Shown here piece by piece: positions 1 to 64,000 of a DNA stretch of 64,000 bases. Made by a program: the position numbers and the translations under genes. Numbering within the stretch: position 1 is the stretch's first letter; every line of letters starts with the position of its first letter. This stretch comes from Thermoguttaceae bacterium. Its GTDB lineage: Bacteria; Planctomycetota; Planctomycetia; Pirellulales; Thermoguttaceae. The stretch covers positions 62,001 to 126,000 of the forward strand of contig JAFQXE010000003.1 of assembly GCA_017407125.1 (NCBI GenBank), read 5' to 3'. The notes under the pieces are model-generated. The model ran no database searches. It was not told the DNA's origin and saw only the letters and a list, made by a program, of their open reading frames with translations.

Positions 1-37
1 ACTTCCTACTCCCCATTCCCTATTCCCTACTCCCTAA
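1..37. repeat. Heptad repeat, C-rich arm (CCCTATT type), truncated by window edge
   Basis: Tandem 7-mers of the CCCTACT/CCCTATT type run from the left edge up to the start codon of the methyltransferase at 37. Only the pyrimidine-rich arm is visible; a purine-rich arm may lie outside the window. Confidence 0.8.
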
Positions 38-1515
38 TGCCTGTTACACGTAAAGAACGCGGAGATTGGCAGACCCCGGCTGAATTGGCTCAAGGCGTCT
101 GCCGTCTGACGCGAAAGTTTATCGACCCTGACGCGATTCTCGAACCGAATTGCGGTCAGGGCGCTTTTGTTCTTGCCGCCGCCAAGGCGTTTCCTGATGC
201 CAAACGCATCTGGGCGGGCGACGTCAACGCTCAATACGTTCAAAACGTTAAGAAAATCAACGACAGTCGCGTTGTCGTTCAGAAGGCAAACTTCTTTTCC
301 GGTCGCTGGAAACAGGTCTTGAATTCCCAGAGCGGATCGATTTTGATTATCGGCAATCCGCCGTGGGTTACGAATTCGGAACTCGCCCGATTGAACTCCG
401 GCAACGTCCCCAAAAAGGAGAACGCCGAGAATCTTGTCGGCATAGACGCTCTGACGGGAAAAAGCAACTTCGACGTTTCCGAATGGATGATGGTTGAAGA
501 GGTCAAGGCGTTACAGGGTCGCAACGGCGTTTTAGCCATGCTTTGCAAGACGTCCGTCGCCAGAAAGGTTCTCCGGTATATCTGGAAAAACGCGCTGACG
601 TACGCCTCTGCCAGCATTTACAAAATCGACGCCAAACGTTTTTTTGACGTTTCCGTCGAGGCGTGTTTACTGTTGATTCAATTCAAACCGGAAACGGACG
701 CGACCCTCGCGCCTTGCCCGGTTTACGACTCTTTAGAAAGCGATCAGCCCAGCCAGAGCGTCGCGCTGAGAAACGAGACCTTGGTCAACGACGCAGCGTT
801 TACAGACGCGTTCCCGGAACTGTTTCAGCTGAATGCGTCACAACCGCAATGGCGTTCCGGCGTCAAACATGACTGCTCTAAAGTGTTGGAATTGACCCGG
901 ATTGACGGCGACGTTTATCTCAACAAACTGGGAGAACAGACGACTCTGGAACCGCTGTGCGTTTATCCGCTGCTGAAAAGTTCAGACGTCGCCAACGGGC
1001 GCGTTGAGCCGCCGATTTGCCGGTTTCTGCTCGTTCCCCAAACGCGCGTTGGACAGAGCGTTGAGCGTCTTCAGCATGACGCCCCGCTGACGTGGACGTA
1101 CTTGCAGAATCATCTCGACTATTTCCAGAACCGGAAAAGCGCTGTCTATAGCAAGCAGACGCCGTTTTCCATTTTTGGCGTGGGGAATTACGCCTTTACG
1201 CCGTGGAAGGTCGCGATTTCCGGGCTGTACCGGACGCTGTCCTTTCAGATAGTCAAACCGCAGAATGGACGCCCCGTTGTCTTTGACGACACATGTTACT
1301 TTCTGCCGTGTCAGACGAAACGTCAGGCAGAGTTGGCCAAACAGATTCTGGATTCCCCGATAGCCGTCCAAACGATTAACGCCCTAGTTTTCTGGGATTC
1401 CAAACGACCGATTAAATGCGAGGCGTTAAATCGGCTCAATCTGCTGGAACTGGCGAAACGGCTGGGATTGGAAACGCAGTATCGGGAGCTCTTCAAACAT
1501 TCCGGGACAAAATAA
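37..1515 (+). CDS. Class I SAM-dependent N6-adenine DNA methyltransferase, orphan
   Basis: The protein (492 aa) has the signatures of an N6-adenine DNA methyltransferase. GDWQTP sits at residues 9-14 (motif X-like), the SAM-binding loop EPNCGQGAF at 36-44, and the catalytic GNPPW at 106-110. The stretch GLDALTGKSNF-like, here GIDALTGKSNFD, follows at about 137-148 and is typical of stand-alone Eco57I-like methylases. The C-terminal half is probably the target-recognition region. It would transfer a methyl group from SAM to adenine in DNA. No restriction enzyme or specificity subunit lies downstream; the upstream side is outside the window, so 'orphan' applies only to what is visible. The ATG follows the C-rich heptad arm directly and no Shine-Dalgarno sequence is seen. 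Recognition sequence cannot be inferred. Confidence 0.8.
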   Translation: MPVTRKERGDWQTPAELAQGVCRLTRKFIDPDAILEPNCGQGAFVLAAAKAFPDAKRIWAGDVNAQYVQNVKKINDSRVVVQKANFFSGRWKQVLNSQSGSILIIGNPPWVTNSELARLNSGNVPKKENAENLVGIDALTGKSNFDVSEWMMVEEVKALQGRNGVLAMLCKTSVARKVLRYIWKNALTYASASIYKIDAKRFFDVSVEACLLLIQFKPETDATLAPCPVYDSLESDQPSQSVALRNETLVNDAAFTDAFPELFQLNASQPQWRSGVKHDCSKVLELTRIDGDVYLNKLGEQTTLEPLCVYPLLKSSDVANGRVEPPICRFLLVPQTRVGQSVERLQHDAPLTWTYLQNHLDYFQNRKSAVYSKQTPFSIFGVGNYAFTPWKVAISGLYRTLSFQIVKPQNGRPVVFDDTCYFLPCQTKRQAELAKQILDSPIAVQTINALVFWDSKRPIKCEALNRLNLLELAKRLGLETQYRELFKHSGTK

Positions 1516-1530
1516 ATTTCTTTTTCTCCG

Positions 1531-3270
1531 CTACCCTTTCCAGAATCCGGGGTACAGGAACACGATGAGAGTGAAAATCTCCAGACGTCCCATGAGCATC
1601 AAGACGATAAACAGTATTTTCGCCGGTGCGTGGAAGAGTCCGAAATTCCCGGAGGCGGTTATTCCAAACGACGGTCCAACGCAGTTGAGCGACGTCGCGA
1701 CCGCAGTGATGCTGTCGAACATCTGATCGTTGGCGCTGAAATCGTTGTTCGTCCAGGTCGACGCCGGTTCAATAGCCAGCAGCAGGACGCATGCCGCGAC
1801 AAAGATCATGGCGTACAAGGCGAAGTACGTCAAAACGCTGCGGCGCATTTCGTCGGAATCGTCAACGGGCTTACCCTGAATTTGTAGGACACGGACTATT
1901 TTGGGACGAAAGACGCGTTCCACTTCTATCCGCAGCGTTTTCCACAGGACAATAAGACGCATCAATTTCAAACCGCAGGTTGTACTGCCGACGCAGCCCC
2001 CGGTAAAGATCAAAGCGAACAAAATGCCGCGGGAGAAATCGTTCCAGGTATCGTACTCTTTCAGCCCAAAGCCGGTTGACGAGACAATCGACGCCACCTG
2101 AAATCCGCAGCAGCGAAAGCTCTCGCCCAGCGACGACCAGCTCAAATTGTTTTTCTGTCCTTCTGGAAGAAAATCGCCGTGAAGCCAGCACGATCCGGAA
2201 ACCAGAACCGTTGCAAGGAGGAAGATGAAAACAAAGAGTTGGAACTCAGTGTTTTTGAGAAGTTTGAAAATGCCGAGCTCGTATTTATAAATCTCTTTTC
2301 CATCTGGCGCGCCCATGTCGATTCGTTTCTTTTCCCACGTACCCGCATAGTAAAGCAGGGCGTAGTTGCACGAAGAAATTAGCATGAATATAATCAGCGT
2401 CAGTTCAATCACAGGGCAATGAAAACTGTCGATTGAGTCGTTTCGGGAACTGAACCCGCCAGTTGCGACGCAGGAAAACGAGTGACAAACCGCGTCGTAA
2501 AAAGACATGCCCTCAATACGAAGCAACAGCGTCAGTACCAGGTTAAGCGAAATATATACGCTCAGCAAAGCCATAGCGGTTTTTCGCGCTTGAGCGTAAG
2601 GGGAATCGTTGGACGAGCGCGGCATTTCCGTCAGCAAGAGCGATTTCCCGGCAGAACGCGCGCCCAGAATCGCGACAAACAAAACCATGATTCCCAAGCC
2701 GCCTAAAAAGTGGAGTTCGCAGCGCCAAAATTGAATCGCTTTTGGAATGCAGACGGGATCTTCCACGTCGCTGATAACCGACGCGCCAAAGCCTGTTACG
2801 CCGGAAAAGGATTCGAAAAGACAATCGACGACGGACATCGGAATCGGTTTGCCGGATTCGTCTTTGTCTCGAATGACGCCGGAGAACAAAAAGGGAACGG
2901 CGGTCAAAAGCCCCGCCAGAATCCAGCTTAGCCCGACAACCGCGATGGATTCCCGCCGAAGCAAATGACTCGGCGTGGGGTCCGGCGTCTTTTCCTGCGT
3001 TTCGTACATGTCGTCTGGATTATACGTTGACATCCCAATCTCGTCTTTCGCCCGGGATTCAATCAGAACCACGTTACGCCCAAAGAATCGGAGAATCCCG
3101 CCAATTGCAGCGCAGACGAGCATTGCCCCCGTCAGCGCAAAAAAGCTGCGAGAGTCAAAGGACTCGGTCTGTCCCATAAACGGAAACGACCACGGCAGCG
3201 CCAACAACATCGACGCGCCCAGAATAAAGGACAGATAACTCAAAAAACGGCAGATTCGGGGAAAGGACAT
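1531..3270 (-). CDS. trkH: TrkH-family potassium uptake channel subunit
   Basis: A 579-aa integral membrane protein with the four-fold pore repeats of Trk/Ktr channels. The filter-like segments are SGVTGFGAS (about 156-164), SCVATGGFS (266-274), SIVSSTGFG (394-402) and a fourth near 527 (TSLNCVGPSFG). The C-terminus, MGRLEIFTLIVFLYPGFWKG, is the family's usual end. The family imports K+ across the inner membrane with a cytoplasmic TrkA/KtrA gating ring; no trkA is in the window. It is convergent with the methyltransferase (15 bp between stops). The ATG follows a C-rich stretch ending in ACTCCCC, with no Shine-Dalgarno sequence. Confidence 0.93.
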   Translation of the reverse strand: MSFPRICRFLSYLSFILGASMLLALPWSFPFMGQTESFDSRSFFALTGAMLVCAAIGGILRFFGRNVVLIESRAKDEIGMSTYNPDDMYETQEKTPDPTPSHLLRRESIAVVGLSWILAGLLTAVPFLFSGVIRDKDESGKPIPMSVVDCLFESFSGVTGFGASVISDVEDPVCIPKAIQFWRCELHFLGGLGIMVLFVAILGARSAGKSLLLTEMPRSSNDSPYAQARKTAMALLSVYISLNLVLTLLLRIEGMSFYDAVCHSFSCVATGGFSSRNDSIDSFHCPVIELTLIIFMLISSCNYALLYYAGTWEKKRIDMGAPDGKEIYKYELGIFKLLKNTEFQLFVFIFLLATVLVSGSCWLHGDFLPEGQKNNLSWSSLGESFRCCGFQVASIVSSTGFGLKEYDTWNDFSRGILFALIFTGGCVGSTTCGLKLMRLIVLWKTLRIEVERVFRPKIVRVLQIQGKPVDDSDEMRRSVLTYFALYAMIFVAACVLLLAIEPASTWTNNDFSANDQMFDSITAVATSLNCVGPSFGITASGNFGLFHAPAKILFIVLMLMGRLEIFTLIVFLYPGFWKG

Positions 3271-3365
3271 GGGGAGTAAGTTGCGAGTTGCGAGTTACGA
3301 GTTGCGAGAGGATTTAGTGAAGCGCTTGCGTTTCTCGCTACTCGCTACTCGCCACTCGCAACTTG
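3271..3365. repeat. Heptad inverted repeat, GTTGCGA type
   Basis: Left arm of GTTGCGA/GTTACGA units (about 3279-3311), a short centre containing AAGCGCTTGCG, and a right arm of CTCGCTA/CTCGCCA units (about 3333-3364). The right arm encodes the last residues and the stop codon of aroB. Confidence 0.85.
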
Positions 3366-4445
3366 TAAAAATTCTAAAATCTGATTCTCATCGACGTTCT
3401 TAACCAGCTCGCCGGAACCAATTTTATCCGGCAGGACAAAATTGATGTGCCCGTTGGCGGTCTTTTTGTCGTGAAGCATGATTTGAACGGTTTTTTCCGG
3501 GGTCAAGCCGTCCGGCCAGGAAACGTCCATTCCCAACGCTTCGATAAGTCGATTGTGACGGAGAACCGTTTCCTCGTCGACGCGACCGAGATACTGGGCG
3601 AACCGGATGGCGCGCGTCATGCCGACGGAAACCGCTTCGCCGTGGAGCTTGCCTTCAAAGCGTTCAAAGGTTTCGATTGCGTGTCCGAAGGTGTGCCCAT
3701 AATTGAGCAGGGCGCGGCGGCCGGAGATTTCTTTTTCGTCTTGAGAGACGACGTCCGCTTTGATCAGACAGCATCGATAGACGATTTCTGCCAGGACGTT
3801 GACGTCGCGCTGCAAAATGGCGTCGACATGCGATTCCAGATACCGGAAAAAGGACTCGTCCAGAATAACGCCGTACTTGACGACTTCCGCCATTCCCGCT
3901 AGATACTGACGGTTGTTGAGCGTCCGCAGTGTGTCGATGTCAATCACAACGCCCTGAGGCTGATAAAACGTCCCAACGACGTTTTTACCGTATTCCAAAT
4001 CAATCGCGGTTTTACCGCCGACGGAGCTGTCGACCTGAGCCAAAAGCGTGGTCGGGAACTGCCAGAATCGAACGCCTCGCATGTACGTAGACGCGACGAA
4101 GCCCGCCAAATCGCCGACGACGCCTCCGCCGATAGCGCAGACTACCGTCTTCCGATCGCAGCCGCCTTCCAGCATCCGGCTCCAAATCTGTTCCGCCATA
4201 TCAAGGCATTTGCTGTCCTCGCCGGCGGGAATGACAGCCAGTTCCGTTTCCCAGACTTGAGCGATTGTCTCTGCCAGAGCGTCTCCGTAAAGCGTTTCGA
4301 CGTTGTCGTCGGTTACAACAAAGACCTGAGACGGCGCGCCGTTTTGACGAATGTACTCAACCGCGTTTGGCAGCAACCCCGTCCCGATAAAAATCGGATA
4401 CGATCGCTCCCCCAGTTCAACAGTAAGAGTTTTAATTTCTTGCAT
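3345..4445 (-). CDS. aroB: 3-dehydroquinate synthase
   Basis: Converts DAHP to 3-dehydroquinate, the second shikimate-pathway step, using NAD+ and a divalent metal. The NAD-binding GGGVVGDLAGF is at about 106-116, followed by PTTLLAQVDSSVGGKT at about 131-146. The metal ligands are expected in AEVVKYG (Glu), NYGHTFGHAIE (His) and HGEAVS (His), all present. I place the start at ATG 4445. A GTG at 4463 would add MYNINI, but that stretch is the AT-rich TATAATATTAATATT, which looks like promoter or spacer. The final residues QVASGE and the TAG stop are encoded by the heptad repeat, so the C-terminus has probably been rewritten by it. The rest of the fold is complete (366 aa). Confidence 0.95.
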   Translation of the reverse strand: MQEIKTLTVELGERSYPIFIGTGLLPNAVEYIRQNGAPSQVFVVTDDNVETLYGDALAETIAQVWETELAVIPAGEDSKCLDMAEQIWSRMLEGGCDRKTVVCAIGGGVVGDLAGFVASTYMRGVRFWQFPTTLLAQVDSSVGGKTAIDLEYGKNVVGTFYQPQGVVIDIDTLRTLNNRQYLAGMAEVVKYGVILDESFFRYLESHVDAILQRDVNVLAEIVYRCCLIKADVVSQDEKEISGRRALLNYGHTFGHAIETFERFEGKLHGEAVSVGMTRAIRFAQYLGRVDEETVLRHNRLIEALGMDVSWPDGLTPEKTVQIMLHDKKTANGHINFVLPDKIGSGELVKNVDENQILEFLQVASGE

Positions 4446-4469
4446 AATATTAATATTATACACAGAAAC

Positions 4470-4557
4470 GGGGAATAGGGAATAGGGAGTAGGGAATAGT
4501 AATTCGCCTACGGCGAATTTAAAAACTACTCCCTATTCCCCACTTCCTACTCCCTAA
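4470..4557. repeat. Heptad inverted repeat, GGGAATA type with palindromic core
   Basis: Type example of the element. Purine arm 4470-4499 (GGGAATA, GGGAGTA units), palindromic core AATTCGCC-TAC-GGCGAATT at 4501-4519, pyrimidine arm 4525-4556 (CCCTATT, CCCCACT, TCCTACT units). As RNA it would fold into one long hairpin. It lies between aroB and the small lipoprotein, both on the minus strand. Confidence 0.9.
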
Positions 4558-4558
4558 A

Positions 4559-4780
4559 CTAATCCCTTCCAACGCCCAGATTTTTCTCGATGTCCCGGCT
4601 TTTGCTGGATAGTCCGGAATATTCGCTGTCAGCGTCGCTCTGCCGCAATTTAGAAAACATTCCCCCTTCCGCTTTTTCTTTGGGGTCGTCTTTTGCCGAT
4701 TTAGAAGAAAAGGTTTTACATCCAGAAAACAAAGACGCTGTAAAAGCAAACGCGGCGGCAATGGCAGTTCGACGATTCAT
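4559..4780 (-). CDS. Small putative lipoprotein
   Basis: A 73-aa product beginning MNRRTAIAAAFAF, with a signal peptide and a lipobox ending SLFSGC at residues 16-21. The mature part is short, charged (KSAKDDPKEKAEG) and unlikely to be a folded enzyme. I recognise no family. The ATG at 4780 is preferred over an upstream start at 4813 because the signal peptide begins there; the extra residues would be encoded by an AATTGCT heptad arm. The stop falls 2 bp from another heptad element. It is probably a surface or periplasmic lipoprotein; function unknown. Confidence 0.6.
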   Translation of the reverse strand: MNRRTAIAAAFAFTASLFSGCKTFSSKSAKDDPKEKAEGGMFSKLRQSDADSEYSGLSSKSRDIEKNLGVGRD

Positions 4781-4781
4781 A

Positions 4782-5000
4782 GTAATTAGCAATGAGCAAT
4801 TAGCAATTTGCAATTAGCGCAAAGCGCAGGTCAGGGGAGGGGTAGGTAATCGCATATTGACGCGATTCCCTTGAATTATTTCCTGTTTTATAGCAAAAAT
4901 TCCTCCGAAATGCAATATCAATTTAGAAAAAGCAAAACAAAAAAACGGCGCATTATTGCGCCGTTGAATTGCTAATTGCTCATTGAAAATTGCTAATTGA
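4782..5000. repeat. Heptad arms of the GCAATTA type flanking a spacer
   Basis: Left arm 4782-4815 (GCAATTA, GCAATGA, GCAATTT units) followed by GCGCAAAGCGC, and right arm 4966-5000 (GCTAATT, GCTCATT units). The two arms are inverted to each other. The spacer holds the intrinsic terminator of gltA. The right arm lies between the gltA stop codon and that terminator, so it is part of the gltA transcript. Confidence 0.8.
4936..4965 (-). terminator. Intrinsic terminator of gltA
   Basis: On the minus strand a 9-bp perfect stem AACGGCGCA/TGCGCCGTT (4944-4952 with 4957-4965, 4-nt loop) is followed by a T-run, about 40 nt after the gltA stop. Confidence 0.85.
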
Positions 5001-5003
5001 CCT

Positions 5004-6308
5004 TTATTCTCGATTCTCAATCGGAATAACAGACCGGGTCTTTTCGCCGACGTACAATTGTCGCGGGCGGTGAATTTTGTTCTTTTCTGTATTGTGCATT
5101 TCTCGGAAATGAGCGATCCAGCCGGGCAGACGTCCCAAGGCGAACAGCACCGTAAACATGTTCTTCGGGATGCCCATCAGGGAGTAAATGATCCCGGAGT
5201 AGAAGTCGACGTTCGGGTACAGTTTCCGTTCGATGAAGTAGGAGTCTTTCAGAGCATACTCTTCCAGTTCCTGAGCCAGGTCGAACAGGGGGTCTGACCC
5301 TTTGTACTCTTTGATGAGTTTGTCGGCGATGTTCTTTAACACGACAGCGCGCGGGTCGTAGCTCTTGTAAATGCGGTGTCCGAAGCCCATGAGTCGGAAC
5401 GGGTCGTTGGGGTCTTTCGCCTTGTCGATGTACTTGCCCAGGTCGCGGTTGTCTTTGAGGATGCTTTCCAGCATGACGATGCACGCCTCGTTCGCTCCGC
5501 CGTGGAATTCGCCCCACAGAGCGTTAATGCCGGCGGACAGGGCGGAAAACATGTTGACGTTACTGGACCCGACCATGCGGACGGCGGACGTCGAGCAGTT
5601 TTGACCGTGGTCTGCGTGCAGAATCAACAACGTGTTGAGAGCCTTGACGTACATGGGGTTCATGACGTAGTCTTCCGACGGGACGGCGAACATCATGTAC
5701 AGGAAGTTTTCCGCAAACGAGAGCGCGTTTTTCGGGTAGATGAACGGCTGACCGATGCTCTGCTTGTGGCTGAAAGCAGCAATGGTCGGGACTTTGCCCA
5801 AGGCGCGATAGGTCGTCAGTTCCAGCGCTTCCGGGTCGTTCGGGTCGAGGTAGTCGATAATAAACGCCGGCATCGCCGCCATGATCGACGCCATAATCGC
5901 CATCGGGTGCGAGTGTTCCGGGAACCCCTTGAAAATCTGCTTCATGTTTTCATGAAGAAGCGTGTGATGGCAAATGCCGTGCTGGAATTTATCCAGCTGT
6001 TCTTTGGTCGGCAGCTCGCCGTAGATGAGCAGATAGACGACTTCCAGATACTGACAGTTGACCGCCAGTTCTTCAATCGGATAGCCGCGATAACGGAGCT
6101 TGCCTTTGTCCCCCTCGATGTACGTAATCTGGCTGATAACCGACCCGGTGTTGGCAAACCCCTGATCCATTGTAATCAACCCGGTTTGAGCGAACAGCTT
6201 GGAAATATCCAGAGCGCGGTTTCCTTCCGACCCCTGAAGGACGTCGAAATCCCAGCTTTGATCTCCAATGGTCAATTTTGCCTGTTCGATAACTTTGGCT
6301 TCTCCCAT
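5004..6308 (-). CDS. gltA: Citrate synthase
   Basis: Condenses oxaloacetate and acetyl-CoA to citrate. The 434-aa length fits the hexameric bacterial type. The catalytic residues are visible: His234 in HADHGQNCST, His269 in EFHGGANEA and Asp in YPNVDFYSG near residue 363. MGFGHRIYKSYDPRA is the CoA/oxaloacetate-binding segment. A good Shine-Dalgarno sequence (AAGGAG, 6315-6320) lies 6 nt before the ATG, unlike many neighbours. Transcription ends at a strong hairpin at 4936-4965. A heptad arm lies between stop and terminator. In an anaerobe it would serve a partial TCA cycle supplying glutamate, which is inference. Confidence 0.97.
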   Translation of the reverse strand: MGEAKVIEQAKLTIGDQSWDFDVLQGSEGNRALDISKLFAQTGLITMDQGFANTGSVISQITYIEGDKGKLRYRGYPIEELAVNCQYLEVVYLLIYGELPTKEQLDKFQHGICHHTLLHENMKQIFKGFPEHSHPMAIMASIMAAMPAFIIDYLDPNDPEALELTTYRALGKVPTIAAFSHKQSIGQPFIYPKNALSFAENFLYMMFAVPSEDYVMNPMYVKALNTLLILHADHGQNCSTSAVRMVGSSNVNMFSALSAGINALWGEFHGGANEACIVMLESILKDNRDLGKYIDKAKDPNDPFRLMGFGHRIYKSYDPRAVVLKNIADKLIKEYKGSDPLFDLAQELEEYALKDSYFIERKLYPNVDFYSGIIYSLMGIPKNMFTVLFALGRLPGWIAHFREMHNTEKNKIHRPRQLYVGEKTRSVIPIENRE

Positions 6309-6319
6309 GAGTGTCTCCT

Positions 6320-6360
6320 TTAATTCGGAATGCAGAATGCGGAATTAGGAATTACGCAAG
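6320..6360. repeat. Heptad arm, GGAATTA/CGGAATG type
   Basis: Units of the AATTCGG, AATGCGG, AATTAGG type end in ACGCAAGCGC. It lies just upstream of the gltA Shine-Dalgarno sequence, in the presumed gltA leader. Confidence 0.75.
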
Positions 6361-6387
6361 CGCCTCACAAAAACGTATCATCTATAC

Positions 6388-6420
6388 GAAAAAATCCCTC
6401 ATAGCCATGACTACAAGGGA
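6388..6420 (-). terminator. Intrinsic terminator of rpsR
   Basis: On the minus strand TCCCT (6416-6420) pairs with AGGGA (6395-6399), with an inner TAG/CTA pairing, followed by six T. It is about 150 nt after the rpsR stop, with a complete heptad hairpin in between. Confidence 0.65.
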
Positions 6421-6476
6421 ATGTACTTGCATATTTCAAGAGCGCTCAGGCAGAGATAATATCTGTCTGATAAATT

Positions 6477-6566
6477 AATTCGGAATGCGTAATACAGAAT
6501 TAGAAATTATCATTGTGGAACGCTTTGCGTAATTCCGCATTCCGAATTCCTAATTCCGAATTACCT
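6477..6566. repeat. Heptad inverted repeat, GGAATTA type
   Basis: Left arm AATTCGG/AATGCGT/AATACAG units (6477-6508), centre containing AACGCTTTGCGT, right arm CCGCATT/CCGAATT/CCTAATT units to 6566. It ends 7 bp from the rpsR stop codon. Confidence 0.85.
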
Positions 6567-6572
6567 AAAGTC

Positions 6573-6854
6573 TCATTCGCCAACGAACGGCAGAAGAGCC
6601 ATGAATCGAGCGCGCTTGACGGCCTGCTGAACGGCGTTTTGGCTAATGGCGCAGCAGCCATTCTTGCGGCGGCTGAGGATTTTGCCCTGACGGTTGGTCA
6701 GTTTTTTGAGCAGTTCAACGTCTTTGTAGTCAACAAACATCGGGCGCGGAAGTTTACCATCAACCAAAATGGGGTCTTTCTTCTTAATGTGAACTTTCGG
6801 TTTACGATGTCGATTGTTGGCGGCGGCGTTCTTTTTGTTAGCAAATCGCGGCAT
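6573..6854 (-). CDS. rpsR: 30S ribosomal protein bS18
   Basis: A basic 93-aa protein. The conserved S18 core is visible: [20 protein letters not shown] followed by [22 protein letters not shown] and a C-terminal FMALLPFV. It belongs to the small-subunit platform next to bS6. The N-terminal basic tail ([20 protein letters not shown]) is longer than in E. coli. A Shine-Dalgarno sequence AAGGA lies 7 nt before ATG. The usual neighbours rpsF and rplI are absent, so it is a stand-alone gene with its own terminator. Confidence 0.95.
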
Positions 6855-6999
6855 GTTTTAATCCTTGGGTTAATATAAATATGGTTTGAGTTAGCTTCCA
6901 GCTTTTTTACTAGCAAGCTACTAACTAAATACTCAACTAAATTTGAGAATGGAATTTTAACCATTTTTACGGATATTTCAAGGGGGGGCGGGAGAAAAA

Positions 7000-7180
7000 G
7001 GCAGTAGACAGTAGGCAATAGGCATTAGTGAGGAGTAGACGCGAAGCGTTCCACGACAAGAATAAGGGGGTTCCAGCTATTTTGAACTTGAATAAATCCG
7101 AAACTCTGTTATAATATAAGGGATTAGAGAATTGTTTTTTGTGGCGCTTTGCGTCCTACTGCCTACTGCCTTTTATCCCC
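7000..7180. repeat. Split heptad element, GGCAGTA type, with a promoter between the arms
   Basis: Purine arm 7000-7053 (GGCAGTA, GACAGTA, GGCAATA, GGCATTA, then GACGCGAAGCGTTCC) and pyrimidine arm 7141-7176 (GCGCTTTGCG, then CCTACTG units). The 326-bp gap between rpsR and manC holds this element, an AT-rich stretch (6880-6970) in which I see nothing, and the manC promoter between the arms. Confidence 0.8.
7088..7115 (+). promoter_or_regulatory. Sigma70-type promoter of manC
   Basis: TTGAAT (7088-7093), 16 bp, TATAAT (7110-7115). The predicted start near 7122 gives a leader of about 60 nt that contains the C-rich heptad arm and GCGCTTTGCG. Confidence 0.7.
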
Positions 7181-8275
7181 ATGCTTCACGCAATAATTAT
7201 GGCTGGCGGGAGCGGTTCTCGACTCTGGCCAGAAAGCCGGGCGAACCATCCCAAACAACTGCTGAAAATCGGAGCGGATACGCCGCTGATTCGTCAGAGC
7301 GTTGACCGCATTAAGACTTTGATCCCTCCGGAACGGATTTATCTGTCAACCAACGCCCGGCTGGCGCAGCCGCTGTTGGACGCTGTCGAGGTTCTTCCGC
7401 CGGAATCCGCTATCGTCGAACCGGCTGGGCGAAACACAGCCGCCTGTATCGCCCTGGCGGCGGTCTACTGTTTGAAAAAAGACCCGGATGCGACGATGGT
7501 TATTCTCACCTCCGACCACCGCATCGCCCCGGAATCGGAGTTCCAAAACTGCGTCAAGGCGGCGGCGGAACTGGTCGAGCAGGACCCGACCCGGCTGATT
7601 ACCTTTGGAATCGTTCCGCGTTGGCCGTCGGAATCCTACGGGTACATTCACCGCTGTTCCGGCTCCGGAGAAGTCGTCAACGGCGTGAACGTCTATCCGG
7701 TTAAAGAGTTCAAAGAGAAACCGTCCCGCGACGTGGCGGAGTCGTTCCTCAAAGACGGGCATTATTTCTGGAACTCCGGCATGTTCGTCTGGAAAGCTCA
7801 AACCATTCTGGACAATATTGCCCAATATGAACCGGAACTTGGCGCGGCGTTTGACGCTATCGCTCATGCGTGGGATTCCGACCCGGAAACCCGGCAGAAG
7901 GTTCTCGCTCAGCAGTTTGCCGCCATGAAAAGCATCTCTATCGACTACGCCGTCATGGAGCGTTCTCCCAACGTCAGCGTCGTTGAAGCGTCGTTTGACT
8001 GGGACGACATCGGCTCGTGGACGTCTCTGGAACGGCTTTCCAAACAGGACGAGCAGGGAAACACGATTCAGTGCAAGCGATACGTCTGCGTCGATACCGA
8101 AGGGACTATCGTCCGCTGCAGCGATCCCAATCATCTTATTGCCACCGTCGGCGTGCGAGACCTGGCGATTATCGAAACGCCGTCCGCGACGCTCGTTATC
8201 AACAAAAAGAACGAAGAAGCCGTCCGAAAAGCCGTTGAACAGATTAAAGAAAACGACTGGACGCAGTGGCTGTAG
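7181..8275 (+). CDS. manC: Mannose-1-phosphate guanylyltransferase
   Basis: Makes GDP-mannose from mannose-1-phosphate and GTP for cell-envelope sugars. It has the nucleotidyltransferase signature MAGGSGSRLWP (7-17), EPAGRNTAACIALAA, the substrate loop FKEKP and the active-site FWNSGMFVWK. SFDWDDIGSWTSL is typical of ManC/RfbM. It is the short form (364 aa) without the C-terminal phosphomannose isomerase domain. I use ATG 7181. A TTG at 7139 would add residues encoded by the heptad arm. The TAG stop is the first part of the element that flanks hsp20. Confidence 0.93.
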   Translation: MLHAIIMAGGSGSRLWPESRANHPKQLLKIGADTPLIRQSVDRIKTLIPPERIYLSTNARLAQPLLDAVEVLPPESAIVEPAGRNTAACIALAAVYCLKKDPDATMVILTSDHRIAPESEFQNCVKAAAELVEQDPTRLITFGIVPRWPSESYGYIHRCSGSGEVVNGVNVYPVKEFKEKPSRDVAESFLKDGHYFWNSGMFVWKAQTILDNIAQYEPELGAAFDAIAHAWDSDPETRQKVLAQQFAAMKSISIDYAVMERSPNVSVVEASFDWDDIGSWTSLERLSKQDEQGNTIQCKRYVCVDTEGTIVRCSDPNHLIATVGVRDLAIIETPSATLVINKKNEEAVRKAVEQIKENDWTQWL

Positions 8276-8456
8276 GGAGCGGCGAGTGATTGGAAGGCGG
8301 TAATGAAGCGACTAACAGGAGCGGAATTACGCAGTTCGCCAAAGGCGAACCGAAACGCTGGTAATACAATTGGTTTATAGCCGTTCCAACATTTTGTTCG
8401 CCGTTCCGGCGAATGCGTAATTCCGTTCGCTAACGCTCGCTCCATTACCGCCTTTC
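8273..8456. repeat. Flanking element, copy A (terminal inverted repeats AAGGCGGTAATG)
   Basis: About 180 bp, beginning TAGGGAGCG at the manC stop. Ends are inverted to each other: GGAAGGCGGTAATGAAGC (8292 onward) and GCTCCATTACCGCCTTTC (to 8456). Inner palindromes are GTTCGCC-AAA-GGCGAAC and GTTCGCCGTTCCGGCGAA. A second copy lies on the other side of hsp20 at 9012-9171. Confidence 0.85.
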
Positions 8457-8494
8457 ATCTTCTGGTTGACTATGCGTATATGATTCTACCGTCA

Positions 8495-8590
8495 GTTGGC
8501 AGGCGTCTGGAAATAATCAACGCTCGTTGGTTCCTCTCGTTCGGCGCCTTGCCAACTTCGTTGTCGATTATTCAACCGTAAACCAAGGAG
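8495..8590 (+). promoter_or_regulatory. Structured leader of hsp20, candidate RNA thermometer
   Basis: Three competing stems are visible. An 11-bp stem with one bulge pairs 8495-8505 (GTTGGCAGGCG) with 8545-8556. A 7-bp stem pairs AATAATC (8512-8518) with GATTATT (8566-8572). UUGGUU (8527-8532) can pair with AACCAA (8581-8586), which abuts the Shine-Dalgarno AAGGAG (8585-8590). The first excludes the others unless a pseudoknot forms. It does not match a ROSE or FourU motif I know; thermosensing is inferred from the gene it precedes. Confidence 0.4.
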
Positions 8591-8597
8591 ATGAAAT

Positions 8598-9014
8598 ATG
8601 ACTTGCACAATTTACAATCACGCTCTTAACCGGGAAATGGATCGTCTGTTTGACAACCTTCTGGAACGAACCGGTATGATTCAGGGCGATCGTTACGCTT
8701 CCATTCCCGTTTGCATTTGGGAAGAACCCGATCGATACTGCATTGAACTGGACTTGCCGGGCGTTAAAAAAGAAGATATTCAAGTGTCCGTTCAGAAGGG
8801 CATGCTCCGCATTATCGCAGAACGTCATTCAGAAGAAGTCGAAAACCGCAAATGCTGGCGTGACGAACGCCTTTACGAGAAGTTCGAACGCACGTTTACG
8901 CTGCCGGAATCCGTCGAAACAGAAAACGTCGACGCGGAATTTGTCAACGGCGTTCTGATTCTCTATCTGAAGAAAAAACCGGAATCGAATCCGACCCCGG
9001 TGCAAATTAAATAG
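8598..9014 (+). CDS. Small heat-shock protein, Hsp20/alpha-crystallin family
   Basis: An ATP-independent holdase that binds unfolding proteins in the cytoplasm. The 138-aa protein has the alpha-crystallin domain from about residue 35 (VCIWEEPDRYCIELDLPGVK) to 130, ending in the conserved NGVLILYLKK (G-x-L pattern). The C-terminal tail PTPVQIK carries a V-x-I instead of the usual I-x-I. Shine-Dalgarno AAGGAG lies 7 nt before ATG. Both sides are flanked by copies of the same repeat element, and its TAG stop coincides with the start of copy B. Confidence 0.93.
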   Translation: MTCTIYNHALNREMDRLFDNLLERTGMIQGDRYASIPVCIWEEPDRYCIELDLPGVKKEDIQVSVQKGMLRIIAERHSEEVENRKCWRDERLYEKFERTFTLPESVETENVDAEFVNGVLILYLKKKPESNPTPVQIK

Positions 9015-9171
9015 GGAGCGTCGAATTATTGGAAGGCGGTAACGAAGCGACCAACGGGAGCGGAGTTACGCAGTTCGCCGAAGGCGAACCCTAAAAATGA
9101 ACCTGATATTAAGTTCGCCTAACGGCGAATGCGTAATTCCGTTCGCTTCGCGAACTCCATTACCGCCTTTC
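9012..9171. repeat. Flanking element, copy B
   Basis: Same structure and orientation as copy A: TAGGGAGCG at the hsp20 stop, GGAAGGCGGTAACGAAGCGAC from 9031, inner palindromes GTTCGCC-GAA-GGCGAAC and GTTCGCCTAACGGCGAAT, and the inverted end CCATTACCGCCTTTC at 9171. The loop between the inner palindromes differs from copy A. Confidence 0.85.
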
Positions 9172-9180
9172 ATCCACTTG

Positions 9181-9996
9181 TTAATCAAACAGGTAGTTGT
9201 ATTTCCCCGGCGTCATGAGGTCGAACTTGACCTGGCGGACGAATTCCTTGCAGCCGGCTTGACGCTGAATTTCAATCAGCGCGCCGATCTGTTCCTGAGA
9301 AACGTAGGCGGCGATGCCGGCGAGTTTCTTTTCCAGCAGTTCTTCCGAAACGGTCGTACGCATGTCAGGCGGGGTAAGGAAATCGCTGTAGGTGGCGTAC
9401 TCGTACAGAACGGGGAAGTCTTCCAGCGGAGCGCCCAGTTCCGGCCAGATGTTGCCCGTCGCGTGGAAGACGCTGATAATCATCTCGTTGTGAGCGGTGC
9501 GGTGATCCGGGTGAATGTCGGTGCAGGACGGCAGGAAGATTCTCGTCGGTCGAACCAGACGCAGCAGCGCGGTGTAGGAGTTCTGCAAGCCGGTTGCGCC
9601 GCTGATAACCGTTGGGCCGGGCTGGTCAGTAAAGAAATGCCCGGTGAACTGATCGACGCCGCTGTCGTGGAATCCGAGGAAATGCAGATGATCCTGTTCC
9701 AAGCCCATGGCGGAGAACGACGCTTCCGCTTCCTGCTGACGAATGGCGGCAATGCAGTTGCGATGTTCCGGACGGCAATATCCGCTCTCGCCGTTGGTTG
9801 TAATGGCGGCGTGAACGTTGATGCCGTCGTTGAGAGCCGCAAGGAACGTCAGACCGGCGCCGAGAATGATGTCGTCGTCATGCGGTGCGAGGAAAAGCCA
9901 CGTTTCCTTCTCGTCTTTCCAGTCAACCCAAACGTCTGCCGGGTTCTCGGATGTAATAACCTGTTTGTCTTCTGTCAGTCTTTGGTAAATTGTCAT
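9181..9996 (-). CDS. PIG-L/LmbE family N-acetylglucosaminyl deacetylase
   Basis: A 271-aa zinc-dependent deacetylase of the PIG-L/LmbE fold. The metal and catalytic motif appears as APHDDDIILG (about 34-43; family AHPDDE) and the second ligand as HPDH in CTDIHPDHRTAHNE. The family removes acetyl groups from GlcNAc-type sugars on small-molecule or glycolipid substrates; the substrate here is unknown. It is convergent with hsp20. The ATG at 9996 follows C-rich heptads of the CTTACCA/CTAACCA type on its own strand, with no Shine-Dalgarno sequence. Confidence 0.85.
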   Translation of the reverse strand: MTIYQRLTEDKQVITSENPADVWVDWKDEKETWLFLAPHDDDIILGAGLTFLAALNDGINVHAAITTNGESGYCRPEHRNCIAAIRQQEAEASFSAMGLEQDHLHFLGFHDSGVDQFTGHFFTDQPGPTVISGATGLQNSYTALLRLVRPTRIFLPSCTDIHPDHRTAHNEMIISVFHATGNIWPELGAPLEDFPVLYEYATYSDFLTPPDMRTTVSEELLEKKLAGIAAYVSQEQIGALIEIQRQAGCKEFVRQVKFDLMTPGKYNYLFD

Positions 9997-10006
9997 GATA
10001 GTTAAG

Positions 10007-10067
10007 TAGTATAAAGTGGTTAGTGGTAAGTAAGCTTCTAGCTTCTAGCCTCTAGCTTTTAGCTTGT
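10007..10067. repeat. Left heptad arm around the four-helix-bundle gene
   Basis: GTGGTTA/GTGGTAA units pass into GCTTCTA/GCCTCTA/GCTTTTA units. The inverted partner is at 10440-10567, with the four-helix-bundle gene between them. Confidence 0.8.
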
Positions 10068-10078
10068 CGATTGTAGTT

Positions 10079-10432
10079 CTAATGGTTAACAGTTGAAATA
10101 AAAGAACGAAGCATTTTACTTACTTCATTACTTAAGGAAAAAGCAGTTTGAAGCTTTTCGCTCGGAATTAATCCAATCTGTTGACATATCAATAACTGTG
10201 TTTCAAGTTCAGCGTTTGATCCTTGTGCAACGGAAAGAAAATAAAGAAACTCTTTCTCTGATTTTCGGAAATTACCTTCTGAGATGTTAGAAGGAATTGA
10301 AACGGCAGCCCTTCTCATTTGATCGGATAAACCATACGTTTCTTCTTTTGGAAGCAGCTTTACCAATCGGTAAATTTCAATAACCAAAAGCATTGCTTTC
10401 TGCCAAACAATTAAATCCTTATGATCCTTCAT
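10079..10432 (-). CDS. Four-helix-bundle protein (S23 / 23S rRNA intervening-sequence / Avd-like family)
   Basis: The 117-aa protein has the family's two signatures, DLIVWQKAM near the N-terminus and YGLSDQMRRAAVSIPSNISEG in the middle, and is predicted all-helical. Members occur as ORFs inside 23S rRNA intervening sequences and as Avd accessory proteins of diversity-generating retroelements. They are small basic bundles thought to bind nucleic acid. Here there is no rRNA and no reverse transcriptase nearby. Instead the gene lies between two inverted heptad arms (10007-10067 and 10440-10567), the same layout as an rRNA intervening sequence, whose ORF is enclosed by a stem. It may be the protein partner of the heptad elements, which is my inference. 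Confidence 0.88.
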   Translation of the reverse strand: MKDHKDLIVWQKAMLLVIEIYRLVKLLPKEETYGLSDQMRRAAVSIPSNISEGNFRKSEKEFLYFLSVAQGSNAELETQLLICQQIGLIPSEKLQTAFSLSNEVSKMLRSFISTVNH

Positions 10433-10439
10433 TTTCTAT

Positions 10440-10567
10440 CGTTCTATTTAGTAATAGCTAGGTAAGCTAAAGCTAACTATTACTTGGATGTATTTTGTTC
10501 CTGGATGAGCGTTTAAAGCTGGAAACAAAAACAATAAGCTAACAGCTAGTAGCTAGTAGCTAAAAGC
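10440..10567. repeat. Right heptad arm around the four-helix-bundle gene
   Basis: Contains a small hairpin GTAATAGCT...AGCTAACTATTAC (10451-10482), then GTTTAAAGCTGG and heptads AGCTAAC/AGCTAGT/AGCTAAA to 10567. It is inverted to the GCTTCTA units at 10034-10067 and supplies the last codons and stop of hydF. Confidence 0.8.
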
Positions 10568-11855
10568 TGTTAAATGGCTTCAGCGCCCGCTTAAACAGCC
10601 CGAGACAATACGCGATTGTCATGCCGTAGTTGGTAATTGGGACGTTTTGGCGTTTACAGTGTAAAATACGTGACAAAACCGCCTTGCGGTTGGTCATGCA
10701 CGCTCCGCAATGAATAACCAGTTTATAGGCGGACAAATCCTCCGGGAAATCCTCGCCCTGGACGTGCTCGAAAACGAGATCGCCGCCAACGCGCTTGCGA
10801 ATTAAGTTTGGTATTTTAACGCGTCCGATGTCGTCGCCGATGGGGTGGTGCGAACAGCTTTCTGCAATCAGAATTCTGTCGCCCGGCTTGAGCGTTTCGA
10901 TTGTCTTCGCGCCGTCGGCAAACGCCTCTAAATTCCCTTTGAATCGGGCGAAAAGAACCGAAAAACCGGTCATCGGGACGTCTTCCGGAACGAGTTTGGA
11001 AACGGACGCAAACGCCTGCGAGTCCGTTACAACCAGTTTCGGCTTGACCTTTAAATTATTGAGTGCGTATTCCAGCTGAGATTCTTTGACAACGACGCAG
11101 CAGCAGGCGTTATCCAGTAAATCGCGAATCGTCTGCACCTGCGGGAGAATAATTCTCCCTTTGGGAGCTTCCTTGTCAATCGGGACGACCAAGACAACCA
11201 CGTCGTTTTGTTCAACCATGTCGCCCAGCAGGGACGGCGTGTTGATCCATTCCTCCGGCGCCGCAAGGAGAATCGCCTGACGAACGCTTGCCAGCGACTT
11301 TGCAGCCGTTTCAGGAACCAGCGTCGTTTTGACAACCTGCCGAACCATCGGAAAGATCATAAGCTCGGAAACCAGCTCGGCGTCCGGCTCGGCGACGTCG
11401 CATTTATTAAATACGACGACAACCGGCGTGTTGCGGCGGGAGAACTCGTACACCAGCGACTGCTCGAATTCCGTCCATTCGCCGGCGGCGGCGACGACAA
11501 TCGCCAGTTCCGTCCTGTCGAACAGCTTGCGAGTCTTCTCGATTCGCATCTGCCCTAACGCGCCCTGGTCGTCTACGCCGGCGGTGTCGATAAACACGAC
11601 TGGACCCAGCGGCAGAAACTCCATGGTCTTCTCGACCGGGTCTGTCGTCGTGCCCGCAACGGGCGAGACAATCGAGACGTCCTGACGCGTCATGCAGTTG
11701 ATCAAACTGCTCTTGCCTGCGTTGCGGCGTCCGAAAATCCCAATATGAAGACGCAGAGACTTAACCGTAAGCAGCTGCTGACTTTGCGAAAAACTCGCGT
11801 CTCCCGGTTTGTCTATATTATTGTTAGCGTCTTGAGGCAAATTCTCGCTGTTCAT
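10560..11855 (-). CDS. hydF: [FeFe]-hydrogenase maturation GTPase HydF
   Basis: HydF is the scaffold on which the 2Fe subcluster of the H-cluster is assembled by HydE and HydG before transfer to the hydrogenase. The 431-aa product has the P-loop GRRNAGKS (42-49), GTTTDP, DTAG and NKCD, and the [4Fe-4S] signature C334-x-H336 ... H382-C383-x-x-C386, matching the family pattern CxHx(n)HCxxC. I start at ATG 11855, preceded by CAGGAG, because 61 more upstream codons would only overlap rsfS. It follows rsfS by 34 bp, so the two are probably cotranscribed. No hydE, hydG or hydrogenase gene is in the window. The C-terminal NSF and the TAG stop come from the AGCTTTTAG heptads. Confidence 0.93.
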   Translation of the reverse strand: MNSENLPQDANNNIDKPGDASFSQSQQLLTVKSLRLHIGIFGRRNAGKSSLINCMTRQDVSIVSPVAGTTTDPVEKTMEFLPLGPVVFIDTAGVDDQGALGQMRIEKTRKLFDRTELAIVVAAAGEWTEFEQSLVYEFSRRNTPVVVVFNKCDVAEPDAELVSELMIFPMVRQVVKTTLVPETAAKSLASVRQAILLAAPEEWINTPSLLGDMVEQNDVVVLVVPIDKEAPKGRIILPQVQTIRDLLDNACCCVVVKESQLEYALNNLKVKPKLVVTDSQAFASVSKLVPEDVPMTGFSVLFARFKGNLEAFADGAKTIETLKPGDRILIAESCSHHPIGDDIGRVKIPNLIRKRVGGDLVFEHVQGEDFPEDLSAYKLVIHCGACMTNRKAVLSRILHCKRQNVPITNYGMTIAYCLGLFKRALKPFNSF

Positions 11856-11889
11856 ATCGGACTCCTGACTGTTGAACGCGCTGAGATTG

Positions 11890-12321
11890 TTATTCTGGAA
11901 TGAAATCGACTTTCGGGGCGGCTGCCCAGAGTTCTTCCAGACGGAAATGCTCGCGGGCTTCGTCGACAAACAGGTGGACGACGACGTCGCCGTAGTCCAG
12001 CAGAATCCAGCGGCTGTCCTGATAGCCTTCGATTCCAAGGCGTCTATCGTTCATTTCCTTCTCGAAAACGCGGTCGATTTCTTCCGACATGGCGTGGAGC
12101 TGACGTCGGCTGGAGCCGGTCGCAATAACAAAGTAGTCAAACGCTGTCGACAGTTCTCGCATATCCAAAATTACAACATCGCGGCCGCGGTTGTCGGAGC
12201 AGATTTGAGCAGCCATTTTGGCTCTGTCCAAAGCCGTCGCGTCTCGCGGAAGAATGCGCTGTTCCGGGTTCAAAACGTCTTCAGTCTGATTCTCTTGGTT
12301 GTTAACTTGTTCTTCTGACAT
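11890..12321 (-). CDS. rsfS: Ribosome silencing factor RsfS
   Basis: A DUF143-family protein that binds uL14 and blocks subunit joining when nutrients are scarce. The 143-aa product has the core DVVILDMRELSTAFDYFVIA, TGSSRRQL, and WILLDYGDVVVHLFVDEAR followed by LEELW. The ATG at 12321 has AGGA about 10 nt upstream; a TTG at 12348 is possible but less likely. An N-terminal extension of about 35 residues, rich in Asn/Glu/Gln, precedes the domain. It is first in a two-gene operon with hydF. The usual neighbour nadD is absent. Confidence 0.92.
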   Translation of the reverse strand: MSEEQVNNQENQTEDVLNPEQRILPRDATALDRAKMAAQICSDNRGRDVVILDMRELSTAFDYFVIATGSSRRQLHAMSEEIDRVFEKEMNDRRLGIEGYQDSRWILLDYGDVVVHLFVDEAREHFRLEELWAAAPKVDFIPE

Positions 12322-12521
12322 TTTATTGATTCCTGTTGGGAAAAACAATGTAGTAAAAATATTCTAACTTTTCCATTATAACGCATAAAACAAGAAAAGA
12401 AAAGGGCAAAAGGCGGGCTGTTTGTACCGAATTTTAGGAAAATAACGAGTTTTAGATAAAATTTAAAGCGATTTTTTGTAGAAAGCGCTTTATTTTTTAT
12501 TAAATTTGATTATGATTAAGC

Positions 12522-12527
12522 TATAAT
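12522..12527 (+). promoter_or_regulatory. Possible -10 box for the acidic repeat protein
   Basis: TATAAT stands about 75 nt before the ATG in an AT-rich region; a convincing -35 is not visible. GAAAGCGCTTTA (12481-12492), a near-palindrome, lies just upstream. Confidence 0.4.
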
Positions 12528-12599
12528 GTTTGTGATTCGTAAAAGAATCGCCGGATACAACAAACACAAAATATAATTATATCTGTACGGAGAAAGAAA

Positions 12600-13826
12600 A
12601 TGTTTCAGCGAAATGCATGGGCAAGCATAATGGCGTTGTGCGTCTGCTCATTGGCGCTTTGTATTTCTCAGGCAAGCGCTCAGGAAAAAGTTTTAAAACA
12701 ATACTACGGAAACGGCGTTCACGCCTATTATTCCGGAAATTATGTCGAAGCGTTTGACTTGCTCAGCAAACCAATCGACGCTAAAATCGAAGACCCCCGT
12801 CCGTATTACTTCCGCGGTTTCGCTTTGATGGAACTTGGACGTCCAGAACAGGCGGAAAAGGATTTCAAAGCTGGGGCAGAACTGGAACTCAAAGACACCA
12901 CAGGTCGTTTTCCTGTCAATTTTGCTCTGGAACGCTGCCAGGGGAAAACTCGAATTGCATTGGAAAAAGCTCGCAATGAAGTTCAGTTAGCCGCTTTCCA
13001 GCGTCGTGCCAAATACAGCGCCGCTATTTATAATACTCGTCTGGAAGATCAAAAAGCTACGCTCATTCCAGAAGATCTTGATACGTCTGGCAGTACGCTT
13101 GAATTCGACGACTCTGACTCATTAATCAATGATTCTGATAACGGAAGTTCATTGTTGGACGAAGACGGCAACAACAAAACTAATGATTCGGCTGACAGTG
13201 ACAACCTTTTTGACGACGAAGGCAAAACTGATGAACCGGCTGACGGCGACAATCTCTTTGACGACGAAGGCAAAACTGATGAACCGGCTGACGGCGACAA
13301 TCTCTTTGACGACGCTGCAGACGAACCGGCGGGCAACGACGCTGCGGACCCGTTTGGCGCTGACGACGCTGCAGACGAACCGGCAGGCAACGACAACGCT
13401 GACCCGTTTGGCGCTGACGATGCGGCAGACGAACCGGCAGGCAACGACGACGCAGACCCGTTTGGCGCTGACGATGCGGCAGACGAACCGGCAGGCAACG
13501 ACGACGCAGACCCGTTTGGCGCTGACGATGCAGCAGACGAACCCGCCGCTGACGACGCAAAGCCCGCCGACGACGCGGCCGATGACGCTGGCAACGCTGA
13601 TGACGCAGCCGCTGACGACGATTCCGATCCGTTCGCAGAGGAAACTCCAGAAGAAACAAAAGATGCTGAACCGCTCAAAAACGCCAATTTGGACGATGAT
13701 GACGCTGCGGACGCAGCTGACGACGCCGATGCTGCTGATGATGCGGCTGACGACGCGGCGGCTGACGACGCTGCCGATGACGCTGGCAATGCTGATGAAG
13801 CTGAAGAAGATCCCTTTGACTTCTGA
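12600..13826 (+). CDS. Secreted protein with TPR-like domain and acidic tandem-repeat tail
   Basis: The 408-aa protein starts with a signal peptide (cleavage probably after SQASA at residue 27). A TPR-like region follows (about 32-100, YYGNGVHAYYSGNYVEAFDLL and a second unit around YYFRGFALMELGRPEQAEKDF). From about residue 160 the chain is an acidic low-complexity tail. It holds 16-aa units (DNLFDDEGKTDEPADG) and then four 18-aa units (DDAADEPAGNDxADPFGA), ending DPFDF. Codons are repeated too: 48-bp units at 13200-13307 and 54-bp units at 13308-13523. The tail contains almost no basic residues and no hydrophobic core, so it is probably disordered and may bind Ca2+ or cationic surfaces. Family unknown. 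GGAG precedes ATG; a strong terminator follows. Confidence 0.8.
   Translation: MFQRNAWASIMALCVCSLALCISQASAQEKVLKQYYGNGVHAYYSGNYVEAFDLLSKPIDAKIEDPRPYYFRGFALMELGRPEQAEKDFKAGAELELKDTTGRFPVNFALERCQGKTRIALEKARNEVQLAAFQRRAKYSAAIYNTRLEDQKATLIPEDLDTSGSTLEFDDSDSLINDSDNGSSLLDEDGNNKTNDSADSDNLFDDEGKTDEPADGDNLFDDEGKTDEPADGDNLFDDAADEPAGNDAADPFGADDAADEPAGNDNADPFGADDAADEPAGNDDADPFGADDAADEPAGNDDADPFGADDAADEPAADDAKPADDAADDAGNADDAAADDDSDPFAEETPEETKDAEPLKNANLDDDDAADAADDADAADDAADDAAADDAADDAGNADEAEEDPFDF
13200..13536 (+). repeat. In-frame coding tandem repeats (48-bp then 54-bp units)
   Basis: Two full 48-bp units begin at 13200 and 13248 with a partial third at 13296. 54-bp units begin at 13308, 13362, 13416 and 13470, with a partial fifth at 13524. 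All lie within the acidic-protein gene, and the third and fourth are nearly identical, which makes copy-number change likely. Confidence 0.85.
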
Positions 13827-13883
13827 TTTGATCAGAGAACCGGATTGATTTCATCACAATCATAAAATCTCGCTGAAACAATT

Positions 13884-13917
13884 AGACGCTGTTCATTTGA
13901 CAGCGTCTTTTTTTATT
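13884..13917 (+). terminator. Intrinsic terminator of the acidic repeat protein
   Basis: AGACGCTGT (13884-13892) pairs with ACAGCGTCT (13900-13908), followed by seven or more T. It abuts the stop of the convergent histidine kinase gene. Confidence 0.9.
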
Positions 13918-14638
13918 GACAATTCAGTTCAACGATAACGCGAGTTCCCTCGTTTGGAGCAGATTCAACGGTCATTGTCGCGCCGTGCATTTGAGCGATT
14001 TTTTGAGCTTTGCAAAGACCAAAACCCAACCCGCGATTCGCCTGTCGAGCGGAATAATAAGGATCAAAAGCGTGTTCCTTTTCTTCGTCTGTCATGCCGG
14101 GACCGTTGTCCGAGATAATTATTTCAACGCCGTTCCCAGGAAGTTCAGCGGATACCGTTATTTGTTTGACAAATTCGCGGCTGTCGTTTTCCAGCGCTTC
14201 CATCGAGTTCCGAATCAACGCGGAAAACAGAACGTTCATCTGGCTGTAATCCGCCTTTACAATCGGATCGGAAAGAGGTTGAGAGAATTCCAGACGAATA
14301 TTTTTTTCGGCGCATAAGCCAGTAAAAGAATCAACAACGCTCTGTAACAGTTTTGTTATATTAACGTTGTCTAAAACCGGAACAGGAGGGCAGGCGTACA
14401 GACGAATATCCGAAATTAAATCTCCTGCCCTTCTTACTTCTGAATAGATGTCCGACAAGTCGCGCCGAAGCTGCTCGTCTGACGTCGTCTTCATTAAAAG
14501 CTGAACCCGTCCGCCAATACTGGCCAACGGGTTGTTAAGCTCATGACCTATTCCCGCTGCAAATTCCGCCAGTTTGCGTTCCAGATAAACCGCTTGATCA
14601 GAATTCAAAGAAACGGAACTGGCGTTTGCCTTTTGCAT
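13913..14638 (-). CDS. Cytoplasmic sensor histidine kinase without a sensor domain
   Basis: A two-component kinase of 241 aa. The phosphoacceptor is in GIGHELNNPLASIGG (His at about 32), followed by a HATPase domain with the N-box IRNSMEAL, the G1 box DNGPGM, the F-box AFDPYYSARQ and the G2 box GLGFGLC. Only some 25 residues precede the H-box, so there is no sensory or membrane segment; input may come from a partner protein. A TTG at 14644 would add two residues. The cognate response regulator ends 45 bp upstream on the same strand, so the two form an operon. Confidence 0.9.
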   Translation of the reverse strand: MQKANASSVSLNSDQAVYLERKLAEFAAGIGHELNNPLASIGGRVQLLMKTTSDEQLRRDLSDIYSEVRRAGDLISDIRLYACPPVPVLDNVNITKLLQSVVDSFTGLCAEKNIRLEFSQPLSDPIVKADYSQMNVLFSALIRNSMEALENDSREFVKQITVSAELPGNGVEIIISDNGPGMTDEEKEHAFDPYYSARQANRGLGFGLCKAQKIAQMHGATMTVESAPNEGTRVIVELNCQ

Positions 14639-14683
14639 TTTCAACCAACAAAATCAGCTGGGAATAGAAAAAATCGTGTAATA

Positions 14684-15265
14684 TCAGTTTTGAACGTCAA
14701 TATTTAACTTGCCGCAGACGTTGCGGAGCAAGTCGTCAATGTCAAACGGCTTACGCATGAAATCGTCTGCGCCTGCCTGACGAAGTTCTTCAATGCGGCT
14801 TTCTTCAACCATGCCGGAAATGCAAATAATTTTGCAATCGTCCATGGTTTTGTCAGAGCGAACGCGCTGACAGACTTCCTTGCCATTGATATCTGGAAGC
14901 ATAACGTCCAAAATCATGATTTCTGGATGGAAATCCTTAACCATCATACCAGCGCCGAACCCGTTATTGACGGTTCGAATGTCAAAGCGACCATCGCGCA
15001 TAAAGACGTCGGTCATCAAATCGACCAGGCTTGTATCGTCGTCAACAATAAGCAGCTTGCGTTTGCCTGTATCCAAAGAGTCCGTTGGAATTCCGTTTTC
15101 GCGCATGAACGACAAGAGACAATCGTGAGGAATCCGTCGAAATTTACTGCCAGGGACGCGGAATCCTTTCAGCTGCCCGGAGTCAAAACAACGGATAATT
15201 GTTTGCTGACTGACCTTGCAGATTTTCGCAGCTTCGCCGGTTGTGTAAACTGTTTTTTGTGTCAT
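14684..15265 (-). CDS. Response regulator with N-terminal excisionase-like HTH
   Basis: The 193-aa product has an N-terminal MerR/excisionase-type DNA-binding domain (residues 6-60: TTGEAAKICKVSQQTIIRCF, then FRVPGSKFRRIP) and a C-terminal receiver domain (70-190). The receiver is complete: acidic pair D75/D76, phosphoacceptor D120 in ILDVMLP, S150 and K172 in RKPFD. The domain order is reversed relative to OmpR or NarL regulators. It pairs with the kinase gene just downstream. Residues 1-62 are duplicated in the chimeric gene at 15781-16497. The leader is long, with a possible promoter at 15550-15578 and an AT-rich hairpin at about 15484-15514. Confidence 0.92.
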   Translation of the reverse strand: MTQKTVYTTGEAAKICKVSQQTIIRCFDSGQLKGFRVPGSKFRRIPHDCLLSFMRENGIPTDSLDTGKRKLLIVDDDTSLVDLMTDVFMRDGRFDIRTVNNGFGAGMMVKDFHPEIMILDVMLPDINGKEVCQRVRSDKTMDDCKIICISGMVEESRIEELRQAGADDFMRKPFDIDDLLRNVCGKLNIDVQN

Positions 15266-15483
15266 CAGTGTTTCCTAACCTTCCTGGTCTGTCCTTATGA
15301 CCATCAGGGCGTAAAATATATTATTTTCAGACTGCTGTTTCAGTCTACGCTAACCGAATCACATGTCTGAAACCAATGTTATCTTCGTAAATGCCGCTAT
15401 TAACTCAAATTTCTCAACTTGTAAAGTTAAGTTAAGAAAACGGCAAAAGAAGATGATTTAAAGATTATAGCTAAAAAACAAAA

Positions 15484-15514
15484 AATAAGCAATACCAATT
15501 TACGCTTATTTTTT
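15484..15514 (-). promoter_or_regulatory. Attenuator-like hairpin in the response-regulator leader
   Basis: On the minus strand AAATAAGC pairs with GCTTATTT and is followed by a T-run. It lies between the putative promoter and the response-regulator start. The matching position in the duplicated leader at 16498-16640 has lost this symmetry. Weak AT-rich stem, so function is uncertain. Confidence 0.3.
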
Positions 15515-15549
15515 AATTTAGTCAAAATCGTTAAATTCTGAATAACTAT

Positions 15550-15578
15550 AATTTACGCTATTTTTGCCTTTTTGTCAA
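15550..15578 (-). promoter_or_regulatory. Putative promoter of the response-regulator/kinase operon
   Basis: Minus strand TTGACA (15573-15578), 17 bp, TAAATT (15550-15555). The predicted leader is about 280 nt. The 515-bp gap 15266-15780 also holds the terminator of the chimeric gene and is homologous to the gap 16498-16851. Confidence 0.55.
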
Positions 15579-15725
15579 GTAAATAGAGGGACAATTTTCG
15601 CTAATTTCTCGAAAATTTAAAAATTATCCAGATGATAAATTGAGAGCTTTGGTAAACAAAAAAATTTACTGCAGGATTGAAAATATTGTAAATATAAGCA
15701 AATATGAAGTTTGGAACATTTTAGC

Positions 15726-15760
15726 AAAAAAGGCGAGATAGCTAAACCGCAGATCTCGCC
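15726..15760 (-). terminator. Intrinsic terminator of the chimeric HTH-PGM gene
   Basis: Minus strand: an 8-bp stem GGCGAGAT (15753-15760) with ATCTCGCC (15732-15739), 13-nt loop, then six T. It is a diverged copy of the pgm terminator at 16793-16833. Confidence 0.85.
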
Positions 15761-15780
15761 ACTTGACAAATTTTTAAGTA

Positions 15781-16497
15781 TTATTCGATAAATGCACGCA
15801 AGTCCGATTCCATAGCGTCAAGACGGCTTTGCAGAATCGCAATGCCTGAGATAAGGTCTTGACACTCACTCAGCGGAAGGTTCGCAGTCATTTTGAATTG
15901 AATTATCAATTCCACTGGGTGCGGAGGGTTTTTCTGCCATTTTTTAAGCTGAGAAGCGCGCATAATCTTTGACGATTTTGCTGGCGATGGTTTGATGGAA
16001 CAGTGATATCTATCTACGGGATTGGCAAACGAAGGCCTGAACTGCGGATTTGTTTGCGACGGTCTGATGGCAACGCGGTTTCCCGGTTCTTCCAGTTCGA
16101 TAATAACCCGGTCTTCTTTTGGTTCTTCAGACATCGGTTTGATTTCGTCGCCGGTTTTTGCCGTCATATTAAGGTAATCTTTTACGCAGGCGATATGCAT
16201 GCCAGCAATGATTTCTGGCGGAGTGGTTCTAAACTTTGCCATAGCCTGTTCGAGCATTGCCATTCCCTCCACGCCTGGAAATACAATAGAGGCGGTTCTT
16301 TCCTGACAAAGGGGAATTTTGTTTTCGCGCATGAACGCATAAAGACATTCTTGTGGAATCCGTCGAAATATACTGCCAGGGACGCGGAATCCTTTTAGCC
16401 TCCCAGAATCAAAACAACGAACAATTGTTTGCTGACTGACCTTGCAGATTTTCGCAGCTTCGCCGGTTGAGTAAACTGTTTTTATTGTCATTGGCAT
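15781..16497 (-). CDS. Chimeric protein: response-regulator HTH fused to the C-terminal domain of phosphoglucomutase
   Basis: The 238-aa product joins two neighbours. Residues 5-62 match the HTH of the response regulator (STGEAAKICKVSQQTIVRCF, FRVPGSIFRRIP). Residues 65-238 match residues 478-604 of the pgm product (QERT, IACVKDYLN, VIIELEEPGN, ILQSRLDAMESDLRAFIE). The PGM phosphate-binding loop RPSGTEPK has become RPSQTNPQ and an insertion of about 45 residues follows (about 151-195), so sugar-phosphate binding is probably lost. There is no catalytic serine or metal site. The open frame, promoter and terminator are intact, so it may be expressed as a DNA-binding protein with a recruited C-terminal domain. 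It could equally be a young duplicate on its way to decay. Confidence 0.85.
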   Translation of the reverse strand: MPMTIKTVYSTGEAAKICKVSQQTIVRCFDSGRLKGFRVPGSIFRRIPQECLYAFMRENKIPLCQERTASIVFPGVEGMAMLEQAMAKFRTTPPEIIAGMHIACVKDYLNMTAKTGDEIKPMSEEPKEDRVIIELEEPGNRVAIRPSQTNPQFRPSFANPVDRYHCSIKPSPAKSSKIMRASQLKKWQKNPPHPVELIIQFKMTANLPLSECQDLISGIAILQSRLDAMESDLRAFIE

Positions 16498-16618
16498 TTT
16501 TAACTCTCCTGGTTTGTTTTATGACCCAATGAAGATGATTAAAAGATTTTAACTAAAAACGTAATACAAGCCACTTTTTTCTTGCTTAGTCAAAATTGTT
16601 AAATTCTGAATAATTTTA

Positions 16619-16647
16619 ATTCTGCGATATTTTTATTTTTTTGTCAA
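16619..16647 (-). promoter_or_regulatory. Putative promoter of the chimeric gene (duplicate of the response-regulator promoter)
   Basis: Minus strand TTGACA (16642-16647), 17 bp, CAGAAT (16619-16624). The -35 and flanking ACTTGACAAAAA are conserved with the promoter at 15550-15578, but the -10 is weaker. The 354-bp gap 16498-16851 holds only this promoter, AT-rich sequence and the pgm terminator. Confidence 0.5.
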
Positions 16648-16792
16648 GTAACTAGCGGGACGCTTTTTGCTCATTTTTAGAATTTTTTAAAAAATACATA
16701 CCAAAGATCGTGAGCATTGGTAAACAAAAGCTCTTATTGTAGAATCGAGATGTTTTGTAAGTATAAGTGATAATAAAACTTATGATGTTTTA

Positions 16793-16833
16793 CAAAAGAG
16801 ACGAGACGGTTTAACCCTGAATCTCGCCTCTTT
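16793..16833 (-). terminator. Intrinsic terminator of pgm
   Basis: Minus strand AGAGGCGAGA pairs with TCTCGTCTCT (10 bp with one G-T pair, 13-nt loop), followed by a short T-run, about 20 nt after the pgm stop. Confidence 0.8.
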
Positions 16834-16851
16834 CCAATAATATTATATTAT

Positions 16852-18666
16852 TTACTCGATTACCGCGCGCAAGTCCGCTTCCATGGCGTTAAGACGGCTT
16901 TGCAGAACGGTAACGCCCGCGTCAACGTCTTGAGATTCTTCCGGCGGAAGACATGTGAACATATAGAATTTAATCTTCGGTTCCGTGCCAGACGGTCTGA
17001 CGGCAACGTAATTTCCCGGCTTTTCCAGCTCGATAATAACCAAATCTCCCTTCGGCCCAACGAGCGGTTCGAATTCGTCGCCGGTCTTGGTCGTCTGGTT
17101 AAGATAATCTTTAACGCAAGCGATTTGCATGCCAGCAACGGTTTCCGGCGGGGCGGTTCTGAATCCAGCCATGACCTGCTTGATCTTTTCCATGCCCTCT
17201 GCGCCGGGCGCCATAACGGAAATGGTTCGTTCCTGATGAACGCCGTATCGGCGGAAAATCGCCGCCAGTTTTTCGTGAATCGACAAGCCCTCGGCTTTCG
17301 CCTTGGCTGCCAGTTCCGCAAAGACCATCGACGCTACCGCCGCGTCTTTATCTCGAGCGTGATCGCCGATAAGATAGCCGTAAGATTCTTCCGTCCCCAG
17401 CAGGAATCCGTTGGTTCCGTGGTCGTCCATAGCGCCGCCGATGTACTTGAATCCCACCAGCAAATCGCCGACGAGCGTCGCGCCGTAGGATTCCGTAATT
17501 TTACGAATCAGGTCAGTCGTTACCAGCGTTTTGACGATATAATAACTCGCCGACGCCACCATCGCGGTGTCGCCGTATTTACACGCCTGTTCCAGCTGAT
17601 ATTCCGCAAATAACGCCCCAATTTGATTCCCCGTCAGGATTGACCATTTTCCCGCCTTGTCGTTGATTTTCAGCGGAGCGGCGCAGCCCATGCGGTCGCT
17701 GTCCGGGTCTGTCGCCATGATTAAATCGAAGTCGTTCTGTTTGGCGTATTCAATCATCGCGTCGAACACGACAGCGTTTTCCGGATTGGAAACGTGGTTG
17801 GGAACGTTCGTAAAGTTGGGGTCAGGATTGGACGTCGGACCGTAGAGTTCAACGTTATTGAATCCCGCGCCAGCCAACGCCGGCAGAACGCACGTCGCCC
17901 CAACGCCATGCAGCGGGGAATACAGAATCTTGATATCTCGCGGACCCGGGTGAGACTGCTTCAAAACGGCGTCGATAAACGCCTTGTCGACTTCTTCCTG
18001 ACAATACTCAATCGTTCCCTTTTTCAGCTCTTCCTGGAAATCGGCAATAAGAATCTGCTCTGTCGCCATGACGCAGTCGATAACGCCCTTGTCGTGCGGC
18101 GGCAGAAGTTGTCCGCCTGTTGACCAGTACACCTTGACCGCGTTGTCAGACGGCGGGTTGTGGCTGGCGGTTACCATGATTCCGCAATCGCAGCCCTTGT
18201 ATCGAACCATGAACGACATTTCCGGGGTAGACCGATAGCCGTCCAAAAACCAGACTTTGAATCCGTTCGCCGCCATGATCGACGCGCACAGTTCCGCAAA
18301 CTCTCTTGAGCGATGGCGCGTATCGTATGCAATAGCGCAGCTGGGCTGATGGTCAGAGCCGACAAAGTTTTTAACGTACGTCGCCGTTCCCTGAGCGCTT
18401 TCTCCGATCGTGCGGTCGTTGATAACGTTGCAGCCGACGGGAAACATCTTGCCGCGGCGTCCGCCGGTTCCAAACGGAATTACCGTCCAGAAGGCGTCGT
18501 CCAGCTCTTTCCACGCCCCTTGGCTGATGTAGCCGACAAGCGTTTCGACGTACGCTTCAAACTGCGATTCCGTCAGCCATCGCGTGATGTTCTTTTCCGA
18601 TTCCGCTGTAATCTTACCCGCTTCTCGCGCCTGTTTTACTGCGTTGAGCGCTTCGTTTCGTTCCAT
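16852..18666 (-). CDS. pgm: Phosphoglucomutase/phosphomannomutase (alpha-D-phosphohexomutase)
   Basis: Interconverts hexose 1- and 6-phosphates. The 604-aa protein has all four domains: the N-terminal FGTGGRRGKM, the phosphoserine loop TASHNPP with Ser168, the Mg2+ loop DPDSDR, the sugar loop GTEESYGYLIGDHARDKDA and the phosphate-binding RPSGTEPK at 557-564. The length (about 600) fits the PGM2/PgcA-like branch rather than the 450-aa ManB branch. It could supply mannose-1-phosphate to ManC or glucose-1-phosphate to glycogen; specificity is not evident. Residues 478-604 have been duplicated into the chimeric gene downstream. Confidence 0.95.
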   Translation of the reverse strand: MERNEALNAVKQAREAGKITAESEKNITRWLTESQFEAYVETLVGYISQGAWKELDDAFWTVIPFGTGGRRGKMFPVGCNVINDRTIGESAQGTATYVKNFVGSDHQPSCAIAYDTRHRSREFAELCASIMAANGFKVWFLDGYRSTPEMSFMVRYKGCDCGIMVTASHNPPSDNAVKVYWSTGGQLLPPHDKGVIDCVMATEQILIADFQEELKKGTIEYCQEEVDKAFIDAVLKQSHPGPRDIKILYSPLHGVGATCVLPALAGAGFNNVELYGPTSNPDPNFTNVPNHVSNPENAVVFDAMIEYAKQNDFDLIMATDPDSDRMGCAAPLKINDKAGKWSILTGNQIGALFAEYQLEQACKYGDTAMVASASYYIVKTLVTTDLIRKITESYGATLVGDLLVGFKYIGGAMDDHGTNGFLLGTEESYGYLIGDHARDKDAAVASMVFAELAAKAKAEGLSIHEKLAAIFRRYGVHQERTISVMAPGAEGMEKIKQVMAGFRTAPPETVAGMQIACVKDYLNQTTKTGDEFEPLVGPKGDLVIIELEKPGNYVAVRPSGTEPKIKFYMFTCLPPEESQDVDAGVTVLQSRLNAMEADLRAVIE

Positions 18667-18693
18667 GGCGTTTATAACTGTTGAGGGTTGGAG

Positions 18694-18776
18694 TTGTCCA
18701 CGCTTTACCCGCGTGGGAAATGCAAGCCGTGAACTGTTTTCACGACAATTATATTATATCGTCTGAATAAATGCAA
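18694..18776 (-). promoter_or_regulatory. Promoter and leader of pgm
   Basis: Minus strand TTGCAT (18771-18776), 17 bp, TATAAT (18748-18753). The leader of about 75 nt contains a hairpin, CCACGC paired with GCGTGG, at about 18696-18714. No Shine-Dalgarno sequence is visible before the ATG. Confidence 0.65.
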
Positions 18777-18799
18777 TAAAGGAGGGGGGGAGGAAAATA

Positions 18800-18889
18800 G
18801 GCAGTAGGCAATAGGCAATAGGCAGTAGTGAGGAGCGAGCCGCTCGGGGGTGCGCTTGCGTCTGGGAGTGCGGCGCCCTTAGGCGCCGC
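18800..18889. repeat. GGCAGTA heptad arm and GC-rich palindromes
   Basis: GGCAGTA, GGCAATA, GGCAATA, GGCAGTA units (18801-18828) are followed by GAGCGAGCCGCTC and the perfect palindrome GCGGCGCC-CTTA-GGCGCCGC (18870-18889). The same palindrome occurs at 59697-59714. This is part of the 404-bp gap between the divergent pgm and acyltransferase genes. Confidence 0.75.
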
Positions 18890-18932
18890 CTTGTCCAATG
18901 ACTTGCCGAAAAATCTCATTCATTTTTTGAAC

Positions 18933-18960
18933 TTGTACAAAAACAAATCTCTGGTATAAT
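18933..18960 (+). promoter_or_regulatory. Sigma70-type promoter of the acyltransferase-folP operon
   Basis: TTGTAC (18933-18938), 16 bp, TATAAT (18955-18960). Both this site and the manC promoter carry TTTTGAACTTG around the -35. The leader of about 104 nt contains a complete heptad element. Confidence 0.7.
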
Positions 18961-19056
18961 GGAGGGAGTAGGGAGTGGGGAGTAGGGAATAGTTTTTTAA
19001 TTCGCCGAAGGCGAATTCAATTCCTCACTCCTCACTCCTAACTCCTAACTAACTTT
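18961..19056. repeat. Heptad element with mismatched arms, in the acyltransferase leader
   Basis: Purine arm of GGGAGTA/GGGAATA units (18961-18992), core AATTCGCC-GAA-GGCGAATT (18999-19017), pyrimidine arm of CTCACTC/CTAACTC units (19021-19052). The two arms belong to different heptad families, so arms can be exchanged between elements. Confidence 0.85.
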
Positions 19057-19070
19057 CCCCCCGACTTGCA

Positions 19071-19967
19071 ATGGTAGACTATATCGTATACCTCATCGTT
19101 CGCCTTTTCGTCGCTTTGGCGCAGGTGCTGCCGTTGAGCGTCAGCATGGCTGTCGTTCGAGGGCTGGCGTTTCTGTTTCATTATGTAATACGTCTGCGGC
19201 GAAAACTCATTGAAGAGAACATCCGCTGCGCGTTCCCAAACATGACGGAACGGGAAGTTCAGCGCTGCGCTCATCGAATGTGGATACATCTGTTCACGCT
19301 GGCGCTGGAAGTTGCCATTATCAACAGAAAGGTTCACGAAACCACCTGGAAAGAGCATTTTCATCTTCACGGCGTCAATCGATATATTCACACCGTTTTG
19401 ATGGGTCGTCCGTTTGCGCTCATTACGGCGCATTACGGCAACTTCGAAGCGGCGGGGTACGCTTTGGGACTGGTTGGATTCCCCAGCTACGCTATCGCCA
19501 GAACGCTCGACAACCCGTATCTCAACCGGTTTGTCAACACGTTTCGCAGTTCTACGGGAGAGTATATCGTTCCACGCGACAAAGCCCCGGAAATTCTGCC
19601 GGGCGTAGTCAAACGCGGCGGGACAATCGGATTCCTTTCCGATCAGTTTGCCGGTCCGCGCGGCGTTTGGGTGAAATGCCTGAACCGGGAAACGTCCTGT
19701 CCCAAGGGCGTGGCGGTTTTCGCCATGGCGGATAACGTCCCGTGCTGCGTCGGGTTTGGAAGACGAATCAACGGCGTCCCGCTCCAGTTCGACCTCTGGT
19801 TGGCGTCGTATCTCGACCCGCTGGAAAACACGGAAGAATCCCAGTCCGTCCGGTCAATTACCGAGTGGTACAATCACGAGTTTGAAAAGATGATTATCGA
19901 CGACCCCAGCCAGTACTGGTGGATTCATCGAAAATGGCGACCGCGAGAAAAGAAAAAGAAAGGGTGA
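19071..19967 (+). CDS. Lysophospholipid/lipid A acyltransferase, LpxL/HtrB family
   Basis: A 298-aa inner-membrane acyltransferase. It has an N-terminal hydrophobic segment (about 4-40), the catalytic H(x)4E motif as AHYGNFEAAG (His near 120), FLSDQF in the middle and the family's C-terminal QYWWIHRKW. LpxL/LpxM enzymes add the secondary acyl chains of lipid A; the exact position cannot be told. It fits with lpxC elsewhere in the window. The ATG follows the C-rich arm by 18 nt, without a Shine-Dalgarno sequence. folP follows 40 bp later on the same strand. Confidence 0.85.
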   Translation: MVDYIVYLIVRLFVALAQVLPLSVSMAVVRGLAFLFHYVIRLRRKLIEENIRCAFPNMTEREVQRCAHRMWIHLFTLALEVAIINRKVHETTWKEHFHLHGVNRYIHTVLMGRPFALITAHYGNFEAAGYALGLVGFPSYAIARTLDNPYLNRFVNTFRSSTGEYIVPRDKAPEILPGVVKRGGTIGFLSDQFAGPRGVWVKCLNRETSCPKGVAVFAMADNVPCCVGFGRRINGVPLQFDLWLASYLDPLENTEESQSVRSITEWYNHEFEKMIIDDPSQYWWIHRKWRPREKKKKG

Positions 19968-20007
19968 TAGATAACCGTCTTTCAATCTTATTGTAACAAA
20001 ATCAACC

Positions 20008-20814
20008 ATGAAATTTTCAGATATTTTAACGAACGCTGAGCTTCCCGTTTATATGGGAATTGTTAACGCAACGCCGGACAGTTTTTCTGACGGCGGCAAG
20101 TATTTTTCGGAAGATTACAACCCGGTTAAAGCCGTCGACGCGGCGCTGACGCTGGAAGATCAAGGGGCGGGAATAATCGACCTGGGCGGGGAAAGCACGC
20201 GTCCGAACGCCGCGCCAGTTTCCCTGGAAGAAGAACTGCGGCGGCTGGAACCGATTCTGGAACGTCTCGACGGGCGGTTGGCTGTTCCGTTGTCTGTCGA
20301 TACGTACAAACCCCAGGTCGCTCAATCGGCTCTGGAACGCGGCGCTGCGATTATCAACGACATCTTTGGCGGAACCGATCCCGCCATGCGCGAAGTCTGG
20401 CGCCGATTCCAGCCCGGCGTCGTTATCATGCACAACAAGGTTCTCGTTTCGACCAATTCCGAAAACGCTCCCGTCAATCCATTTCCCAGCCAACGCAACG
20501 CCGATTCTTACTACAAAGACGTTGTCCAGGAAGTCTGGGAAGAGCTGGAACGGCGGCGCGATGCGGCAATTCAAGACGGGTTGCCGAAGGAGAACATCTC
20601 TCTGGACGTTGGAATCGGGTTCGGAAAAACTGCTCAAGACAATTGGACGCTCATCGACAACATCAGCGAGTTCCATTCGCTGGGCTGTCCGCTGGTTGTC
20701 GGCGTGTCGAGAAAACGGTTCCTGAACTTCTCCGACGAGAAAACTGCTGAAGTTGGAAAACGCCTGGCTGACAACGGCGTCCAGATTCTGCGCGTTCATA
20801 AACTGCCAGAGTAG
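20008..20814 (+). CDS. folP: Dihydropteroate synthase
   Basis: Joins p-aminobenzoate to the pterin pyrophosphate in folate synthesis. The signature MGIVNATPDSFSDGG is at 15-29. IIDLGGESTRPNA, VDTYKP, INDIFGG, MHN, DVGIGFGKTAQDN, GVSRKRF and the C-terminal RVHK follow in order. The C-terminal part is compact (268 aa): the helix after SRKRF is short before RVHK, but no catalytic loop is missing. It probably shares the promoter at 18933-18960 with the acyltransferase. Confidence 0.95.
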   Translation: MKFSDILTNAELPVYMGIVNATPDSFSDGGKYFSEDYNPVKAVDAALTLEDQGAGIIDLGGESTRPNAAPVSLEEELRRLEPILERLDGRLAVPLSVDTYKPQVAQSALERGAAIINDIFGGTDPAMREVWRRFQPGVVIMHNKVLVSTNSENAPVNPFPSQRNADSYYKDVVQEVWEELERRRDAAIQDGLPKENISLDVGIGFGKTAQDNWTLIDNISEFHSLGCPLVVGVSRKRFLNFSDEKTAEVGKRLADNGVQILRVHKLPE

Positions 20815-20826
20815 GGCAAGAAATAA

Positions 20827-20897
20827 AATAAGTGATAAGTTTTAAGTGGCAAGCGACTTTCTCACTTACCACTAACCACTAATCACTTACCACTTAA
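20827..20897. repeat. Heptad inverted repeat, GTGGTAA type
   Basis: Left arm AAGTGAT/AAGTTTT/AAGTGGC (20828-20853), right arm CTTACCA/CTAACCA/CTAATCA (20861-20896). It fills the gap between the convergent folP and anti-sigma genes, where a terminator would be expected, and ends at the anti-sigma stop. Confidence 0.85.
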
Positions 20898-20900
20898 CGC

Positions 20901-21872
20901 TTATTTTTCAATCGGCTGAATTCGGATCTCCGTTAAAACGGAAATGTCTGCCGCAGGCGGGGTAACGGTTTCTACAGCTTTGTTTTGAACGGAAACGACG
21001 CCGGGAACGGATTTCAGCGTTGAAAGCGCTTCCGCTCGCTGGCTGGCGGTTGTGGAAAGCGTCCAAACGCCAACCTCTAACGGCGCTTTGGAGTCGTCTG
21101 TTTCAACGCCGAGTTCTTTTAATACGGCTTGCCACTGATCCCCGTTGAACTTATCTTTGTCTACAGAGCAGACAATCTGAAACTGGACTTCGTCCGGCGC
21201 TTGAACGACAGTTTCCGGAACGTCTTCTTCAACGGTGTCGTTAGCAGGAATCAAAACGACGTTTGGATTATCTTGAACCGTTTCCGCCATGGGGCCGCCG
21301 TTGAGGTCAGCAGGAGGATTGAGAAACGGAACGGAAGTTTCCAATTCCTTTGGATTGTCGTTTGAGGGCGTATCTGCAATCTCTGACTCGTCCGGCCTGG
21401 TTTGAATGGGCGCGCTGTTGTCCTTCGGATTGGAAAGGTACAATCCAATCGCGATGATAATAACCATCGTCGGCCAAAGCATGGCGCGAGAGATTCTCTG
21501 CGTAATCGTCGGTTTCTGCCAATCGTCAACGTAACCGTTTTCAGACTCTTTTGAGACAGATTCCTGTTCGGATTCGCCGTCGTTGGACGTCAACGCGGAA
21601 TCGGTTAAGAAACTCAAATCGACTGGCGAATCCGCTAACGCAAAAGGGGAAGGAGATTCCGACGCTGCGCGTTCCAATATAGACTTTGTAAGGTCAAAGG
21701 GAACTTTGACCTTTGGCAGCTGAGATATCAGAGCCGAACAACGCTTGAACGACTCCAGCTCCTGGCGAAGCTCCGGCTCCGCCTGAAGACGTTTTTCAAA
21801 ATTAATAGCTTCCTCTTGAGACAATTCCCCATCGAAATATGCCTCTAAAGCCCCTGAGTCATCTACTTTCAT
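20901..21872 (-). CDS. Transmembrane anti-sigma factor
   Basis: The 323-aa protein has a short N-terminal segment of the anti-sigma type (YFDGELSQEEAINFEKRLQA), a cytoplasmic linker to about residue 130, one membrane helix (MLWPTMVIIIAIGLYL, about 134-149) and a large periplasmic part. No zinc-binding HxxxCxxC is present. The gene starts 36 bp after an ECF sigma gene, the usual arrangement for a sigma factor and its membrane-bound antagonist. The periplasmic domain (about 225-320) looks like an alpha/beta fold and may be the sensor; I do not recognise it. Confidence 0.75.
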   Translation of the reverse strand: MKVDDSGALEAYFDGELSQEEAINFEKRLQAEPELRQELESFKRCSALISQLPKVKVPFDLTKSILERAASESPSPFALADSPVDLSFLTDSALTSNDGESEQESVSKESENGYVDDWQKPTITQRISRAMLWPTMVIIIAIGLYLSNPKDNSAPIQTRPDESEIADTPSNDNPKELETSVPFLNPPADLNGGPMAETVQDNPNVVLIPANDTVEEDVPETVVQAPDEVQFQIVCSVDKDKFNGDQWQAVLKELGVETDDSKAPLEVGVWTLSTTASQRAEALSTLKSVPGVVSVQNKAVETVTPPAADISVLTEIRIQPIEK

Positions 21873-21908
21873 GGTTCTTTCAATATAAATTAATTATATT
21901 GGATAATG

Positions 21909-22457
21909 TTACTTATCTGAAAGAAATTCCGCCAGCTGCAATCTTGCCCTGTACAGCCGACTTCGCACTGTCCCAATTTTAATTTTGAGAACAAGCGCGA
22001 TTTGTTCGTAATCCATCCCTTCAATTTCACGAAGGATAAGAACCTGCCGAAAATCAGGCGCCACTTTGCCGATGGCTTCCCAAACCAGGCGCTGGTTCTC
22101 TTTAACTTCCAGTTCGCGTTCCGGGGAATCGCCTGAATCCGTCGGGTTAAACGCCGCGTTCTCTGCCAACTCATCGTAGGAAACCAGAACGCGTTTACGT
22201 TTCAAACTGGACGCCATATTAATCGCGATCCGATAAAGCCATGTGTAAAATCCGGATTCGCCGCGGAACTTATCCAAGTTGACTAACGCCTGAACAAAGG
22301 CGTCTTGCGTCAACTCGAGCGCGTCGTCGGGATTGCCCAACATGCATAATAACGAATGATATAACCTGTCCTGATACTTGCTCACCAGAGCGCCAAATGC
22401 CTCGCGATTGCCAGCCAAAACAGATTGAATCGTTAGCTTATCTTCAGGGATGTTCAC
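21909..22457 (-). CDS. ECF RNA polymerase sigma factor
   Basis: A 182-aa sigma-70 family factor. Region 2 spans about 12-80 (YQDRLYHSLLCMLGNPDDA, LTQDAFVQALVNLDKFRGES, FYTWLYRIAINMASS) and region 4 about 125-180 (LREIEGMDYEQIALVLKI, IGTVRSRLYRARLQL). I use the GTG at 22457, which gives the family's usual length; an upstream TTG at 22622 would add 55 residues with no homology. It is the first gene of a pair with the anti-sigma factor. Confidence 0.9.
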   Translation of the reverse strand: MNIPEDKLTIQSVLAGNREAFGALVSKYQDRLYHSLLCMLGNPDDALELTQDAFVQALVNLDKFRGESGFYTWLYRIAINMASSLKRKRVLVSYDELAENAAFNPTDSGDSPERELEVKENQRLVWEAIGKVAPDFRQVLILREIEGMDYEQIALVLKIKIGTVRSRLYRARLQLAEFLSDK

Positions 22458-23090
22458 GTCTTTCAAAGGATTAGAGGGGCTTAGACAAGAAAAAGTTCCG
22501 ATTCTACGGGATTTTTGCCAAAAAAATCGGAATATTCCAGAATCGATGGCAAAAAACTCCTGAATCAAAGATTTTCGCAGTCTTAAAATGGTAAATAAAT
22601 GACTCTTCAACCCGCAGCTCAAACTTGCCCTGGAGCCTTTCGGGATGATTCATCTACACACATTTAAGGCGAATCTGTTTTTTGCCCAACAAGATTACCT
22701 TTAAGTTGATTGTATTCTAACCGCTTTTTTGCTTTTTTGCAATACCCCAAAAGCAAATTTTTTAAAAAAATTCCTAAAATTTTTGAGAAGATGGCAAAAA
22801 TAGCGAATATACAGGCAACTTTTCGCATTGTATCGACTCAAAAAATGCAAATCAGCGTCGATTTTGTTGCAAAGCGCTAACAATTCCAAAAAACGAATTG
22901 ATAAGAAATCAAATTGCTACTCACTGTTACTAATTACGAATTAAGAATTGCTAATTACGAATTACAATCTCTCCCCCCCCTTTAAATAAATAAAGGATTA
23001 TGTAAATTAATAGAATACAACACGTGAGAGAAACGCTATGCGTTAATTCCCTACTCCCCATTCCCTATTCCCTTATCCCCTACTGCTGCC
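22458..23090. other. Intergenic region between divergent sigma factor and galM
   Basis: No gene is supported in these 633 bp. 22700-22920 is AT-rich. 22921-22968 holds heptads of the AATTACG/AATTGCT type, 23036-23086 a C-rich arm (CCCTACT, CCCCATT, CCCTATT) that ends 5 nt before the galM ATG. A short palindrome CCTTTAAATAAATAAAGG lies near 22978-22995, and GAAACGCTATGCGTTA near 23030. Promoters are not clear. Confidence 0.6.
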
Positions 23091-24155
23091 ATGTCCGTAA
23101 CCTGTTCCATTTATGGAAAACTCCCAACGGGAGAAGAAGTTCAGATGTTTACTCTTACCAACTCGAAAGGGATGGCGGTGAGAGTTATTAACTACGGCGC
23201 GACGTTAATCGGCGTCGACGTCCCGGATAAAGACGGAAAAGTCGACAACGTCGTTTTGTGTCTGGACGGATTCGACAATTATTATAAAGGGCATCCGTGC
23301 CTCGGCTCTACGCCGGGCCGTTACGCCAACCGAATCGCCAAAGGGCGTTTTACGCTCGAAGGGGAAGAGTACACTCTGGCGTGTAACAACGGCGCGAACC
23401 ATCTTCACGGCGGGAACGTAGGGTTTGACAAACGGCTTTGGACGGCGCGAATTCTTATCGATTCGGACGATTCCGCCGTTGAAATGACGTACGTTTCTCA
23501 CGACGGCGAAGAGGGCTATCCCGGAACGCTGACGGCGAAAGTCGTTTACTCGGTCAACGAAGACAACGAGTTGAAAATGGACTACTTCGCCACGACCGAC
23601 AAGGCGACGGTTCTCAACCTCACAAACCACGCCTACTGGAACCTGTCCGGCATTTCCAGCGGGACGGACGACGCGCCGCTTTCCGTGCGAAATCACCTTT
23701 TGAGAATTCACGCGTCCAATTATCTGGATGTAACAGACGATGCCATTCCCACCGGCAAGCTCAACCCGGTGTTCAATACGGTTATGGACTTCACCCAATA
23801 TCGACAGGTTGGAAAAGACGTCGAAAAGGCGCAGGGCGGCGGCTACGATCACTGTTACGTTCTCGACGGCAGAATGGGTCTGCTTCGTCCGGCGGCGGAA
23901 GTCTACGATCCGAAGTCCGGCAGAACCATGACCGTCAAAACGACTCAGCCCGGCGTTCAGCTCTACACTGCCAACTTCCTCGACGGGTCGCTGTCCTGTA
24001 ACGGCGTAAAATATTACAAATACGCCGCGCTGTGTCTGGAAACGCAAAACTTCCCCGACGCGCCCAACCATCCGGATTTCCCGCCCTGCGAACTCTATCC
24101 CGGCGAAGAGTTCCGTCAGACGACCATTCACAAATTCGGGATATGGGAAGAGTAG
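23091..24155 (+). CDS. galM: Galactose mutarotase (aldose 1-epimerase)
   Basis: Interconverts alpha and beta anomers of aldohexoses. The 354-aa protein has the general-acid/base residues in NHLHGGNVGFDK (His) and LTNHAYWNLSG (His), and the catalytic Glu in CLETQNFPDAPNHPDFP. The N-terminal NYGATLIGVDVPDKDG and the DNYYKGHPCLGSTPGRYANRI segment are typical. There is no signal peptide, so it is cytoplasmic. No other Leloir-pathway gene is adjacent. The ATG stands directly after the C-rich heptads. Confidence 0.95.
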   Translation: MSVTCSIYGKLPTGEEVQMFTLTNSKGMAVRVINYGATLIGVDVPDKDGKVDNVVLCLDGFDNYYKGHPCLGSTPGRYANRIAKGRFTLEGEEYTLACNNGANHLHGGNVGFDKRLWTARILIDSDDSAVEMTYVSHDGEEGYPGTLTAKVVYSVNEDNELKMDYFATTDKATVLNLTNHAYWNLSGISSGTDDAPLSVRNHLLRIHASNYLDVTDDAIPTGKLNPVFNTVMDFTQYRQVGKDVEKAQGGGYDHCYVLDGRMGLLRPAAEVYDPKSGRTMTVKTTQPGVQLYTANFLDGSLSCNGVKYYKYAALCLETQNFPDAPNHPDFPPCELYPGEEFRQTTIHKFGIWEE

Positions 24156-24312
24156 CCGTTAGCTTCTAGTTACTAGCTCCTAGCTTGGAGATTTTAGCTT
24201 CCTGCTTTAAATGTTAACGCTTAGAGCTGCGAATTTACAAGCTAATGGCTAGCAGCTAATAGCTAGAAGCTCCTCAACTCCTCCCTCCTCACTCCTAACT
24301 CCTCACTAACCA
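24156..24312. repeat. Heptad element, GCTTCTA type, with a second CTCCTCA arm
   Basis: GCTTCTA/GTTACTA/GCTCCTA units, a centre similar to the 121-bp repeats at 34129-34500 (CTTAGAGCTG...TTTACAAGCTAATGGCTAG), inverted AGCTAAT/AGCTAGA units, then CTCCTCA/CTCCTAA units ending 5 nt before the next ATG. Confidence 0.85.
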
Positions 24313-24316
24313 ATCC

Positions 24317-25345
24317 ATGCCAGCCAACTTAACTCAACAGTACCTCAAGGCGGAAGACGCCTATCGTCAAGCGACCAGTCTGGAAGAAGAACTGCGTTGT
24401 CTTCAGGTCATGCTTCAGGAAATCCCGAAGCACAAGGGGACAGACCATCTTCAGGCGGCGTTAAAGGCGAAAATCGCTTCGACCCGAAAAGAAATCGACT
24501 CTGAGCGCGCCGCTGGCAAAAAGAGCGGCGGACTGAGCATAAAGATTCCGCGTCAGGGAGCGGGAACGGCGATTATTATCGGCGGTCCCAACGCCGGCAA
24601 AAGCCAGCTTCTCAAAAGTCTGACCAAGGCAACGCCGGAGGTGGCGATTTATCCGTACACGACCAAAATCCCGCAGCCGGGAATGATGCCCTGGAACGAC
24701 GTCTACGTTCAGCTTATCGACACGCCTCCGATTACCAAAGACTATATCGATCCGTACGCCTACGGCTTGATTCGCGCGGCGGAACTGGCGATTTTAATGG
24801 TCGATTTGGGTTCGGACGACGGCGTTACACAGGCGTACGACGTCCTCGATAAAATGCGCCTGACCAAAACCCGGCTTGGACAAAAAACCTGTCTGGACGA
24901 AGACGACATTGGAATTACGTACACGAAAGCGATTCTCGTCTTTAATAAAATGGATTTGCCCGAAGCGGCGGAACGAAAAGCGATGTTCTGGGAACTTCTT
25001 CCGGAAGAATTCCATTTGAACGACTGGGACACGTACGACATTTCCGCTGACCGCGACCTGGGCGGTGAGAACTGCAACCTCGAACCGCTTCGTGACGACA
25101 TTTACAAGAGCATGGGCGTCATTCGCGTTTATACAAAACTCCCAACCAAAAAGGTTGCGGATCTCGACCGACCGTTCACCGTGAAAAATGGCGATTCCCT
25201 GCTCGACCTGGCAAGTCAGGTTCACAAAGACTATTCCGAAAAACTCAAGTTCGCCCGCATTTGGGGATCGCAGGTTCACGACGGCACACCCGTTAAGGGA
25301 GATTATATTCTCGTCGACGGCGACATCGTCGAAATGCACATGTAG
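24317..25345 (+). CDS. DRG/Obg-type GTPase with C-terminal TGS domain
   Basis: The 342-aa protein has a helical N-terminus (1-75), a G domain and a C-terminal TGS domain (about 280-342, RPFTVKNGDSLLDLASQVHK). GTPase motifs are the P-loop GGPNAGKSQLL (89-99), the TKIPQPGMM switch, DTPP (where Obg/DRG proteins have DxPG) and NKMD. The organisation is closest to eukaryotic/archaeal DRG, translation factors that bind the ribosome, rather than bacterial Obg/CgtA, which lacks this TGS arrangement. The missing G of DxPG is worth noting. Its physiological role in bacteria is unknown. No operon partner. Confidence 0.82.
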   Translation: MPANLTQQYLKAEDAYRQATSLEEELRCLQVMLQEIPKHKGTDHLQAALKAKIASTRKEIDSERAAGKKSGGLSIKIPRQGAGTAIIIGGPNAGKSQLLKSLTKATPEVAIYPYTTKIPQPGMMPWNDVYVQLIDTPPITKDYIDPYAYGLIRAAELAILMVDLGSDDGVTQAYDVLDKMRLTKTRLGQKTCLDEDDIGITYTKAILVFNKMDLPEAAERKAMFWELLPEEFHLNDWDTYDISADRDLGGENCNLEPLRDDIYKSMGVIRVYTKLPTKKVADLDRPFTVKNGDSLLDLASQVHKDYSEKLKFARIWGSQVHDGTPVKGDYILVDGDIVEMHM

Positions 25346-25687
25346 CGGCGAGGCGCCGCTCCCAATCCGCGCTGCCGCGCGAGACGTATTATACCCGCTC
25401 CCGTTGGTCGCTTTGACTATTGTTAATAATATGTTTTTGTCCCCTTACTAAAGTTTTTTGGAAAGGGGAGTTTGAGGGGAAGAACCTTTTTTTCAAAAAA
25501 GGTTTTCCCCTCATATTATTTACCTTGAAAAAACTTCCCTAAAAGGGAGCCAGCTTGCTGGCGACCGAAAGTTTTTTCAAGGCGGCGAGGCGCCGCTCCC
25601 AGTCCGCGCTGCCGCGGTGCGAAGGCGCACACACAATCCGCGCTGCCGCGCGTTTGCCGATACCCGCTCCCGTTGGTCGCTTGCCCT
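25346..25687. repeat. Composite of direct repeats and long palindromes
   Basis: Two direct copies of a GC-rich block (25346-25418 and 25584-25687, sharing GCGGCGAGGCGCCGCTCCCA, CCGCGCTGCCGCG and CCCGCTCCCGTTGGTCGCTT) flank two hairpins. One pairs 25474-25491 with 25495-25512 (GAGGGGAA and AACCTTTTTT arms, one bulge). The other is a perfect 14-bp pairing of 25523-25536 (CCTTGAAAAAACTT) with 25569-25582, enclosing GCCAGCTTGCTGGC. The first hairpin could terminate the GTPase transcript. Confidence 0.8.
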
Positions 25688-26161
25688 TTCCTTACAAATA
25701 TTTTTAAGCCGCAAAGAACGCATAGTTTTTAAAACTTCGCGAACTTTGCGAACTTCGCGTGAGATTTTCTTCGGCGGGCGAAGACGCCCGCGAACCAGTT
25801 GTTCGAACGGACTTTCCGCGTTCTCAAGTTTTTCGGAAGCTTCCGCCGCAAAGCGCTCCTCTCGAGCCGAACGCTTTGCGTAATTGCTAATTGCTCATTG
25901 ATAATTGCTAATTAATTTTCCCCAATCTTTTTCTCCCCCCGGTACTTTTCAATCGTAAAAAAAGGTCTATAATATATATTCATAAAAATCGGTGGGAGGG
26001 GATATCCCTCTAACCGGGTTTATTCAATGGTTAGCCCCCGGAACGATTCGGCGGCTGGTATATTATTTTTACTGGTTCTTGACCGCAGCCGCGTTTGGAA
26101 GAGTTTATTCCAAACCGGAGAACGTCAAGAGCATATAATTCCATTTAGAGGTAATCAGACT
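25688..26161. other. Remainder of the gap before the acetyl-CoA synthetase gene, with -10 box and leader hairpin
   Basis: 25700-25780 carries degenerate 9-mers of the CGCAAAGAA/CGCGAACTT type; 25865-25917 carries AATTGCT heptads after AACGCTTTGCGT. A TATAAT (25968-25973) lacks a good -35. Just downstream, CGGT (25990-25993) and AGGG (25997-26000) pair with CCCT (26006-26009) and ACCG (26013-26016), forming a leader hairpin. No gene is supported. Confidence 0.55.
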
Positions 26162-28294
26162 ATGGCAGACCTGTCTCGCATTAACACCCTGTTTTATCCC
26201 AAAAGCATCGCCGTCGTTGGCGCCTCGGCTAAAGAAGGTTCCGTCGGTAACGACGTCGTCAAAAACCTGAAGGCGACGTTCAAGGGCGACATCTATCCCA
26301 TTAACCCGAAAGCTCCTGAAATCTGCGGCTTGAAGGCGTACACCTCCGTTCTGGAAGTTCCCGGCGACGTTGAATTAGCTGTTATTTCCGTCGCAGCCAA
26401 GTTCGTTTTGGGCGTTGTCGATCAGTGCATTGAAAAGGGCGTCAAAGCGCTCGTCTGCATTACTGCCGGTTTCAAGGAAATCGGAGGCGAAGGCGTCGAA
26501 CTGGAAAAGCAGTTCCAGGCGAAAGTCAAGGCGGCGAACATCGCCTTGGTCGGCCCCAACTGCTTGGGCGTTATCAACGCTGAATCGGACGCTTGCTACA
26601 ACGCTTCCTTTGCCAACCAGACCCCGATGTCCGGCTCGCTGGCGTTCGTTAGCCAGTCCGGCGCGCTGTGCACGTCCGTTTTGGACTTCGCCGCTCAGCG
26701 TGAAATGGGATTCTCCAAGTTCGTCTCCTTCGGCAACAAAGCCGACGTCAACGAAGTTGACCTGCTCAACTACCTGGCGGAAGACGACAAAACCAAGGTC
26801 GTTGCGATGTATCTGGAAGCTATCGGCGACGGCGAAGGATTCACAAAAGCCGTTCGCAAACTGCTGTGGGAAAAGAACAAGCCGGTTTTGATTCTCAAGT
26901 CCGGCCGTTCCGCCGCTGGCGCGAAAGCCGTTTCGTCACACACTGGTTCTTTGGCTGGCAACGACGCCGTTTACGAAGCTCTGCTGAAGCAGTCCGGCGC
27001 CATCCGCGTTGATTCCATTGAACAGCTCTTCGACTACGCCGCTCTGTTCTGCAATCAGCCGCTTCCGAAAGGCAACCGCTTGGCGATTATCACCAACGCT
27101 GGAGGCCCTGGCATTATGGCGACCGACGCTTCAGAACGCGTTGGCTTGACTCTCGCCGCTCTGTCCGACGAAACCAAAGCCGCTCTGCGCGAAAAACTCC
27201 CGGAAGCCGCGTCCGTTCGCAACCCGGTTGACGTCCTCGGCGACGCCAAACACGATCGTTACGCCGACGCTGTTACAACCGTCATGGCTGATCCGGACGT
27301 TGATATGGGACTGGTCATTCTTACCCCGCAGTCCATGACCGACACCGACGAAATCGGCAAGATCATTCCTGAAGTTGCCAAGACGTTGGGCAAACCGGTT
27401 GTCTGCGCGTTCATGGGCGCTGAGTCCGTCAAAGTCGGCGCTGCCAACCTTCGCGCTGGCGGAATTCCGAACTACGCCTTCCCGGAAAACGCCATCGGCG
27501 CTTTGGCTGCTGGCTACAACCTCACTCAGACCATTGCTCAGTCCGCCGACAACTCCACGCCGACCATTTCCGGAGCTGAGTCCGCCAAGTGCGCTGAACT
27601 GATTAAAGAAAAGCTGGGCGATAAGGATTCCGTTTACCTGACCCAGGCGGAAGCTCGTCCGCTGTTTGCCTGCTACGGCATGCCGCTGCTGAAGTCTGCT
27701 GTTGTCAAGTCCGCAGACGAAGCCGCCGCCACCGTTGGCGAATGGGGCGTTACCGTCGTTATGAAAGTCATGTCGGACGACGTCAAACACAAGTTCGACG
27801 CTGGCGGAGTTCTGCTCAACATCACCGGAGCTGACGCCGCGCGCGACGGATACAACAAGATTTACGAGAACATCGCCAAGAACGTCCCCGGCGCCAAGAT
27901 CGACTCGATTCTTATCGAACAGATGGCTGCCAAGGGAACGGAAGTCATTCTCGGATGCAACCGCGACGCCAAGTTCGGTCCGTTGGTCATGTTCGGCATG
28001 GGCGGCACAACCGCTGAACTGATGAAAGACGTTCAGTTCCGCCTCGCCCCGATGAGCCAGTACTGGATTCACTCCATGCTGGAAAACACCAAGGTTTACA
28101 AGCTCATGAACAACTACCGAGGTCTGGGTCAGCACGACCTGGCGGCTCTGGAAGACGCCCTGACTCGTCTTTCCGTCATGGTTGCCGAAAACCCGGAAAT
28201 CGCCGAGCTGGACATCAACCCGCTTATCGTCCACGCCGAAGGACAGGGCTGCTCGCTGGCTGACAGCCGTATCGTTTTGAAGAAAGTTAAATAG
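26162..28294 (+). CDS. Acetate--CoA ligase (ADP-forming), fused alpha and beta domains
   Basis: Converts acetyl-CoA, ADP and phosphate to acetate, CoA and ATP, a substrate-level phosphorylation step in fermenters. The 710-aa protein has an N-terminal CoA-binding domain (INTLFYPKSIAVVGASAKEG, 7-26), the succinyl-CoA-ligase-like domains with GPNCLGV and FVSQSGALC, the phosphohistidine His260 in SSHTGSLAGND, and a C-terminal ATP-grasp domain (about 480-710, ending ELDINPLIV). I start at ATG 26162 (AGAGG upstream). An in-frame ATG at 26027 would add 45 residues that look unlike the family. Its last 40 bp are duplicated at 29186-29225. Confidence 0.92.
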   Translation: MADLSRINTLFYPKSIAVVGASAKEGSVGNDVVKNLKATFKGDIYPINPKAPEICGLKAYTSVLEVPGDVELAVISVAAKFVLGVVDQCIEKGVKALVCITAGFKEIGGEGVELEKQFQAKVKAANIALVGPNCLGVINAESDACYNASFANQTPMSGSLAFVSQSGALCTSVLDFAAQREMGFSKFVSFGNKADVNEVDLLNYLAEDDKTKVVAMYLEAIGDGEGFTKAVRKLLWEKNKPVLILKSGRSAAGAKAVSSHTGSLAGNDAVYEALLKQSGAIRVDSIEQLFDYAALFCNQPLPKGNRLAIITNAGGPGIMATDASERVGLTLAALSDETKAALREKLPEAASVRNPVDVLGDAKHDRYADAVTTVMADPDVDMGLVILTPQSMTDTDEIGKIIPEVAKTLGKPVVCAFMGAESVKVGAANLRAGGIPNYAFPENAIGALAAGYNLTQTIAQSADNSTPTISGAESAKCAELIKEKLGDKDSVYLTQAEARPLFACYGMPLLKSAVVKSADEAAATVGEWGVTVVMKVMSDDVKHKFDAGGVLLNITGADAARDGYNKIYENIAKNVPGAKIDSILIEQMAAKGTEVILGCNRDAKFGPLVMFGMGGTTAELMKDVQFRLAPMSQYWIHSMLENTKVYKLMNNYRGLGQHDLAALEDALTRLSVMVAENPEIAELDINPLIVHAEGQGCSLADSRIVLKKVK
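28254..28293 (+). repeat. Direct repeat, left copy (3' end of the acetyl-CoA synthetase gene)
   Basis: 40 bp from CGCTGGCTGACAGCC to AAGAAAGTTAAATA, including the last codons and part of the stop. The right copy at 29186-29225 differs at two positions. The 892 bp between hold an AT-rich gene foreign in composition. Confidence 0.85.
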
Positions 28295-28295
28295 T

Positions 28296-28364
28296 TGAGG
28301 CATTAGGCAAGAGGCAGTAGGCAGTAGGCAGTAGTGAAATTTCTCTACTGCCTGCTGCCTATCT
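28296..28364. repeat. Heptad inverted repeat, GGCAGTA type
   Basis: GGCATTA, GGCAAGA and three GGCAGTA units (28300-28336), short loop, then CTACTGC/CTGCTGC/CTATC. It follows the acetyl-CoA synthetase stop at once and could act as its transcript end. Confidence 0.85.
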
Positions 28365-28443
28365 TCTCGTCATTAATGCGTTTAAACAGTTCCAGCGCTT
28401 GTTGTCATAATATGTTTCCCAGCAATATCAAATATTTATACAA

Positions 28444-28986
28444 ATGAAGAATTCTATTCAGATAAAAGAACTTATTAAGTTTATTGTTGGCGTTGTTGCG
28501 CTTATGATTTACTGTTTAATATTTTTTCTACTTCCTTTATTGGTGTTAGAATTTGAACAAAATTTTTTATACGGCGCTTTAGGCGTTAGTATTTTTCTTA
28601 GTATGTATATTACTTATAACTTTCTTCTTGAAGATCGTTTTCATATTCTTCAATATGTTGGAGTATATTTTCAGACCACTATTTTGGAAAGAATGATTTT
28701 TCCGGAAAATGCACAACGTCGTATTGAGGAATACAGGAATTTCAGAACGGATTATTATGTACCCAATTTTGCTGAAAAATTGAAAGCTCTTTTACGCGTT
28801 TTGCTAAAAAGCTGGATCTGTTCATTTCTTATTACTTACTCTTTAATGTACATAGCCTTATTCGATTCATCATGGGATTCAAATGATAAATGGCCTTCTA
28901 TTACAATTTTTTGCATTGCTTTTCTAATTATTTCATATTTCTTTTTCGTTACGACATTCATAAAATTGACAAAACCCAAACGTTAA
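28444..28986 (+). CDS. Small membrane protein, AT-rich, unknown
   Basis: A 180-aa protein with four predicted membrane helices, at about 10-37, 42-60, 118-140 and 150-172, and a charged stretch between the second and third (about 80-115, RMIFPENAQRRIEEYRNF). I recognise no family. The coding sequence is visibly AT-rich (many TTT, ATT, AAA codons), unlike the genes on either side. It lies inside a segment bounded by two copies of the neighbouring gene's 3' end, which suggests acquisition by insertion. No Shine-Dalgarno sequence is obvious. Confidence 0.65.
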   Translation: MKNSIQIKELIKFIVGVVALMIYCLIFFLLPLLVLEFEQNFLYGALGVSIFLSMYITYNFLLEDRFHILQYVGVYFQTTILERMIFPENAQRRIEEYRNFRTDYYVPNFAEKLKALLRVLLKSWICSFLITYSLMYIALFDSSWDSNDKWPSITIFCIAFLIISYFFFVTTFIKLTKPKR

Positions 28987-28989
28987 TAA

Positions 28990-29145
28990 TCATCCGTTGA
29001 AATGCGCTTTTAACTGTTTTCCGATTTCTTCTTTAACGACCGGGTCGATAATAACGTTTTCCTCTTTGTTTGACGTTATTTTGTCTTCCTCCGGTACAAT
29101 AAAGGCATCTAAGGAAAGCAGGTTATCGGCGCATGAATGGACGTT
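28990..29145 (-). pseudogene. Possible gene fragment, antisense to the AT-rich segment
   Basis: An open frame whose last about 50 codons (INVHSCADNLLSLDAFIVPE, then a charged IDPVVKEEIGKQLKAHFNG) look like a real C-terminus, but there is no ATG; the frame opens only with a TTG at 29175. It may be the tail of a gene cut when this segment was inserted. Weakly supported. Confidence 0.25.
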
Positions 29146-29185
29146 AATTATCGTTGCCAAAATTGGGCTGAACAAATACCAATCG

Positions 29186-29225
29186 CGCTGGCTGACAGCC
29201 GTATCGTTCTTAAGAAAGTTAAATA
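29186..29225 (+). repeat. Direct repeat, right copy of the acetyl-CoA synthetase 3' end
   Basis: 38 of 40 bases match 28254-28293. Homology does not extend upstream of CGCTGG. Both copies are followed soon by GGCAGTAG heptads. Confidence 0.85.
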
Positions 29226-29232
29226 AGATTTT

Positions 29233-29338
29233 CAGGCAGTAGACTTTGAGGGAATAGGGAATAGGAAATAGGGAATAGTTTTTCGCCTGCGGCGAATTTA
29301 AAATCTATTCCCTACTACCTACTTCCTATTCCCTATCT
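29233..29338. repeat. Heptad inverted repeat, GGGAATA type with palindromic core
   Basis: One GGCAGTA unit, purine arm GGGAATA/GGAAATA (29248-29278), core TTCGCCTGCGGCGAA (29282-29296), pyrimidine arm CTATTCC/CTACTAC/CTACTTC to 29336. Confidence 0.85.
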
Positions 29339-30035
29339 TCTTTTCGACAGCAGCTTTTCTAAATATATAACTAATCCGGATTCGCGCCGATTATTCTTCG
29401 GAGGGTCGACGTCCTCGCCTGCCAATGGAAAACCGCCCTGCAATCTTTCAAATACGCCGCCAAAGATTTTAGCCGCAAAGAACGCAAAGATCGCAAAGAA
29501 ATGAAAGGCGGTAACGTAGCGAACAAGGCGAGCCGGGGTGCGTAAGCCCCCGGAAAAATTCTCACGCAAAGTACGCGAAGTTCGCAAAGTTATTTAGGCG
29601 AGCCGGGAACGTCAGTTCCCGGGTGTAGAACCGCATAGCGGTTCAATGTTTCTAGCCGTGGGTGAAACCCACGGAAGAAAGAAAAACAATAATAAAAAAA
29701 TCGTCAAACACTCTTTTTCTCTTGCTCCTTTACGGGGCAAGAGAAAAAGATACTGCGACGATTGCAAACGTTTCGCAGCGTGCATAACAAAACGACGCAG
29801 CCGAAAACCTTCCCCGGATGGACTCCGCCCTCGGAGTCCAACTTGACGGCTACGCCGTCAAGGAAATAACGGAAGCCTCCAAAAACCATTGAACGCGGAA
29901 AACCCGTCTGACCTGCTGGATCGCGGCTGTGTCAGCCGCCAAAGAATTTTAACCACAAAGAACACAAAGAACACAAAGAAACAATCGGGACTAATACGTT
30001 TTTATCGGGCGCTCCCGCCTCCCTTCTAAATCCTC
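29339..30035. other. Palindrome-dense intergenic region without genes
   Basis: About 700 bp with no supportable gene. It holds CGCAAAGAA 9-mers (29470-29500), GGCGGTAACGTAGCG similar to the hsp20 flanking element (about 29506), CCGGGAACGTCAGTTCCCGG (29604-29623), a copy of the double-hairpin element (29626-29674) and a perfect 14-bp hairpin (29712-29725 with 29737-29750, TCTTTTTCTCTTGC arm). GGACTCCG/CGGAGTCC (29820-29839), CTTGACGGC/GCCGTCAAG (29842-29862) and three ACAAAGAAC 9-mers near 29955 complete it. Confidence 0.75.
29626..29674. repeat. Double-hairpin element, copy 1
   Basis: TAGAACCGCATAGCGGTTC, a spacer CAATGTTTCTAG, then CCGTGGGT-GAA-ACCCACGG. Other copies are at 32561-32611, 36826-36876 and 38474-38527. 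Orientation is opposite to copies 2 and 3. Confidence 0.85.
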
Positions 30036-30064
30036 TTGTATAAAATCAAAATTATCATTATAAT
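30036..30064 (+). promoter_or_regulatory. Sigma70-type promoter of the ankyrin gene
   Basis: TTGTAT (30036-30041), 17 bp, TATAAT (30059-30064); predicted leader about 90 nt to ATG 30159. Confidence 0.75.
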
Positions 30065-30158
30065 ATAATACCGTCAATAGTTCTAATTGAGCGAATTGTT
30101 GGTTTATTGCAATTCAAAAGAATTTACCATTTCGTCAAATCAAGAATCCTATAATATT

Positions 30159-31934
30159 ATGAACGTCATTCATCGCGTTTTGAGCGTTTTGTTTGTTTTG
30201 GGAATTTGTCTTGCCGGGGCGAGTTGCTCAGCAGAGAATTCCGACAGTCAGTCCAAGGCGAAAAGATTAATAGTTACGATATTTGGTCAGGAAAACGTAG
30301 ATCGTTTTGAACAGATGTTCGAAACCAACAAGTTTGATTTTGATTACTGCGACGAAGACAACCGCTGCGTCCTTCACTATGCCGCTTTGTTGGGAAACAT
30401 AAACCGGGTTCAAGAGCTTGTAAAACAGGGCGCGGACTTAAATACAAAAGATGACATTGGCAGGACGGTTCTGTATTACGCCGCCCGAAGCGGGAATTTG
30501 GAACTGGTCAAATGGCTGGTTGAAAAAGGGCTGGACGTCAACGTAAAAGACAACGGCGATAAAACAGTTTTACATTCAGCCGCCCAAAGCGGAAATCTGG
30601 AACTGGTCAAATGGCTGGTAGAAAAAGGGCTGGACGTCAACGTAAAAGACGATGATAGCAATCCGGTCTTGCATTACGCCGTCCAAAGCGGGAATCTGGA
30701 ACTGGTCAGGTGGCTTGTAGAACAGGGCGCTGACGTCAAGGCAAAAAACAGATACGGAATAACAATTATATTTCATACAGTCGATTTGTTTTACGCGGAC
30801 GATTCAGAGTATCTGGAAATGATTGACTGGTTGGTTAAACAGGGCGTTGATGTAAATAGTAAATGCGAATCAGGAAGTACAGCCCTGGTTTCTTGCAGCA
30901 TAAGTGGCAATCTGAAATTGGTTCAAAAATTGATTGAACATGGAGCAGACGTCAATGCAAAAACTAATGACGGATTTACAGCCTTGCATTTTGCCGTCCT
31001 AGATGGGAATTGGGAACTGGTTAAGTGGCTCGTTGAACACGGCGCGGACGTCAATATTAAAAATAATGATGGCGTTACTATTTTGCAATCAACCGCGCAG
31101 AGTGGGAACATGGAGCTGGTTCAATGGCTGGTTGAACGCGGCGCTGAAGTCAAAATAAAAGATAATGATGGAGAAACTGCCTTGCATTTTGCCGCTCTAA
31201 GCGGGAATGTGGAACTGGTTGAGTGGCTGGTTAAACAGGGATTGGACGTCAATGCAAAAACTAATGACGGAAATACAGCCTTGCATTTTGCCGCTCGATA
31301 TGGGAATCTGGAACTGGTTCAATGGCTGGTTAAACAGGGTTTGGACGTAAAAGATATAAACAAAAATAGCGAAACGGCTTTGCATTTTGCCGCCCGATGG
31401 GATAATCTGGAACTGGTGCAATGGCTGGTTGAACAAGGGACTGGAATCAAAATAAAAGACAATGATGGAGAAACCGCCTTGCATTCTGCCGCCCGATATG
31501 GGAATCTGGAACTGGTTCAATGGTTGGTTAAAAAGGGTTTGAATGTAAAAGATAAAAACAAAAATGGAGAAACGGCATTGCATTTTGCCGCTCAATGTGG
31601 GGATCTGGAACTGGTCAAATGGCTGATTGAACAGGGTTTGGACGTCAATGCAAAAGACGCTCATGGCGTTACAGTATTACATTACGCTGTTGGACACGGA
31701 TCTCTGGAAATGGTTAAGGTATTGGTTGAACACGGCGCGGACGTTAATGCAAAAGACACTCATGGAGATACGCCCTTGCATTCTGCCGTCCAATGCGATA
31801 ATTTGGAAATGGTCAAATGGCTGGTCGAACACGGCGCCGACATTAACGCAAAAGACAATTATGGAAGTACCGTTTTGGATGAAGCAATGGATAAGGAATT
31901 GGTCAAATGGCTCAAAGAGCATGGCGCAAAATAA
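30159..31934 (+). CDS. Exported ankyrin-repeat protein
   Basis: The 591-aa protein starts with a signal peptide (MNVIHRVLSVLFVLGICLAG) followed by ASC-SAEN, a weak lipobox or SPase I site. From about residue 80 it consists of some fifteen ankyrin repeats of 33 aa, with the consensus ELVKWLVEQGADVNAKDNDG, TALHFAA and GNLELV. Repeats differ in the DNA mostly by single codons, so the array has expanded by recent duplication. The array forms an elongated binding surface; the target is unknown. The ATG at 30159 is preferred over a TTG at 30087 because the signal peptide starts there. It may form a pair with the small gene downstream. Confidence 0.9.
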   Translation: MNVIHRVLSVLFVLGICLAGASCSAENSDSQSKAKRLIVTIFGQENVDRFEQMFETNKFDFDYCDEDNRCVLHYAALLGNINRVQELVKQGADLNTKDDIGRTVLYYAARSGNLELVKWLVEKGLDVNVKDNGDKTVLHSAAQSGNLELVKWLVEKGLDVNVKDDDSNPVLHYAVQSGNLELVRWLVEQGADVKAKNRYGITIIFHTVDLFYADDSEYLEMIDWLVKQGVDVNSKCESGSTALVSCSISGNLKLVQKLIEHGADVNAKTNDGFTALHFAVLDGNWELVKWLVEHGADVNIKNNDGVTILQSTAQSGNMELVQWLVERGAEVKIKDNDGETALHFAALSGNVELVEWLVKQGLDVNAKTNDGNTALHFAARYGNLELVQWLVKQGLDVKDINKNSETALHFAARWDNLELVQWLVEQGTGIKIKDNDGETALHSAARYGNLELVQWLVKKGLNVKDKNKNGETALHFAAQCGDLELVKWLIEQGLDVNAKDAHGVTVLHYAVGHGSLEMVKVLVEHGADVNAKDTHGDTPLHSAVQCDNLEMVKWLVEHGADINAKDNYGSTVLDEAMDKELVKWLKEHGAK

Positions 31935-32009
31935 TCAGAATAATAGGGGCGGTTAGTTAATATCCAGCAAAATCAAGGAACGTTTAGCGTATATGCCGTA
32001 TAAGCAATT

Positions 32010-32540
32010 ATGAACTACGTTTTTAATAAAAAAATGATTCAGTGTCTCGACGCCCATGGTATCGAGATTAAAGCTGATATAACTATTTCCGAGTCGTTTG
32101 GAGGAGAAGAAACGTCTTTTATTATAAAAGTAAGAGACCTGTTTTCTCTTTCTGAAGAGTTATCCATTTTATTGACAACGGATTTGTCCTTGTCCTTTTT
32201 ACCAGCTTTGATTTATCAAGAGATGTCTGATTTATTGATTATTGGGCTGCAAAATCGAACGCTGTTTATTGACGTGAAAAATAAAGCTGTCATACAGGAC
32301 GTTTATTTGGAATTCCCATTGTTTTATATTTATTACGTTAAAGAAAACAACAGCTATTTATTAGTAACGGAATGTGAAGTATTGAATTATAGCTGCAAAG
32401 GAGAACGATTACATTCTTTTTGTCCTAACGATATTATTACAGAAACATCGATTGACAATAATCAATTACGCCTCAAAACAGATTCGAAGAAAACCGCTGT
32501 CGTTGATCTTATTTCGTGGACAATCTCGCCTTTGGGATAA
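32010..32540 (+). CDS. Unknown protein downstream of the ankyrin gene
   Basis: A 176-aa soluble protein without signal peptide or membrane helix. It alternates hydrophobic beta-like stretches (FIIKVRDLFSL, LLIIGLQNRTLFIDV, FYIYYVKENNSYLLVTECEV) and looks like a beta-rich single domain. I recognise no family. It is AT-rich and lies 75 bp after the ankyrin gene on the same strand. Exported ankyrin proteins sometimes sit beside small cytoplasmic partner or immunity proteins, but nothing in this sequence shows such a role. A double-hairpin element follows. Confidence 0.6.
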   Translation: MNYVFNKKMIQCLDAHGIEIKADITISESFGGEETSFIIKVRDLFSLSEELSILLTTDLSLSFLPALIYQEMSDLLIIGLQNRTLFIDVKNKAVIQDVYLEFPLFYIYYVKENNSYLLVTECEVLNYSCKGERLHSFCPNDIITETSIDNNQLRLKTDSKKTAVVDLISWTISPLG

Positions 32541-32560
32541 AAGCGCCCAATTGTTTCTTT

Positions 32561-32636
32561 CCGTGGGTTTCACCCCACGGCTAGAAATATTGAACCGCTA
32601 CACGGTTCTAGCAGATGCGCTTCGCGCCTATTGCCT
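32561..32636. repeat. Double-hairpin element, copy 2, with GCGCTTCGCGC
   Basis: CCGTGGGT-TTCA-CCCACGG (32561-32580), spacer CTAGAAATATT, GAACCGCTACACGGTTCTAG to 32611, then GCGCTTCGCGC and one CTATTGC heptad. It runs up to the stop of the minus-strand secreted protein. Confidence 0.85.
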
Positions 32637-32979
32637 ATCTTCGTTTCGCCATCAGCTTTTCCAAGTCGTATCCCTTCTCTTTCAGAGCGAAGGTAAGAGC
32701 TTTCTGGAAATAATAGTATCGGCGATGCTGCTGCGCTTTCTTTCTGGCGTAGAAGAAGCATTTCTCTACAATCGACGGGGGAATAATCTGGTCTTCCGCC
32801 AGGTCAATGACGGCGTCAATATAGGCTTTTTGTTCGTCTGTCAGAGCGTACAGTTCCGCTTTGTAAACGTCTGCGTCCAAATATCTCTGTTGAGCGGAGC
32901 ATACAGAATCAAAGCGACCGGTTCCAGCCAGAACGGCGCAAAATAACGCAGCAGCAAATTGTCGGCGAGTCAGGGACAT
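32635..32979 (-). CDS. Small secreted protein
   Basis: A 114-aa product with a signal peptide, MSLTRRQFAAALFCAVLAG, whose RRQF resembles a Tat motif; cleavage is likely at SVCSA-QQ (residue 29). The mature part is helical and charged, with a YYYF cluster and basic end (LEKLMAKRR). I recognise no family. The gene is monocistronic, convergent with the unknown at 32010, and its stop abuts the double-hairpin element. GGA before the ATG gives at best a weak ribosome binding site. Confidence 0.65.
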   Translation of the reverse strand: MSLTRRQFAAALFCAVLAGTGRFDSVCSAQQRYLDADVYKAELYALTDEQKAYIDAVIDLAEDQIIPPSIVEKCFFYARKKAQQHRRYYYFQKALTFALKEKGYDLEKLMAKRR

Positions 32980-33069
32980 GATATAATCCGTAGGTAAAAT
33001 ATCTGTTTAGTCTATTACAATACCCTATCTTAGCGTTTTTTGATAATTAGAGCAAGAGGGAATTTTTAA

Positions 33070-33155
33070 TTAGGAATTAGGAATTCGGAATGCGGAATTA
33101 CGCAAAGCGCTGCTCAAAAACAACTCCTCACTCCTCACTCCTAATTCCTAACTCT
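33070..33155. repeat. Heptad element with mixed arms (GGAATTA left, CTCCTCA right)
   Basis: AATTAGG/AATTCGG/AATGCGG units, centre ACGCAAAGCGCT, then CTCCTCA/CTCCTCA/CTCCTAA/TTCCTAA units. As at 18961-19056 the arms are of different families. Confidence 0.85.
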
Positions 33156-33163
33156 ATGGACTA

Positions 33164-33191
33164 TTGCTTTACTTCAAAAAAGATGTATAAT
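33164..33191 (+). promoter_or_regulatory. Promoter of the TIM-barrel gene, predicted leaderless
   Basis: TTGCTT (33164-33169), 16 bp, TATAAT (33186-33191). The A of the ATG is at 33198, 7 nt after the -10 box, so transcription would start at or next to the start codon. Confidence 0.65.
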
Positions 33192-33197
33192 TAAAAT

Positions 33198-34121
33198 ATG
33201 TTTTACATAGGGTACAATACTAACGGACTGCCGAAACATTCGCTGGAAGAGTCGCTGGAACTGGCGGCGCATAACGGGTTTGCCGGTTTGGGTCTGACGG
33301 TCGATTACGGACTGCTTCAGCCCGGCGCGGCGCAAACCGCAGAGCAGATTCAGACGCTGCGAAAATGGAAGGCGGAGCGGGGATTTCGATTCGTTCTGGA
33401 AACCGGGGCGCGGTTCCTGCTCAACCCGGAAGTCAAGCACGAACCGACGCTCATTTCCCCGTCGGTCGTCGAGCGATTTCAGCGGGTCGAGTTCTATAAA
33501 CGCGTTATCGACATGGCGGCGCAAATCGGGACGGACTGCGTGTCGATCTGGTCTGGCCGCTGTCCGGACGGGTCTGGCAGAACGGCGTCGACGATTGACG
33601 CTCCCGGCGCGTTTCTGTTCTGGCATCTTATCGAAGGGCTGACTCAGACGCTGGACTACGCGGCGGAAAAAGGGGTCAGCGTCGCCTTTGAGCCGGAGCC
33701 GGGCATGTTCATTTCCAACATGCAGGAATTTCAGACGCTGTTAGAATACCTCGACGGCGACAAGCGGCTAAAGCTGACAATCGACGTCGGGCATCTGGTT
33801 TGTAACGGCGAACCCGTTCGCGAAACGATTCTGCAATGGAAAGACCGCTTGGTCAACATTCATCTGGAAGACATGAAACGCGGCGAGCATAAACATCTGC
33901 CCTTCGGTCAGGGCGACGTCGACGTCAACGAAGCCCTTGCCGCCTTGCGCGAGGCGAATTACAGCTACGGCGTTTACGTTGAGCTGTCCCGAGAATCCCC
34001 CCAGGCGGGCAAACGCGGCTGGACGAATCTGACAACGCCGGAAGAACAAGCCGCCTTTGAGGACGAGGCAAGAGCGCTTGCCGAGTCCGCTCAGGAGATA
34101 AAAAACGGGTATATTCGGTAA
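33198..34121 (+). CDS. Sugar phosphate isomerase/epimerase family protein (TIM barrel)
   Basis: A 307-aa protein of the xylose-isomerase-like/AP-endonuclease-2 TIM-barrel family. MFYIGYNTNGL starts the first strand. VSVAFEPEPGMF, LTIDVGHLVCNGE and LVNIHLEDMKRGEHKHLPFGQGDVD carry the acidic and His metal ligands, and YGVYVELSRESP ends the barrel. Members epimerise or isomerise sugars and inositols; the substrate is unknown. No sugar catabolic genes are adjacent. Its promoter leaves almost no 5' leader. Confidence 0.85.
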   Translation: MFYIGYNTNGLPKHSLEESLELAAHNGFAGLGLTVDYGLLQPGAAQTAEQIQTLRKWKAERGFRFVLETGARFLLNPEVKHEPTLISPSVVERFQRVEFYKRVIDMAAQIGTDCVSIWSGRCPDGSGRTASTIDAPGAFLFWHLIEGLTQTLDYAAEKGVSVAFEPEPGMFISNMQEFQTLLEYLDGDKRLKLTIDVGHLVCNGEPVRETILQWKDRLVNIHLEDMKRGEHKHLPFGQGDVDVNEALAALREANYSYGVYVELSRESPQAGKRGWTNLTTPEEQAAFEDEARALAESAQEIKNGYIR

Positions 34122-34128
34122 CAATGTT

Positions 34129-34500
34129 ATAGCTTCTAGCTCCTAGCCTCTAGCTTCTAGCTTTTCCTATTAGCGTCTAACTTAAAATCTATCAGCTTAG
34201 AGTTACAAACATCCAAGCTAATGGCTAGAAGCTAATAGCTAACAGCTTATCCTGTTCTAGCTCCTAGCCTCTAGCTTCTAGCTTTTCCTGTTAGCGTCTA
34301 ACTTAAAATCTATCAACTTAGAGTTACAAGCATCCAAGCTAATGGCTAGAAGCTAATAGCTAACAGCTTATTCTGTTCTAGCTCCTAGCCTCTAGCTTCT
34401 AGCTTTTCCTGTTTACGTCTAACTTAAAATCTATCAGCTTAGAGTTACAAACATCCAAGCTAATGGCTAGAAGCTAGCAGCTAACAGCTTATCCAATCAG
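34129..34500. repeat. Three tandem copies of a 121-bp hairpin unit (GCTTCTA heptads)
   Basis: AGCTCCTAGCC recurs at 34138, 34259 and 34380, a spacing of exactly 121 bp. Each unit has CTAGCTC/CTAGCCT/CTAGCTT heptads, a conserved centre (GCGTCTAACTTAAAATCTAT) and inverted AGCTAAT/AGCTAGA/AGCTAAC heptads, so each folds on itself. This fills the 382-bp gap between convergent genes; no terminator or gene is visible. Confidence 0.92.
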
Positions 34501-34503
34501 CGT

Positions 34504-35535
34504 CTATTTGGTTTCTTTAAGCCATTCCGCAATAACCCAGCCGACTTTTGCCAGCGACAGCGCCGAGCAGTTTGACGGGACGTCGTCCATCGTGTGCCAG
34601 TACGGATAATCGAAGTCTATGATGTCAATACAGGGGATATCGCCGCGGCTGTGAAGCATTATATGGTCGTCGTTGATATCGTATTTTGTCGTGGGAATAA
34701 ACTCTTTGACTTTGAGCCGGGCGGCGACTCGCCAGATTTCTCGAGCGATGGGGGAACTGTCGCGCCACGACATCGAAACGCGTTCGTAGTAAATTTGTAA
34801 ATCGGAGTCGCCGACCATGTCCAGCAAAACGCCCTTGACGTATTTGTATCCCCGCTGGGGATTGGCGGCGTACTGTGACGCAAAAAACTCCGACCCGACG
34901 AAAAAGCGTCCGGTTCGGGAAAACAGAAACTCTTCCGCGTCCAGGAAAACGAAATCGACGCCGTATTTGGGATTGATCGCGGTTTGTCCCTTTTCCATCC
35001 ACGTCGCCAGTTCCATTAAAATAGCGGTTCCGCTGGCGCCGTCGTTCGCTCCGACAAAGCGTCCTTTGGGATTGCGTTTGTCGTTCATCGGGTACGGAAG
35101 CGTGTCGTAATGCGTACACAGCAGAATGCGTTCCGTTCTTTCAGGACGCCATCGGACGATAATATTACAGCCCCGCGTTTTCTCTTTCGTCAGCGGGTGC
35201 GGGTAGTCGAAAAGCTGCCGTTCAACTTTGCAGTCAAACTGTTTGAAGTAGTTGATTATATATTCCTGCTGACGCTTCATGCCCTCCGACCCCGTACAGC
35301 GCGGACCGATGTCGCACAGCGCTTTGAGATGTTCCATCGCCTGCTGACCGTTAAACGGGATGTCCGACAGCCGGAGTTTACTTTGGTATTTCGGCGTGAG
35401 CGGCTTGCGCCCGGAGAACCATGAAAACTGCGCGGCGGCGATTGCTGCTGCAACAACAATTCCGGTAAATGCAACAACGGCGATGATACGATTTCTTTTA
35501 TGGCGCATGTCAGGTTCGTTTTCGGTATTGTTCAT
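34504..35535 (-). CDS. M28-family metallopeptidase, glutaminyl-cyclase-like
   Basis: The 343-aa protein has a short cytoplasmic N-terminus, one membrane helix (about 17-37) and an extracytoplasmic M28 domain. Metal ligands and catalytic residues are seen in LLCTHYDT, GANDGASGTAILMEL (Asp), FLDAEEFL (Glu-Glu), VGDSD and PYWHTMDD (His). The spacing of these motifs and the short length resemble glutaminyl-peptide cyclotransferases of the same fold, so it may cyclise N-terminal Gln rather than cut peptides; I cannot decide. The ATG directly follows C-rich heptads. Confidence 0.85.
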   Translation of the reverse strand: MNNTENEPDMRHKRNRIIAVVAFTGIVVAAAIAAAQFSWFSGRKPLTPKYQSKLRLSDIPFNGQQAMEHLKALCDIGPRCTGSEGMKRQQEYIINYFKQFDCKVERQLFDYPHPLTKEKTRGCNIIVRWRPERTERILLCTHYDTLPYPMNDKRNPKGRFVGANDGASGTAILMELATWMEKGQTAINPKYGVDFVFLDAEEFLFSRTGRFFVGSEFFASQYAANPQRGYKYVKGVLLDMVGDSDLQIYYERVSMSWRDSSPIAREIWRVAARLKVKEFIPTTKYDINDDHIMLHSRGDIPCIDIIDFDYPYWHTMDDVPSNCSALSLAKVGWVIAEWLKETK

Positions 35536-35537
35536 AA

Positions 35538-35594
35538 TTTAGGGAATAGGGAGTAGGAAATAGGGAATAGTTATACTATTGCCTAATCCCTAAA
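35538..35594. repeat. Heptad inverted repeat, GGGAATA type
   Basis: Purine arm GGGAATA/GGGAGTA/GGAAATA/GGGAATA (35541-35570), then CTATTGC/CTAATCC/CTAA. It joins the peptidase start to the stop of the next gene, and the right arm encodes the last residues of the methyltransferase. Confidence 0.85.
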
Positions 35595-36799
35595 ATCGCG
35601 TATTTGTCAAACAAAAGCAGCGTCGGCGCGTCCGGCGGGGCGGAATTGGGGAATCCCAACTTTTTGAGAAATTCCTCCGGTTCGGGAACGGCTCCCCGTT
35701 TTTTTACTATTATACGGTCAACGCCTTTTTGTTTCAAGCCCTGTTTGACTCTTTTCGCGTTGAGCGGGAAAACTTCCTCGATTTCAAACGCTGTTACAAA
35801 CGGAGACGTCAGTAGTTCGTTTGATCCTAAATACCCGCCGGGAGAAAGTTCTGCTAAACCAAATCGCTGACAGAACGCAGGAACAAGTCCGGACGTCGAC
35901 AGCGACGGCGCAGGCGCGTAAATGTACTTGCAGTCGCTCGGCTGAAGAGTCTTTTGGGATTGAAACGTCAACACGCCGGATCGTTTCGGCGCTGGCACGG
36001 AAAAAGATTCAACGCCGCTTTCAGTTACAATCGTTGCGCGAATCGTGTCGCCCGGTCGGCTTTCGAATCCGAACCAGCCGACGGCTTGCTTACATTCGCC
36101 GTTATGCTCGATCCATTCCCATTGAGCGTTTTGACGCCACGGCTCTGGAATGCTCGCGCCGGGCGCCGACTTGACAATAACCCGTCCAACGCGGCTGACA
36201 AGCTGGTCGATGAACTCCCGGGGCGGCTGAAAGAAATCTGCGTTGGTCGTTCTTCGCCCACCGGGGCGTCTGTCCGGGTCGATATGAACGAGATTGCAGT
36301 TTGACAAATCGAATTCTTCCGCTGAACAGCAACAGACTTTCGCGTCAGTTCCCGCCAAACGACAGTTGGTTTGAGCGAACAGCGCAGTTGTTGGGTCGAT
36401 GTCAACCCCAACGGACGGAACGGCATTCGCGAACGCGATTAGATCCCCGCCGATGCCGCAGCAGAGGTCGGCAAAACGAACGTTTTCAGACGACAACTCC
36501 TTCAACGCAGCGTCGCGTTTGTACTGAGCAATCAAAGAATCCGTCGCCTGTTGAAGCCCTTTGTCTGTTACAAGCAAGAAGGGAATGTCCGGGAACTTGC
36601 GCTTGATCTTCTCGCTCAGCGCAAGCTGACCCGATATAGCGACGGCGCGGTCAAAGGGGAGTTCTTTTCTAATCGCCGCGTCCAGCTTGAAAGAATCGGG
36701 ATAATCGGCGATTCGTTGACGCCAGAGATTGAGCGTTTCCAGACCGTCGTCTGAAACCAGCCAATCGCCCTGTGATTTCGGAACTAAACTCTGGGACAA
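35576..36799 (-). CDS. Class I SAM-dependent methyltransferase with C-terminal THUMP-like domain
   Basis: The 407-aa protein has a helical N-terminus, a Rossmann methyltransferase domain (ADLCCGIGGDLIAFA at about 110-124, VGVDIDP, HIDPDRRPGGRR) and a C-terminal domain with LFDKYAILGIRQ at the end, as in THUMP-like methyltransferases widespread in bacteria. The substrate is unknown, possibly RNA. The only in-frame start near the N-terminus is a TTG at 36799, overlapping GTGAGGAG heptads, so the start is uncertain. The final GIRQ and TAG come from the GGCAATAG heptads. It is transcribed toward the M28 peptidase, on the minus strand before it ends at 35576. Confidence 0.82.
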   Translation of the reverse strand: MSQSLVPKSQGDWLVSDDGLETLNLWRQRIADYPDSFKLDAAIRKELPFDRAVAISGQLALSEKIKRKFPDIPFLLVTDKGLQQATDSLIAQYKRDAALKELSSENVRFADLCCGIGGDLIAFANAVPSVGVDIDPTTALFAQTNCRLAGTDAKVCCCSAEEFDLSNCNLVHIDPDRRPGGRRTTNADFFQPPREFIDQLVSRVGRVIVKSAPGASIPEPWRQNAQWEWIEHNGECKQAVGWFGFESRPGDTIRATIVTESGVESFSVPAPKRSGVLTFQSQKTLQPSDCKYIYAPAPSLSTSGLVPAFCQRFGLAELSPGGYLGSNELLTSPFVTAFEIEEVFPLNAKRVKQGLKQKGVDRIIVKKRGAVPEPEEFLKKLGFPNSAPPDAPTLLLFDKYAILGIRQ

Positions 36800-36805
36800 C
36801 TCCTC

Positions 36806-36895
36806 ACCCCTATTGCCTACTGCCTCCGTGGGTTAAAACCCACGGCTACTAATATTGAACCGCTACGCGGTACTAGAAGAAGCGCTTTGCGCTCC
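36806..36895. repeat. Double-hairpin element, copy 3, with heptads
   Basis: CTATTGC/CTACTGC heptads, CCGTGGGT-TAAA-ACCCACGG (from 36826), spacer CTACTAATATT, GAACCGCTACGCGGTACTAG to 36876, then GCGCTTTGCGC. It fills the gap between two minus-strand genes. Confidence 0.85.
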
Positions 36896-36903
36896 GTTAT
36901 TGA

Positions 36904-38430
36904 TTATTTTCCCCCAAGCTTTTTTCTTATCTGTGCCTTTTTGTCACGCAAGACAGCGCTTTCTTCCCGGTTGCGGTAGAACTCGTCCAGAGGGAAACAG
37001 CCGCTGATGATGCCGTTGCGCGGCGCGGTTGTGCAGTCGCTGAACGTGCGGCAAATGCGGCGTTTGTCAAGCGGTCTGCCTGCCAGCGAGTCGGCGATAA
37101 TATCAGGATAGCACAAAACCATGCGTCCGATGCCTGCCATGTCCGTCCAGCCGGCGCGGACGACCGCCTGCGCCACCTGCGGCAGGAAATCCTGAAAATA
37201 CGTGTATCCCGTTCCGATAATCGGGAGAGACGGGAATCGTTCCTTGACTTTTCGCACCTCGTTTAGCATGCGGAACGCGCCCAAGAGCGGGTCTTCCGGC
37301 GGCTGATAGGCGTCGGACGCCGGGAAGAATGTTGGGCGCGAGGCGTGCGGCGTGTAATACGGCGAGCAGGCGGTCAGGTTGAGCAGATCAATATGCGCCG
37401 TCGGTTTGGGGCTGTCTGCTGTCGGCTGGGCGGTTACCATCTCGATGAGTTGAATCGGTTCCGTCAGGTCGATTTCCATCGGGTTGTTTCGATTCAAACC
37501 GAAGCCGGAATACGGCAGCGAGTATTCTACCGGAACGCCTCGACCCAGCTTGCCGGGTTCCGCATCGTTCGGATCTGGCTGATAGGGAACCATGTCGAAC
37601 AGCGACATGCGAACGCCAATCATCAGACCCGGGCACGCAGCGCGAATTTTGTCGATAATAATTCGCATGAATCGGGTTCGATTTTCCAACGATCCGCCGA
37701 AATCGCCGGGACGGTCGTATGCGGAAAGCAGTTCATGACCAAGGTATCCGTGACAATGTTTGACGTCGACGAAGTCAAAGCCCGCTCGCTGAGCCGCTTT
37801 TGCCGTTTCGACGTAACAGTCTGTCAACTCGTAAAGTTCTTCATCGGTGAGAATTTTGGAATCGTCGTTCGGGTCGATCCCCTTGCGCTTGTCCAAAACC
37901 GGGTGATGATACGCAATTCTCGGTTCGGGGCCTGCCGTAGTCGGGATAGACTGCCGCCCGGAATGGGTCAGCTGCAAGCCCAAAAGCAAATCTGAAGACG
38001 AACCGGCGCCAAAAGCGTTCTCGTGAGCTGTGATAACTGTCTGACGCAATAATTCCAGAGACTTGTCGACGTTGTCCGGATTGTAGTACAGCTGACGAGG
38101 ATTGGCGCGCCCGTCTGGACGAACGGCAAACGCTTCGCCGCCAAAAATGACCTTTGCGCCGGAGCGTCCAAAATTACTCCATCGGCGTAGCACGGTTTCT
38201 GACGGGCTGCCGTCCGGATTGGCGTCCCAGCCTTCCATGGGATGAATCGCCCAGCGGTTGCCGACGATTTTAGTTCCAATCGCCAGCGGCTGCGCCATGG
38301 GCGACCCCTGCTCTTCCGAAAGGATTTCGTCGTCGCAGGGAAGGTCAATTCCGAGTTCAGCGCAGTAGTTTTTGAACTGCTCAACGTTTTCTAACGCGCC
38401 GATCTTTTGGTACTTTTTGGGTTGAGTCAT
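36904..38430 (-). CDS. NADH:flavin oxidoreductase, Old Yellow Enzyme family
   Basis: A 508-aa FMN-binding TIM-barrel oxidoreductase. NRWAIHPMEGWDANPDG starts the barrel (FMN loop), VIFGGEAFAVRPDGRANPRQLY follows, LQLTHSGRQS carries the FMN contact, and DFVDVKHCHGYLGHELLSAY holds the substrate His. The GGSLENRTRF and IIGTGYTYFQ segments end the FMN site. A C-terminal segment, CRTFSDCTTAPRNGIISGC, is cysteine-rich, but no clear iron-sulfur motif of the 2,4-dienoyl-CoA reductase type is seen. The substrate is unknown. The ATG follows C-rich GCAACTC heptads. Confidence 0.87.
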   Translation of the reverse strand: MTQPKKYQKIGALENVEQFKNYCAELGIDLPCDDEILSEEQGSPMAQPLAIGTKIVGNRWAIHPMEGWDANPDGSPSETVLRRWSNFGRSGAKVIFGGEAFAVRPDGRANPRQLYYNPDNVDKSLELLRQTVITAHENAFGAGSSSDLLLGLQLTHSGRQSIPTTAGPEPRIAYHHPVLDKRKGIDPNDDSKILTDEELYELTDCYVETAKAAQRAGFDFVDVKHCHGYLGHELLSAYDRPGDFGGSLENRTRFMRIIIDKIRAACPGLMIGVRMSLFDMVPYQPDPNDAEPGKLGRGVPVEYSLPYSGFGLNRNNPMEIDLTEPIQLIEMVTAQPTADSPKPTAHIDLLNLTACSPYYTPHASRPTFFPASDAYQPPEDPLLGAFRMLNEVRKVKERFPSLPIIGTGYTYFQDFLPQVAQAVVRAGWTDMAGIGRMVLCYPDIIADSLAGRPLDKRRICRTFSDCTTAPRNGIISGCFPLDEFYRNREESAVLRDKKAQIRKKLGGK

Positions 38431-38431
38431 T

Positions 38432-38573
38432 TTAGTTGCGAGTTGCGAAATTTTAAATAGACGCGAATGCGTTCTTCTAAAACCGCGTAGCGGTTTAATA
38501 TTAATAGCCGTGGGTTTTAACCCACGGAGCGAGTTGCGAGATTTTTAAAATGGAATTCTTTACTAATTGCGAA
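38432..38573. repeat. GTTGCGA heptads and double-hairpin element, copy 4
   Basis: GTTGCGA units (38433-38447), ACGCGAATGCGTT, TTCTAAAACCGCGTAGCGGTTT (38474 on), spacer AATATTAATAG, CCGTGGGT-TTTA-ACCCACGG to 38527, then GTTGCGA again. It lies between nadE and the flavin oxidoreductase. Confidence 0.85.
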
Positions 38574-40061
38574 TTATTCTGTGAATTTACTTGTCATAGG
38601 ACGCTGTTTTTGCGCCAGCGGGCTAGACGTCAAATACAGTCCCGGCGGGCATTGACGTCGTTTGAACTCATTGCGGTTGTAAAGTTTCAACGCCAATTCA
38701 ACGGCTGAACGATCAAACCCGGCGGCAACGATTTCTTCCAGCGACTTTTCCTGTTCAACAAACATTTTCATAATCGGGTCGAGAACGGGATAATCGGGAA
38801 TAGAATGGCGGTCTTCCTGATGAGGCCGCAGTTCCGCAGACGGGACGCGGTCAATCGTGGAAACGGGAATAATCTCTTTTCCGGCGTGTTTGTTAATCCA
38901 GCGTGACAACGCCCAGACGTCGGTTTTCCAAAGGTCAATCAGAACGCTCAAGCCGCCAACCAGGTCGCCGTAAAGCGTGCCGTAGCCAACGGAGCCTTCC
39001 GACTTGTTGGACGTATTGAGAACGACTCGCCCGGTGCGGTTGCTCAGCGCCATGAGATAAACGCCTCGAAGCCGCGCCTGAAGATTTTGATCGGTCAGGT
39101 TTTGCGGATCGCGCTGAGCGTCAAACTGTTTCAGAACCGGAGCAAGGACTTTGTTAAAGGCGTCATACGGTTCTTTAATAGGCAGAGAATGAAGTTTCAA
39201 GCCCAAATTGTCTGCCAGCAGTTTGGCGTCGCGAAGCGTTTCGTACGAGGAATACTGACTTGGCATTGTAACAGCCGTAACGCGATTCGGTCCCAAAGCG
39301 CCAACCGCCAACGCGGCAACCAGAGCGGAGTCGATTCCGCCAGACAGACCAATAACCGCGCCGTCGAAACCGTTCTTTTCGACGTAGTCTTTAATTCCCA
39401 TCGTCAACGCGTGGTAGACGTCTTCCAGACGCTTTTCTTCCAGATCCTGCGGGAGAACGGAACCGACGTCGACCTGAATTGGTTCGTCGTCCAGCGAGCA
39501 AATGACGATGTCTTCTTCCCAGCGTTTGGCGGAAGCGATAACCTGTCCTTTTTCGTTACAGACAAACGAGCCGCCTTCAAACATGAGCGAATCCTGTCCT
39601 CCAACAAGGTTGCAGAAAACGCCCGGCTTGCCGCGTTCGGCGCAGAGGTTTTTGAACTCTGTGTAAATCAGCTGATTGGGGTTGATGTTAAACGAAACGG
39701 GATTGGTTTCGATAAGAATTTTATAGTCGACAGAGTCGTCTTCCTTCCTGAATTTACCGTATTCCAAAACGCGATGGTCGATTGGCGAACCGGGGTGTCG
39801 GAAAATCAAATTTGCTTTGCATTCGGGAAGCTTTTTGGAAACCTTCTCCCACGCCTGTTTATAGGCGCGAACGAATCCTGTATTGAATCGGAGGTCTTCC
39901 AGCGGGAAACCGCTCAACGCCCCAAACGGAAAGACAATCCAGTCGTCTTCCGTCCAGGAATCCAGGTTGGGAATCTTGTTGAACGCGTCGAGAATCTTCG
40001 CTCCCGACTTATCGAAATCGCCCGGTATCGGGTTAAGCTGAATAATGGCTATTTTTGTCAT
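38574..40061 (-). CDS. nadE: NAD+ synthetase with a degenerate N-terminal glutaminase domain
   Basis: The C-terminal synthetase domain (about 215-495) amidates nicotinate adenine dinucleotide. The PP-loop GLSGGIDSALVAAL is at 238-251, with TMPSQYSS, NTSNKSE, GTLYGDL, KTDVWAL and PSAELRPHQEDRHSIPDY all conserved. The N-terminal half is nitrilase-like in its first strands and in the VGGQDSLMFEGGSFV segment. It is about 40 residues shorter than usual and lacks the catalytic triad. The Glu of the family motif FPELALTG is Phe46 (FPFGALSG), and the Lys and CED Cys loops are missing (residues 60-120). The enzyme therefore probably uses free ammonia. A second small nitrilase is not seen nearby. Confidence 0.88.
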   Translation of the reverse strand: MTKIAIIQLNPIPGDFDKSGAKILDAFNKIPNLDSWTEDDWIVFPFGALSGFPLEDLRFNTGFVRAYKQAWEKVSKKLPECKANLIFRHPGSPIDHRVLEYGKFRKEDDSVDYKILIETNPVSFNINPNQLIYTEFKNLCAERGKPGVFCNLVGGQDSLMFEGGSFVCNEKGQVIASAKRWEEDIVICSLDDEPIQVDVGSVLPQDLEEKRLEDVYHALTMGIKDYVEKNGFDGAVIGLSGGIDSALVAALAVGALGPNRVTAVTMPSQYSSYETLRDAKLLADNLGLKLHSLPIKEPYDAFNKVLAPVLKQFDAQRDPQNLTDQNLQARLRGVYLMALSNRTGRVVLNTSNKSEGSVGYGTLYGDLVGGLSVLIDLWKTDVWALSRWINKHAGKEIIPVSTIDRVPSAELRPHQEDRHSIPDYPVLDPIMKMFVEQEKSLEEIVAAGFDRSAVELALKLYNRNEFKRRQCPPGLYLTSSPLAQKQRPMTSKFTE

Positions 40062-40140
40062 GGATATTAAAATTGTTATTGGTTACATGTTCAAATTATA
40101 CAAAGTTCTGTTCTCGCTAAGCGATGTAACAGAACGCGAT

Positions 40141-42042
40141 TTACTTTTCCTGGTTATCTTCGGAATCCTTTTTCCCGGAACGATCAAAGGCGGATTTGCT
40201 GAACGCTTCCAGTTCTGAATCCAGTTTAGACTCCTCAGGCGGGGCCGCTTGCAGTATCCAGGGAACGCGAACAGTAAAAACGCTTCCGACAGCCAACTGG
40301 CTTTCGACGGTAATTTCTCCTTGCAGCAGTTTACAAATTTCTTTGACAATTGACAAGCCCAATCCCGTGCCGGTATACTCACGCGTCATAACGGAATCGG
40401 TAAAAGCGGACGAACCTTGTCGGAATTTTTCAAAAATCTTTTTCTGATCTTCCTCTGAAATGCCAATCCCGGTGTCGGAAACAGCCAGAACTAGCATGTT
40501 CTCTTGTTCGTCGCGTTGCACGATGACTTTTACCGTTCCGCCTTCAGGAGTAAACTTGATGGCGTTGGAAAGAAGATTGTTAAGAGCCTGTTGAATGCGG
40601 TTTTGGTCTTGCTGAAGCGGCGGCAGACCCTCGGGAACGTCTTCCACCAGAGCTATATTTTTCTTTTCTGCCAGAGGACGAACCATGTCGCACTGCGCTG
40701 AAACAATCCGTTCGATAGTAAATTCTGTTACGTTAACGTTCATCTTCCCGCTGTCCAGTTTGGCAAGATCGAGGATGTCGTTAATCATGGCAAGAAGAAG
40801 CTTTCCAGACGACTGAATATTGGCAACGTACCGTTTTTGTTTTGCGTCGAGCTGTTCAATTCCTCCCAGGACTTCGCTAAACCCTAAAATGGAATTGAGC
40901 GGGGTGCGAAGTTCATGACTCATTGTCGACAGGAAGTCGCTTTTAACCTGGTTGCTTTCATACAGCTGCCAATACATCCCAGCCAACTGATCCACCTTTT
41001 CATCCTGGCTTGCCTTGGCTTCCTGTAATTCTTCCTGACTTGCCATAAGACGTCTAAGCATTCGGTTGAACGCAGAACCAAGATCCGAGAACTCGTCTCC
41101 GGTGTTGAGTTCCGCTCGCAAAGACGTGTTGCCGTGGAAGACCCCGTCAGTAACTTCACGGAGATACGTCAGAGGTTTAATAATAATCGCGCGAATCGTC
41201 ATGGAAAAGGCGATCAGCCCCAAAAACACGGCGAAAATGCCCATTCCGAGCAGCGAATTAAAGGATTGACGAATCAGTTTTTGCATCGGTTGCTGGGGAA
41301 TGTTGACCTGAACGACCGCCATGAGTTTGCCGTCTGGAGAATCGCTTGAATCAGCAGAGTCCAGCGGAGCTGACGGTATAGGCGACGCTCCAGGAATTAT
41401 CGCTCCAGGAAGAGCCGTCAGACTTTGCGGCTGAAGTTCAGGGTGACAAAATCCCGCAACGCAGGAACGCTGCGCTCGAACGGCTTGATAGTATTCGTAG
41501 TTTCCGTTATTGAGTCGCCCGACATAGTCCGGCTCTATCGCCTGGTCTACAAAGAGTTCTTTCTTTTTCTTTTGCTCTGCCGCGTCAGTGGAATCTGAAC
41601 CCGTTTCGGAATTCGATTTTACTGTTTTATTTTGAGTTGACTCCGTTGTCGAAGTAGGCTTTGCTTTGAATCTCTCTGGAATGACCGATGCGAAATTTTC
41701 AATCGCTTCCCGACCGAATTCGTCCAGCTTCTCGTTGGGTTCGCCCGGCTTGAGAACCTGATACTCAAAATTCTGCTGCGTCAGCTGGGATTGAACGACC
41801 TTGCGAACGAGCTGGAAATTCTCATTTGCCTCAAAGCCTTCCCAATGCTTAATCAACACGACTTCGTCAACCAGCAAGCGCCCCGTCTGAGGGTTTTGTT
41901 TGGCAATAAGTTTTTCCGCCGCAAACCAGATGGGTGTAAAAGTCAGAGCGATTACCACAACCATACTGATGGCAAACATTCCCATACATTTGACTTCCAG
42001 ACTGGTTTCGCCCAATAGATGTTGTATGCGTCGATTACTCAT
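40141..42042 (-). CDS. Membrane sensor histidine kinase with periplasmic sensor and HAMP domain
   Basis: The 633-aa protein has one helix at about 20-42, a periplasmic region (43-260), a second helix (262-288), a HAMP domain (288-340), a short coiled coil, HisKA with the phosphoacceptor His376 in STMSHELRTPLNS, and a HATPase domain to about 595. The sensor contains a Ser/Thr/Lys-rich insertion (128-162) and a CVAGFCH motif at 194-200. The position and surroundings resemble DUF3365/Tll0287-like sensors, which carry CxxCH there, so haem binding is possible. No response regulator is adjacent. The C-terminal 30 residues are charged and probably disordered. Confidence 0.88.
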   Translation of the reverse strand: MSNRRIQHLLGETSLEVKCMGMFAISMVVVIALTFTPIWFAAEKLIAKQNPQTGRLLVDEVVLIKHWEGFEANENFQLVRKVVQSQLTQQNFEYQVLKPGEPNEKLDEFGREAIENFASVIPERFKAKPTSTTESTQNKTVKSNSETGSDSTDAAEQKKKKELFVDQAIEPDYVGRLNNGNYEYYQAVRAQRSCVAGFCHPELQPQSLTALPGAIIPGASPIPSAPLDSADSSDSPDGKLMAVVQVNIPQQPMQKLIRQSFNSLLGMGIFAVFLGLIAFSMTIRAIIIKPLTYLREVTDGVFHGNTSLRAELNTGDEFSDLGSAFNRMLRRLMASQEELQEAKASQDEKVDQLAGMYWQLYESNQVKSDFLSTMSHELRTPLNSILGFSEVLGGIEQLDAKQKRYVANIQSSGKLLLAMINDILDLAKLDSGKMNVNVTEFTIERIVSAQCDMVRPLAEKKNIALVEDVPEGLPPLQQDQNRIQQALNNLLSNAIKFTPEGGTVKVIVQRDEQENMLVLAVSDTGIGISEEDQKKIFEKFRQGSSAFTDSVMTREYTGTGLGLSIVKEICKLLQGEITVESQLAVGSVFTVRVPWILQAAPPEESKLDSELEAFSKSAFDRSGKKDSEDNQEK

Positions 42043-42257
42043 TGTTTTATCAGTTAGTAAAAATACCAGCGGTCAGAAGGACGCCAGGCGCCTTCTTGTT
42101 TTTGCTTCCTGCTTGCGTAGACCGCTTATTCTAATTATATATATAAAAGAGAGAAAAGCAAGGGGGCGGAGCGGGGGGATTAATTAGCAATTAGCAATTT
42201 GCAATTAGCAATTGACGCAAAGCGTTCCGCTCCAGATTTTTGGAGGGTAGAGCATAC
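42043..42257. other. Intergenic region upstream of gcvPB, with GCAATTA heptads
   Basis: 42181-42220 holds AATTAGC/AATTTGC heptads followed by ACGCAAAGCGTTCC; no inverted partner arm is visible. The rest is AT-rich and held no gene I could support. The whole gap 42043-42416 also includes the gcvPB promoter and leader. Confidence 0.6.
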
Positions 42258-42285
42258 TTGAATTATTTCTGAAAAATAGTAGAAT
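42258..42285 (+). promoter_or_regulatory. Putative gcvPB promoter
   Basis: TTGAAT (42258-42263), 16 bp, TAGAAT (42280-42285). The predicted start near 42292 coincides with the base of the structured leader. Confidence 0.5.
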
Positions 42286-42293
42286 AAATAATA

Positions 42294-42385
42294 GCGAGAG
42301 GCAAGCGTCAAGCGAGAATTACTGTTTATTAATTCGCTTGAACAATCCCAAAGAATCATTTTCCCAAATTATCAAGCCCTCTCGC
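42294..42385 (+). promoter_or_regulatory. Structured leader of gcvPB, candidate cis-regulatory RNA
   Basis: An outer stem pairs 42294-42302 (GCGAGAGGC) with 42376-42385 (GCCCTCTCGC) over nine pairs with one bulge. Inside it, TCAAGCGA (42308-42315) pairs perfectly with TCGCTTGA (42334-42341), and a single-stranded tail of about 34 nt follows. The start codon is 31 nt beyond the outer stem. It lacks the features of a glycine riboswitch that I would recognise, though the downstream gene makes glycine the obvious ligand to test. Confidence 0.45.
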
Positions 42386-42416
42386 GGAACGTATATTTTT
42401 ATTTCAAGTATTTGTT

Positions 42417-43862
42417 ATGAAAGATTTTCCCGTACAACTGCTTTCGGAAACGTCCCATGCTGGAGCGCGCGCGCTGCGGTTCCCGAAACTGGACGTTCCC
42501 GCCGTGGATTTCGCTCAGAAATTCCCGGCAAACCAACTGGCGGAATCGACGCCCCGCCTGCCAGAACTGGCTGAAATTGACGTCGTTCGTCATTTTGTCA
42601 ACCTGTCGTCCAAAAACTACAACGTCGACGCCAACTTCTATCCGCTCGGATCCTGTACGATGAAGTACAACCCGAAATGCTGCGATAAGTGGTCGACCAT
42701 GGAAGGCTTTTGCGACCTTCACCCGTACCAGCCGGAATCGACCGTTCAGGGCGTTCTGGAACTGCTGTATAAAGTTCAGCAATGGACGGCGGAGATTGCC
42801 GGGCTGCCGAACGTGAGTCTGCAGGCGGCGGCTGGCGCTCACGGAGAGTTCAACTCTCTGGAAGTGGCGGCGAAGTATTTCCGCGAACATGACCCGGACA
42901 GAAAAGAAGTCGTTACCCCCGACGCCGCTCACGGCACCAACCCTGCGTCCGCCGCCATGGCTGGATTCAAGCTGGTCGTTTGCAAGAGCTCTCCCGAAGG
43001 GCTTGTCGACCTGGACGACTTGCAATCGAAGCTGTCCGACAAGACGGCTGTGTTCATGATTACCAACCCGAACACGCTGGGCTTGTTCGACCCGAACATT
43101 TCCAAAATCGCGAAAATGGTTCACGACGCCGGAGCGCTGGTTTACGTAGACGGCGCCAACATGAACGCGATTATGGGCGTCGCCCGTCCCGGCGACTTCG
43201 GCGCGGACATGATGCACTTCAATACGCACAAAACGTTTGCCTCTCCGCACGGCGGCGGAGGTCCCGGAGCCGGCCCGATTGCCGTCGCCGATTTCCTCAA
43301 AGATTACCTTCCCCATCCCCGCGTTATTAAAACCGACGACGGATACAAGCTCGACTTCGGAAACGAACACAGCATCGGAAAAGTCCGCATGTTCTTCGGA
43401 TCGGTGGGCGTCCTTGTCCGCATGTACGGATACATTCGCGTTTTGGGAGCGGACGGGATTCGCAAAACCGCTCAGCGAGCCGTTCTGGCGGCGAACTACC
43501 TGGCAGCGCGGGTCAAGGATTTCCTGCCCATTCCGCACCCGGAACACCCCATGCACGAGTTCGTCGCCTCGGCGGAATCCCTCAAAAAGGAAAAGGGAAT
43601 CAGCGCGATGGAAATCGCCAAAGGGCTTCTCGATTTCGGCATTCACGCCCCGACGATTTACTTCCCCATGATCGTTCATGAATCCCTCATGTTCGAGCCG
43701 ACAGAAACGGAACCGCTGGCTATGCTGGACTACACCGTCGAAAGTCTGAAAAAGATCGTCGAGATGGATTCTGAATACCTCCATCACGCTCCGCACACGA
43801 CTGCCATCAGCCGTCCGGACGAAGTAACCGCCGCGAAAAAGCCGGTTCTTAAAAGCGAATGA
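42417..43862 (+). CDS. gcvPB: Glycine dehydrogenase (decarboxylating) subunit 2
   Basis: The PLP-carrying beta subunit of the split P-protein of the glycine cleavage system. The 481-aa product has YPLGSCTMKYNPK at about 78-90, DAAHGTNPASAAMAGF, VDGANMNAI, and the PLP-lysine segment FNTHKTFASPHGGGGPGAGP. It needs GcvPA for activity, plus GcvH, GcvT and Lpd; none is in this window, which is unusual since gcvPA normally lies just upstream. The upstream region instead holds a structured leader. The stop overlaps a potential ATG of the next frame by 4 nt. Confidence 0.95.
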   Translation: MKDFPVQLLSETSHAGARALRFPKLDVPAVDFAQKFPANQLAESTPRLPELAEIDVVRHFVNLSSKNYNVDANFYPLGSCTMKYNPKCCDKWSTMEGFCDLHPYQPESTVQGVLELLYKVQQWTAEIAGLPNVSLQAAAGAHGEFNSLEVAAKYFREHDPDRKEVVTPDAAHGTNPASAAMAGFKLVVCKSSPEGLVDLDDLQSKLSDKTAVFMITNPNTLGLFDPNISKIAKMVHDAGALVYVDGANMNAIMGVARPGDFGADMMHFNTHKTFASPHGGGGPGAGPIAVADFLKDYLPHPRVIKTDDGYKLDFGNEHSIGKVRMFFGSVGVLVRMYGYIRVLGADGIRKTAQRAVLAANYLAARVKDFLPIPHPEHPMHEFVASAESLKKEKGISAMEIAKGLLDFGIHAPTIYFPMIVHESLMFEPTETEPLAMLDYTVESLKKIVEMDSEYLHHAPHTTAISRPDEVTAAKKPVLKSE

Positions 43863-43868
43863 TAAATA

Positions 43869-43903
43869 AGCTGGGAGAGGCTGGGATTTCCAGTCTCTCC
43901 CAG
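43869..43903 (+). terminator. Strong hairpin after gcvPB
   Basis: CTGGGAGA (43871-43878) pairs with TCTCCCAG (43895-43902). It lies just after the gcvPB stop and before the next start codon. There is no T-run, so it may only stabilise the 3' end or reduce read-through. Confidence 0.45.
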
Positions 43904-43933
43904 TTCCTTCCTATCGCTAATCTGAGAATTATT

Positions 43934-44554
43934 ATGTCAAAAGAAGTTAATCCCAAGGAGACGACCAGAGCGGAAGCGTACGATTTCTGGATACACGCTC
44001 CAAATCCGATTGTTACATTTTTCAAAACGGTTGACGTTACAAATTTGATTAATGTCAGCAAACAACGGGGCATGAAGTTCAATATGCTTTTGAACTACTG
44101 CATCGGAAAAGCCGCGGCTGGGATAAAAGAGTTCTATCTTCTTCCCGTTGGGGAAAAGCTCATACAATACGACCAACTCGCCGTTTGTACGATTGTAAAG
44201 AACATAAACGGAGGAGTTAGTTCCTGCGACCTTTTATTCTCCGACGATTTAGAGACGTTTAATCAGGAGTATCTAAAGTACACGTCTCTAGTCGCTCAAT
44301 TTTGTCAGGACAGAGCGCTTTCAGAATACTGCATGGTTATTGGAACGTCCGCCATCGTCGACACCGAACTTGACGGCGCGATCGACGCTTACTGCGGAAT
44401 TTTCAACAACCCGTTTCTCATTTGGGGACGATATAAGAAGAAAAGGGTCAGATATTATCTGCCCATTTCTTTTCAGTTCCATCACACGCAAATGGACGGC
44501 TCGCACGCAGGGAAGTTTTTGGAGAACTTGCAAGCGGAAATAAACCGCCTGTAG
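43934..44554 (+). CDS. Chloramphenicol acetyltransferase (CatA)-like acyltransferase
   Basis: A 206-aa protein of the CAT fold. The catalytic motif is SFQFHHTQMDGSHAGKFLENL near the C-terminus, with the general-base His in HHxxxDG. The N-terminus RAEAYDFWIHAPNPIVTFFK and DVTNLINVSKQRGMKFNML match the family. Such chromosomal homologues often do not act on chloramphenicol; the acceptor is unknown. I use ATG 43934 because the alignment starts there. An ATG at 43859 would overlap the gcvPB stop and translate the hairpin. It is probably in the gcvPB transcript. Confidence 0.82.
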   Translation: MSKEVNPKETTRAEAYDFWIHAPNPIVTFFKTVDVTNLINVSKQRGMKFNMLLNYCIGKAAAGIKEFYLLPVGEKLIQYDQLAVCTIVKNINGGVSSCDLLFSDDLETFNQEYLKYTSLVAQFCQDRALSEYCMVIGTSAIVDTELDGAIDAYCGIFNNPFLIWGRYKKKRVRYYLPISFQFHHTQMDGSHAGKFLENLQAEINRL

Positions 44555-44563
44555 TCCTCGCAA

Positions 44564-45331
44564 TTACTTCGCCGCGCAGGCGTCCTTGCTCTTTTGGGCG
44601 ATAAAGCGAATCATTTCCATCATCAAGCCGTGAAGTTCTGGCGTCTGTTCCGGGTGCGGGCTGAGAATGAGCATCGTGCCCTTGCCGTAGGTTGTCAGGA
44701 GCATGGCGGGCGAGTTAATCTGAATTCCTTCCGGCGTTCCGTTCTTCGCCGTTTCCGTTCTGTACCACGCTAACACTTCCACCTTGGGGCGGTCGGGGAA
44801 GACGTTTATGTTCATCACCGGGCCGTTGCCGTACAAGATTTCCTGAAGTCCCTTGTACTTGTCGCCAAACGTCTTTAGACCGAGTTCGGAAAACTCAATC
44901 TTCAAATGTGTAATGCCGCGCTGCCAGCGGGGGTCTTTGGTTTGAGCGTTGAGAAAACCCTGCTGAATCGGGAAATACGCGCCGGCGCAAATGCCGATAA
45001 ACCCTTTTCCAGACGCGACAAACTGTTTGACTTTTTCGACCCCGTCCGGCCCCAGGGACGCTCCCTGTCCCTTTCCGCTGCCGCCGGGTAGGATAATCAG
45101 ATCAAACTTGTCCAATGCGCCGTCGCGAATCTGCTGACCGTTGAGAACTTCCATCTCAATCGTCGGGTCGTTCTCCACCAGCGGCGGGAAACGCTTCCAG
45201 CCGCCGGCTCCGTTGTCTCCGTAAACAGCCAAGCGAATTTTCGGTTGCTGCGGAGCCGGTTCTTCGTCGGCAAAGGTTGTTACACAAAAACAGGATAATA
45301 CCGCTAAGAGACAAAGGGTTCGTTTAATCAT
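44564..45331 (-). CDS. Exported BPL_N-domain (class I GATase-like) protein, paralogue 1
   Basis: A 255-aa protein with a signal peptide (MIKRTLCLLAVLSCFCVTTFA) and one domain of the biotin-protein-ligase N-terminal type, a glutamine-amidotransferase-like fold. IRLAVYGDNGAGG starts it, LIILPGGSGKGQG is the Gly-rich loop, and FIGICAGAYF carries the nucleophile-elbow Cys115. It ends near residue 250 (TMLILSPHPEQTPEL with a His, IRFIAQ). It lacks the peptidase-like C-terminal domain of paralogues 2 and 3. Role unknown; probably periplasmic. Confidence 0.82.
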   Translation of the reverse strand: MIKRTLCLLAVLSCFCVTTFADEEPAPQQPKIRLAVYGDNGAGGWKRFPPLVENDPTIEMEVLNGQQIRDGALDKFDLIILPGGSGKGQGASLGPDGVEKVKQFVASGKGFIGICAGAYFPIQQGFLNAQTKDPRWQRGITHLKIEFSELGLKTFGDKYKGLQEILYGNGPVMNINVFPDRPKVEVLAWYRTETAKNGTPEGIQINSPAMLLTTYGKGTMLILSPHPEQTPELHGLMMEMIRFIAQKSKDACAAK

Positions 45332-45343
45332 GATTGTTAAAGG

Positions 45344-45440
45344 TTAAGGGAATAGGGAGTGGGGAGTAGGGAGTAGGGGGTAGAAGAATCATTACTATTC
45401 CCTATTCCCCATTCCCTAAATTCGCCACAGGCGAATTACT
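45344..45440. repeat. Heptad inverted repeat, GGGAATA type, core outside the arms
   Basis: Purine arm GGGAATA/GGGAGTG/GGGAGTA/GGGGGTA (45347-45383), pyrimidine arm CTATTCC/CTATTCC/CCATTCC (45395-45418), then the core AATTCGCC-ACA-GGCGAATT (45420-45438) next to, not between, the arms. It lies inside the BPL_N gene row, and the core overlaps the stop of paralogue 2. Confidence 0.85.
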
Positions 45441-46923
45441 TCGTTAAAATATCCTCGTTAATCGCGATTGGCAGATAACCGCTGTCCAAAAGGGCGCTGT
45501 ACGGCATCGGATGTTCAATCCGCCAGGTTTGATTGTTTCTTATTGTTCCCGTCTGTTCGGAAATGTAGACGACTTTCGCCGCTTTATCGACTCGACAAAC
45601 CATCATGATGTGCCCGCTGGGACGTTTAATCAGAGCGTCGCCGGGCAGAAGCTGGTCGTAACAGCGTTCCATAAACGGACGCCCGTTTTCGGCAATGACG
45701 TCTTTGCTCTTATGGAAATCCGTTATACGATAATTCCCGACGCGCCTAAAAATCGGGACGGTTTTTCCTGTTTGCGGATTGATTATATGTAAGTAGCCCG
45801 GTCCCATGTTTCCGGTATACATAACCGGCAAATAGGGAATGACGTGTTTCCAGGAATACGAACAGGAACTGGAACAGTCCGTTCCGCGGTATTGTTTTGC
45901 GCCGAACGGTCCGGGGTAAACAGACTGACCGTTTTCGTCCGTGCGGAGCATTGTTTTAAACTGTTCCAGGCTGGTATATCGCCCAGCTTGAGTGTACGGA
46001 ATCCCTTTGTATTTTTCACCTGCATGGAACGAGACTTTTTTAGACGGCTCGTACCAGGGGATTTCTTTCTCGGGAATCCATTCAATCGTTCCCATCGCGT
46101 TCATGCGCTTAACAGCTGACGCAACAACCGGATTGGGCTGAGACGTTTCCGTTCTGAGGACGCACGGGGGTTCTTTTCCAAAACAGAGGTTGTCCGCAAC
46201 GTGACGAATGAGCTTGATTACAACGTCTTTCATCGACGGGGTTTGTTCAATGCGCGGACTGATGAGAACAACGGTTCCTTTGCCGTACGTCGTCAGGAGG
46301 ATAGCTGGGGAGTTGACTTGAATCCCTTTCGGCGTTCCGTTTTGCGCCGTTTCGGTTCTGAACCGCGCCAAGACTTCAACATGCGGTCGAGTGATGGAAA
46401 TGTTGACGTCCATAACCGGGCCGCTGCAATAAGAAACTTCCTGATCTCCCCTGAATTTCTCGCCGACGATTTTCAAGCCCAGCTCGGAAAAGTCAATTTT
46501 CAAGTTTGTAACGCCTCGATCCCAACGTGGATCTTTGGTTTGAGCGTTGATAATATCCTGATTCAGAGTGAAATACGCCCCGGCGCCAACGGCAATAAGC
46601 CCTTTTCCGGACTCGATAAACCGTTTGACCTTTTTGACGCCGTCGGTTCCCAAGGATTTAGCTTGTCCCGATCCGCTTCCGCCGGGCAGGATAATCAGAT
46701 CGAACTTGTCCAACGCGCCGTCGCGAATCTGCTGCCCGTTGACGACTTCTATTTGAATATCCGGGACGTCTTTCAGTAGCGGCAGGAACAGTTTGCACCC
46801 GTCTGCGCCGCTGTCTCCGTAAATCGCAACGCGAATTGTCGAGGCTTGAACTGGTTCTACGGAAACTGCTGTTACACAAAAGCAGAATAATACCGCGAGT
46901 AAGCAAAGCGTTCTTTTAATCAT
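45436..46923 (-). CDS. Exported BPL_N plus NlpC/P60-like protein, paralogue 2, GATase Cys lost
   Basis: The 495-aa protein has a signal peptide nearly identical to paralogue 1, a BPL_N domain (28-245) and a C-terminal domain (about 270-490) with RGTDCSSSCSYSW, RPSGHIMMVCRV and YISEQTGT. These look like the Cys, His and polar residue of an NlpC/P60- or CHAP-type amidase/peptidase. The nucleophile elbow of the first domain reads LIAVGAGAYF, with Gly113 where the paralogues have Cys, so that domain is probably inactive. It is second in a row of three (16 bp after paralogue 3) and likely cotranscribed. Confidence 0.8.
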   Translation of the reverse strand: MIKRTLCLLAVLFCFCVTAVSVEPVQASTIRVAIYGDSGADGCKLFLPLLKDVPDIQIEVVNGQQIRDGALDKFDLIILPGGSGSGQAKSLGTDGVKKVKRFIESGKGLIAVGAGAYFTLNQDIINAQTKDPRWDRGVTNLKIDFSELGLKIVGEKFRGDQEVSYCSGPVMDVNISITRPHVEVLARFRTETAQNGTPKGIQVNSPAILLTTYGKGTVVLISPRIEQTPSMKDVVIKLIRHVADNLCFGKEPPCVLRTETSQPNPVVASAVKRMNAMGTIEWIPEKEIPWYEPSKKVSFHAGEKYKGIPYTQAGRYTSLEQFKTMLRTDENGQSVYPGPFGAKQYRGTDCSSSCSYSWKHVIPYLPVMYTGNMGPGYLHIINPQTGKTVPIFRRVGNYRITDFHKSKDVIAENGRPFMERCYDQLLPGDALIKRPSGHIMMVCRVDKAAKVVYISEQTGTIRNNQTWRIEHPMPYSALLDSGYLPIAINEDILTK

Positions 46924-46939
46924 GATTGTTCTGAGATTG

Positions 46940-48457
46940 TTATTTTTCTGGAACGGTTAAAATGTCCTCGTTAATTGCAATCGGCAAATAGCCGTCCTCT
47001 ATGAGTTTGTCGTACGTGAACGGGTATTGAACGCGCCAGGTTTGATGGTCGCTGAGAAACTGCGATCTGTCGTCTGGATTGGTTCCGCCCTGTTCGGTAA
47101 TGTAGACGACCTTGGCAGCTTTGTCGACCCGGCAAACCATCACGACGTGTCCGTGCGGCCGTTTGACCAAGGCGTCGCCCGGCAGAAGCTGGTCGTAACA
47201 GCGTTCCATCGCCTCGCGGCCGTTTTCCGCAATGACGTTTTTGCTCTTGTGGAAATCAGTAAAGCGATAATCGCCAACGCGCCTGAAAATCGAGACGGTT
47301 TTACCGGTTTGCGGGTGAATGATCTGCCAATCGCCCGGCTCCATATTCCATGTTTTCATGATCGGCAAATACGGAATAGTCTGCTTCCAGGAATACGAAC
47401 AGGAGCTGGAACAGTCTGTACCGCGGTATTTGTCCGGTTCAGTCGGACCGGTGTAAATCGGCTGACCGTCTACGTCTTTGAGCAGTTCCTTGAACATTTC
47501 CAGGTTCGTATATCGACCGTCTTGCGTATATGGAAGCCCTTTGTATTTCTCGCCAGCGCGGAACGGGAGCTTTTTGGACGTATTAAACCAGGAGACGTCT
47601 TTTTCCGGAATCCATTCAACTGACCCCATCGCGTCCATATACGGAACCGCCGGGGCGATAACCGGATTGGGCTGCGACGTTTCCGTTCGGAGAACGCATT
47701 GGGATTCTTTCTCAAAGCAAAGGTTGTCGGCAACGTGATGGATGAGCTTGAGCAAGACTTCGTTCATCGCCGGGGTTCGTTCCGGGTGCGGGCTGATTGT
47801 TACAACCGTTCCCTTGCCGTAAGTCGTCAAAAGGATAGCAGGGGAATTGACCTGAATTCCCGTCGGCGTTCCGTTTTTCGCCGTTTCGGTTCTGTACCAG
47901 GCCAGGACTTCGACGTTGGGTTTGTTGGGAATCAAATTGACGTCCATAACCGGACCATTGCCGTAATGAACTTCCTGCAGACCCTTGAATTTATCGCCGA
48001 CGATTTTCAAGCCCAGCTCGGAGAACTCAATCATCAGCTCCGTCGATCCTCGCTGCCAGCGTGGGTCTTTGGTTTTCGCGTTGATGAACTCCTGCTGAAT
48101 CGGGAAGTACGCCCCGGCGCAGATTCCAATATAGCCTTTTCCAGACTTGACAAACTCTTTAACCTGTTTGACGCCGTCTTCTCCCATGGAAGCCGCCTGT
48201 CCTTTTCCGCTTCCGCCCGGCAGGAAGACGATGTCAAAGTTTTTCAGAATGCCGTCGCGAATCTGCTGTCCGTTGACCAGCTCGAATTCCAGAGTCGGGT
48301 CTTGCTCCATGACGGCAACGTCGTTTTTGTATCCGTCTGAAACCCCGCCGTCTTTATACAGAGCGATGCGAATCTTGCCTTCTTCGGCGTTAGAATTGTT
48401 ACAAATCCCGCAGATTGCCGCGGCAAGAAACAATAAAACAAGAAAAAAACGTTTCAT
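46940..48457 (-). CDS. Exported BPL_N plus NlpC/P60-like protein, paralogue 3
   Basis: The 505-aa protein has a signal peptide (MKRFFLVLLFLAAAICGIC), a BPL_N domain with FLPGGSGKGQ and the Cys elbow YIGICAGAYF (Cys113), and the C-terminal peptidase-like domain with Cys349 in RGTDCSSSCSYSW and His437 in RPHGHVVMVCRV. Both putative active sites are complete, unlike paralogue 2. It is the first gene of the row. An envelope function is likely from the signal peptide and the NlpC/P60-like motifs, but the substrates are not known. In other proteins the BPL_N domain occurs with biotin ligases; no biotin link is seen here. Confidence 0.82.
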   Translation of the reverse strand: MKRFFLVLLFLAAAICGICNNSNAEEGKIRIALYKDGGVSDGYKNDVAVMEQDPTLEFELVNGQQIRDGILKNFDIVFLPGGSGKGQAASMGEDGVKQVKEFVKSGKGYIGICAGAYFPIQQEFINAKTKDPRWQRGSTELMIEFSELGLKIVGDKFKGLQEVHYGNGPVMDVNLIPNKPNVEVLAWYRTETAKNGTPTGIQVNSPAILLTTYGKGTVVTISPHPERTPAMNEVLLKLIHHVADNLCFEKESQCVLRTETSQPNPVIAPAVPYMDAMGSVEWIPEKDVSWFNTSKKLPFRAGEKYKGLPYTQDGRYTNLEMFKELLKDVDGQPIYTGPTEPDKYRGTDCSSSCSYSWKQTIPYLPIMKTWNMEPGDWQIIHPQTGKTVSIFRRVGDYRFTDFHKSKNVIAENGREAMERCYDQLLPGDALVKRPHGHVVMVCRVDKAAKVVYITEQGGTNPDDRSQFLSDHQTWRVQYPFTYDKLIEDGYLPIAINEDILTVPEK

Positions 48458-48570
48458 GTTGTTACAAGTTAGAATGAATGTATAGAATAAAACATAATGG
48501 TCGGCAATAAACCGGGGGATCGCCTCAATTTACTGCCAACCATTTACGAGTTATTAATCAGTAGTCAACC

Positions 48571-49317
48571 TTAGTTTTCCGATTCGCTTTTGGGCGTGGG
48601 AACGTAGGGTTCGATGAACTTTTGTACGCATTGCGATTTCTGCATGGCAAACTGCGCCAGATTGGCGGCTTGCTGAAGTTTCGCTTGCGAATAAGCTGGT
48701 TTTTTGGCTCCGTTGGCGCTTGTCCAGGTTTCTTTGGCGAGGTCTTCCGTTGTCAGGTCGTTATTGAGCATCCAGGCAGCCATCTGAATGGTTTCGTGGT
48801 CAACCTTGATTTTGCCCATCATTTTACCCAGTTCGATAACGGCGGGACGATCGGTAACTTCTTCAATCGGTTTGATTTTATATTCCGTAAACGGAGTTGG
48901 ATCTTTCTTGCCGTGATCCAGACAGACGGCTTCAACGTCGCGACGAACAATTTTTTCCGGGGCAACGCGGAACATACCGCCTCCGCCACCGCCGCCGCCT
49001 TGCATGTCTTCCATCATACCTTGCAAACCGCCTTCGTCGCCGCCCACCTGAGCCAGAACCGGAACGGCTCCCGCTACTTTAGGCATAACAACGTTGAGCG
49101 GCTGTTTCGTTTTGTTTTCAACGGAAACAACGGCGCTTTTACGGTTTTTAAACACAATTTTGGCGTCAATCTTGCCGTCTTTGATTCCCTGGAACAGTTC
49201 AACGGATTCAACGTTGGCTTTGTCGCCGTTGGGCGCAGCAGCCATGGCGTCAAATGCCAACCCGCCGAGAATCAATGCGGAGAGAAGACCGAAAAACAAA
49301 CTTCGAATGCAAGTCAT
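48571..49317 (-). CDS. Secreted protein with poly-glycine stretch, unknown
   Basis: The 248-aa product has a signal peptide (MTCIRSLFFGLLSALILGGL, cleavage near AMA-AAP). A beta-like region follows (KIDAKIVFKNRKSAVVSVENKTKQPLNV), then a Gly run of eight at about 110-118 and a helical C-terminal half. I recognise no family; planctomycete genomes have many such exported proteins. I use ATG 49317, with GGGAG about 9 nt upstream; an ATG at 49332 would put that site inside the gene. Confidence 0.7.
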   Translation of the reverse strand: MTCIRSLFFGLLSALILGGLAFDAMAAAPNGDKANVESVELFQGIKDGKIDAKIVFKNRKSAVVSVENKTKQPLNVVMPKVAGAVPVLAQVGGDEGGLQGMMEDMQGGGGGGGGMFRVAPEKIVRRDVEAVCLDHGKKDPTPFTEYKIKPIEEVTDRPAVIELGKMMGKIKVDHETIQMAAWMLNNDLTTEDLAKETWTSANGAKKPAYSQAKLQQAANLAQFAMQKSQCVQKFIEPYVPTPKSESEN

Positions 49318-49450
49318 TTTACTTTCTCCCAAACGATTTTCAAAATGGATTTGTTGTTATCTGTATATTTTATTTGTCTAATGCAAATCATATACTTACA
49401 CGTTTGTCAGCCAGCGGACGAAACCGTCTCGTTCCTGACAATTCATTTTT

Positions 49451-49479
49451 ATTATAATATGAATTTTATATAAATGGAA
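49451..49479 (-). promoter_or_regulatory. Putative promoter of the secreted poly-Gly protein
   Basis: Minus strand TTCCAT (49474-49479), 17 bp, TATAAT (49451-49456); the leader would be about 125 nt. Confidence 0.5.
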
Positions 49480-49546
49480 CCCTCTCCGGCAAAATTTCTC
49501 AAAAAAGCGCTTTAATTCGGACAATTCTTCCGAAAAAGGGAACCTT

Positions 49547-49761
49547 GACGGTTAGGAAACAGGGGTTAGGGAGTAGGGATTAGGGAATAATTATGAGTTT
49601 TTAGTAGTTAGTGGTTAGTCCGTGCTTCTGGGGAGCGGACATTGTCCGCGATAAAGGCGGGTAATACCCGCCACCCGTAAGCAGGTTAGTACGCAAGCGT
49701 TTGTCTAACTTACCACTTACCACTTACAACTTACAACTCCCTAAACTATTCCCTATTTCCT
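49547..49761. repeat. Nested heptad element: GGGAATA arms enclosing GTGGTTA arms
   Basis: Outer purine arm (49551-49590; GGGGTTA, GGGAGTA, GGGATTA), inner arm GTAGTTA/GTGGTTA (49603-49618), a GC-rich centre with GCGGACATTGTCCGC and GGCGGGTAATACCCGCC, inner inverted arm CTTACCA/CTTACAA (49706-49737) and outer inverted arm CCCTAAA/CTATTCC/CTATTTCC to 49761. The outer right arm encodes the last residues of UvrB. Confidence 0.9.
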
Positions 49762-51710
49762 TTGAGTTCCTCGATTTTATCGCGGAGCATGGCGGCGCGT
49801 TCGAATTCCAGATTGTCCGCCGCGGCAAGCATTTGCGTCTGGAGTTCCTGAATGTACGCTTCGGTCGCCTGTTTGCTGGGCTGAATCCCGACGGCGGAAT
49901 TCGATTTGACGTAGGCGTCGGCTTCCGCCTGAATCCCCTTGGAAATCGCTCGCTGAATGGTTTTGGGCGTGATGTGGTGTTCCTTATTATACTTTTCCTG
50001 CAAGGCGCGGCGGCGAGCGGTTTCATCAATCGCGTTTTGCATGGCGGGAGTGATTTTATCGCCGTAAAGAATGACCTTCGCGTTGACGTTTCGGGCGGAT
50101 CGACCGATGGTCTGCATTAAAGACGTTTCCGAGCGCAAAAAGCCCTCTTTGTCTGCGTCGAGAATGGCAACCAGCGACACCTCCGGCAAGTCCAAGCCCT
50201 CGCGCAGCAGGTTGACGCCAACCAGGACGTCAAATGCGCCCTCGCGCAAGTCCTTTAACAAATCGACGCGTTCAAAGGCGTCCAGCTCGCTGTGAAGCCA
50301 TTTGCAGCGGATTCCCTTTTTGACGAAGTACGCGGAGACGTCTTCCGCCAGACGTTTGGTGAGCGTCGTAACCAGAACGCGCTCTTTCTTTTGGATGCGC
50401 TCTTCAACGCGCTGAAGCAGGTCAGGAACCTGATTTTTCGCCGGGCTGACTTCAATTTCCGGGTCAAGCAGACCTGTCGGACGAATTACCTGTTCGATAA
50501 ACGGCGGACAATGCTCTTCCTCGTACGGTCCCGGCGTGGCAGAAATGAAAATCGCCTGATTGATTTTCGATTCCCATTCAGCAAACGTCAGCGGACGGTT
50601 GTCCAGCGCAGATGGAAGGCGGAAGCCGTGTTCAATCAACGTCTTTTTTCGGTTCCGGTCAGCGTTCTGCATGCCGCGAATTTGCGGGATGGTAACGTGC
50701 GACTCGTCGACAAAAAGGAGGAAATCGTCGGGGAAGAACGAGTAGAGCGTATCTGGCGGCTCGCCGGGCTGACGGTTACTCAGATGTCGGGAATAGTTCT
50801 CGATTCCGGGGCAGTAACCGACCTGCTTTATCATCTCGATGTCGTACCGGGTTCGGGCGGACAGCCGCTGCATTTCCAACAGCTTATCCTGGCTTCTGAG
50901 TTCTTCCAGTCTCTGGTTGAGTTCCGTCCGGATGCGAATGAGCGATTCCTCGACCTTCTCTTCCGGAAGGACAAAATGCTTGGCGGGGAAGATAATCAGC
51001 GAGTCCATTTTCTGGATGACTTCGCCGGTTGTCGGGTTGATGGCGGACAGAGAATCGATTTCGTCGCCCCAAAATTCGATGCGGACGCCGTGCTCTTCAG
51101 ACGTCGGGAATACGTCAACGCAGTCGCCGCGAACGCGGAATTTCCCGGACGTAAAGTCGTAGTCGTCGCGTTCGTACTGGACGTCAACCAGCTTGGAAAG
51201 CAGCTCGTCGCGTTCCATGCGGTCGCCCTTGTTGACGTACAAAATCATCTTGACGTAGTCCGTCGGGGACCCAAGTCCAAAGATGCTCGACACGCTGGCA
51301 ACGACAATGACGTCGCGCCGCGAAACCAGCGAGCTTGTCGCCGCCAGCCGCAAGCGGTCAATCTGCTGGTTGACGGCGGCGTCTTTTTCGATGTAAATAT
51401 CTCGCTGGGGAATGTACGCCTCGGGCTGATAGTAGTCGTAGTAAGAAACGAAATACGAAACGGCGTTGTGCGGGAAGAACTCCTTGAATTCGGCAAACAG
51501 CTGAGCGGCAAGAGTTTTGTTGTGAGAAACGACCAGCGTCGGTCTGTTCATGGCGGCGATAACGTTTGCCATGGTAAACGTTTTTCCAGAGCCGGTAACG
51601 CCCATGAGGGTTTGCATCTTTTCGCCTCGACGCAAACCCTCAAGCAGTTTTTCAATCGCCTGGGGCTGATCTCCCGCAGGCTTAAACGGCGATACCAATT
51701 CAAAATCCAT
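49746..51710 (-). CDS. uvrB: Excinuclease ABC subunit B
   Basis: The 654-aa damage-verification helicase of nucleotide excision repair. The P-loop GVTGSGKTFTMANV is at 38-51, the beta-hairpin region YYDYYQPEAYIPQRD near 92, and helicase motifs SATPGPYEEE, LREGLDLPEV and QTIGRSARN follow. A C-terminal UVR motif (about 620-650, MLRDKIEELKG) binds UvrC. It starts 3 nt after the stop of the Gfo/Idh gene, so it is probably the last gene of the ompH-lpxC operon. The C-terminal GNRE and TAG stop come from the GGAAATAGGGAATAG heptads. Confidence 0.97.
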   Translation of the reverse strand: MDFELVSPFKPAGDQPQAIEKLLEGLRRGEKMQTLMGVTGSGKTFTMANVIAAMNRPTLVVSHNKTLAAQLFAEFKEFFPHNAVSYFVSYYDYYQPEAYIPQRDIYIEKDAAVNQQIDRLRLAATSSLVSRRDVIVVASVSSIFGLGSPTDYVKMILYVNKGDRMERDELLSKLVDVQYERDDYDFTSGKFRVRGDCVDVFPTSEEHGVRIEFWGDEIDSLSAINPTTGEVIQKMDSLIIFPAKHFVLPEEKVEESLIRIRTELNQRLEELRSQDKLLEMQRLSARTRYDIEMIKQVGYCPGIENYSRHLSNRQPGEPPDTLYSFFPDDFLLFVDESHVTIPQIRGMQNADRNRKKTLIEHGFRLPSALDNRPLTFAEWESKINQAIFISATPGPYEEEHCPPFIEQVIRPTGLLDPEIEVSPAKNQVPDLLQRVEERIQKKERVLVTTLTKRLAEDVSAYFVKKGIRCKWLHSELDAFERVDLLKDLREGAFDVLVGVNLLREGLDLPEVSLVAILDADKEGFLRSETSLMQTIGRSARNVNAKVILYGDKITPAMQNAIDETARRRALQEKYNKEHHITPKTIQRAISKGIQAEADAYVKSNSAVGIQPSKQATEAYIQELQTQMLAAADNLEFERAAMLRDKIEELKGNRE

Positions 51711-51713
51711 AGC

Positions 51714-52793
51714 TTAGACCGCTTTGCGGTAATCTTCAATTCTGAAGATTTCAGGCTCCAGAGCAAATCGTCGCTGAACTTGCTGGCTTCGTTTGATGGA
51801 ATTGAGAATCTTTTCCGCAACGACAACGGCGTCCGCGCCTGCCTGACCGGTAACGCGAGGGGCGCGTCCGCTGACAATCGAACGAACGAAGTCGCGCATT
51901 TCCAGTTCCAAAGCGTCCACGGAAGCGAAGGAACGAGTCATCTGCGGGAGCATTTCGTCCATGAGGTTGTCCTTGAAATAGTTCAGATCGTCCTGATCCA
52001 AACGGTTGACGTCAAAGTCGCCGCAAAGAACCTGTTCGTCCGGATGAATACAGGACATAACTCGATTAGCAAAGTCGATTTCTGTAAAGCTGTTTTCAGA
52101 CCAGATTTCCATGTTTCTGGCTGGAGTTCGGCTGACGCGTGAGGCTTCCAGATCGGCGACGCAATCATTTTCAAACGTCAGGCGCGCCTGAACAATGTCT
52201 TCATGACCGCTGACGAGAGTTCGTCCGACGGCGTCAACTTTTACGACCGGACTGTTGACCAGCGTCAAAACAAGGTCAATATCGTGAATGAGCAGATCCA
52301 GCGTTACGCCGACGTCTGTAGAACGGAATGTAAACCCGCTGGTTCTTTTGGAATGAATGTATCGAGGCGCATTGATGTGCTTTCGAGCTTCAGTAAACGC
52401 GGGATTGAATCGTTCAACGTGCCCAACTTGCAGAATCGCGCCGGATTTTCGGGACGCGGCAAGCAGAGCGTTTGTCTGTTCGGACGAGATCGCCAGCGGC
52501 TTTTCCATCAAAGTATGAATTCCGCACGACAGGAGCGTTACGCCCAAATCTCGATGAAGAGGCGTTGGCGCGGCAACGACTGCGGCGTCTATATTTTCCA
52601 GCAGTCCGTCATATAAATCGGCAAAACCGCGGCATTGGAGTTTTCGGCAAGCTACAACTCGCTGCGATTCAAACGGGTCGACAACGCCGACTAATTCCAG
52701 ATTTAATTCATTTTCCAGCGCGCGAATTTTCTGTCCGTGAAAAGTTCCAAGTTTACCGGCGCCGATTACAATAATACGAATGGGGTTACTCAT
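51714..52793 (-). CDS. Gfo/Idh/MocA-family oxidoreductase, possibly UDP-GlcNAc 3-dehydrogenase
   Basis: A 359-aa NAD(P)-dependent sugar dehydrogenase. The Rossmann motif IVIGAGKLGTFH is at about 8-19, VEKP-type motif as LMEKPLA (95-101), and the catalytic region LLIHDIDLVL at about 165-174. The C-terminal domain is of the GFO_IDH_MocA type. It lies 10 bp after lpxC and 3 bp before uvrB in one operon. In bacteria that make 3-amino lipid A, a Gfo/Idh enzyme (GnnA) oxidises UDP-GlcNAc at C3 and is encoded among lpx genes. The position suggests that role; no GnnB aminotransferase is adjacent, so it is inference. Confidence 0.85.
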   Translation of the reverse strand: MSNPIRIIVIGAGKLGTFHGQKIRALENELNLELVGVVDPFESQRVVACRKLQCRGFADLYDGLLENIDAAVVAAPTPLHRDLGVTLLSCGIHTLMEKPLAISSEQTNALLAASRKSGAILQVGHVERFNPAFTEARKHINAPRYIHSKRTSGFTFRSTDVGVTLDLLIHDIDLVLTLVNSPVVKVDAVGRTLVSGHEDIVQARLTFENDCVADLEASRVSRTPARNMEIWSENSFTEIDFANRVMSCIHPDEQVLCGDFDVNRLDQDDLNYFKDNLMDEMLPQMTRSFASVDALELEMRDFVRSIVSGRAPRVTGQAGADAVVVAEKILNSIKRSQQVQRRFALEPEIFRIEDYRKAV

Positions 52794-52803
52794 GGTTCTA
52801 TTT

Positions 52804-53670
52804 TTATTCCTGGCGGCGTGCGTCGCTTTGAAGCAGTTTTTCCAACAATTGAGAGTTCAGCGCATGGCCGCTTCCGACGCCATGAAACCGTCCTATCCAT
52901 TCGATTCCGCCGAGATAAAAATCGCCGGTGAAATCAAGTACTTTATGTCGGGCGCATTCGTTGGGAAACCGAAGTTGGTTTTCCAGCGCCCCTGTTCCCG
53001 TAAAAACGAGACAATTTTGCGTTGTAACGCGTTGGCAAAGCCCGGCAGACTGAAGCGCCTTAGCTTCGTCCTGAGTGGCAAACGTTCTGGCGGGAGCAAG
53101 TTCCTTTTGCAGAACTTCCGGAACAAACTCCGCGCTGAACTCCTGTTTGCCAATATCCGGACTATGCGGATAATTCAATTCGTAACGAATCGTAGACGTC
53201 AAATCTTCCGGCTTCGGCGGTTCGACTTCCAGCCAGGAATTGCCCGTCCCGACGCGAATGAACTGAGTTACGCGCTTTTGAATTCTTTCTCCCGGCTGGT
53301 CAACGGTTCCGACGCTATTAATGGCTTTGACGTACGCCAAAGCGGAACCGTCTAAAGCGGGAAGCTCCTGCGCGTTGATACGAACGCAGCAGTTGGTTAT
53401 TCCCGTTGCAAACAGAGCGGCCATGAGATGTTCGACCATATCGACCTGAACAACCGTCTGACCGTCTTGTTGTATCCCCAACGACGTTCGGCGTTCAACT
53501 TCAATCCGGTTTTCGAGCTTCGCCGGTATGGGCGGCGCGGAGGGAACGTCGTCTCGAATAAAGACGATTCCTGTATCCGGGTCGGCTGGATTGAGCGTTA
53601 CGACAACGTCTTTGCAGCGCCAGAATCCAAATCCTTCCAGACTAACCGGTTTGACTAACGTTTTTTGCAT
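52804..53670 (-). CDS. lpxC: UDP-3-O-acyl-N-acetylglucosamine deacetylase
   Basis: The committed zinc-dependent step of lipid A synthesis. The 288-aa product has the zinc ligands His81 in VEHLMAALFA, and His242 and Asp246 in ECARHKVLDFTGD. The general-base/His269 region is VGSGHALN, with DGSALAYVKAI and ARTFATQDE conserved. It is a normal length for a single-domain LpxC. The presence of LpxC shows that this organism makes lipid A. It lies in the minus-strand operon between ompH (98 bp upstream) and the Gfo/Idh gene. Confidence 0.95.
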   Translation of the reverse strand: MQKTLVKPVSLEGFGFWRCKDVVVTLNPADPDTGIVFIRDDVPSAPPIPAKLENRIEVERRTSLGIQQDGQTVVQVDMVEHLMAALFATGITNCCVRINAQELPALDGSALAYVKAINSVGTVDQPGERIQKRVTQFIRVGTGNSWLEVEPPKPEDLTSTIRYELNYPHSPDIGKQEFSAEFVPEVLQKELAPARTFATQDEAKALQSAGLCQRVTTQNCLVFTGTGALENQLRFPNECARHKVLDFTGDFYLGGIEWIGRFHGVGSGHALNSQLLEKLLQSDARRQE

Positions 53671-53768
53671 TGGGGCGGGAAGCTGGGAAGATGACGGCTT
53701 TCAACAAAAGTTATAAATACGATCATGCCGTAAACTGAATGTTTGAAAGCCGGCCTTTCCCTTCCTTT

Positions 53769-54416
53769 CTATCGGGTGGTTGTTGTTCTGGCGGAGTTGG
53801 ACTGCTGAGCGCCGGAGTTAAGGCGGGTCAAAATCTGATCGGTAACGTTGATGGCGCTGTCATACCAGATAACCTGTCGAGCGACAACTTCACGAACGGT
53901 AAGCTCTTGAGCGGCCATTTGCGGATTGTACGCCTGGAATTCGTCAGCGGAGTTAACCTGAATAACGCAGGTCGCGCCGATCTGCTTGGCATAAAAAGCG
54001 GCGTGCTGTTTGATGTACTTGTAGGCGTCCTGGAAAATTTTGGCTGCCTGTTCGTCGTACTGTTTGCTCAACAGACCGTTATCGGTTTTGATATCCTGTT
54101 CTTTGCGGATAAGCGTGTTTTCCATTTGTTCATATTCCGCCGTGCCGCGTTTCATGGTCTTGAGAACCTGAGACTGTTTTTGAAGTTCCTCTACGCGGGC
54201 TTTGATAGCTTCAAACTTGGGCTTAAACTGATTTTCCAGTTCGGTTTTACGAGCGGAAACGTATTTCCATTCGGTCATGACCTTATTGACGTCGACAACA
54301 GCAACGGACGAACGAACCGGCGTAGGGGCGGTTGGGGCGTTCTGAGCAACGCCTGTAAGAGCCAATGCAACGCCGACAGCAAGAACCAGAAGACTGGTAA
54401 CAACGATTTTTTTCAC
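53769..54416 (-). CDS. OmpH/Skp-family periplasmic chaperone
   Basis: A 215-aa product with a signal peptide (cleavage after GVAQ, about residue 26). It then has the OmpH/Skp pattern: a beta strand VAVVDVNKVMTEW (about 40-50), a long coiled-coil hairpin (60-140, KTELENQFKPKFEAIKARVE) and a final strand. Skp carries unfolded outer-membrane proteins across the periplasm. I use GTG 54416, which has AAGGAG 8 nt upstream; the track-style start at 54446 would lie before it. It is the first gene of the outer-membrane biogenesis operon ompH-lpxC-Gfo/Idh-uvrB. Confidence 0.88.
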   Translation of the reverse strand: MKKIVVTSLLVLAVGVALALTGVAQNAPTAPTPVRSSVAVVDVNKVMTEWKYVSARKTELENQFKPKFEAIKARVEELQKQSQVLKTMKRGTAEYEQMENTLIRKEQDIKTDNGLLSKQYDEQAAKIFQDAYKYIKQHAAFYAKQIGATCVIQVNSADEFQAYNPQMAAQELTVREVVARQVIWYDSAINVTDQILTRLNSGAQQSNSARTTTTR

Positions 54417-54706
54417 TTTAATCTCTCCTTGTTGGTCAAAGGTCAAATTTGACCTGACAAAATGGGTGATATAACTTAAATGAATTACATAAGAAACTGT
54501 TCTGTTATGACAATCAGACCAATTCTCGACAGCGATTTGAGAAAGCCTGTCAGAACCCGTTTCGAAATTTTTTTCTCCTGACGCGTATTTTGCATTATTT
54601 TTTCATTTGAGTAAAGGTCAATTTTATCTCTTTTCCAAATTTTTGGGAATTTTTTAAGAAGTTTACAGATTTTCCCTCAGATTTAATGAAAATATTCGGA
54701 TTAGTA
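54417..54706. other. Divergent intergenic region between ompH and the FabH-like gene
   Basis: AT-rich; the only clear site is the plus-strand promoter at 54707-54735. No gene, repeat element or terminator is visible in this stretch. It is one of the few gaps without heptads. Confidence 0.6.
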
Positions 54707-54735
54707 TTGACGTATAAATATGATTTATGTAAAAT
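54707..54735 (+). promoter_or_regulatory. Sigma70-type promoter of the FabH-like gene
   Basis: TTGACG (54707-54712), 17 bp, TAAAAT (54730-54735), with a leader of about 100 nt that contains CGGAGG. Confidence 0.7.
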
Positions 54736-54840
54736 TAAACAACAGTTTAAACAGGGAAATTTAAGCGAATCGGAGGATTGCGACATCTCCAGGAGCAATC
54801 ACGGTTTTATTATAATATTCGACCACAAACCATCAGTTTT

Positions 54841-55851
54841 ATGAAATACGCCCAAATTGGTTCCATATCGTCCTATTTGCCTTCAACAGTTTTAACGAAC
54901 GACCAACTCAGAGAACAGTATCCTCAGTGGAATATAGACGCCATTGAAGAAAAAACCGGCATTGTTGCTCGTCACATTGCAGGAAAAGACGAATTCGTAT
55001 CCGATATGGCTGTTGCGTGCGCGGAAAAACTGTTTTCTGAACACAATATCGACAAAAGCAGTATTGATTATCTTTTGCTTTGCACTCAAACCCCGGATTA
55101 TAACCTTCCGACAACGGCGTGCATCGTTCAGGACAGGCTGGGGCTGCCGAAAAGAATCGGGGCTTTGGATTTCAATCTCGGCTGTTCAGGTTACGTTGTC
55201 GGGTTGTCTTTGGCTCAAGGACTGATTGCTTCTGGAATCGCAACTCGAATTCTGCTCATTACATCAGAGTGTTATACAAAATATATTGACGATGAAGACC
55301 GCTCTTTAAGAACGATTTTTGGAGACGGCGCGGCGGCGACTTTAATAGAATCTGACGACGAACCTTCAGTTGGACCGTTTGTATTCAGCTGTGACGGAAG
55401 CGGCGCGGATTTGCTTGTCGCCCTTGATTCCGGCGCGCGGCGAGGCGAACAGTGCCTCAAGCCGAAAGGACGAAAACGATGGAAGAGTCAGTTGTTTATG
55501 AACGGTCCGGAGTTGATTACTTTCGCCGCTGACAACATTCCTGGTCTGACTCGCGATTTATTGAAAAAATCCGGTATTTCGTCAGACGACATCGATTACT
55601 ATCTGCTCCATCAGGCAACTTTGAAAATGATTGACGACGTTTCGTTTTTGATGTCCTGGCCAAAAGAAAAGGTTCCGCTGTATATGCGCGAAATCGGAAA
55701 TACCGTTTCCTGTACGATTCCATTGTTGATTGAACACATGCGAAACAACGGAACCATGACGCCAGGCAAACAAAGCCTGCTGGTTGGTTTTGGCGTAGGT
55801 CTTTCCGCCTCAATGTGCGTATGGAAAGAAACGTTTAAGAAAAAGAATTGA
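54841..55851 (+). CDS. Beta-ketoacyl-ACP synthase III (FabH-like)
   Basis: A thiolase-fold enzyme that starts fatty-acid chains by condensing an acyl-CoA with malonyl-ACP. The 336-aa product has the Cys-His-Asn triad: Cys115 in FNLGCSGYVVGL, His257 in YLLHQATL and Asn287 in REIGNTVS. FGDGAAATLIE is conserved. The motif YLLHQATLKMIDDV differs somewhat from the usual HQANxRI, so a ketoacyl synthase III for a special lipid is as likely as housekeeping FabH. No fab genes are adjacent. ATG 54841 is used because the family N-terminus starts there. Confidence 0.88.
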   Translation: MKYAQIGSISSYLPSTVLTNDQLREQYPQWNIDAIEEKTGIVARHIAGKDEFVSDMAVACAEKLFSEHNIDKSSIDYLLLCTQTPDYNLPTTACIVQDRLGLPKRIGALDFNLGCSGYVVGLSLAQGLIASGIATRILLITSECYTKYIDDEDRSLRTIFGDGAAATLIESDDEPSVGPFVFSCDGSGADLLVALDSGARRGEQCLKPKGRKRWKSQLFMNGPELITFAADNIPGLTRDLLKKSGISSDDIDYYLLHQATLKMIDDVSFLMSWPKEKVPLYMREIGNTVSCTIPLLIEHMRNNGTMTPGKQSLLVGFGVGLSASMCVWKETFKKKN

Positions 55852-55972
55852 GAATGTATTTGCGGTTAGAGATTGCTTATGTTGAGAATTATCCATTCCT
55901 GACGTTAAATCCAGCAATCGTTTTCTGTTTCTGATTCCTGGCAACTATTAAAGGGAGTTTCGATATATAACC

Positions 55973-57160
55973 ATGCAATTCGGCATTTTCGCTCGAAGAA
56001 CAATGAGCGACTGCATTCTCTTCACGATATGGATTTTCGGAGGTCTTTTAACTATAGGACTTCCGTCCATGGTGTTGCAGCGTTTGCTGGTTTATGGCAT
56101 TCCTTATACATACATTCCTCATCTGATTTTTTATATTATTCCGGAATGTCTTCAGTTTCTTTTGCCGTCGTCGTTAATGATGGGCGCGATAGTTACATTT
56201 GCTCGAATGGGCGCTGAAAACGAAATAACGGTTTTAAAATCATCCGGGATTCAGCCGATTCGTTTGGTTTATCCGTTGTTGACGATGTCTTTTATATTGA
56301 GTTTTGGAGCGTGTTATATAAACGACATATCCGCTATCTGCCGTGAACGCGGAATTCGGAATGTTTTGCTTAATGGCTCAGAAGACATTGTTATAAGCAT
56401 GCTTAAAGCAAAAGGCGAAATCAACAGGCGAAATTTCAGAATTAAAGCTAACAGCGTTGAAAATGGTTATTTGTATGGCGTTTCCATCCATTATATGGCG
56501 TCGCTAACGTCTACGCCAATCGATGCGGAAGCTCAGGTGGCACGAATTCAGGCTGATAAAGATCGACGCGTGTTTATTCTCGAGCTGACCAATTGCTATT
56601 TTCGAGGAGGAGACGCGAGCGGAGAATTAAATGAAAAGGAAAGTTTTTTATTTCCCATAGACGTTTTCTTGCCCCGAGACACTGCGTCTCACATTACAAA
56701 CGCTCCTGTGTTGAAAATGATTAAAGATTTTTCTATTCTGAACAAAAACATCAAAGAAGCTCAGGATAATCTTGCTGGAGATACAACTGTTATTCTTTTG
56801 TCGAGCGAGTACGGTCTGTATGATTCAGAAGTAATCAAAAATAATCGGGCCAATCTGACAGAGTACGCCAATACGTATAAAAAAGCCATTATAGAACCGT
56901 TTCGTCGTATAACATTGGGATTTGCCTGTTTCAGTCTTGTTATATTTAGCGCCCCGCTGGCTATTTACTTCAATAAGGTTGACATGTACTATAATATTGC
57001 CGGTTGCACCGCTCTGGGCATTGGCATATTTTTCTTTTTGTTTATGGCGGGACTTAATCTCGGAAAACAGGGCGTTATTCCTCCCTGGATGATATGCTTT
57101 GCCGACATCATTCCAATTATAGCAGGCGTAATCTTGATAAAATACGTATCCAAAAAATAG
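55973..57160 (+). CDS. LptF/LptG-family lipopolysaccharide export permease
   Basis: A 395-aa membrane protein of the YjgP/YjgQ family. Helices are at about 15-37, 50-78 and 95-115, a periplasmic beta-jellyroll-like region spans 130-290, and three helices follow at 310-332, 340-360 and 365-388. The signature GAENEITVLKSSGI lies between the second and third helices. LptF and LptG form the transmembrane part of the exporter that moves LPS to the outer membrane; which of the two this is cannot be decided. GGGAG lies about 15 nt before ATG. Ends at a strong terminator. Confidence 0.85.
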   Translation: MQFGIFARRTMSDCILFTIWIFGGLLTIGLPSMVLQRLLVYGIPYTYIPHLIFYIIPECLQFLLPSSLMMGAIVTFARMGAENEITVLKSSGIQPIRLVYPLLTMSFILSFGACYINDISAICRERGIRNVLLNGSEDIVISMLKAKGEINRRNFRIKANSVENGYLYGVSIHYMASLTSTPIDAEAQVARIQADKDRRVFILELTNCYFRGGDASGELNEKESFLFPIDVFLPRDTASHITNAPVLKMIKDFSILNKNIKEAQDNLAGDTTVILLSSEYGLYDSEVIKNNRANLTEYANTYKKAIIEPFRRITLGFACFSLVIFSAPLAIYFNKVDMYYNIAGCTALGIGIFFFLFMAGLNLGKQGVIPPWMICFADIIPIIAGVILIKYVSKK

Positions 57161-57217
57161 ATTCGCGTTTGGAGGAATGAATAATGCGCTTTCAAAAAAA
57201 CGGAATGGCGCAAAGCC

Positions 57218-57267
57218 AGAGCGTTAATAAATCGGCGTCGTCGGTTTATTAACGCTTCTGTTTTTTT
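57218..57267 (+). terminator. Intrinsic terminator of the lptF/G-like gene
   Basis: AGAGCGTTAATAAA (57218-57231) pairs with TTTATTAACGCTTCT (57245-57259, one bulge), followed by seven T. It overlaps the last codons of the convergent gene. Confidence 0.9.
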
Positions 57268-58790
57268 GACGTTTCAAGCGATTTCTGAACCAGAGTGGCA
57301 AAGTCTTTTCTCTGTTCGTCGTCGCCGATTGAATCTTTAATCAACTGCGCTGCCATGTCAAACGTTCCTGTTCCGACGTAGTCGCTTTTTTGCAGTATTT
57401 GAGCAAACAGAGCAACCGCGGCGGCAAACCGGAAATCCGGGTCATGGGCGGTTTGCTCCAGAACCGATTCAGGTTGAGAGTGAGCGTTAAACGTTTTGCT
57501 GCACGCTGTTTCAGATTGAACGTCCATGTATAAAACGTCAACGGAAAACCATAGCGGCGAGTTCTCCTTGGTTGTTTGGGACGCGTCAGGAATTGTCGGA
57601 TTTGCCAACGCGAGTTCATACAGAACGACGCATTCAGAGTTTGCTGTAACATCCTTCGGTTGAACCGGTTGACCTGAAGAGGAATCCCCGCTTGTCAGCA
57701 GTTTTTCGTATCCGATTAATCGATACGCTTTAATCTGTTGAGGATTAAAACTGATTTCAGCCAACGCGTTTTTCGCAACGATTTTTCCCGCTTCTCCAGA
57801 TTGAGCGCGGAACCCGATTTTAGCCAGAATCATGCCCGGGGCCCATGGGTGGCGGCCAAGTTGGATGGAAACGGAAATCGCGCCGGCGTCCGCCTCGCAT
57901 TGAGGAAGCGAATAATGAAAATGGTTGATGTATTGCTCAACTCGAACGGACTGCGGAGACGGCAGGGAATCGGATTCTGAAAGAGCCCGGTGGAATACCT
58001 GCCATGACGCGTCTTGAGGATAAAGGCCAAAACTGGATTTGGGCTTGACATTAGTAAATTCTACCGGATTTTCAGCAATCAGTTTATCGGAAAAGTCTGG
58101 TTTGACAGCCGCCGCTCCGTAGGCTTTTGCAATCCAGCCGTCTGAATGGTATAAATCCCCGTTGGCTTCAGAACGTTCTGACCGGTTAACGCTTTCTGAC
58201 GGCAGAAAGACCGTAGCGTCCGCTTTCGGAACGGAAGTCGAATCGCAAGTCTGGCTCAACTGTTCAATTTGTTGAGAAGAAATCCCGTATTCTTCCCATG
58301 TATTCTCGATAGACTCCTGACTCTGCTGGGACGGGTTGAATGGCTCAAACGATATTTGAGGGTCAACTTCGATCTCGGATTCGTTTGTTTGGGATGACAG
58401 ATTAGGCTGTTGAGGCGACGTCGGTTTAAAAATCGGTTCCGTTCCCGGCTGCAGCAGAAAGTACAGACCGATCCCGACAGCCAACACGGCGACGGCTTCC
58501 AGGAAAAAGACGCCCCAGCGTTTGTCAAGCCCTAAAAAGGTTGACGGGGCTTTGGCAATCGAAGCTGGATCAGGATTATCACGTGACTCCTGATTGACAT
58601 CGCCAAACGAATCGTTCAGGTTTTCTTCTGGCAGCGCCAGCTTGAGCAGCTCGATGGTTTGACGCATCTGCTCAACGTTTTTGGCCAACGTCGGACTGGA
58701 ACGGAGCGCCTGCTCAATGACTTCAACCTCGGCGGGGTCGAGTTCTCCGAGCAGATAAGCGGTTATTCGTGGATCGTTTAGTTTAATCAT
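57249..58790 (-). CDS. YfbK/vWF-type protein that lacks the von Willebrand A domain
   Basis: The 513-aa protein has an anti-sigma-like N-terminus (ITAYLLGELDPAEVEVIEQA), a membrane helix at about 94-113, and a long low-complexity linker. Next come two blocks of the YfbK family: the N-terminal vWF_A block (about 255-335, FGLYPQDASWQVFHRALSES, VEQYINHFHYSLPQ, HPWAPGM) and the C-terminal block (from about 345, EISFNPQQIKAYRLIGYE). In the family a vWA domain of about 180 residues with DxSxS lies between these; here they are joined by about 10 residues. The frame is open throughout. The gene follows an ECF sigma gene, so it may be its membrane anti-sigma factor. Confidence 0.78.
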   Translation of the reverse strand: MIKLNDPRITAYLLGELDPAEVEVIEQALRSSPTLAKNVEQMRQTIELLKLALPEENLNDSFGDVNQESRDNPDPASIAKAPSTFLGLDKRWGVFFLEAVAVLAVGIGLYFLLQPGTEPIFKPTSPQQPNLSSQTNESEIEVDPQISFEPFNPSQQSQESIENTWEEYGISSQQIEQLSQTCDSTSVPKADATVFLPSESVNRSERSEANGDLYHSDGWIAKAYGAAAVKPDFSDKLIAENPVEFTNVKPKSSFGLYPQDASWQVFHRALSESDSLPSPQSVRVEQYINHFHYSLPQCEADAGAISVSIQLGRHPWAPGMILAKIGFRAQSGEAGKIVAKNALAEISFNPQQIKAYRLIGYEKLLTSGDSSSGQPVQPKDVTANSECVVLYELALANPTIPDASQTTKENSPLWFSVDVLYMDVQSETACSKTFNAHSQPESVLEQTAHDPDFRFAAAVALFAQILQKSDYVGTGTFDMAAQLIKDSIGDDEQRKDFATLVQKSLETSKKQKR

Positions 58791-58804
58791 GGCATGCGCC
58801 TTTA

Positions 58805-58897
58805 TAGTTAGGAGTTAGGAGTGAGGAGTGAGGAGTTGACAAGCCGTTAGCTGTTAGCTGCTAGCGGCTAGAAGCTCTCTACTGCCTATCCCTCCCC
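58805..58897. repeat. Mixed heptad element (GTTAGGA, GCTGTTA, CTACTGC units)
   Basis: GTTAGGA/GTGAGGA units (58806-58838), then GTTAGCT/GCTAGCG/GCTAGAA and one CTACTGC/CTATCC group. Three families are joined in less than 100 bp. It separates the vWF-type gene from the sigma gene and supplies the sigma factor's TAG stop. Confidence 0.85.
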
Positions 58898-59395
58898 ATT
58901 ATTTAGTTTTTTCCTCAATTTAGTAATGGCTTCATGAAGCAGCCAGCCGATTGTCGTTTTGGTGTCTCCCGTAATCTGGGAAATTTCATCGTAGGAAAGC
59001 CCTTGCTGGAATTTAAGCATAATAACTTCTCGCTGTCTGTCCGGCAATTGGTCGACGGCGTCAAAAACCTCGCCGAAAGACTCTTCCTGTTCCAGAGCGT
59101 GGTGCGGCTGAGAATTTTTTTGATGCGACAAATCCGGAAGAATATCTGTCTTGATAACGTCTTTGATTTTTCGCGCTCTTTTTTGGCGTCGAAATTGATC
59201 AATAAACAGATTTCGGGCTGTTCTGTAAAGCCACGCTCGATGTGAGCCGGGCTGAATGTCTGTATTGACTTGAAGAAATCTCAGATACGTTTCCTGAACC
59301 AGATCGTCAGCCCAGGCGCGATCGCCTGTCAAACGAATCGCGTACATGCGAATTTCGTCGTAATACGGCATATCGGAACTGGGACTGGACTGCAT
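58886..59395 (-). CDS. ECF RNA polymerase sigma factor
   Basis: A 169-aa sigma factor. Region 2 spans about 10-78 (MYAIRLTGDRAWADDLVQET, YLRFLQVN, AWLYRTARNLFIDQFRR) and region 4 about 110-165 (LPDRQREVIMLKFQQGLSYD, TTIGWLLHEAITKLRKKL). The ATG at 59395 gives a normal length. The YfbK-like protein gene lies about 95 bp downstream with a heptad element between them. The pair resembles sigma/anti-sigma units in which the antagonist has an extracytoplasmic domain. Confidence 0.9.
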   Translation of the reverse strand: MQSSPSSDMPYYDEIRMYAIRLTGDRAWADDLVQETYLRFLQVNTDIQPGSHRAWLYRTARNLFIDQFRRQKRARKIKDVIKTDILPDLSHQKNSQPHHALEQEESFGEVFDAVDQLPDRQREVIMLKFQQGLSYDEISQITGDTKTTIGWLLHEAITKLRKKLNNGEG

Positions 59396-59842
59396 GGCAT
59401 AGCTTGAGTTAAACCGGGAACGTTTGGACCCCGCAAAGCGTATTGCAAAGGGTTCTAAAATTAAAACGAATAAATAACGTCTCCTTTAGGAGTCATTATA
59501 CGTCATTATTTGAATTTCGCAAGTCGAGGGGGGGATTTGGAGTGCGACGGCTTGCCATCGCTTTTATAAGAATAAAGCTGAGAACAGTAAATAAAGTATT
59601 TCGTGCCAAAAAAATTGGAACTAAAATGGATGCTACTTCCAGCTTTATGGGCGCGAATAGTATTTTTCAAGGTTCTTAACGGAACTGGTAATGAAAGCGG
59701 CGCCAAGGCGCCGCACTCCATAATTTAATCCCGCTTCGTCCTCAAATTGAATTTTATCCTTTAAATTAGGAAAAATAATGGCTTTTTTGGGGCTGGGGTT
59801 CAGGATTTTTTGAAAAAATTTTAAAAATGGGCAAAAAATTCC
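59396..59842. other. Intergenic region with a GC-rich palindrome
   Basis: No gene is supported. The only clear structure is GCGGCGCC-AA-GGCGCCGC (59697-59714) followed by ACTCC, the same palindrome as at 18870-18889. 59740-59840 is AT-rich. Confidence 0.6.
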
Positions 59843-59870
59843 TTGCAAATGCCGATTTTTAGATTATAAT
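59843..59870 (+). promoter_or_regulatory. Sigma70-type promoter of the Tat-substrate gene
   Basis: TTGCAA (59843-59848), 16 bp, TATAAT (59865-59870). The predicted start is about 20 nt before ATG 59896. Confidence 0.7.
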
Positions 59871-59895
59871 ACGATATGCTAGTTGAGGTAAAGTT

Positions 59896-60861
59896 ATGCC
59901 TCGACAGGGATTTTATAACCACAAAAACACAACCTTTATTTGCCTTTTGGCGCAAAATACCATGAATATCAAATCCGAAGACGTCGTTAAAAATGTTGAA
60001 TCAAATAATGTTGAATCGACTTCCAACGAACAGCGTCAGACTAACAAGCCGATAGTGATTTCCCGTCGGCGCCTGCTGCGAGCAGGCGTTGCAGGCATAC
60101 CCGTGGTATTGACAATGGCAGGGGTTGCGCCGGGGCAGTTTGGCGGTCTTGCGTCTGCCGCATCTGGGATGAATTACGATGGAAAGAATACGATTGGACG
60201 TTTTTCTTCAATTCATGACGATGTTTTGAATGATAATCTGATTTATTCAGATCAGGATGGTTTTATCCTTAAAAATAATAATGATGGTTATTATGAAGAA
60301 ACATGCAATAGCGACGCTGATACAATTACGGGTCAGACTCCTCAGGCAACGGTTACTATCACTTTTTCGGGTGTTTCAAATGACGCTCCGGATAAAACTC
60401 CTGCACGGTCACCTCAAGAATCTGATATTTCACTTTCGTTAGCGCTTAGTGAAGGCGCTATTTCATATCAAGCCAGACTTAATAAAAACGGTAATTTTTA
60501 TACACAGCAGTCTTTGTTTACCAGTGATAGCAGCAAGTTTTCTCCGACTTTGACAAGTCCTAGTTATTCTAGCGATTATTCAATTACAAATATTTCTGCT
60601 GGAAGTGGAAATGTTACGATTGCCAATTTAGATAATACTGACTGGCCTGTAGTTTCTGATCCTTGGAGAGAAGTTCCCAGTGATGAGGAAAACGTTACAG
60701 TTACTTATACCGCGAATACCCCTTTTACTTATACAACTACAGAATCAGGTAATTCTAGCAATATCATTACCTATACCGGAACCATTAATATCGAAGTAAC
60801 TTTCCCCGCAACGGTTAATGCTCCTACACAAACTTTTGAGAAAGTAACAGATTGGAATTAG
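59896..60861 (+). CDS. Tat-exported beta-rich protein, unknown
   Basis: The 321-aa product has a twin-arginine signal, ISRRRLLRAGVAGIPVVLTM (about 55-74), preceded by a long polar n-region. The mature part is rich in Ser, Thr, Asn and Asp with alternating beta-like segments (TVTYTANTPFTYTTTESGNS, TITFSGV-type), as in surface or adhesin-like proteins. I recognise no family. ATG 59896 is the first start after the promoter; an ATG at 59962 would still keep the Tat signal. A PqqD-like gene starts 1 nt after its stop, so the two are translationally coupled. Confidence 0.75.
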   Translation: MPRQGFYNHKNTTFICLLAQNTMNIKSEDVVKNVESNNVESTSNEQRQTNKPIVISRRRLLRAGVAGIPVVLTMAGVAPGQFGGLASAASGMNYDGKNTIGRFSSIHDDVLNDNLIYSDQDGFILKNNNDGYYEETCNSDADTITGQTPQATVTITFSGVSNDAPDKTPARSPQESDISLSLALSEGAISYQARLNKNGNFYTQQSLFTSDSSKFSPTLTSPSYSSDYSITNISAGSGNVTIANLDNTDWPVVSDPWREVPSDEENVTVTYTANTPFTYTTTESGNSSNIITYTGTINIEVTFPATVNAPTQTFEKVTDWN

Positions 60862-60862
60862 C

Positions 60863-61162
60863 GTGAAATACATTGCAAGTCCAATATCTTCCTCGCTGCA
60901 ATACCAGTGTGGCGAGGATTTTGTCTTCTATCACGACGCCTCTGGAAGCATCCATTTATTGAATACTTCCAGCATGAGAATTCTTGACGTCTTATCAAAA
61001 AAGCCTCTTTCTCGAGATGAGTTAATCAAAGAACTGTCTATTCACGATATACCTTCCTTCGTTGCAACAAATGATTTTATTGATTTTGCTGTAGAACAAG
61101 GGTTTATCGAAGAAATCCCAGACGGCGAGGGTATAATCCAAGAAGACTCTGAGGGTAAATAG
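60863..61162 (+). CDS. PqqD-like protein (RiPP recognition element fold)
   Basis: A 99-aa protein. The pattern GSIHLLNTSSMRILDVLSKK, then LSRDELIKELSIHDIPSFVA and VEQGFIEE, fits the PqqD winged-helix fold that presents precursor peptides to radical SAM enzymes. It starts with GTG, 1 nt after the stop of the Tat-exported protein, which suggests that protein is its partner. A C-terminal acidic tail follows. No intact radical SAM gene is in the window. Confidence 0.65.
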   Translation: MKYIASPISSSLQYQCGEDFVFYHDASGSIHLLNTSSMRILDVLSKKPLSRDELIKELSIHDIPSFVATNDFIDFAVEQGFIEEIPDGEGIIQEDSEGK

Positions 61163-61193
61163 CTTTCGTTATCCCATTCTGGAAACCGTTTAA

Positions 61194-61289
61194 GGCGTCC
61201 ACCAGGCTGGATTTACAGGGATTCTGTATCCAGTGAACGGATGTTCCTGCTTCTACTGTTTTACGCCCTTTGAACGCTATGCATCTTAA
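61194..61289 (+). pseudogene. Possible remnant of a radical SAM gene
   Basis: A 31-codon open frame downstream of the PqqD-like gene, starting after a stop and without a start codon, contains NGCSCFYCFTPFERY. This resembles the CxxxCxxCxxx cluster loop of radical SAM enzymes, with two residues missing between the first cysteines. An upstream frame reads RYPILETV before a stop. PqqD-like genes are normally followed by such an enzyme. Short and speculative. Confidence 0.25.
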
Positions 61290-64000
61290 AACTTATACTT
61301 CAGCGTCGCCATGCCGGAATGGAACGTTGTCGAGCCGTTGAGCATGAGGTTGTAGTTCGCCATCAGGGTAAACTGTCCCAGACAGAACGTTACTCCGCCG
61401 CCGCCGTTGAACCAGTCGCGGCCGTTGCCAAGTCCGTAGACGGTCATCATGTCTCCCGTTTCTACGATAACAGCGCGAATAGCGGGTTCGCCGTCGCCCA
61501 TCTCTCGAATGTACGATCCGTGCAAGGTCAGCTTGAACGAGCCGAGGTTCATGATTCCCCGAATTCCCGCTATGCCCCGGAGCGAATGCAGCGACAGCTT
61601 CTGGTAATCGAAACAGTGCGAGCTGGTTCCGCTTTCGGAGAATGCGTCTTGAGAAATCGATTCGTACTGCAGCGCCAGGTGCGGGTTGACGTTAAAGAGC
61701 CAAATCGGAATCGACCAGCCGCGTTCAAAGTAAATTCCCCATTGACTGCCGCCGTAAGACGCCTGAGCGTTGCCGGAACTCAGCGCCCGGGTGGACTGGT
61801 ACGAGCTGTAACCGTAGTTCCCCGTCAGCCCCCAGTATCCAGAGAGCATTAAGGCGTTCCATTTCATATACATGCCGATGAGGTGATCCTGTCCTTTGAT
61901 GTGCGTTGAGCCAGCCAGAAGCGAGCTTGTATCCAAAGTCGAGTCGCCAAAGGCGTAGTATCCGCCAATACGCATGATCTGAACCGGCAGGTCAAGCCCG
62001 ACGATAAACCCGTTGCTGTCGTTGTCGAACCCGGTTCTTCCCAGACTGGCGCTGGTCGTAGACGTCCCGCCGTAATAGCCGCCCCAGGGCGCGACTCTGT
62101 TATTGGCGAGAATCCCCCGGTCTTCGCCCAAAAAGCGGACGTTGGAATACGCGTCGTCGTAGACGTAGCCTGCATGATAAATCCCGTTGACTTGCATGAC
62201 CTGCGCCATGACGATCTGGTTGATGCTGGTCAGTCGCTGCAGCGGAGCGGTAATCGCGTCGGCGTAGATGGCGCCGGCTAACTGGTCAGCAGCCGAGTTG
62301 AGCTGGTCGTAATTCTGCGCCTGGAAGAATATATTGTTGACGTCGCGGCGGGCTTCCTCGCTTAAAACAGCGGCGTTGAGCGTCTGAACCGTTTCGCCGG
62401 CGTCTGCCCAGACGGAGTCCATATTTTTAACAATAACGGACTTCAAGTACCATTTGTTAGCGTCCGCGCCAACGCCCTGATACGTTTCGAGCGTATAGAA
62501 CAGACTGTCGAAGGAATCGGAATCGACTTTCATTGCGTTGGACGTTTCAGAAACCAGAACGGGGCTGGTTGTATCGAACGTGTATTTCCCTTCCTGCCAT
62601 TCGTCCATTGTAACGCCCAGCTGCGCCGTTGACGTTATCACGATAGACGGCATGACAATTGCGCCCAGGCTCTGATTCTCTCCGCCGTTGGGGTCAATAT
62701 TGAACAGAATCGACCCGCCGGACGCCTTGAACGCGCTGTTGACGTTGGCGCTTGTCAGCAAGGCGTTTTGAGAAACGACGAGAATGCCGCCGGTCATTGT
62801 AACAGTTCCGCGCCCGGAGTTGGTTTTGTAGTCGAACGTTCGGGTCGTCGCGTCAATCGACAGCGTATCCAGATCGGATAGCGTCAGACCGCCGACCAGA
62901 ACGGGAGCGTCCAGACGAAGCATGCCGTCTGTGATGCTGATCGCGCCGGAGCCGCCAGAGCCGTTTGTCGCGCCGTATCCGCCAGCGCCGCCGACCATAA
63001 CAGGACCGGCAAAGGTCGTAATGCCGCCGTTGATATTCACAACCGCGTCACCGCCTGCGCCGCCTTTTCCGTTGGAAACAGCGTCGCCGTAGTCGTCTGT
63101 AACAGAACCGCCAAACCCGCCAAAGACGGTGGTGGAGTCAAAAAACGCGCTGCCGTTGGTAATAGTAAAGGTTGCCTTTCCGCCTGCGCCGCCGGTCAGA
63201 TTTTGAGCTGCCGCAGCGCCGGTTTCTGAAATGACGATGTTTCCGCCATCGCCGCCAAAGACAGCGTTTTCAAACCGGGCAACTCCGTTTTGATATTTGA
63301 TAACCGCTTCTCCGCCTGCGGCGCCGGTTCTGGTCGTGAGAGAATCGCTGTATGTCGTCCCGGCGCGTCCGCCAAACTGAACGTTGGTCAAGACGTTAGA
63401 GCCATTGTCGAATGTAACAGTCGCTTTTCCTCCTGCTCCCGCAGACGCTTTGTTTGTGATAGAATCGCCGCCGGATCCGCCGAATTGAATGTTATTCAGC
63501 GCCGCCGTTCCGCCGTTAAATCGAACGACAGCCGCGCCGCCGTCGCCTGCCGCAGACTGGTTGTATTCGCCAGCCACAGCCCCGAAACCGCCGACTGTTA
63601 CGAAATTGGCGCTGACTTCTCCGCCGGAAATGAGCAGCGAAGCTTTTCCGCCCGCCCCGTTGGCAGCGTATCGTGACATTCCGCCTTGTCCGCCGATGAC
63701 GATTTGATCTGAATACGTTCCAGACAATGTAACAGTCGCGCCGGTAAGATAAACCGCTGTTTCTCCGCCGGCGCCGGCAGCTGCGCCTGTACCGATTGTC
63801 GCGCCGCCAGTACCGCCGATTTGCGTTCCCGCTGCAACGTTAAGCGTCCCGCCTGAGGCGGAAATGTATCCTAAACCGCCCATGCCGCCGGTTCCGCTTA
63901 CGGACTCTCCGCCCGCGCCGCCCAAATAGGACGCCTGATTAAACGACAGCTCGCCGCCGGAAAGATAGATAACAGCGTCGCCGCCCATGCCGCCGGTCGC
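61286..64000 (-). CDS. Autotransporter with glycine-rich beta-helix passenger, start outside window
   Basis: At least 900 aa are visible and the frame stays open to the window edge, so the signal peptide and N-terminus are missing. The visible passenger (about 1-390) is a repeat array with units such as GGAGGKATVTFDNGSN and FGGxGG, typical of a parallel beta-helix. After a linker (about 400-620) comes an autotransporter barrel (about 640-900, GGYYGGTSTTSASLG, FIVGLDLPVQIMRIGGYYAFG, ending LKYKF with the terminal aromatic of outer-membrane barrels). Secreted passengers of this type act as adhesins. No separate translocator is seen. It is convergent with the PqqD-like gene. Confidence 0.85.
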   Translation of the reverse strand, partial: ATGGMGGDAVIYLSGGELSFNQASYLGGAGGESVSGTGGMGGLGYISASGGTLNVAAGTQIGGTGGATIGTGAAAGAGGETAVYLTGATVTLSGTYSDQIVIGGQGGMSRYAANGAGGKASLLISGGEVSANFVTVGGFGAVAGEYNQSAAGDGGAAVVRFNGGTAALNNIQFGGSGGDSITNKASAGAGGKATVTFDNGSNVLTNVQFGGRAGTTYSDSLTTRTGAAGGEAVIKYQNGVARFENAVFGGDGGNIVISETGAAAAQNLTGGAGGKATFTITNGSAFFDSTTVFGGFGGSVTDDYGDAVSNGKGGAGGDAVVNINGGITTFAGPVMVGGAGGYGATNGSGGSGAISITDGMLRLDAPVLVGGLTLSDLDTLSIDATTRTFDYKTNSGRGTVTMTGGILVVSQNALLTSANVNSAFKASGGSILFNIDPNGGENQSLGAIVMPSIVITSTAQLGVTMDEWQEGKYTFDTTSPVLVSETSNAMKVDSDSFDSLFYTLETYQGVGADANKWYLKSVIVKNMDSVWADAGETVQTLNAAVLSEEARRDVNNIFFQAQNYDQLNSAADQLAGAIYADAITAPLQRLTSINQIVMAQVMQVNGIYHAGYVYDDAYSNVRFLGEDRGILANNRVAPWGGYYGGTSTTSASLGRTGFDNDSNGFIVGLDLPVQIMRIGGYYAFGDSTLDTSSLLAGSTHIKGQDHLIGMYMKWNALMLSGYWGLTGNYGYSSYQSTRALSSGNAQASYGGSQWGIYFERGWSIPIWLFNVNPHLALQYESISQDAFSESGTSSHCFDYQKLSLHSLRGIAGIRGIMNLGSFKLTLHGSYIREMGDGEPAIRAVIVETGDMMTVYGLGNGRDWFNGGGGVTFCLGQFTLMANYNLMLNGSTTFHSGMATLKYKF

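What the first reader, a model, noticed from the sequence alone, without database searches (positions are those of the whole stretch)
1..58900. Tandem heptanucleotide elements of several families at about 25 intergenic sites
Seen: most intergenic gaps carry tandem 7-bp units. The families differ in sequence (GGGAATA, GGCAGTA, GAGTTAG, GTGGTTA, GCAATTA, GGAATTA, GCTTCTA, GTTGCGA) yet share a 7-bp period, a G at the start and usually TA at the end, so TAG recurs at each junction. Typical layout is purine arm, palindromic core (AATTCGCC-N3-GGCGAATT or GCGCTTTGCGC type), inverted pyrimidine arm; the purine arm is almost always on the left of the + strand, as expected for a true inverted repeat. 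Known: cyanobacteria have heptanucleotide STRR repeats, but not, to my knowledge, this family diversity with common cores. Inference: the shared period and phase suggest one generating mechanism, or selection on a 7-nt unit, rather than independent slippage.
Basis: partly seen in the sequence, partly recalled or inferred. Interest (0 to 1): 0.85.

Follow-up and report, generated by a model that had tools for sequence, protein, structure and literature searches.

The report
Mobile hairpins built from 7-base repeats
The gaps between genes in this rumen planctomycete are full of short, apparently mobile DNA hairpins whose arms are mostly about four copies of a 7-base word, with several unrelated words in use and rapid swapping between related species, which gives a handle on why 7-base repeats are so common between bacterial genes.

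Summary
Confirmed: 36 period-7 arrays in 22 clusters in the window (resampled sequence: mean 0.2), and 83 more in a 400-kb sample of the genome. Arms of about four units recur in several families of unrelated sequence, and adjacent arrays mostly form purine arm, core, pyrimidine arm. They look like arms of non-autonomous mobile hairpins, not local slippage. Of 17 near-identical element pairs, 16 have unrelated flanks; a nested composite recurs at other loci; a phage contig carries one; in orthologous gaps of four congeneric genomes, 26 of 72 occupied species pairs share no family. In 21 of 21 core-1 GGGARTA hairpins the arms carry opposite alleles. Lone arms read outward from the nearest gene (30 of 31 clear cases), probably as remnants. 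Seven is not absolute: nonamer arrays also occur (60 intergenic, against 370 heptad). Terminator, G-quadruplex and reverse-transcriptase explanations are weak as general ones; RAYT is unlikely. Within its family the two patterns searched are essentially confined to this genus, though GGGARTA hairpins recur patchily in other phyla and other planctomycetes have other heptads. Heptameric intergenic repeats and inverted GGGAATC pairs are in print, so this is a new variant of a known kind. The mobiliser and the reason for seven are unknown.

The parts
10..36 (-). right (pyrimidine) arm, GGGARTA family, ends at the ATG of the ORF at 37
   Evidence: cluster list; ORF start
3279..3363 (.). GTTGCGA-family hairpin: left arm 3279-3308, core containing AAGCGCTTGCG, right arm 3334-3363
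   Evidence: the orthologous gap holds other families in three congeners
4471..4556 (.). GGGARTA-family hairpin: left arm 4471-4499, core AATTCGCCTACGGCGAATT at 4501-4519, right arm 4526-4556
4780..4999 (.). AATTAGC-family arms 4780-4818 and 4967-4999, about 150 bp apart
6328..6354 (+). AATTCGG/AATGCGG left arm followed by ACGCAAGCG; in G002 the same site has a GTTGCGA arm before a nearly identical core and right flank
6532..6562 (-). array with unit AATTCCG
7002..7171 (.). GGCAGTA arrays 7002-7028 and 7155-7171
10033..10065 (+). GCTTCTA-family array; second array at 10537-10562
18798..18828 (+). GGCARTA arm
18963..19050 (.). mixed hairpin: GGGAGTA left arm 18963-18992, core 18999-19017, GAGTTAG-family right arm 19022-19050; in G002 the left arm is GGCAGTA and the right arm is kept
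20863..20903 (-). GTGGTAA-family right arm, same family in two congeners
22927..23073 (.). AATTACG array 22927-22965 and TATTCCC array 23048-23073
24239..24307 (.). right part of a GCT-family element followed by a GAGGAGT right arm (24278-24307); that right arm is called in three of four species while the inner element differs
25881..25913 (-). AATTGCT array
28298..28334 (+). GGCARTA left arm just after a stop codon
29249..29336 (.). GGGAATA left arm, TTCGCCTGCGGCGAA core, right array
33068..33154 (.). AATTAGG/AATGCGG left arm, core ACGCAAAGCGC, GGAGTGA right arm
34134..34494 (.). GCT-family element, period 121 bp, three tandem copies; three congeners have no array and only 22-25 bp between the aligned flanks
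35540..35570 (+). lone GGGAATA arm
42182..42213 (+). AATTAGC left arm plus core GACGCAAAGCG, no right arm seen
45347..45437 (.). GGGARTA arms 45347-45383 and 45395-45418 with a core-1 palindrome outside them at 45419-45437; the four species share the left family but differ on the right
49567..49738 (.). composite: GGGARTA left arm and GTGGTTA hairpin; a REP doublet at about 49620-49683 lies inside it with GGTTAGT on both sides
58806..58871 (.). GAGTTAG left arm 58806-58836 followed by a GCT-type array 58842-58871; the inner part differs in each of four species

Best explanation
The arrays are arms of small non-autonomous mobile elements, imperfect hairpins of roughly 70-120 bp: an arm of about four 7-bp units (sometimes about three 9-bp units), a short palindromic core or loop, and a second arm. 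Several families with unrelated units coexist. Copies land in intergenic gaps and in or beside older copies, often at a core. Older elements are truncated or replaced, so many lone arms are remnants. Shown here: near-identical copies at unrelated loci, nesting, and family turnover at orthologous sites. Inferred: that one unidentified machinery (a transposase, or a replication or recombination process acting on hairpin DNA) handles all families, and that the arm length near 26-31 bp and the interrupted pairing reflect what that machinery makes or tolerates, for example a stem imperfect enough to escape hairpin nucleases.
For: Copies: among 66 hairpins, 17 pairs are at least 90% identical; 16 of these pairs (13 elements) have flank identities of 0.48-0.69, the range of unrelated 42-mers (mean 0.55, maximum 0.69). 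One pair is 100% identical over 87 bp at two loci. A composite of a GGG arm and a GTGGTTA hairpin is matched at three loci besides the window. One IMG/VR contig with phage head genes carries a hairpin. Turnover: of 72 species pairs with both gaps occupied, 20 have the same families, 26 overlap, 26 are disjoint; left-arm replacement with core kept at gap 6308 and inner-hairpin replacement at 58790. Arm size: exactly four units in 32 of 41 GTTGCGA-type and 30 of 33 GAGTTAG/GAGTGAG-type arrays. Opposite arm alleles in 21 of 21 core-1 GGG hairpins, 11 in one orientation and 10 in the other. Cores are 11-12 fold enriched near arrays, and core 2 joins 6 left and 7 right families. Nonamer arrays have a median length of 26 bp against 31 bp for heptad arrays, and five adjacent nonamer pairs are plus/minus, none minus/plus.
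Against: No transposase or other agent is identified. No target-site duplication is visible at the one identical pair examined and flanks show no strong target motif. Families at orthologous sites agree more than at random (26 disjoint pairs against 53 expected), so much is inherited. Only four of the 16 near-identical unrelated-flank pairs are within one genome; the others are between species. The opposite-allele rule does not hold outside the genus (68 hairpins, permutation P = 0.97, L/R correlation +0.20), so it may be descent rather than constraint. Some arrays run to 8-13 units, so slippage also occurs.
Confidence: 0.72

Rival explanations
1. Ordinary replication slippage: heptads expand locally, the period set by the polymerase footprint, and inverted pairs are incidental.
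For: Heptameric repeats are over-represented in many bacteria and the polymerase-footprint idea is cited in PMC4692102. Slippage-like arrays exist in relatives: 26 overlapping GGGAATA hits at one site in G029 and runs of a dozen or more units in G028. Some arrays in this genus have 8-13 units.
Against: Array size has its mode at four units (58 of 119). Arms of core-1 GGG hairpins carry opposite alleles. In two Clostridiales MAGs the third unit from the core is deviant with a canonical outer unit in 19 arms against 1 the other way. Whole elements with cores recur at unrelated flanks.
Confidence: 0.06
2. The arrays are selected G-quadruplex/i-motif formers, four G-tracts per arm.
For: Published for GGGAATC and GGGGAYT with CD evidence and a preference for four units (PMC4692102). 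The largest family here, GGGARTA, fits.
Against: Similar arm sizes hold for families without G3 tracts: GTTGCGA, GAGTTAG, AATTAGC, AATTACT.
Confidence: 0.05
3. Functional RNA hairpins such as terminators or mRNA stabilisers, conserved in position while sequence is free to change.
For: Many gaps stay occupied while the family changes. Predicted RNA folds are stable, mean -53.7 kcal/mol for the better strand of 27 GGG hairpins.
Against: Arrays are spread over gap types much as gaps are: codirectional 67, divergent 23, convergent 16 of 106, against 166, 42 and 37 of 245 gaps. 40 species pairs differ in occupancy. Many arms are lone or mismatched. No Rfam match at gathering threshold in the window.
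Confidence: 0.1
4. REP/BIME-type elements moved by RAYT (Y1) transposases.
For: Y1_Tnp matches: 10, 6, 9 and 6 in the four congeners. Architecture resembles paired palindromes.
Against: Of 13 RAYT loci examined (7 of the 10 in G000), 3 have any array within 2.5 kb at a permissive threshold, one of these with units unlike the heptad families. Of five G000 loci scanned for repeats most show other, GC-rich repeats. Y1_Tnp also occurs in 28 of 36 relatives outside the genus, and 35 of those 36 lack GGGARTA.
Confidence: 0.08
5. A dedicated polymerase, for example a telomerase-like reverse transcriptase, writes the short units from a template.
For: Several unit sequences per genome with a strongly preferred period, and different sets in different genera.
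Against: No RVT_1 match in G000, G001, G002 or G007, which have many arrays; matches in G018, G029 and G036, whose 20-60 kb samples have none, but also in G003, G005 and G028, which have arrays (incomplete genomes). Nonamer arrays sit beside heptads. Other polymerase classes were not searched.
Confidence: 0.05

Closest known systems
GGGAATC heptads of Xanthomonas and GGGGA(C/T)T heptads of Nostoc PCC 7120 (PMC4692102; abstract, introduction, part 1 of 3 of the results, the homology section and the discussion read)
   Same: 7-bp G-rich arrays, mostly four units, mostly intergenic, often in inverted pairs in Xanthomonas (70 cases in Xcc), placed on the sense strand after stops or the antisense strand before starts, variable between close relatives, function unknown.
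   Different: There one G-rich family per organism was studied; divergent gaps are under-represented; 83% of Xcc repeats are in the same context in Xac. Here are several families, most without G-tracts, shared cores, mixed arms, near-identical whole elements at unrelated loci, family replacement at orthologous sites, and no avoidance of divergent gaps.
Heptamer excess in prokaryotic intergenic DNA (SPADE survey, PMC6344855; two passages seen)
   Different: No statement on hairpin arms or mobility in the passages seen.
TAACTGA repeats of Beggiatoaceae (PMC4679880; abstract and one section read)
   Same: Short intergenic heptad sets, two to six units, patchy over distant phyla.
   Different: One sequence, nearly all direct repeats (169 direct sets, one indirect), near start codons; related heptamers rarely repeated there.
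REP/BIME elements with GTAG or CGTC tags and RAYTs (PMC3733652; abstract and outline read)
   Same: Small dispersed intergenic palindromes, several types in some genomes, multiple phyla including Planctomycetes, hypothesised miniature transposons.
   Different: 20-40 bp, unpaired tag at one end, GTAG type linked to RAYTs; no heptad arms mentioned in what I read.
Heptamer satellites, e.g. (GATAGRA)n in Chloroflexus aurantiacus (PMC6749651; three passages seen)
   Same: Many arrays from one heptamer in a genome.
   Different: Described as satellites of one unit; no hairpin architecture in the passages seen.
Cyanobacterial tandem heptanucleotides, three in Calothrix PCC 7601 (cited in the introduction of PMC4692102; original not read)
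   Same: Several heptads in one genome.
   Different: Arm and core architecture not described in what I saw.

Membership tests
Heptameric intergenic simple repeats (STRR/SSR type) | head-to-tail 7-bp units, mostly intergenic | tested here: met
   (107 of 119 intergenic)
Heptameric intergenic simple repeats (STRR/SSR type) | copy number freely variable, as expected from slippage | tested here: not met
   mode four units and opposite arm alleles; a few arrays reach 8-13 units
Xanthomonas-type GGGAATC inverted G-rich heptads | four-unit preference and inverted pairing | tested here: met
Xanthomonas-type GGGAATC inverted G-rich heptads | G3 tract in each unit (G4 capacity) | tested here: not met
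   met by the GGGARTA family only; the other families lack it
REP/BIME | unpaired GTAG or CGTC at the foot of a 20-40 bp palindrome | tested here: not met
   best-defined element is 87 bp with ends AGGG...CCCT; GTAG lies inside the arms of some families
REP/BIME | flanks a RAYT gene | tested here: inconclusive
   arrays near 3 of 13 RAYT loci at a permissive threshold; other repeats at several of five loci
MITE | target-site duplication | tested here: inconclusive
   none seen at the identical 87-bp pair; no precise empty site was available
MITE | related autonomous element | not tested
   no search for larger elements with heptad ends was made
Intrinsic terminators | excess downstream of genes, in convergent gaps | tested here: not met
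   gap-type distribution close to that of all gaps; T-runs not scored

The most novel reading that the evidence does not exclude
A dedicated, patchily distributed system makes or moves hairpin elements whose arms, about 26-31 bp long, are built from short tandem units whatever their sequence, mostly four heptads and sometimes three nonamers. Different planctomycete genera, and perhaps bacteria of other phyla, each run their own set of unit families with it. This system, rather than polymerase slippage, would be a main source of the wide excess of heptameric repeats between bacterial genes.
Probability: 0.18. Interest if true: 0.92.

Novelty: new variant of a known kind. Interest (0 to 1): 0.65.

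Why it matters
[quoted passage not shown] Seeing the arrays as arms of mobile hairpins that come and go between close species makes it testable by comparing strains. This genus supplies several unrelated heptad families side by side, plus a nonamer minority, which separates the effect of period and arm length from that of sequence and speaks against G-quadruplex formation as the general reason. If a common agent exists it would be a new kind of short mobile DNA system.

Tried and rejected
RAYT as agent: arrays near 3 of 13 RAYT loci, Y1_Tnp widespread in relatives without GGGARTA. Reverse transcriptase: RVT_1 presence does not follow the arrays. A shared A-R-T motif in every heptad: 357 of 379 arrays have it, but only 31 of 39 distinct units against a shuffled expectation of 53%, and heptads of other planctomycete genera such as GGGATGA and GGGTTCA lack it, so I dropped it as a rule. 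Phase coherence across family junctions: 9 of 31, weak. One mismatch per heptad as a cross-phylum law: not supported outside the genus. A deviant third unit as a cross-phylum law: strong in two Clostridiales MAGs (19 to 1), 31 to 15 in the genus, but 23 to 23 in all remaining taxa. Outward polarity of lone arms outside the genus: 4 of 6, too few. Target-site motif: none strong. Triple-frame stops from TAG every 7 nt: 9 of 36 window arrays lack TAG in the unit. Lone arms as true single insertions: 18 of 45 have a core-like palindrome on the inner side and many, by eye, a decayed partner.

Limits. Gene calls are my own ORF heuristic. Families were defined by hand-made unit lists, which affects counts. 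Of the relatives' loci, 38 of 40 kept after removing duplicates were chosen because they hold a GGGARTA hairpin, so family proportions lean towards it. Pooling RGIG7588 with G001 is an assumption not shown. Taxon names of other hosts are record titles, many of MAGs, which may include misbinned contigs. The 20-60 kb samples of other genomes are small: G005 shows no array in its 20-kb sample although it has some elsewhere.
Full report
OBSERVATION. The window lies in an unnamed 4.44-Mb genome, G000, at contig C4:62001-126000. A lag scan finds 36 arrays of period 7 and 0-4 at each other period from 4 to 12. They fall in 22 clusters; 50 Markov resamplings give a mean of 0.2 arrays. TRF lists many of the same arrays. 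A further 400 kb of the genome holds 83 arrays, 0 after block shuffling; with a stricter threshold 76, against 3 in one Markov resampling. Of the 119 arrays together, 107 are intergenic by my ORF calls, 58 have four units, and there are 33 distinct consensus units.

A SECOND PERIOD. The same sample has 36 arrays of period 9. In window plus sample 31 of 40 such arrays are intergenic. Their units are of a few types, CGCAAAGNN, CACGAAANN and ACGGATTNN, mostly about three copies (22 of 31). Over the four genomes I count 60 intergenic arrays of period 9 against 370 of period 7. Median lengths are 26 and 31 bp, and five adjacent nonamer pairs are plus/minus with none minus/plus. So seven is strongly preferred but not unique, and arm length may matter more than period.

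WHOSE GENOME. Three congeners (G001-G003) give long collinear matches of mostly 77-98% identity. G001 may be RGIG7588, but this was not shown.

ANATOMY. Of 95 adjacent array pairs within 70 bp, 66 are left-plus/right-minus and 6 the reverse. In the 66, both arms are of one family in 42, against 19.4 expected (maximum 30 in 2000 shuffles), so mixed-arm hairpins are common but not the rule. Two cores recur: TTCGCC..GGCGAA in 27 and CGCAA(A)GCG-like in 17 of 66; the second joins six left and seven right families, 9 of 17 with equal arms. Core motifs are 12 and 11 fold enriched near arrays. Within a family, variation sits mainly at one or two positions. In 27 GGG hairpins mirrored units agree at the variable position in 21% against 49% in shuffles, and in 21 of 21 with core 1 one arm is mainly GGGAATA and the other GGGAGTA, in both orientations. 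The folded stem thus has roughly one A-C mismatch or G-T wobble per heptad. A few hairpins of other families look similar by eye.

TURNOVER. I compared orthologous gaps of four congeneric genomes (44 gaps, 5 without an ortholog). Of 72 species pairs with arrays in both, 20 have the same set of families, 26 overlap and 26 are disjoint; 53 disjoint would be expected if families were dealt at random over occupied gaps. Another 40 pairs have arrays in one species only and 88 in neither. At gap 3270-3367 the window has GTTGCGA, G002 has GAGGAGT with a TATTCCC right arm, and G001 and G003 have GGCAGTA then a GGGAGTA hairpin. At gap 58790 a GAGTTAG-type left arm is visible in all four while the inner part differs in each. 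At gap 6308 the left arm differs between G000 and G002 while the core and right flank are nearly the same. At gap 24155 another palindromic repeat stands in G003 where G001 and G002 have a GGCARTA hairpin. At 34121-34504 the window has three tandem copies of a 121-bp GCT-family element where three congeners have no array and 22-25 bp between aligned flanks.

MOBILITY. Among 66 hairpins, 17 pairs are at least 90% identical. Sixteen of them, drawn from 13 elements and 4 of them within one genome, have flank identities of 0.48-0.69; one is an orthologous pair. Unrelated 42-mers score 0.55 on average, up to 0.69. One 87-bp element is identical at two loci; its ends are AGGG and CCCT and no target duplication is seen. 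A composite of a GGG arm and a GTGGTTA hairpin is matched at three loci besides the window. One IMG/VR contig carries a hairpin resembling, by eye, those of the Clostridiales MAGs. It lies between an ORF matching the early part of PHROG family 556 (minor head) and one whose best match is a tail-completion family but which also matches the late part of family 556; other ORFs match head proteins.

POLARITY. In 56 gaps with exactly one classified array, 45 are of polar families. The purine strand reads away from the nearest gene in 42 of 45, and in 30 of 31 when the two distances differ by at least 40 bp: 15 to 1 at gene starts and 15 to 0 at stops. The AATT-type families give 8 of 9 and the GCT family 0 of 2. 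Symmetry between starts and stops argues against an RNA role. Because 18 of 45 have a core-like palindrome just inside and many show an eroded partner by eye, the likely reason is that the arm facing the open gap is the one lost. The abstract of PMC4692102 reports the same placement for its G-rich repeats.

DISTRIBUTION. GGGARTAGGGARTAGGG is in 4 of 4 genomes of the genus, in 0 of 21 other genomes of the family and in 1 of 15 others of the order, there at one site. AGTTGCGAGTTGCGAG is frequent in G000, G001 and G002 and occurs at one site each in 2 of 58 other family genomes drawn. A purine-arm plus inverted-arm pattern finds 108 stretches in the named genome collection: 40 in this genus and 68 in records labelled Clostridiales, Selenomonadaceae, Caulobacterales, Rhizobiales, Acidobacteria, Nostocales and others. 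The reversed pattern used as a control turned out to be a real heptad, GGGATRA, in G028, G005 and G007; loci there hold further heptads such as GGGTTCA and TTTTGGA, some inverted. In unselected stretches G028 has 8 period-7 arrays in 80 kb and G007 has 6, all different, in 40 kb; G039 has 2 in 40 kb and G030 1 in 60 kb; G018, G029, G036, G037 and the single G005 stretch have none in 20-60 kb. So presence is patchy and sequences differ by lineage.

MECHANISM. Shown: arrays are parts of dispersed, near-identically copied, nested and often replaced hairpins. Inferred: non-autonomous mobility by an unknown agent, and a constraint on arm length and pairing. Slippage alone, G-quadruplex, terminator, RAYT and RVT_1 explanations were each tested and are weak or unlikely as general causes.

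KNOWN OR NEW. Heptads, their four-unit preference, inverted pairing and placement are in print for Xanthomonas and in part for Nostoc (PMC4692102), and the wide heptamer excess is in print (PMC6344855). In the listings of eight searches and the parts of papers I read I saw no report of several heptad families with shared cores and family replacement at orthologous sites, or of heptad hairpins as mobile elements. Most subscription literature is not held.

Noticed in passing
window 25733-25759 and 29474-29984; C32 and C22 stretches: Intergenic nonamer arrays (CGCAAAGNN, CACGAAANN, ACGGATTNN), about three units, some as inverted pairs: a minority class beside the heptads.
   Followed up: partly
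window 8288-8459 and 9030-9173: A dispersed palindromic repeat of about 150 bp (GGAAGGCGGTAATG...) with dozens of matches in the four congeners, occupying some of the same gaps as heptad hairpins and containing a TTCGCC..GGCGAA motif.
   Followed up: partly
window 25345-25620: Another dispersed repeat of about 150-240 bp with around a hundred or more listed matches in the genus.
   Followed up: no
window 49620-49683: A REP doublet resembling those beside a RAYT gene (L157) sits inside a heptad composite and has GGTTAGT on both sides: a 7-bp target duplication or simply a heptad unit.
   Followed up: partly
L186 1420-1510: Phage contig in which a heptad hairpin lies between two ORFs that both match phrog_556, as if it had landed in or beside a minor-head gene.
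   Followed up: partly
G000 RAYT loci L157-L162, L142: Several distinct Y1_Tnp genes per genome, several with repeats of their own nearby.
   Followed up: partly
G028 loci L187-L220: A planctomycete of another family has several heptad families (GGGATGA, GGGTTCA, TTTTGGA, GTCCGTG, AAGGCCC), some arrays with more than ten units.
   Followed up: partly
window 30475-31865: Long 99-bp repeats in the ORF at 30087-31934, ankyrin-like by eye; no family search was run on it.
   Followed up: no
window 13175-13584: Tandem repeats in the ORF at 12600-13826 (TPR match elsewhere in it).
   Followed up: no
G029:C1 near 2313737-2313928: One long GGGAATA array in a genome with no other match to the pattern, a likely example of slippage.
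   Followed up: no

Follow-up and report, generated by a model that had tools for sequence, protein, structure and literature searches.

Inverted heptad arms and an S23-family gene in a Thermoguttaceae bacterium form a probable mobile unit outside ribosomal RNA

The stretch of DNA analysed here, 64 kb at its full length (the window), carries an S23-family gene enclosed by two inverted arrays of 7-nt repeats (heptads). Comparison of S23 loci across genomes revealed that gene and arms travel together, are gained and lost as a unit and leave derivatives behind. We consider it probable that the S23 gene, together with the heptad arm on either side of it, constitutes one mobile unit of about 540 bp.

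Results

The S23 gene and its arms

The minus strand of the window harbors an ORF of 117 aa (10079..10432) that encodes an S23/IVP four-helix-bundle protein. Profile searches matched this protein to PF05635 with 134.3 bits (cut-off 33.8) and to TIGR02436 with 128.4 bits (cut-off 24), both above the curated cut-offs, and it is a genuine member of the S23/IVP family. The AlphaFold model (pLDDT 94.5) is a four-helix bundle whose top PDB match was 2GSC (TM 0.89), followed by 2RLD and then by Avd proteins. Alignment with the Avd structures 4DWL and 8UB7 gave TM values of 0.79-0.83 at 16% identity, and the Avd profiles scored below their cut-offs (bAvd, 29.3 bits with a cut-off of 40; DivGenRetAVD, 28.7 bits with a cut-off of 80). 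We considered the protein as Avd, the accessory protein of diversity-generating retroelements, and rejected this assignment because the cut-offs of the Avd models were missed. Pfam analysis of the neighbours (hydF, PIG-L, hsp20, rsfS and NTP transferase) detected no reverse transcriptase. A search of the genome found this S23 copy only. Alignment of 30 S23 sequences showed six invariant residues (Q38, R41, S45, N49, E52 and E75), five of which are spaced along a single helix (33-54) of the predicted structure, which suggests that this side of the helix may be a functional face. The gene is kept by purifying selection, Ka/Ks being 0.05-0.25 in most pairs, and no S23 matches were found in phages. 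To our knowledge, no catalytic activity has been assigned to the S23 family.

The left arm, (AGCTTCT)n on the plus strand at about 10029..10065 (the 3' arm relative to S23), is composed of AGCTTCT, AGCCTCT and AGCTTTT heptads and was identified by TRF (score 52 at 10033-10065), by the period scan and by arm pairing. The right arm (10532..10572; the 5' arm relative to S23) carries AGCTAAC, AGCTAGT and AGCTAAA heptads, i.e. TAGCTAC/TAGCTGT on the minus strand. The two arms are inverted TAGCNNN heptads, complementary with a local score of 41 over 33 columns, and pair as the stem that closes the predicted fold (RNA z -6.3; DNA z -4.4). A generic inverted-repeat search at this locus failed to detect the pair because the pairing is imperfect. 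RNA and DNA folds both predicted an additional small hairpin with a 12-bp stem (10450..10484) in the gap that separates the S23 start codon from the 5' arm. Thus, the S23/Avd-type gene between inverted heptad arms of the preliminary description stands, with an ORF matching PF05635 at 134 bits and complementary arms. Its left arm needs correction: the GCTTCTA-type heptads are part of the arm, whereas the adjoining GTGGTTA-type stretch (10007..10028) lies outside the element and is junction sequence, since it is found at the same junction in the sister species G055, which has no S23 there.

The element is located between two co-directional minus-strand genes, hydF upstream (HydF GTPase; 10560..12038; TIGR03918, 544.8 bits) and a PIG-L deacetylase gene downstream (9181..9996; PF02585, 73.1 bits). 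The stop codon of HydF (TAG; minus strand, 10560..10562) is provided by the first heptad of the element, and in the sister species HydF terminates with other codons. Within the genus, S23 occupies this junction in the present genome; in G055 it is taken by a hairpin that is built from other heptads and lacks an ORF, and in both G054 and G056 by a different repeat, despite PIG-L proteins that are 99% identical. None of the three sister sites compared was a plain unfilled junction; all carried other hairpins. The repeat occupying the junction of G054 and G056 belongs to a second interspersed hairpin family (GGCGGTAACGAAGCGAC...GCAGTTCGCCGAAGGCGAAC) that also occurs in the window at 9014-9180 and around 8331. 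No Rfam matches and no rRNA were found in the 64 kb.

Heptad arms accompany S23 genes in many lineages

To this locus we compared 124 S23 genes from genomes of the same family and from Bacteroidales, Clostridia, Nitrospirota, Acidobacteria, Cyanobacteria, Hydrogenedentes and others, a sample that includes many drafts or bins and partly non-independent loci. With complementary arms called at a score of at least 30, arms surrounded 92/124 S23 genes and 19/618 other ORFs. Among matched controls, i.e. short ORFs of the same loci with gaps on either side, taken from a simple ORF caller, only 6/97 had arms (Fisher p 2e-26), which agrees with the expectation that S23 genes lie inside heptad inverted repeats more often than other genes do. 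When arms were paired across different loci only 3.6% matched, indicating that each locus has its own heptad. The arm period in the 92 elements was mostly 7 (68 elements), followed by 14 (10), 8 (8) and 9 (3), and the heptad copy number differed between loci. The association is strong but not universal. About a quarter of the 124 genes had no arms above threshold, and in a phylum-wide sample scored in the same way 10 of 20 rows passed (one locus being counted twice), several of the failing rows showing shorter matching heptads. Enclosure by heptads therefore holds for 92/124 genes and not for every S23 gene.

Genomes with and without S23 differed in their heptads. In 20 same-family genomes carrying S23 we counted 23 period-7 arrays in 302 kb vs none in 307 kb from 20 same-family genomes lacking it (first contig only, up to 20 kb each), so that none of the latter was heptad-rich, while other periods were at background in both sets. 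The arrays were unevenly distributed in the S23-positive set, 15 of the 23 coming from the genus of the window and 11 of the 20 stretches having none. The similarity of arms also followed that of the protein: among 93 elements, alike arms were found in 0.1-0.3% of pairs below 50% S23 identity, in 9.5% at 60-75% and in 57% at 75% or more, the closest pairs including some from the same orthologous site. The arm sequence tracks S23 protein identity, across genera and orders.

ORF-less hairpins

Scanning the window for tandem periods revealed 83 strong positions of period 7, none of any other period from 3 to 14 and two of period 15. Of its 33 arms, 32 lie outside ORFs of at least 150 aa, which cover 82.5% of the sequence, and an inverted partner no more than 700 bp away exists for 22 of the 33. 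A search of the 4.4-Mb genome with the S23 element's arm pattern gave 226 matches, and with the reversed control pattern 0. Together, the period-7 excess, the placement outside ORFs and these pattern counts exclude chance as the source of the window heptads. In the genus of the window, 33/44 ORF-less arms match an arm of one among its nine S23 elements, while random sets of nine elements from elsewhere matched 10% on average and 0/1000 such sets reached 33/44. The genus richest in ORF-less hairpins has only 1-4 S23 genes per genome. The many ORF-less hairpins of the genome look like stripped-down offspring of the S23 element; no S23 remnants are left in those of the window.

Hairpins cognate to S23 elements of sister genomes are found at 4464..4556 (TAGGGAA family, element L093 in G056), 6321..6567 (GGAATTC/GGAATGC family, L089 in G055) and 28296..28361 (TAGGCAG family, L091 in G054), and one at 33060..33156 has arms cognate to L089 and L092. 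Further ORF-less heptad hairpins are located at 3273..3369 (GAGTTGC) and 29245..29338 (TAGGGAA family). Three tandem 121-bp copies of an ORF-less hairpin of the TAGCTTC family, to which the arms of the window's S23 element also belong (34126..34494), represent local amplification of the hairpin unit.

The window also contains repeats of other lengths. Tandem 9-mers (AACTTCGCG, CGCAAAGAA and the like; 25733-25759, 29474-29500, 29565-29591 and 29954-29984) may belong to the same kind of repeat as the heptads, as a class of longer period. A long array of 99-nt repeats (30475-31865) appears ankyrin-like by eye, and tandem repeats of 48 and 54 nt (13175-13584) are coding, within the gene of an acidic alanine-aspartate-rich protein.

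Filled and unfilled sites

Cyanobacterial plasmids carry S23 genes between cas10 and cmr3, cas6 and cas4, and nrdB and nrdA, as well as in secretion operons, with heptads often filling the gaps around them. At site A, three plasmids at 97% identity have only a stop codon, 13 bp and a start codon, two others are filled with arms and S23, and in a third form (L183) the left arm and a truncated S23 remain. Site B holds an arms-only hairpin (L185). At site C three bases separate the genes in the unfilled form vs a full element in the filled one, the flanks being more diverged. Sites D1 and D2 are adjacent junctions of one operon, occupied by different S23 elements in different plasmids. Presence and absence at near-identical sites, as seen with a DNA transposon or MITE, was thus found at A, D1 and D2. 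Short target repeats were visible at two sites (GTAA at A and TTCTA at D1), too few to establish a target site duplication. Copies within one genome share arm and gene and not their flanks (L116/L125, 89% nt identity; L104/L134, 88%), and L059 and L060 share the element alone (83%, ending at the arms), although these come from bins of different phyla, where a binning error is possible. The truncated and arms-only forms L183 and L185, with the 33/44 arm matches and the 226 genomic matches, fit the earlier suggestion that ORF-less copies behave like non-autonomous derivatives; the filled and unfilled sites, the 92 enclosed genes and the tracking of protein by arms bear out its companion, that the heptad element in its complete form comprises S23 and inverted arms. 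Profile searches detected no recognised transposase or recombinase in the window element, S23 being its sole gene.

Elements L170 (2995-3363) and L178 (2983-3339) are situated in type I-D and type III-B CRISPR operons of cyanobacterial plasmids; a 23S rRNA IVP is named in a figure legend of PMC10910872.

Placement at gene ends and inside genes

The 5' arm starts between -40 and +20 nt from the upstream stop codon in 66/84 elements with a co-directional upstream ORF, and this stop is TAG in 39/70. Such a pattern would be expected from true targeting as well as from selection against damage. S23 was co-directional with its upstream neighbour at 94/114 loci vs 233/339 controls (p 0.005, with crude ORF calling). 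The genes upstream of L104, L116 and L134, in two genomes, end alike (YxASR), a hint that elements have repeatedly inserted at the same kind of junction.

At ten loci, about six of them independent cases, S23 is entirely contained in a host ORF of 475-1272 aa. In all ten the host reading frame, +2 relative to S23, remains open, so that splicing out is not needed. The hosts encode a type III methylase (L052, L053, L060 and L108), HmaB/DUF1156 (L050, L057, L058 and L068), an Eco57I/DrmMI-like methylase (L143) and valyl-tRNA synthetase (valS of L109, 1398-5213), the last with an in-frame insertion of an S23 element. Congeners of L109 have valS without the insert, and no second full-length valS was found in the 87%-complete genome of L109. 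Judged by the known architecture of ValRS and the domain matches, the insert lies in a loop of the editing domain. The cross-phylum flanks of L052, L053 and L060 were considered as rRNA and rejected: they have no match to E. coli rRNA and are methylase genes. With operon junctions and the interior of protein genes among its sites, the intervening-sequence idea extends beyond rRNA further than had been proposed.

Arm mismatches and the substrate

Selection on a stem formed in the sense RNA predicts more G.U than A.C mismatches between arms. Counting mismatches on the sense strand revealed the opposite, 108 of A.C type vs 63 of G.U type (p 7e-4), with A.C above G.U in 41 elements and the reverse in 18. 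This bias disfavours a sense-RNA stem kept by selection, although mutational asymmetry may also produce it; DNA or the antisense strand is the likelier substrate. The same wobble test is uninformative for ORF-less hairpins because an inverted repeat is identical from both strands, and arm 'polarity' was dropped as evidence given that an inverted repeat looks alike from either strand.

Discussion

The data partly support the interpretation given in the preliminary description and leave room for a broader proposal, which we offer tentatively and to which we give somewhat less than an even chance: S23 proteins may provide mobility to a so far unrecognised class of transposable elements that crosses phyla and has no known transposase. 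In such a class every S23 would recognise the heptad of its own element, would copy the hairpin or insert it at stop codons and would drive gene-less families, with rRNA IVSs and the TAACTGA and STRR heptamers as outposts. In our main reading of the mobile unit, the S23 protein, which is related to Avd of retroelements, would recognise its family's own repeated heptads on a single-stranded nucleic acid, probably DNA, and would be needed in trans for copying or moving the hairpin, with the ORF-less hairpins living as parasites of its activity. TAG-type heptads, whose period is not divisible by three, would put stops in all frames, so that landing at gene ends would be nearly harmless. The IVSs of 23S rRNA would be elements of this kind that inserted into rRNA and are excised from it by RNase III. 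Against this reading stand the S23 genes with no arms above threshold (about a quarter, and half of the phylum-wide sample), the occupied junctions of all three sister species, the low number of S23 genes in the genus richest in ORF-less hairpins and a protein family with no catalytic activity known to us.

Mobility could instead be supplied by the host. A Y1 transposase (HUH, RAYT/IS200-like) might move the hairpins in trans, as with REP/REPIN, with S23 as accessory hairpin-binding cargo. Y1_Tnp is found in 34/53 genomes with S23 vs 15/66 without (p 6e-6, kinship ignored), the present genome has one Y1 gene, at C46, outside the S23 element, the element is itself a hairpin, and its arm mismatches are compatible with a hairpin formed by a single DNA strand. 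We regard this explanation as a serious rival but an unlikely one: 19 S23-positive genomes, including the heptad-rich sister G055, have no Y1 match at the cut-off used, in a set with incomplete drafts, and Y1 and S23 may both simply mark genomes rich in mobile elements. It seems quite unlikely that the element acts as RNA, i.e. that the sense transcript folds, RNase III excises it, S23 binds it and a reverse transcriptase acting in trans copies it back. The ORF, stem and heptamers shared with rRNA IVSs (PMC4990558), the resemblance of S23 to Avd, which is part of a reverse transcriptase complex, the co-directional upstream genes (94/114 vs 233/339) and the RNA fold (z -6.3) would all suit such a cycle, but the sense-strand mismatches are of A.C type (108 vs 63), in-gene copies keep the host frame open and make splicing dispensable, and copies L168 and L169 are antisense to both neighbours.

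It is also conceivable, though very unlikely, that the hairpins are a feature of the host, generated by slippage and palindrome correction, and that S23 is a separate selfish gene homing in on them. While the G055 hairpin with other heptads at the same junction and the variable copy number between loci are compatible with this, heptads are missing from genomes without S23, S23-less plasmid sites are mostly without arms too, and arm sequence and S23 protein vary together between genera and orders. Coincidence, by which an S23 gene happened to fall in heptad-rich intergenic space, might be suspected in a window that is itself heptad-rich; the matched controls (6/97), the cross-locus arm pairs (3.6%) and the unfilled sites refute it, and its probability is practically negligible.

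A mobile S23 element links three matters: the unexplained origin of 23S rRNA IVSs, the role of the widespread S23/IVP family and the orphan intergenic heptamers. The idea that IVSs are mobile becomes testable outside rRNA, with filled and unfilled plasmid sites at hand, and DNA may prove to be movable without any of the known transposases. Where S23 genes appear in operons for CRISPR, secretion or restriction-modification, they have probably been inserted and are not functional partners, and those in CRISPR operons could mislead guilt-by-association surveys. Annotators should be aware that methylase or valS genes may carry in-frame insertions of such elements.

Comparison with known systems

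Inteins and self-splicing introns reside inside conserved genes and are tolerated there, as in-gene S23 elements are. They differ in that S23 is encoded in another frame than the host, whose frame is read through, and that no splicing domain was seen. Avd of diversity-generating retroelements has the same four-helix fold as S23, but identity is 16% and S23 falls below the cut-offs of the Avd models. Cyanobacterial STRRs are comparable intergenic heptamer repeats.

Intergenic TAACTGA heptamers have been described in Beggiatoaceae, Cyanobacteria and Bacteroidetes with no evident mechanism of spread, in a paper that does not mention S23 or intervening sequences (PMC4679880). They resemble the present arrays in being intergenic tandem heptamers that vary in steps of 7 nt, often near start codons, with a scattered phylogeny, but are described as direct repeats. 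We found no link between IVS heptamers and intergenic heptamers in the open-access literature searched. REPIN/RAYT (PMC3116915) and MITEs share with S23 elements the arrangement of one or a few masters that carry the gene, next to many intergenic copies that are short, palindromic and non-autonomous. They are distinguished by the arms, which here are family-specific tandem heptads, and by the gene, S23 not being a transposase; the window element falls outside REPIN/RAYT, its gene being S23 and not PF01797.

The closest likeness is to the IVSs of 23S rRNA, which also hold an S23/PF05635 ORF within complementary arms. In Coxiella burnetii, tandem GACAGAT heptamers that vary between strains lie upstream of the S23p ORF, the stem has 28 bp and partial deletion of the ORF in a strain is possible; the same paper also mentions the notion, without proof so far, of IVSs as mobile elements (PMC4990558). 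The present elements differ from IVSs in being multi-copy per genome with large ORF-less families, and none of the S23 loci that were screened against E. coli 23S and 16S rRNA gave a match. Because the window element is located between hydF and the PIG-L gene and not in rRNA, we file it as IVS-like and not as a 23S rRNA IVS, and the rRNA IVSs in turn look like the rRNA-borne members of the S23-heptad elements.
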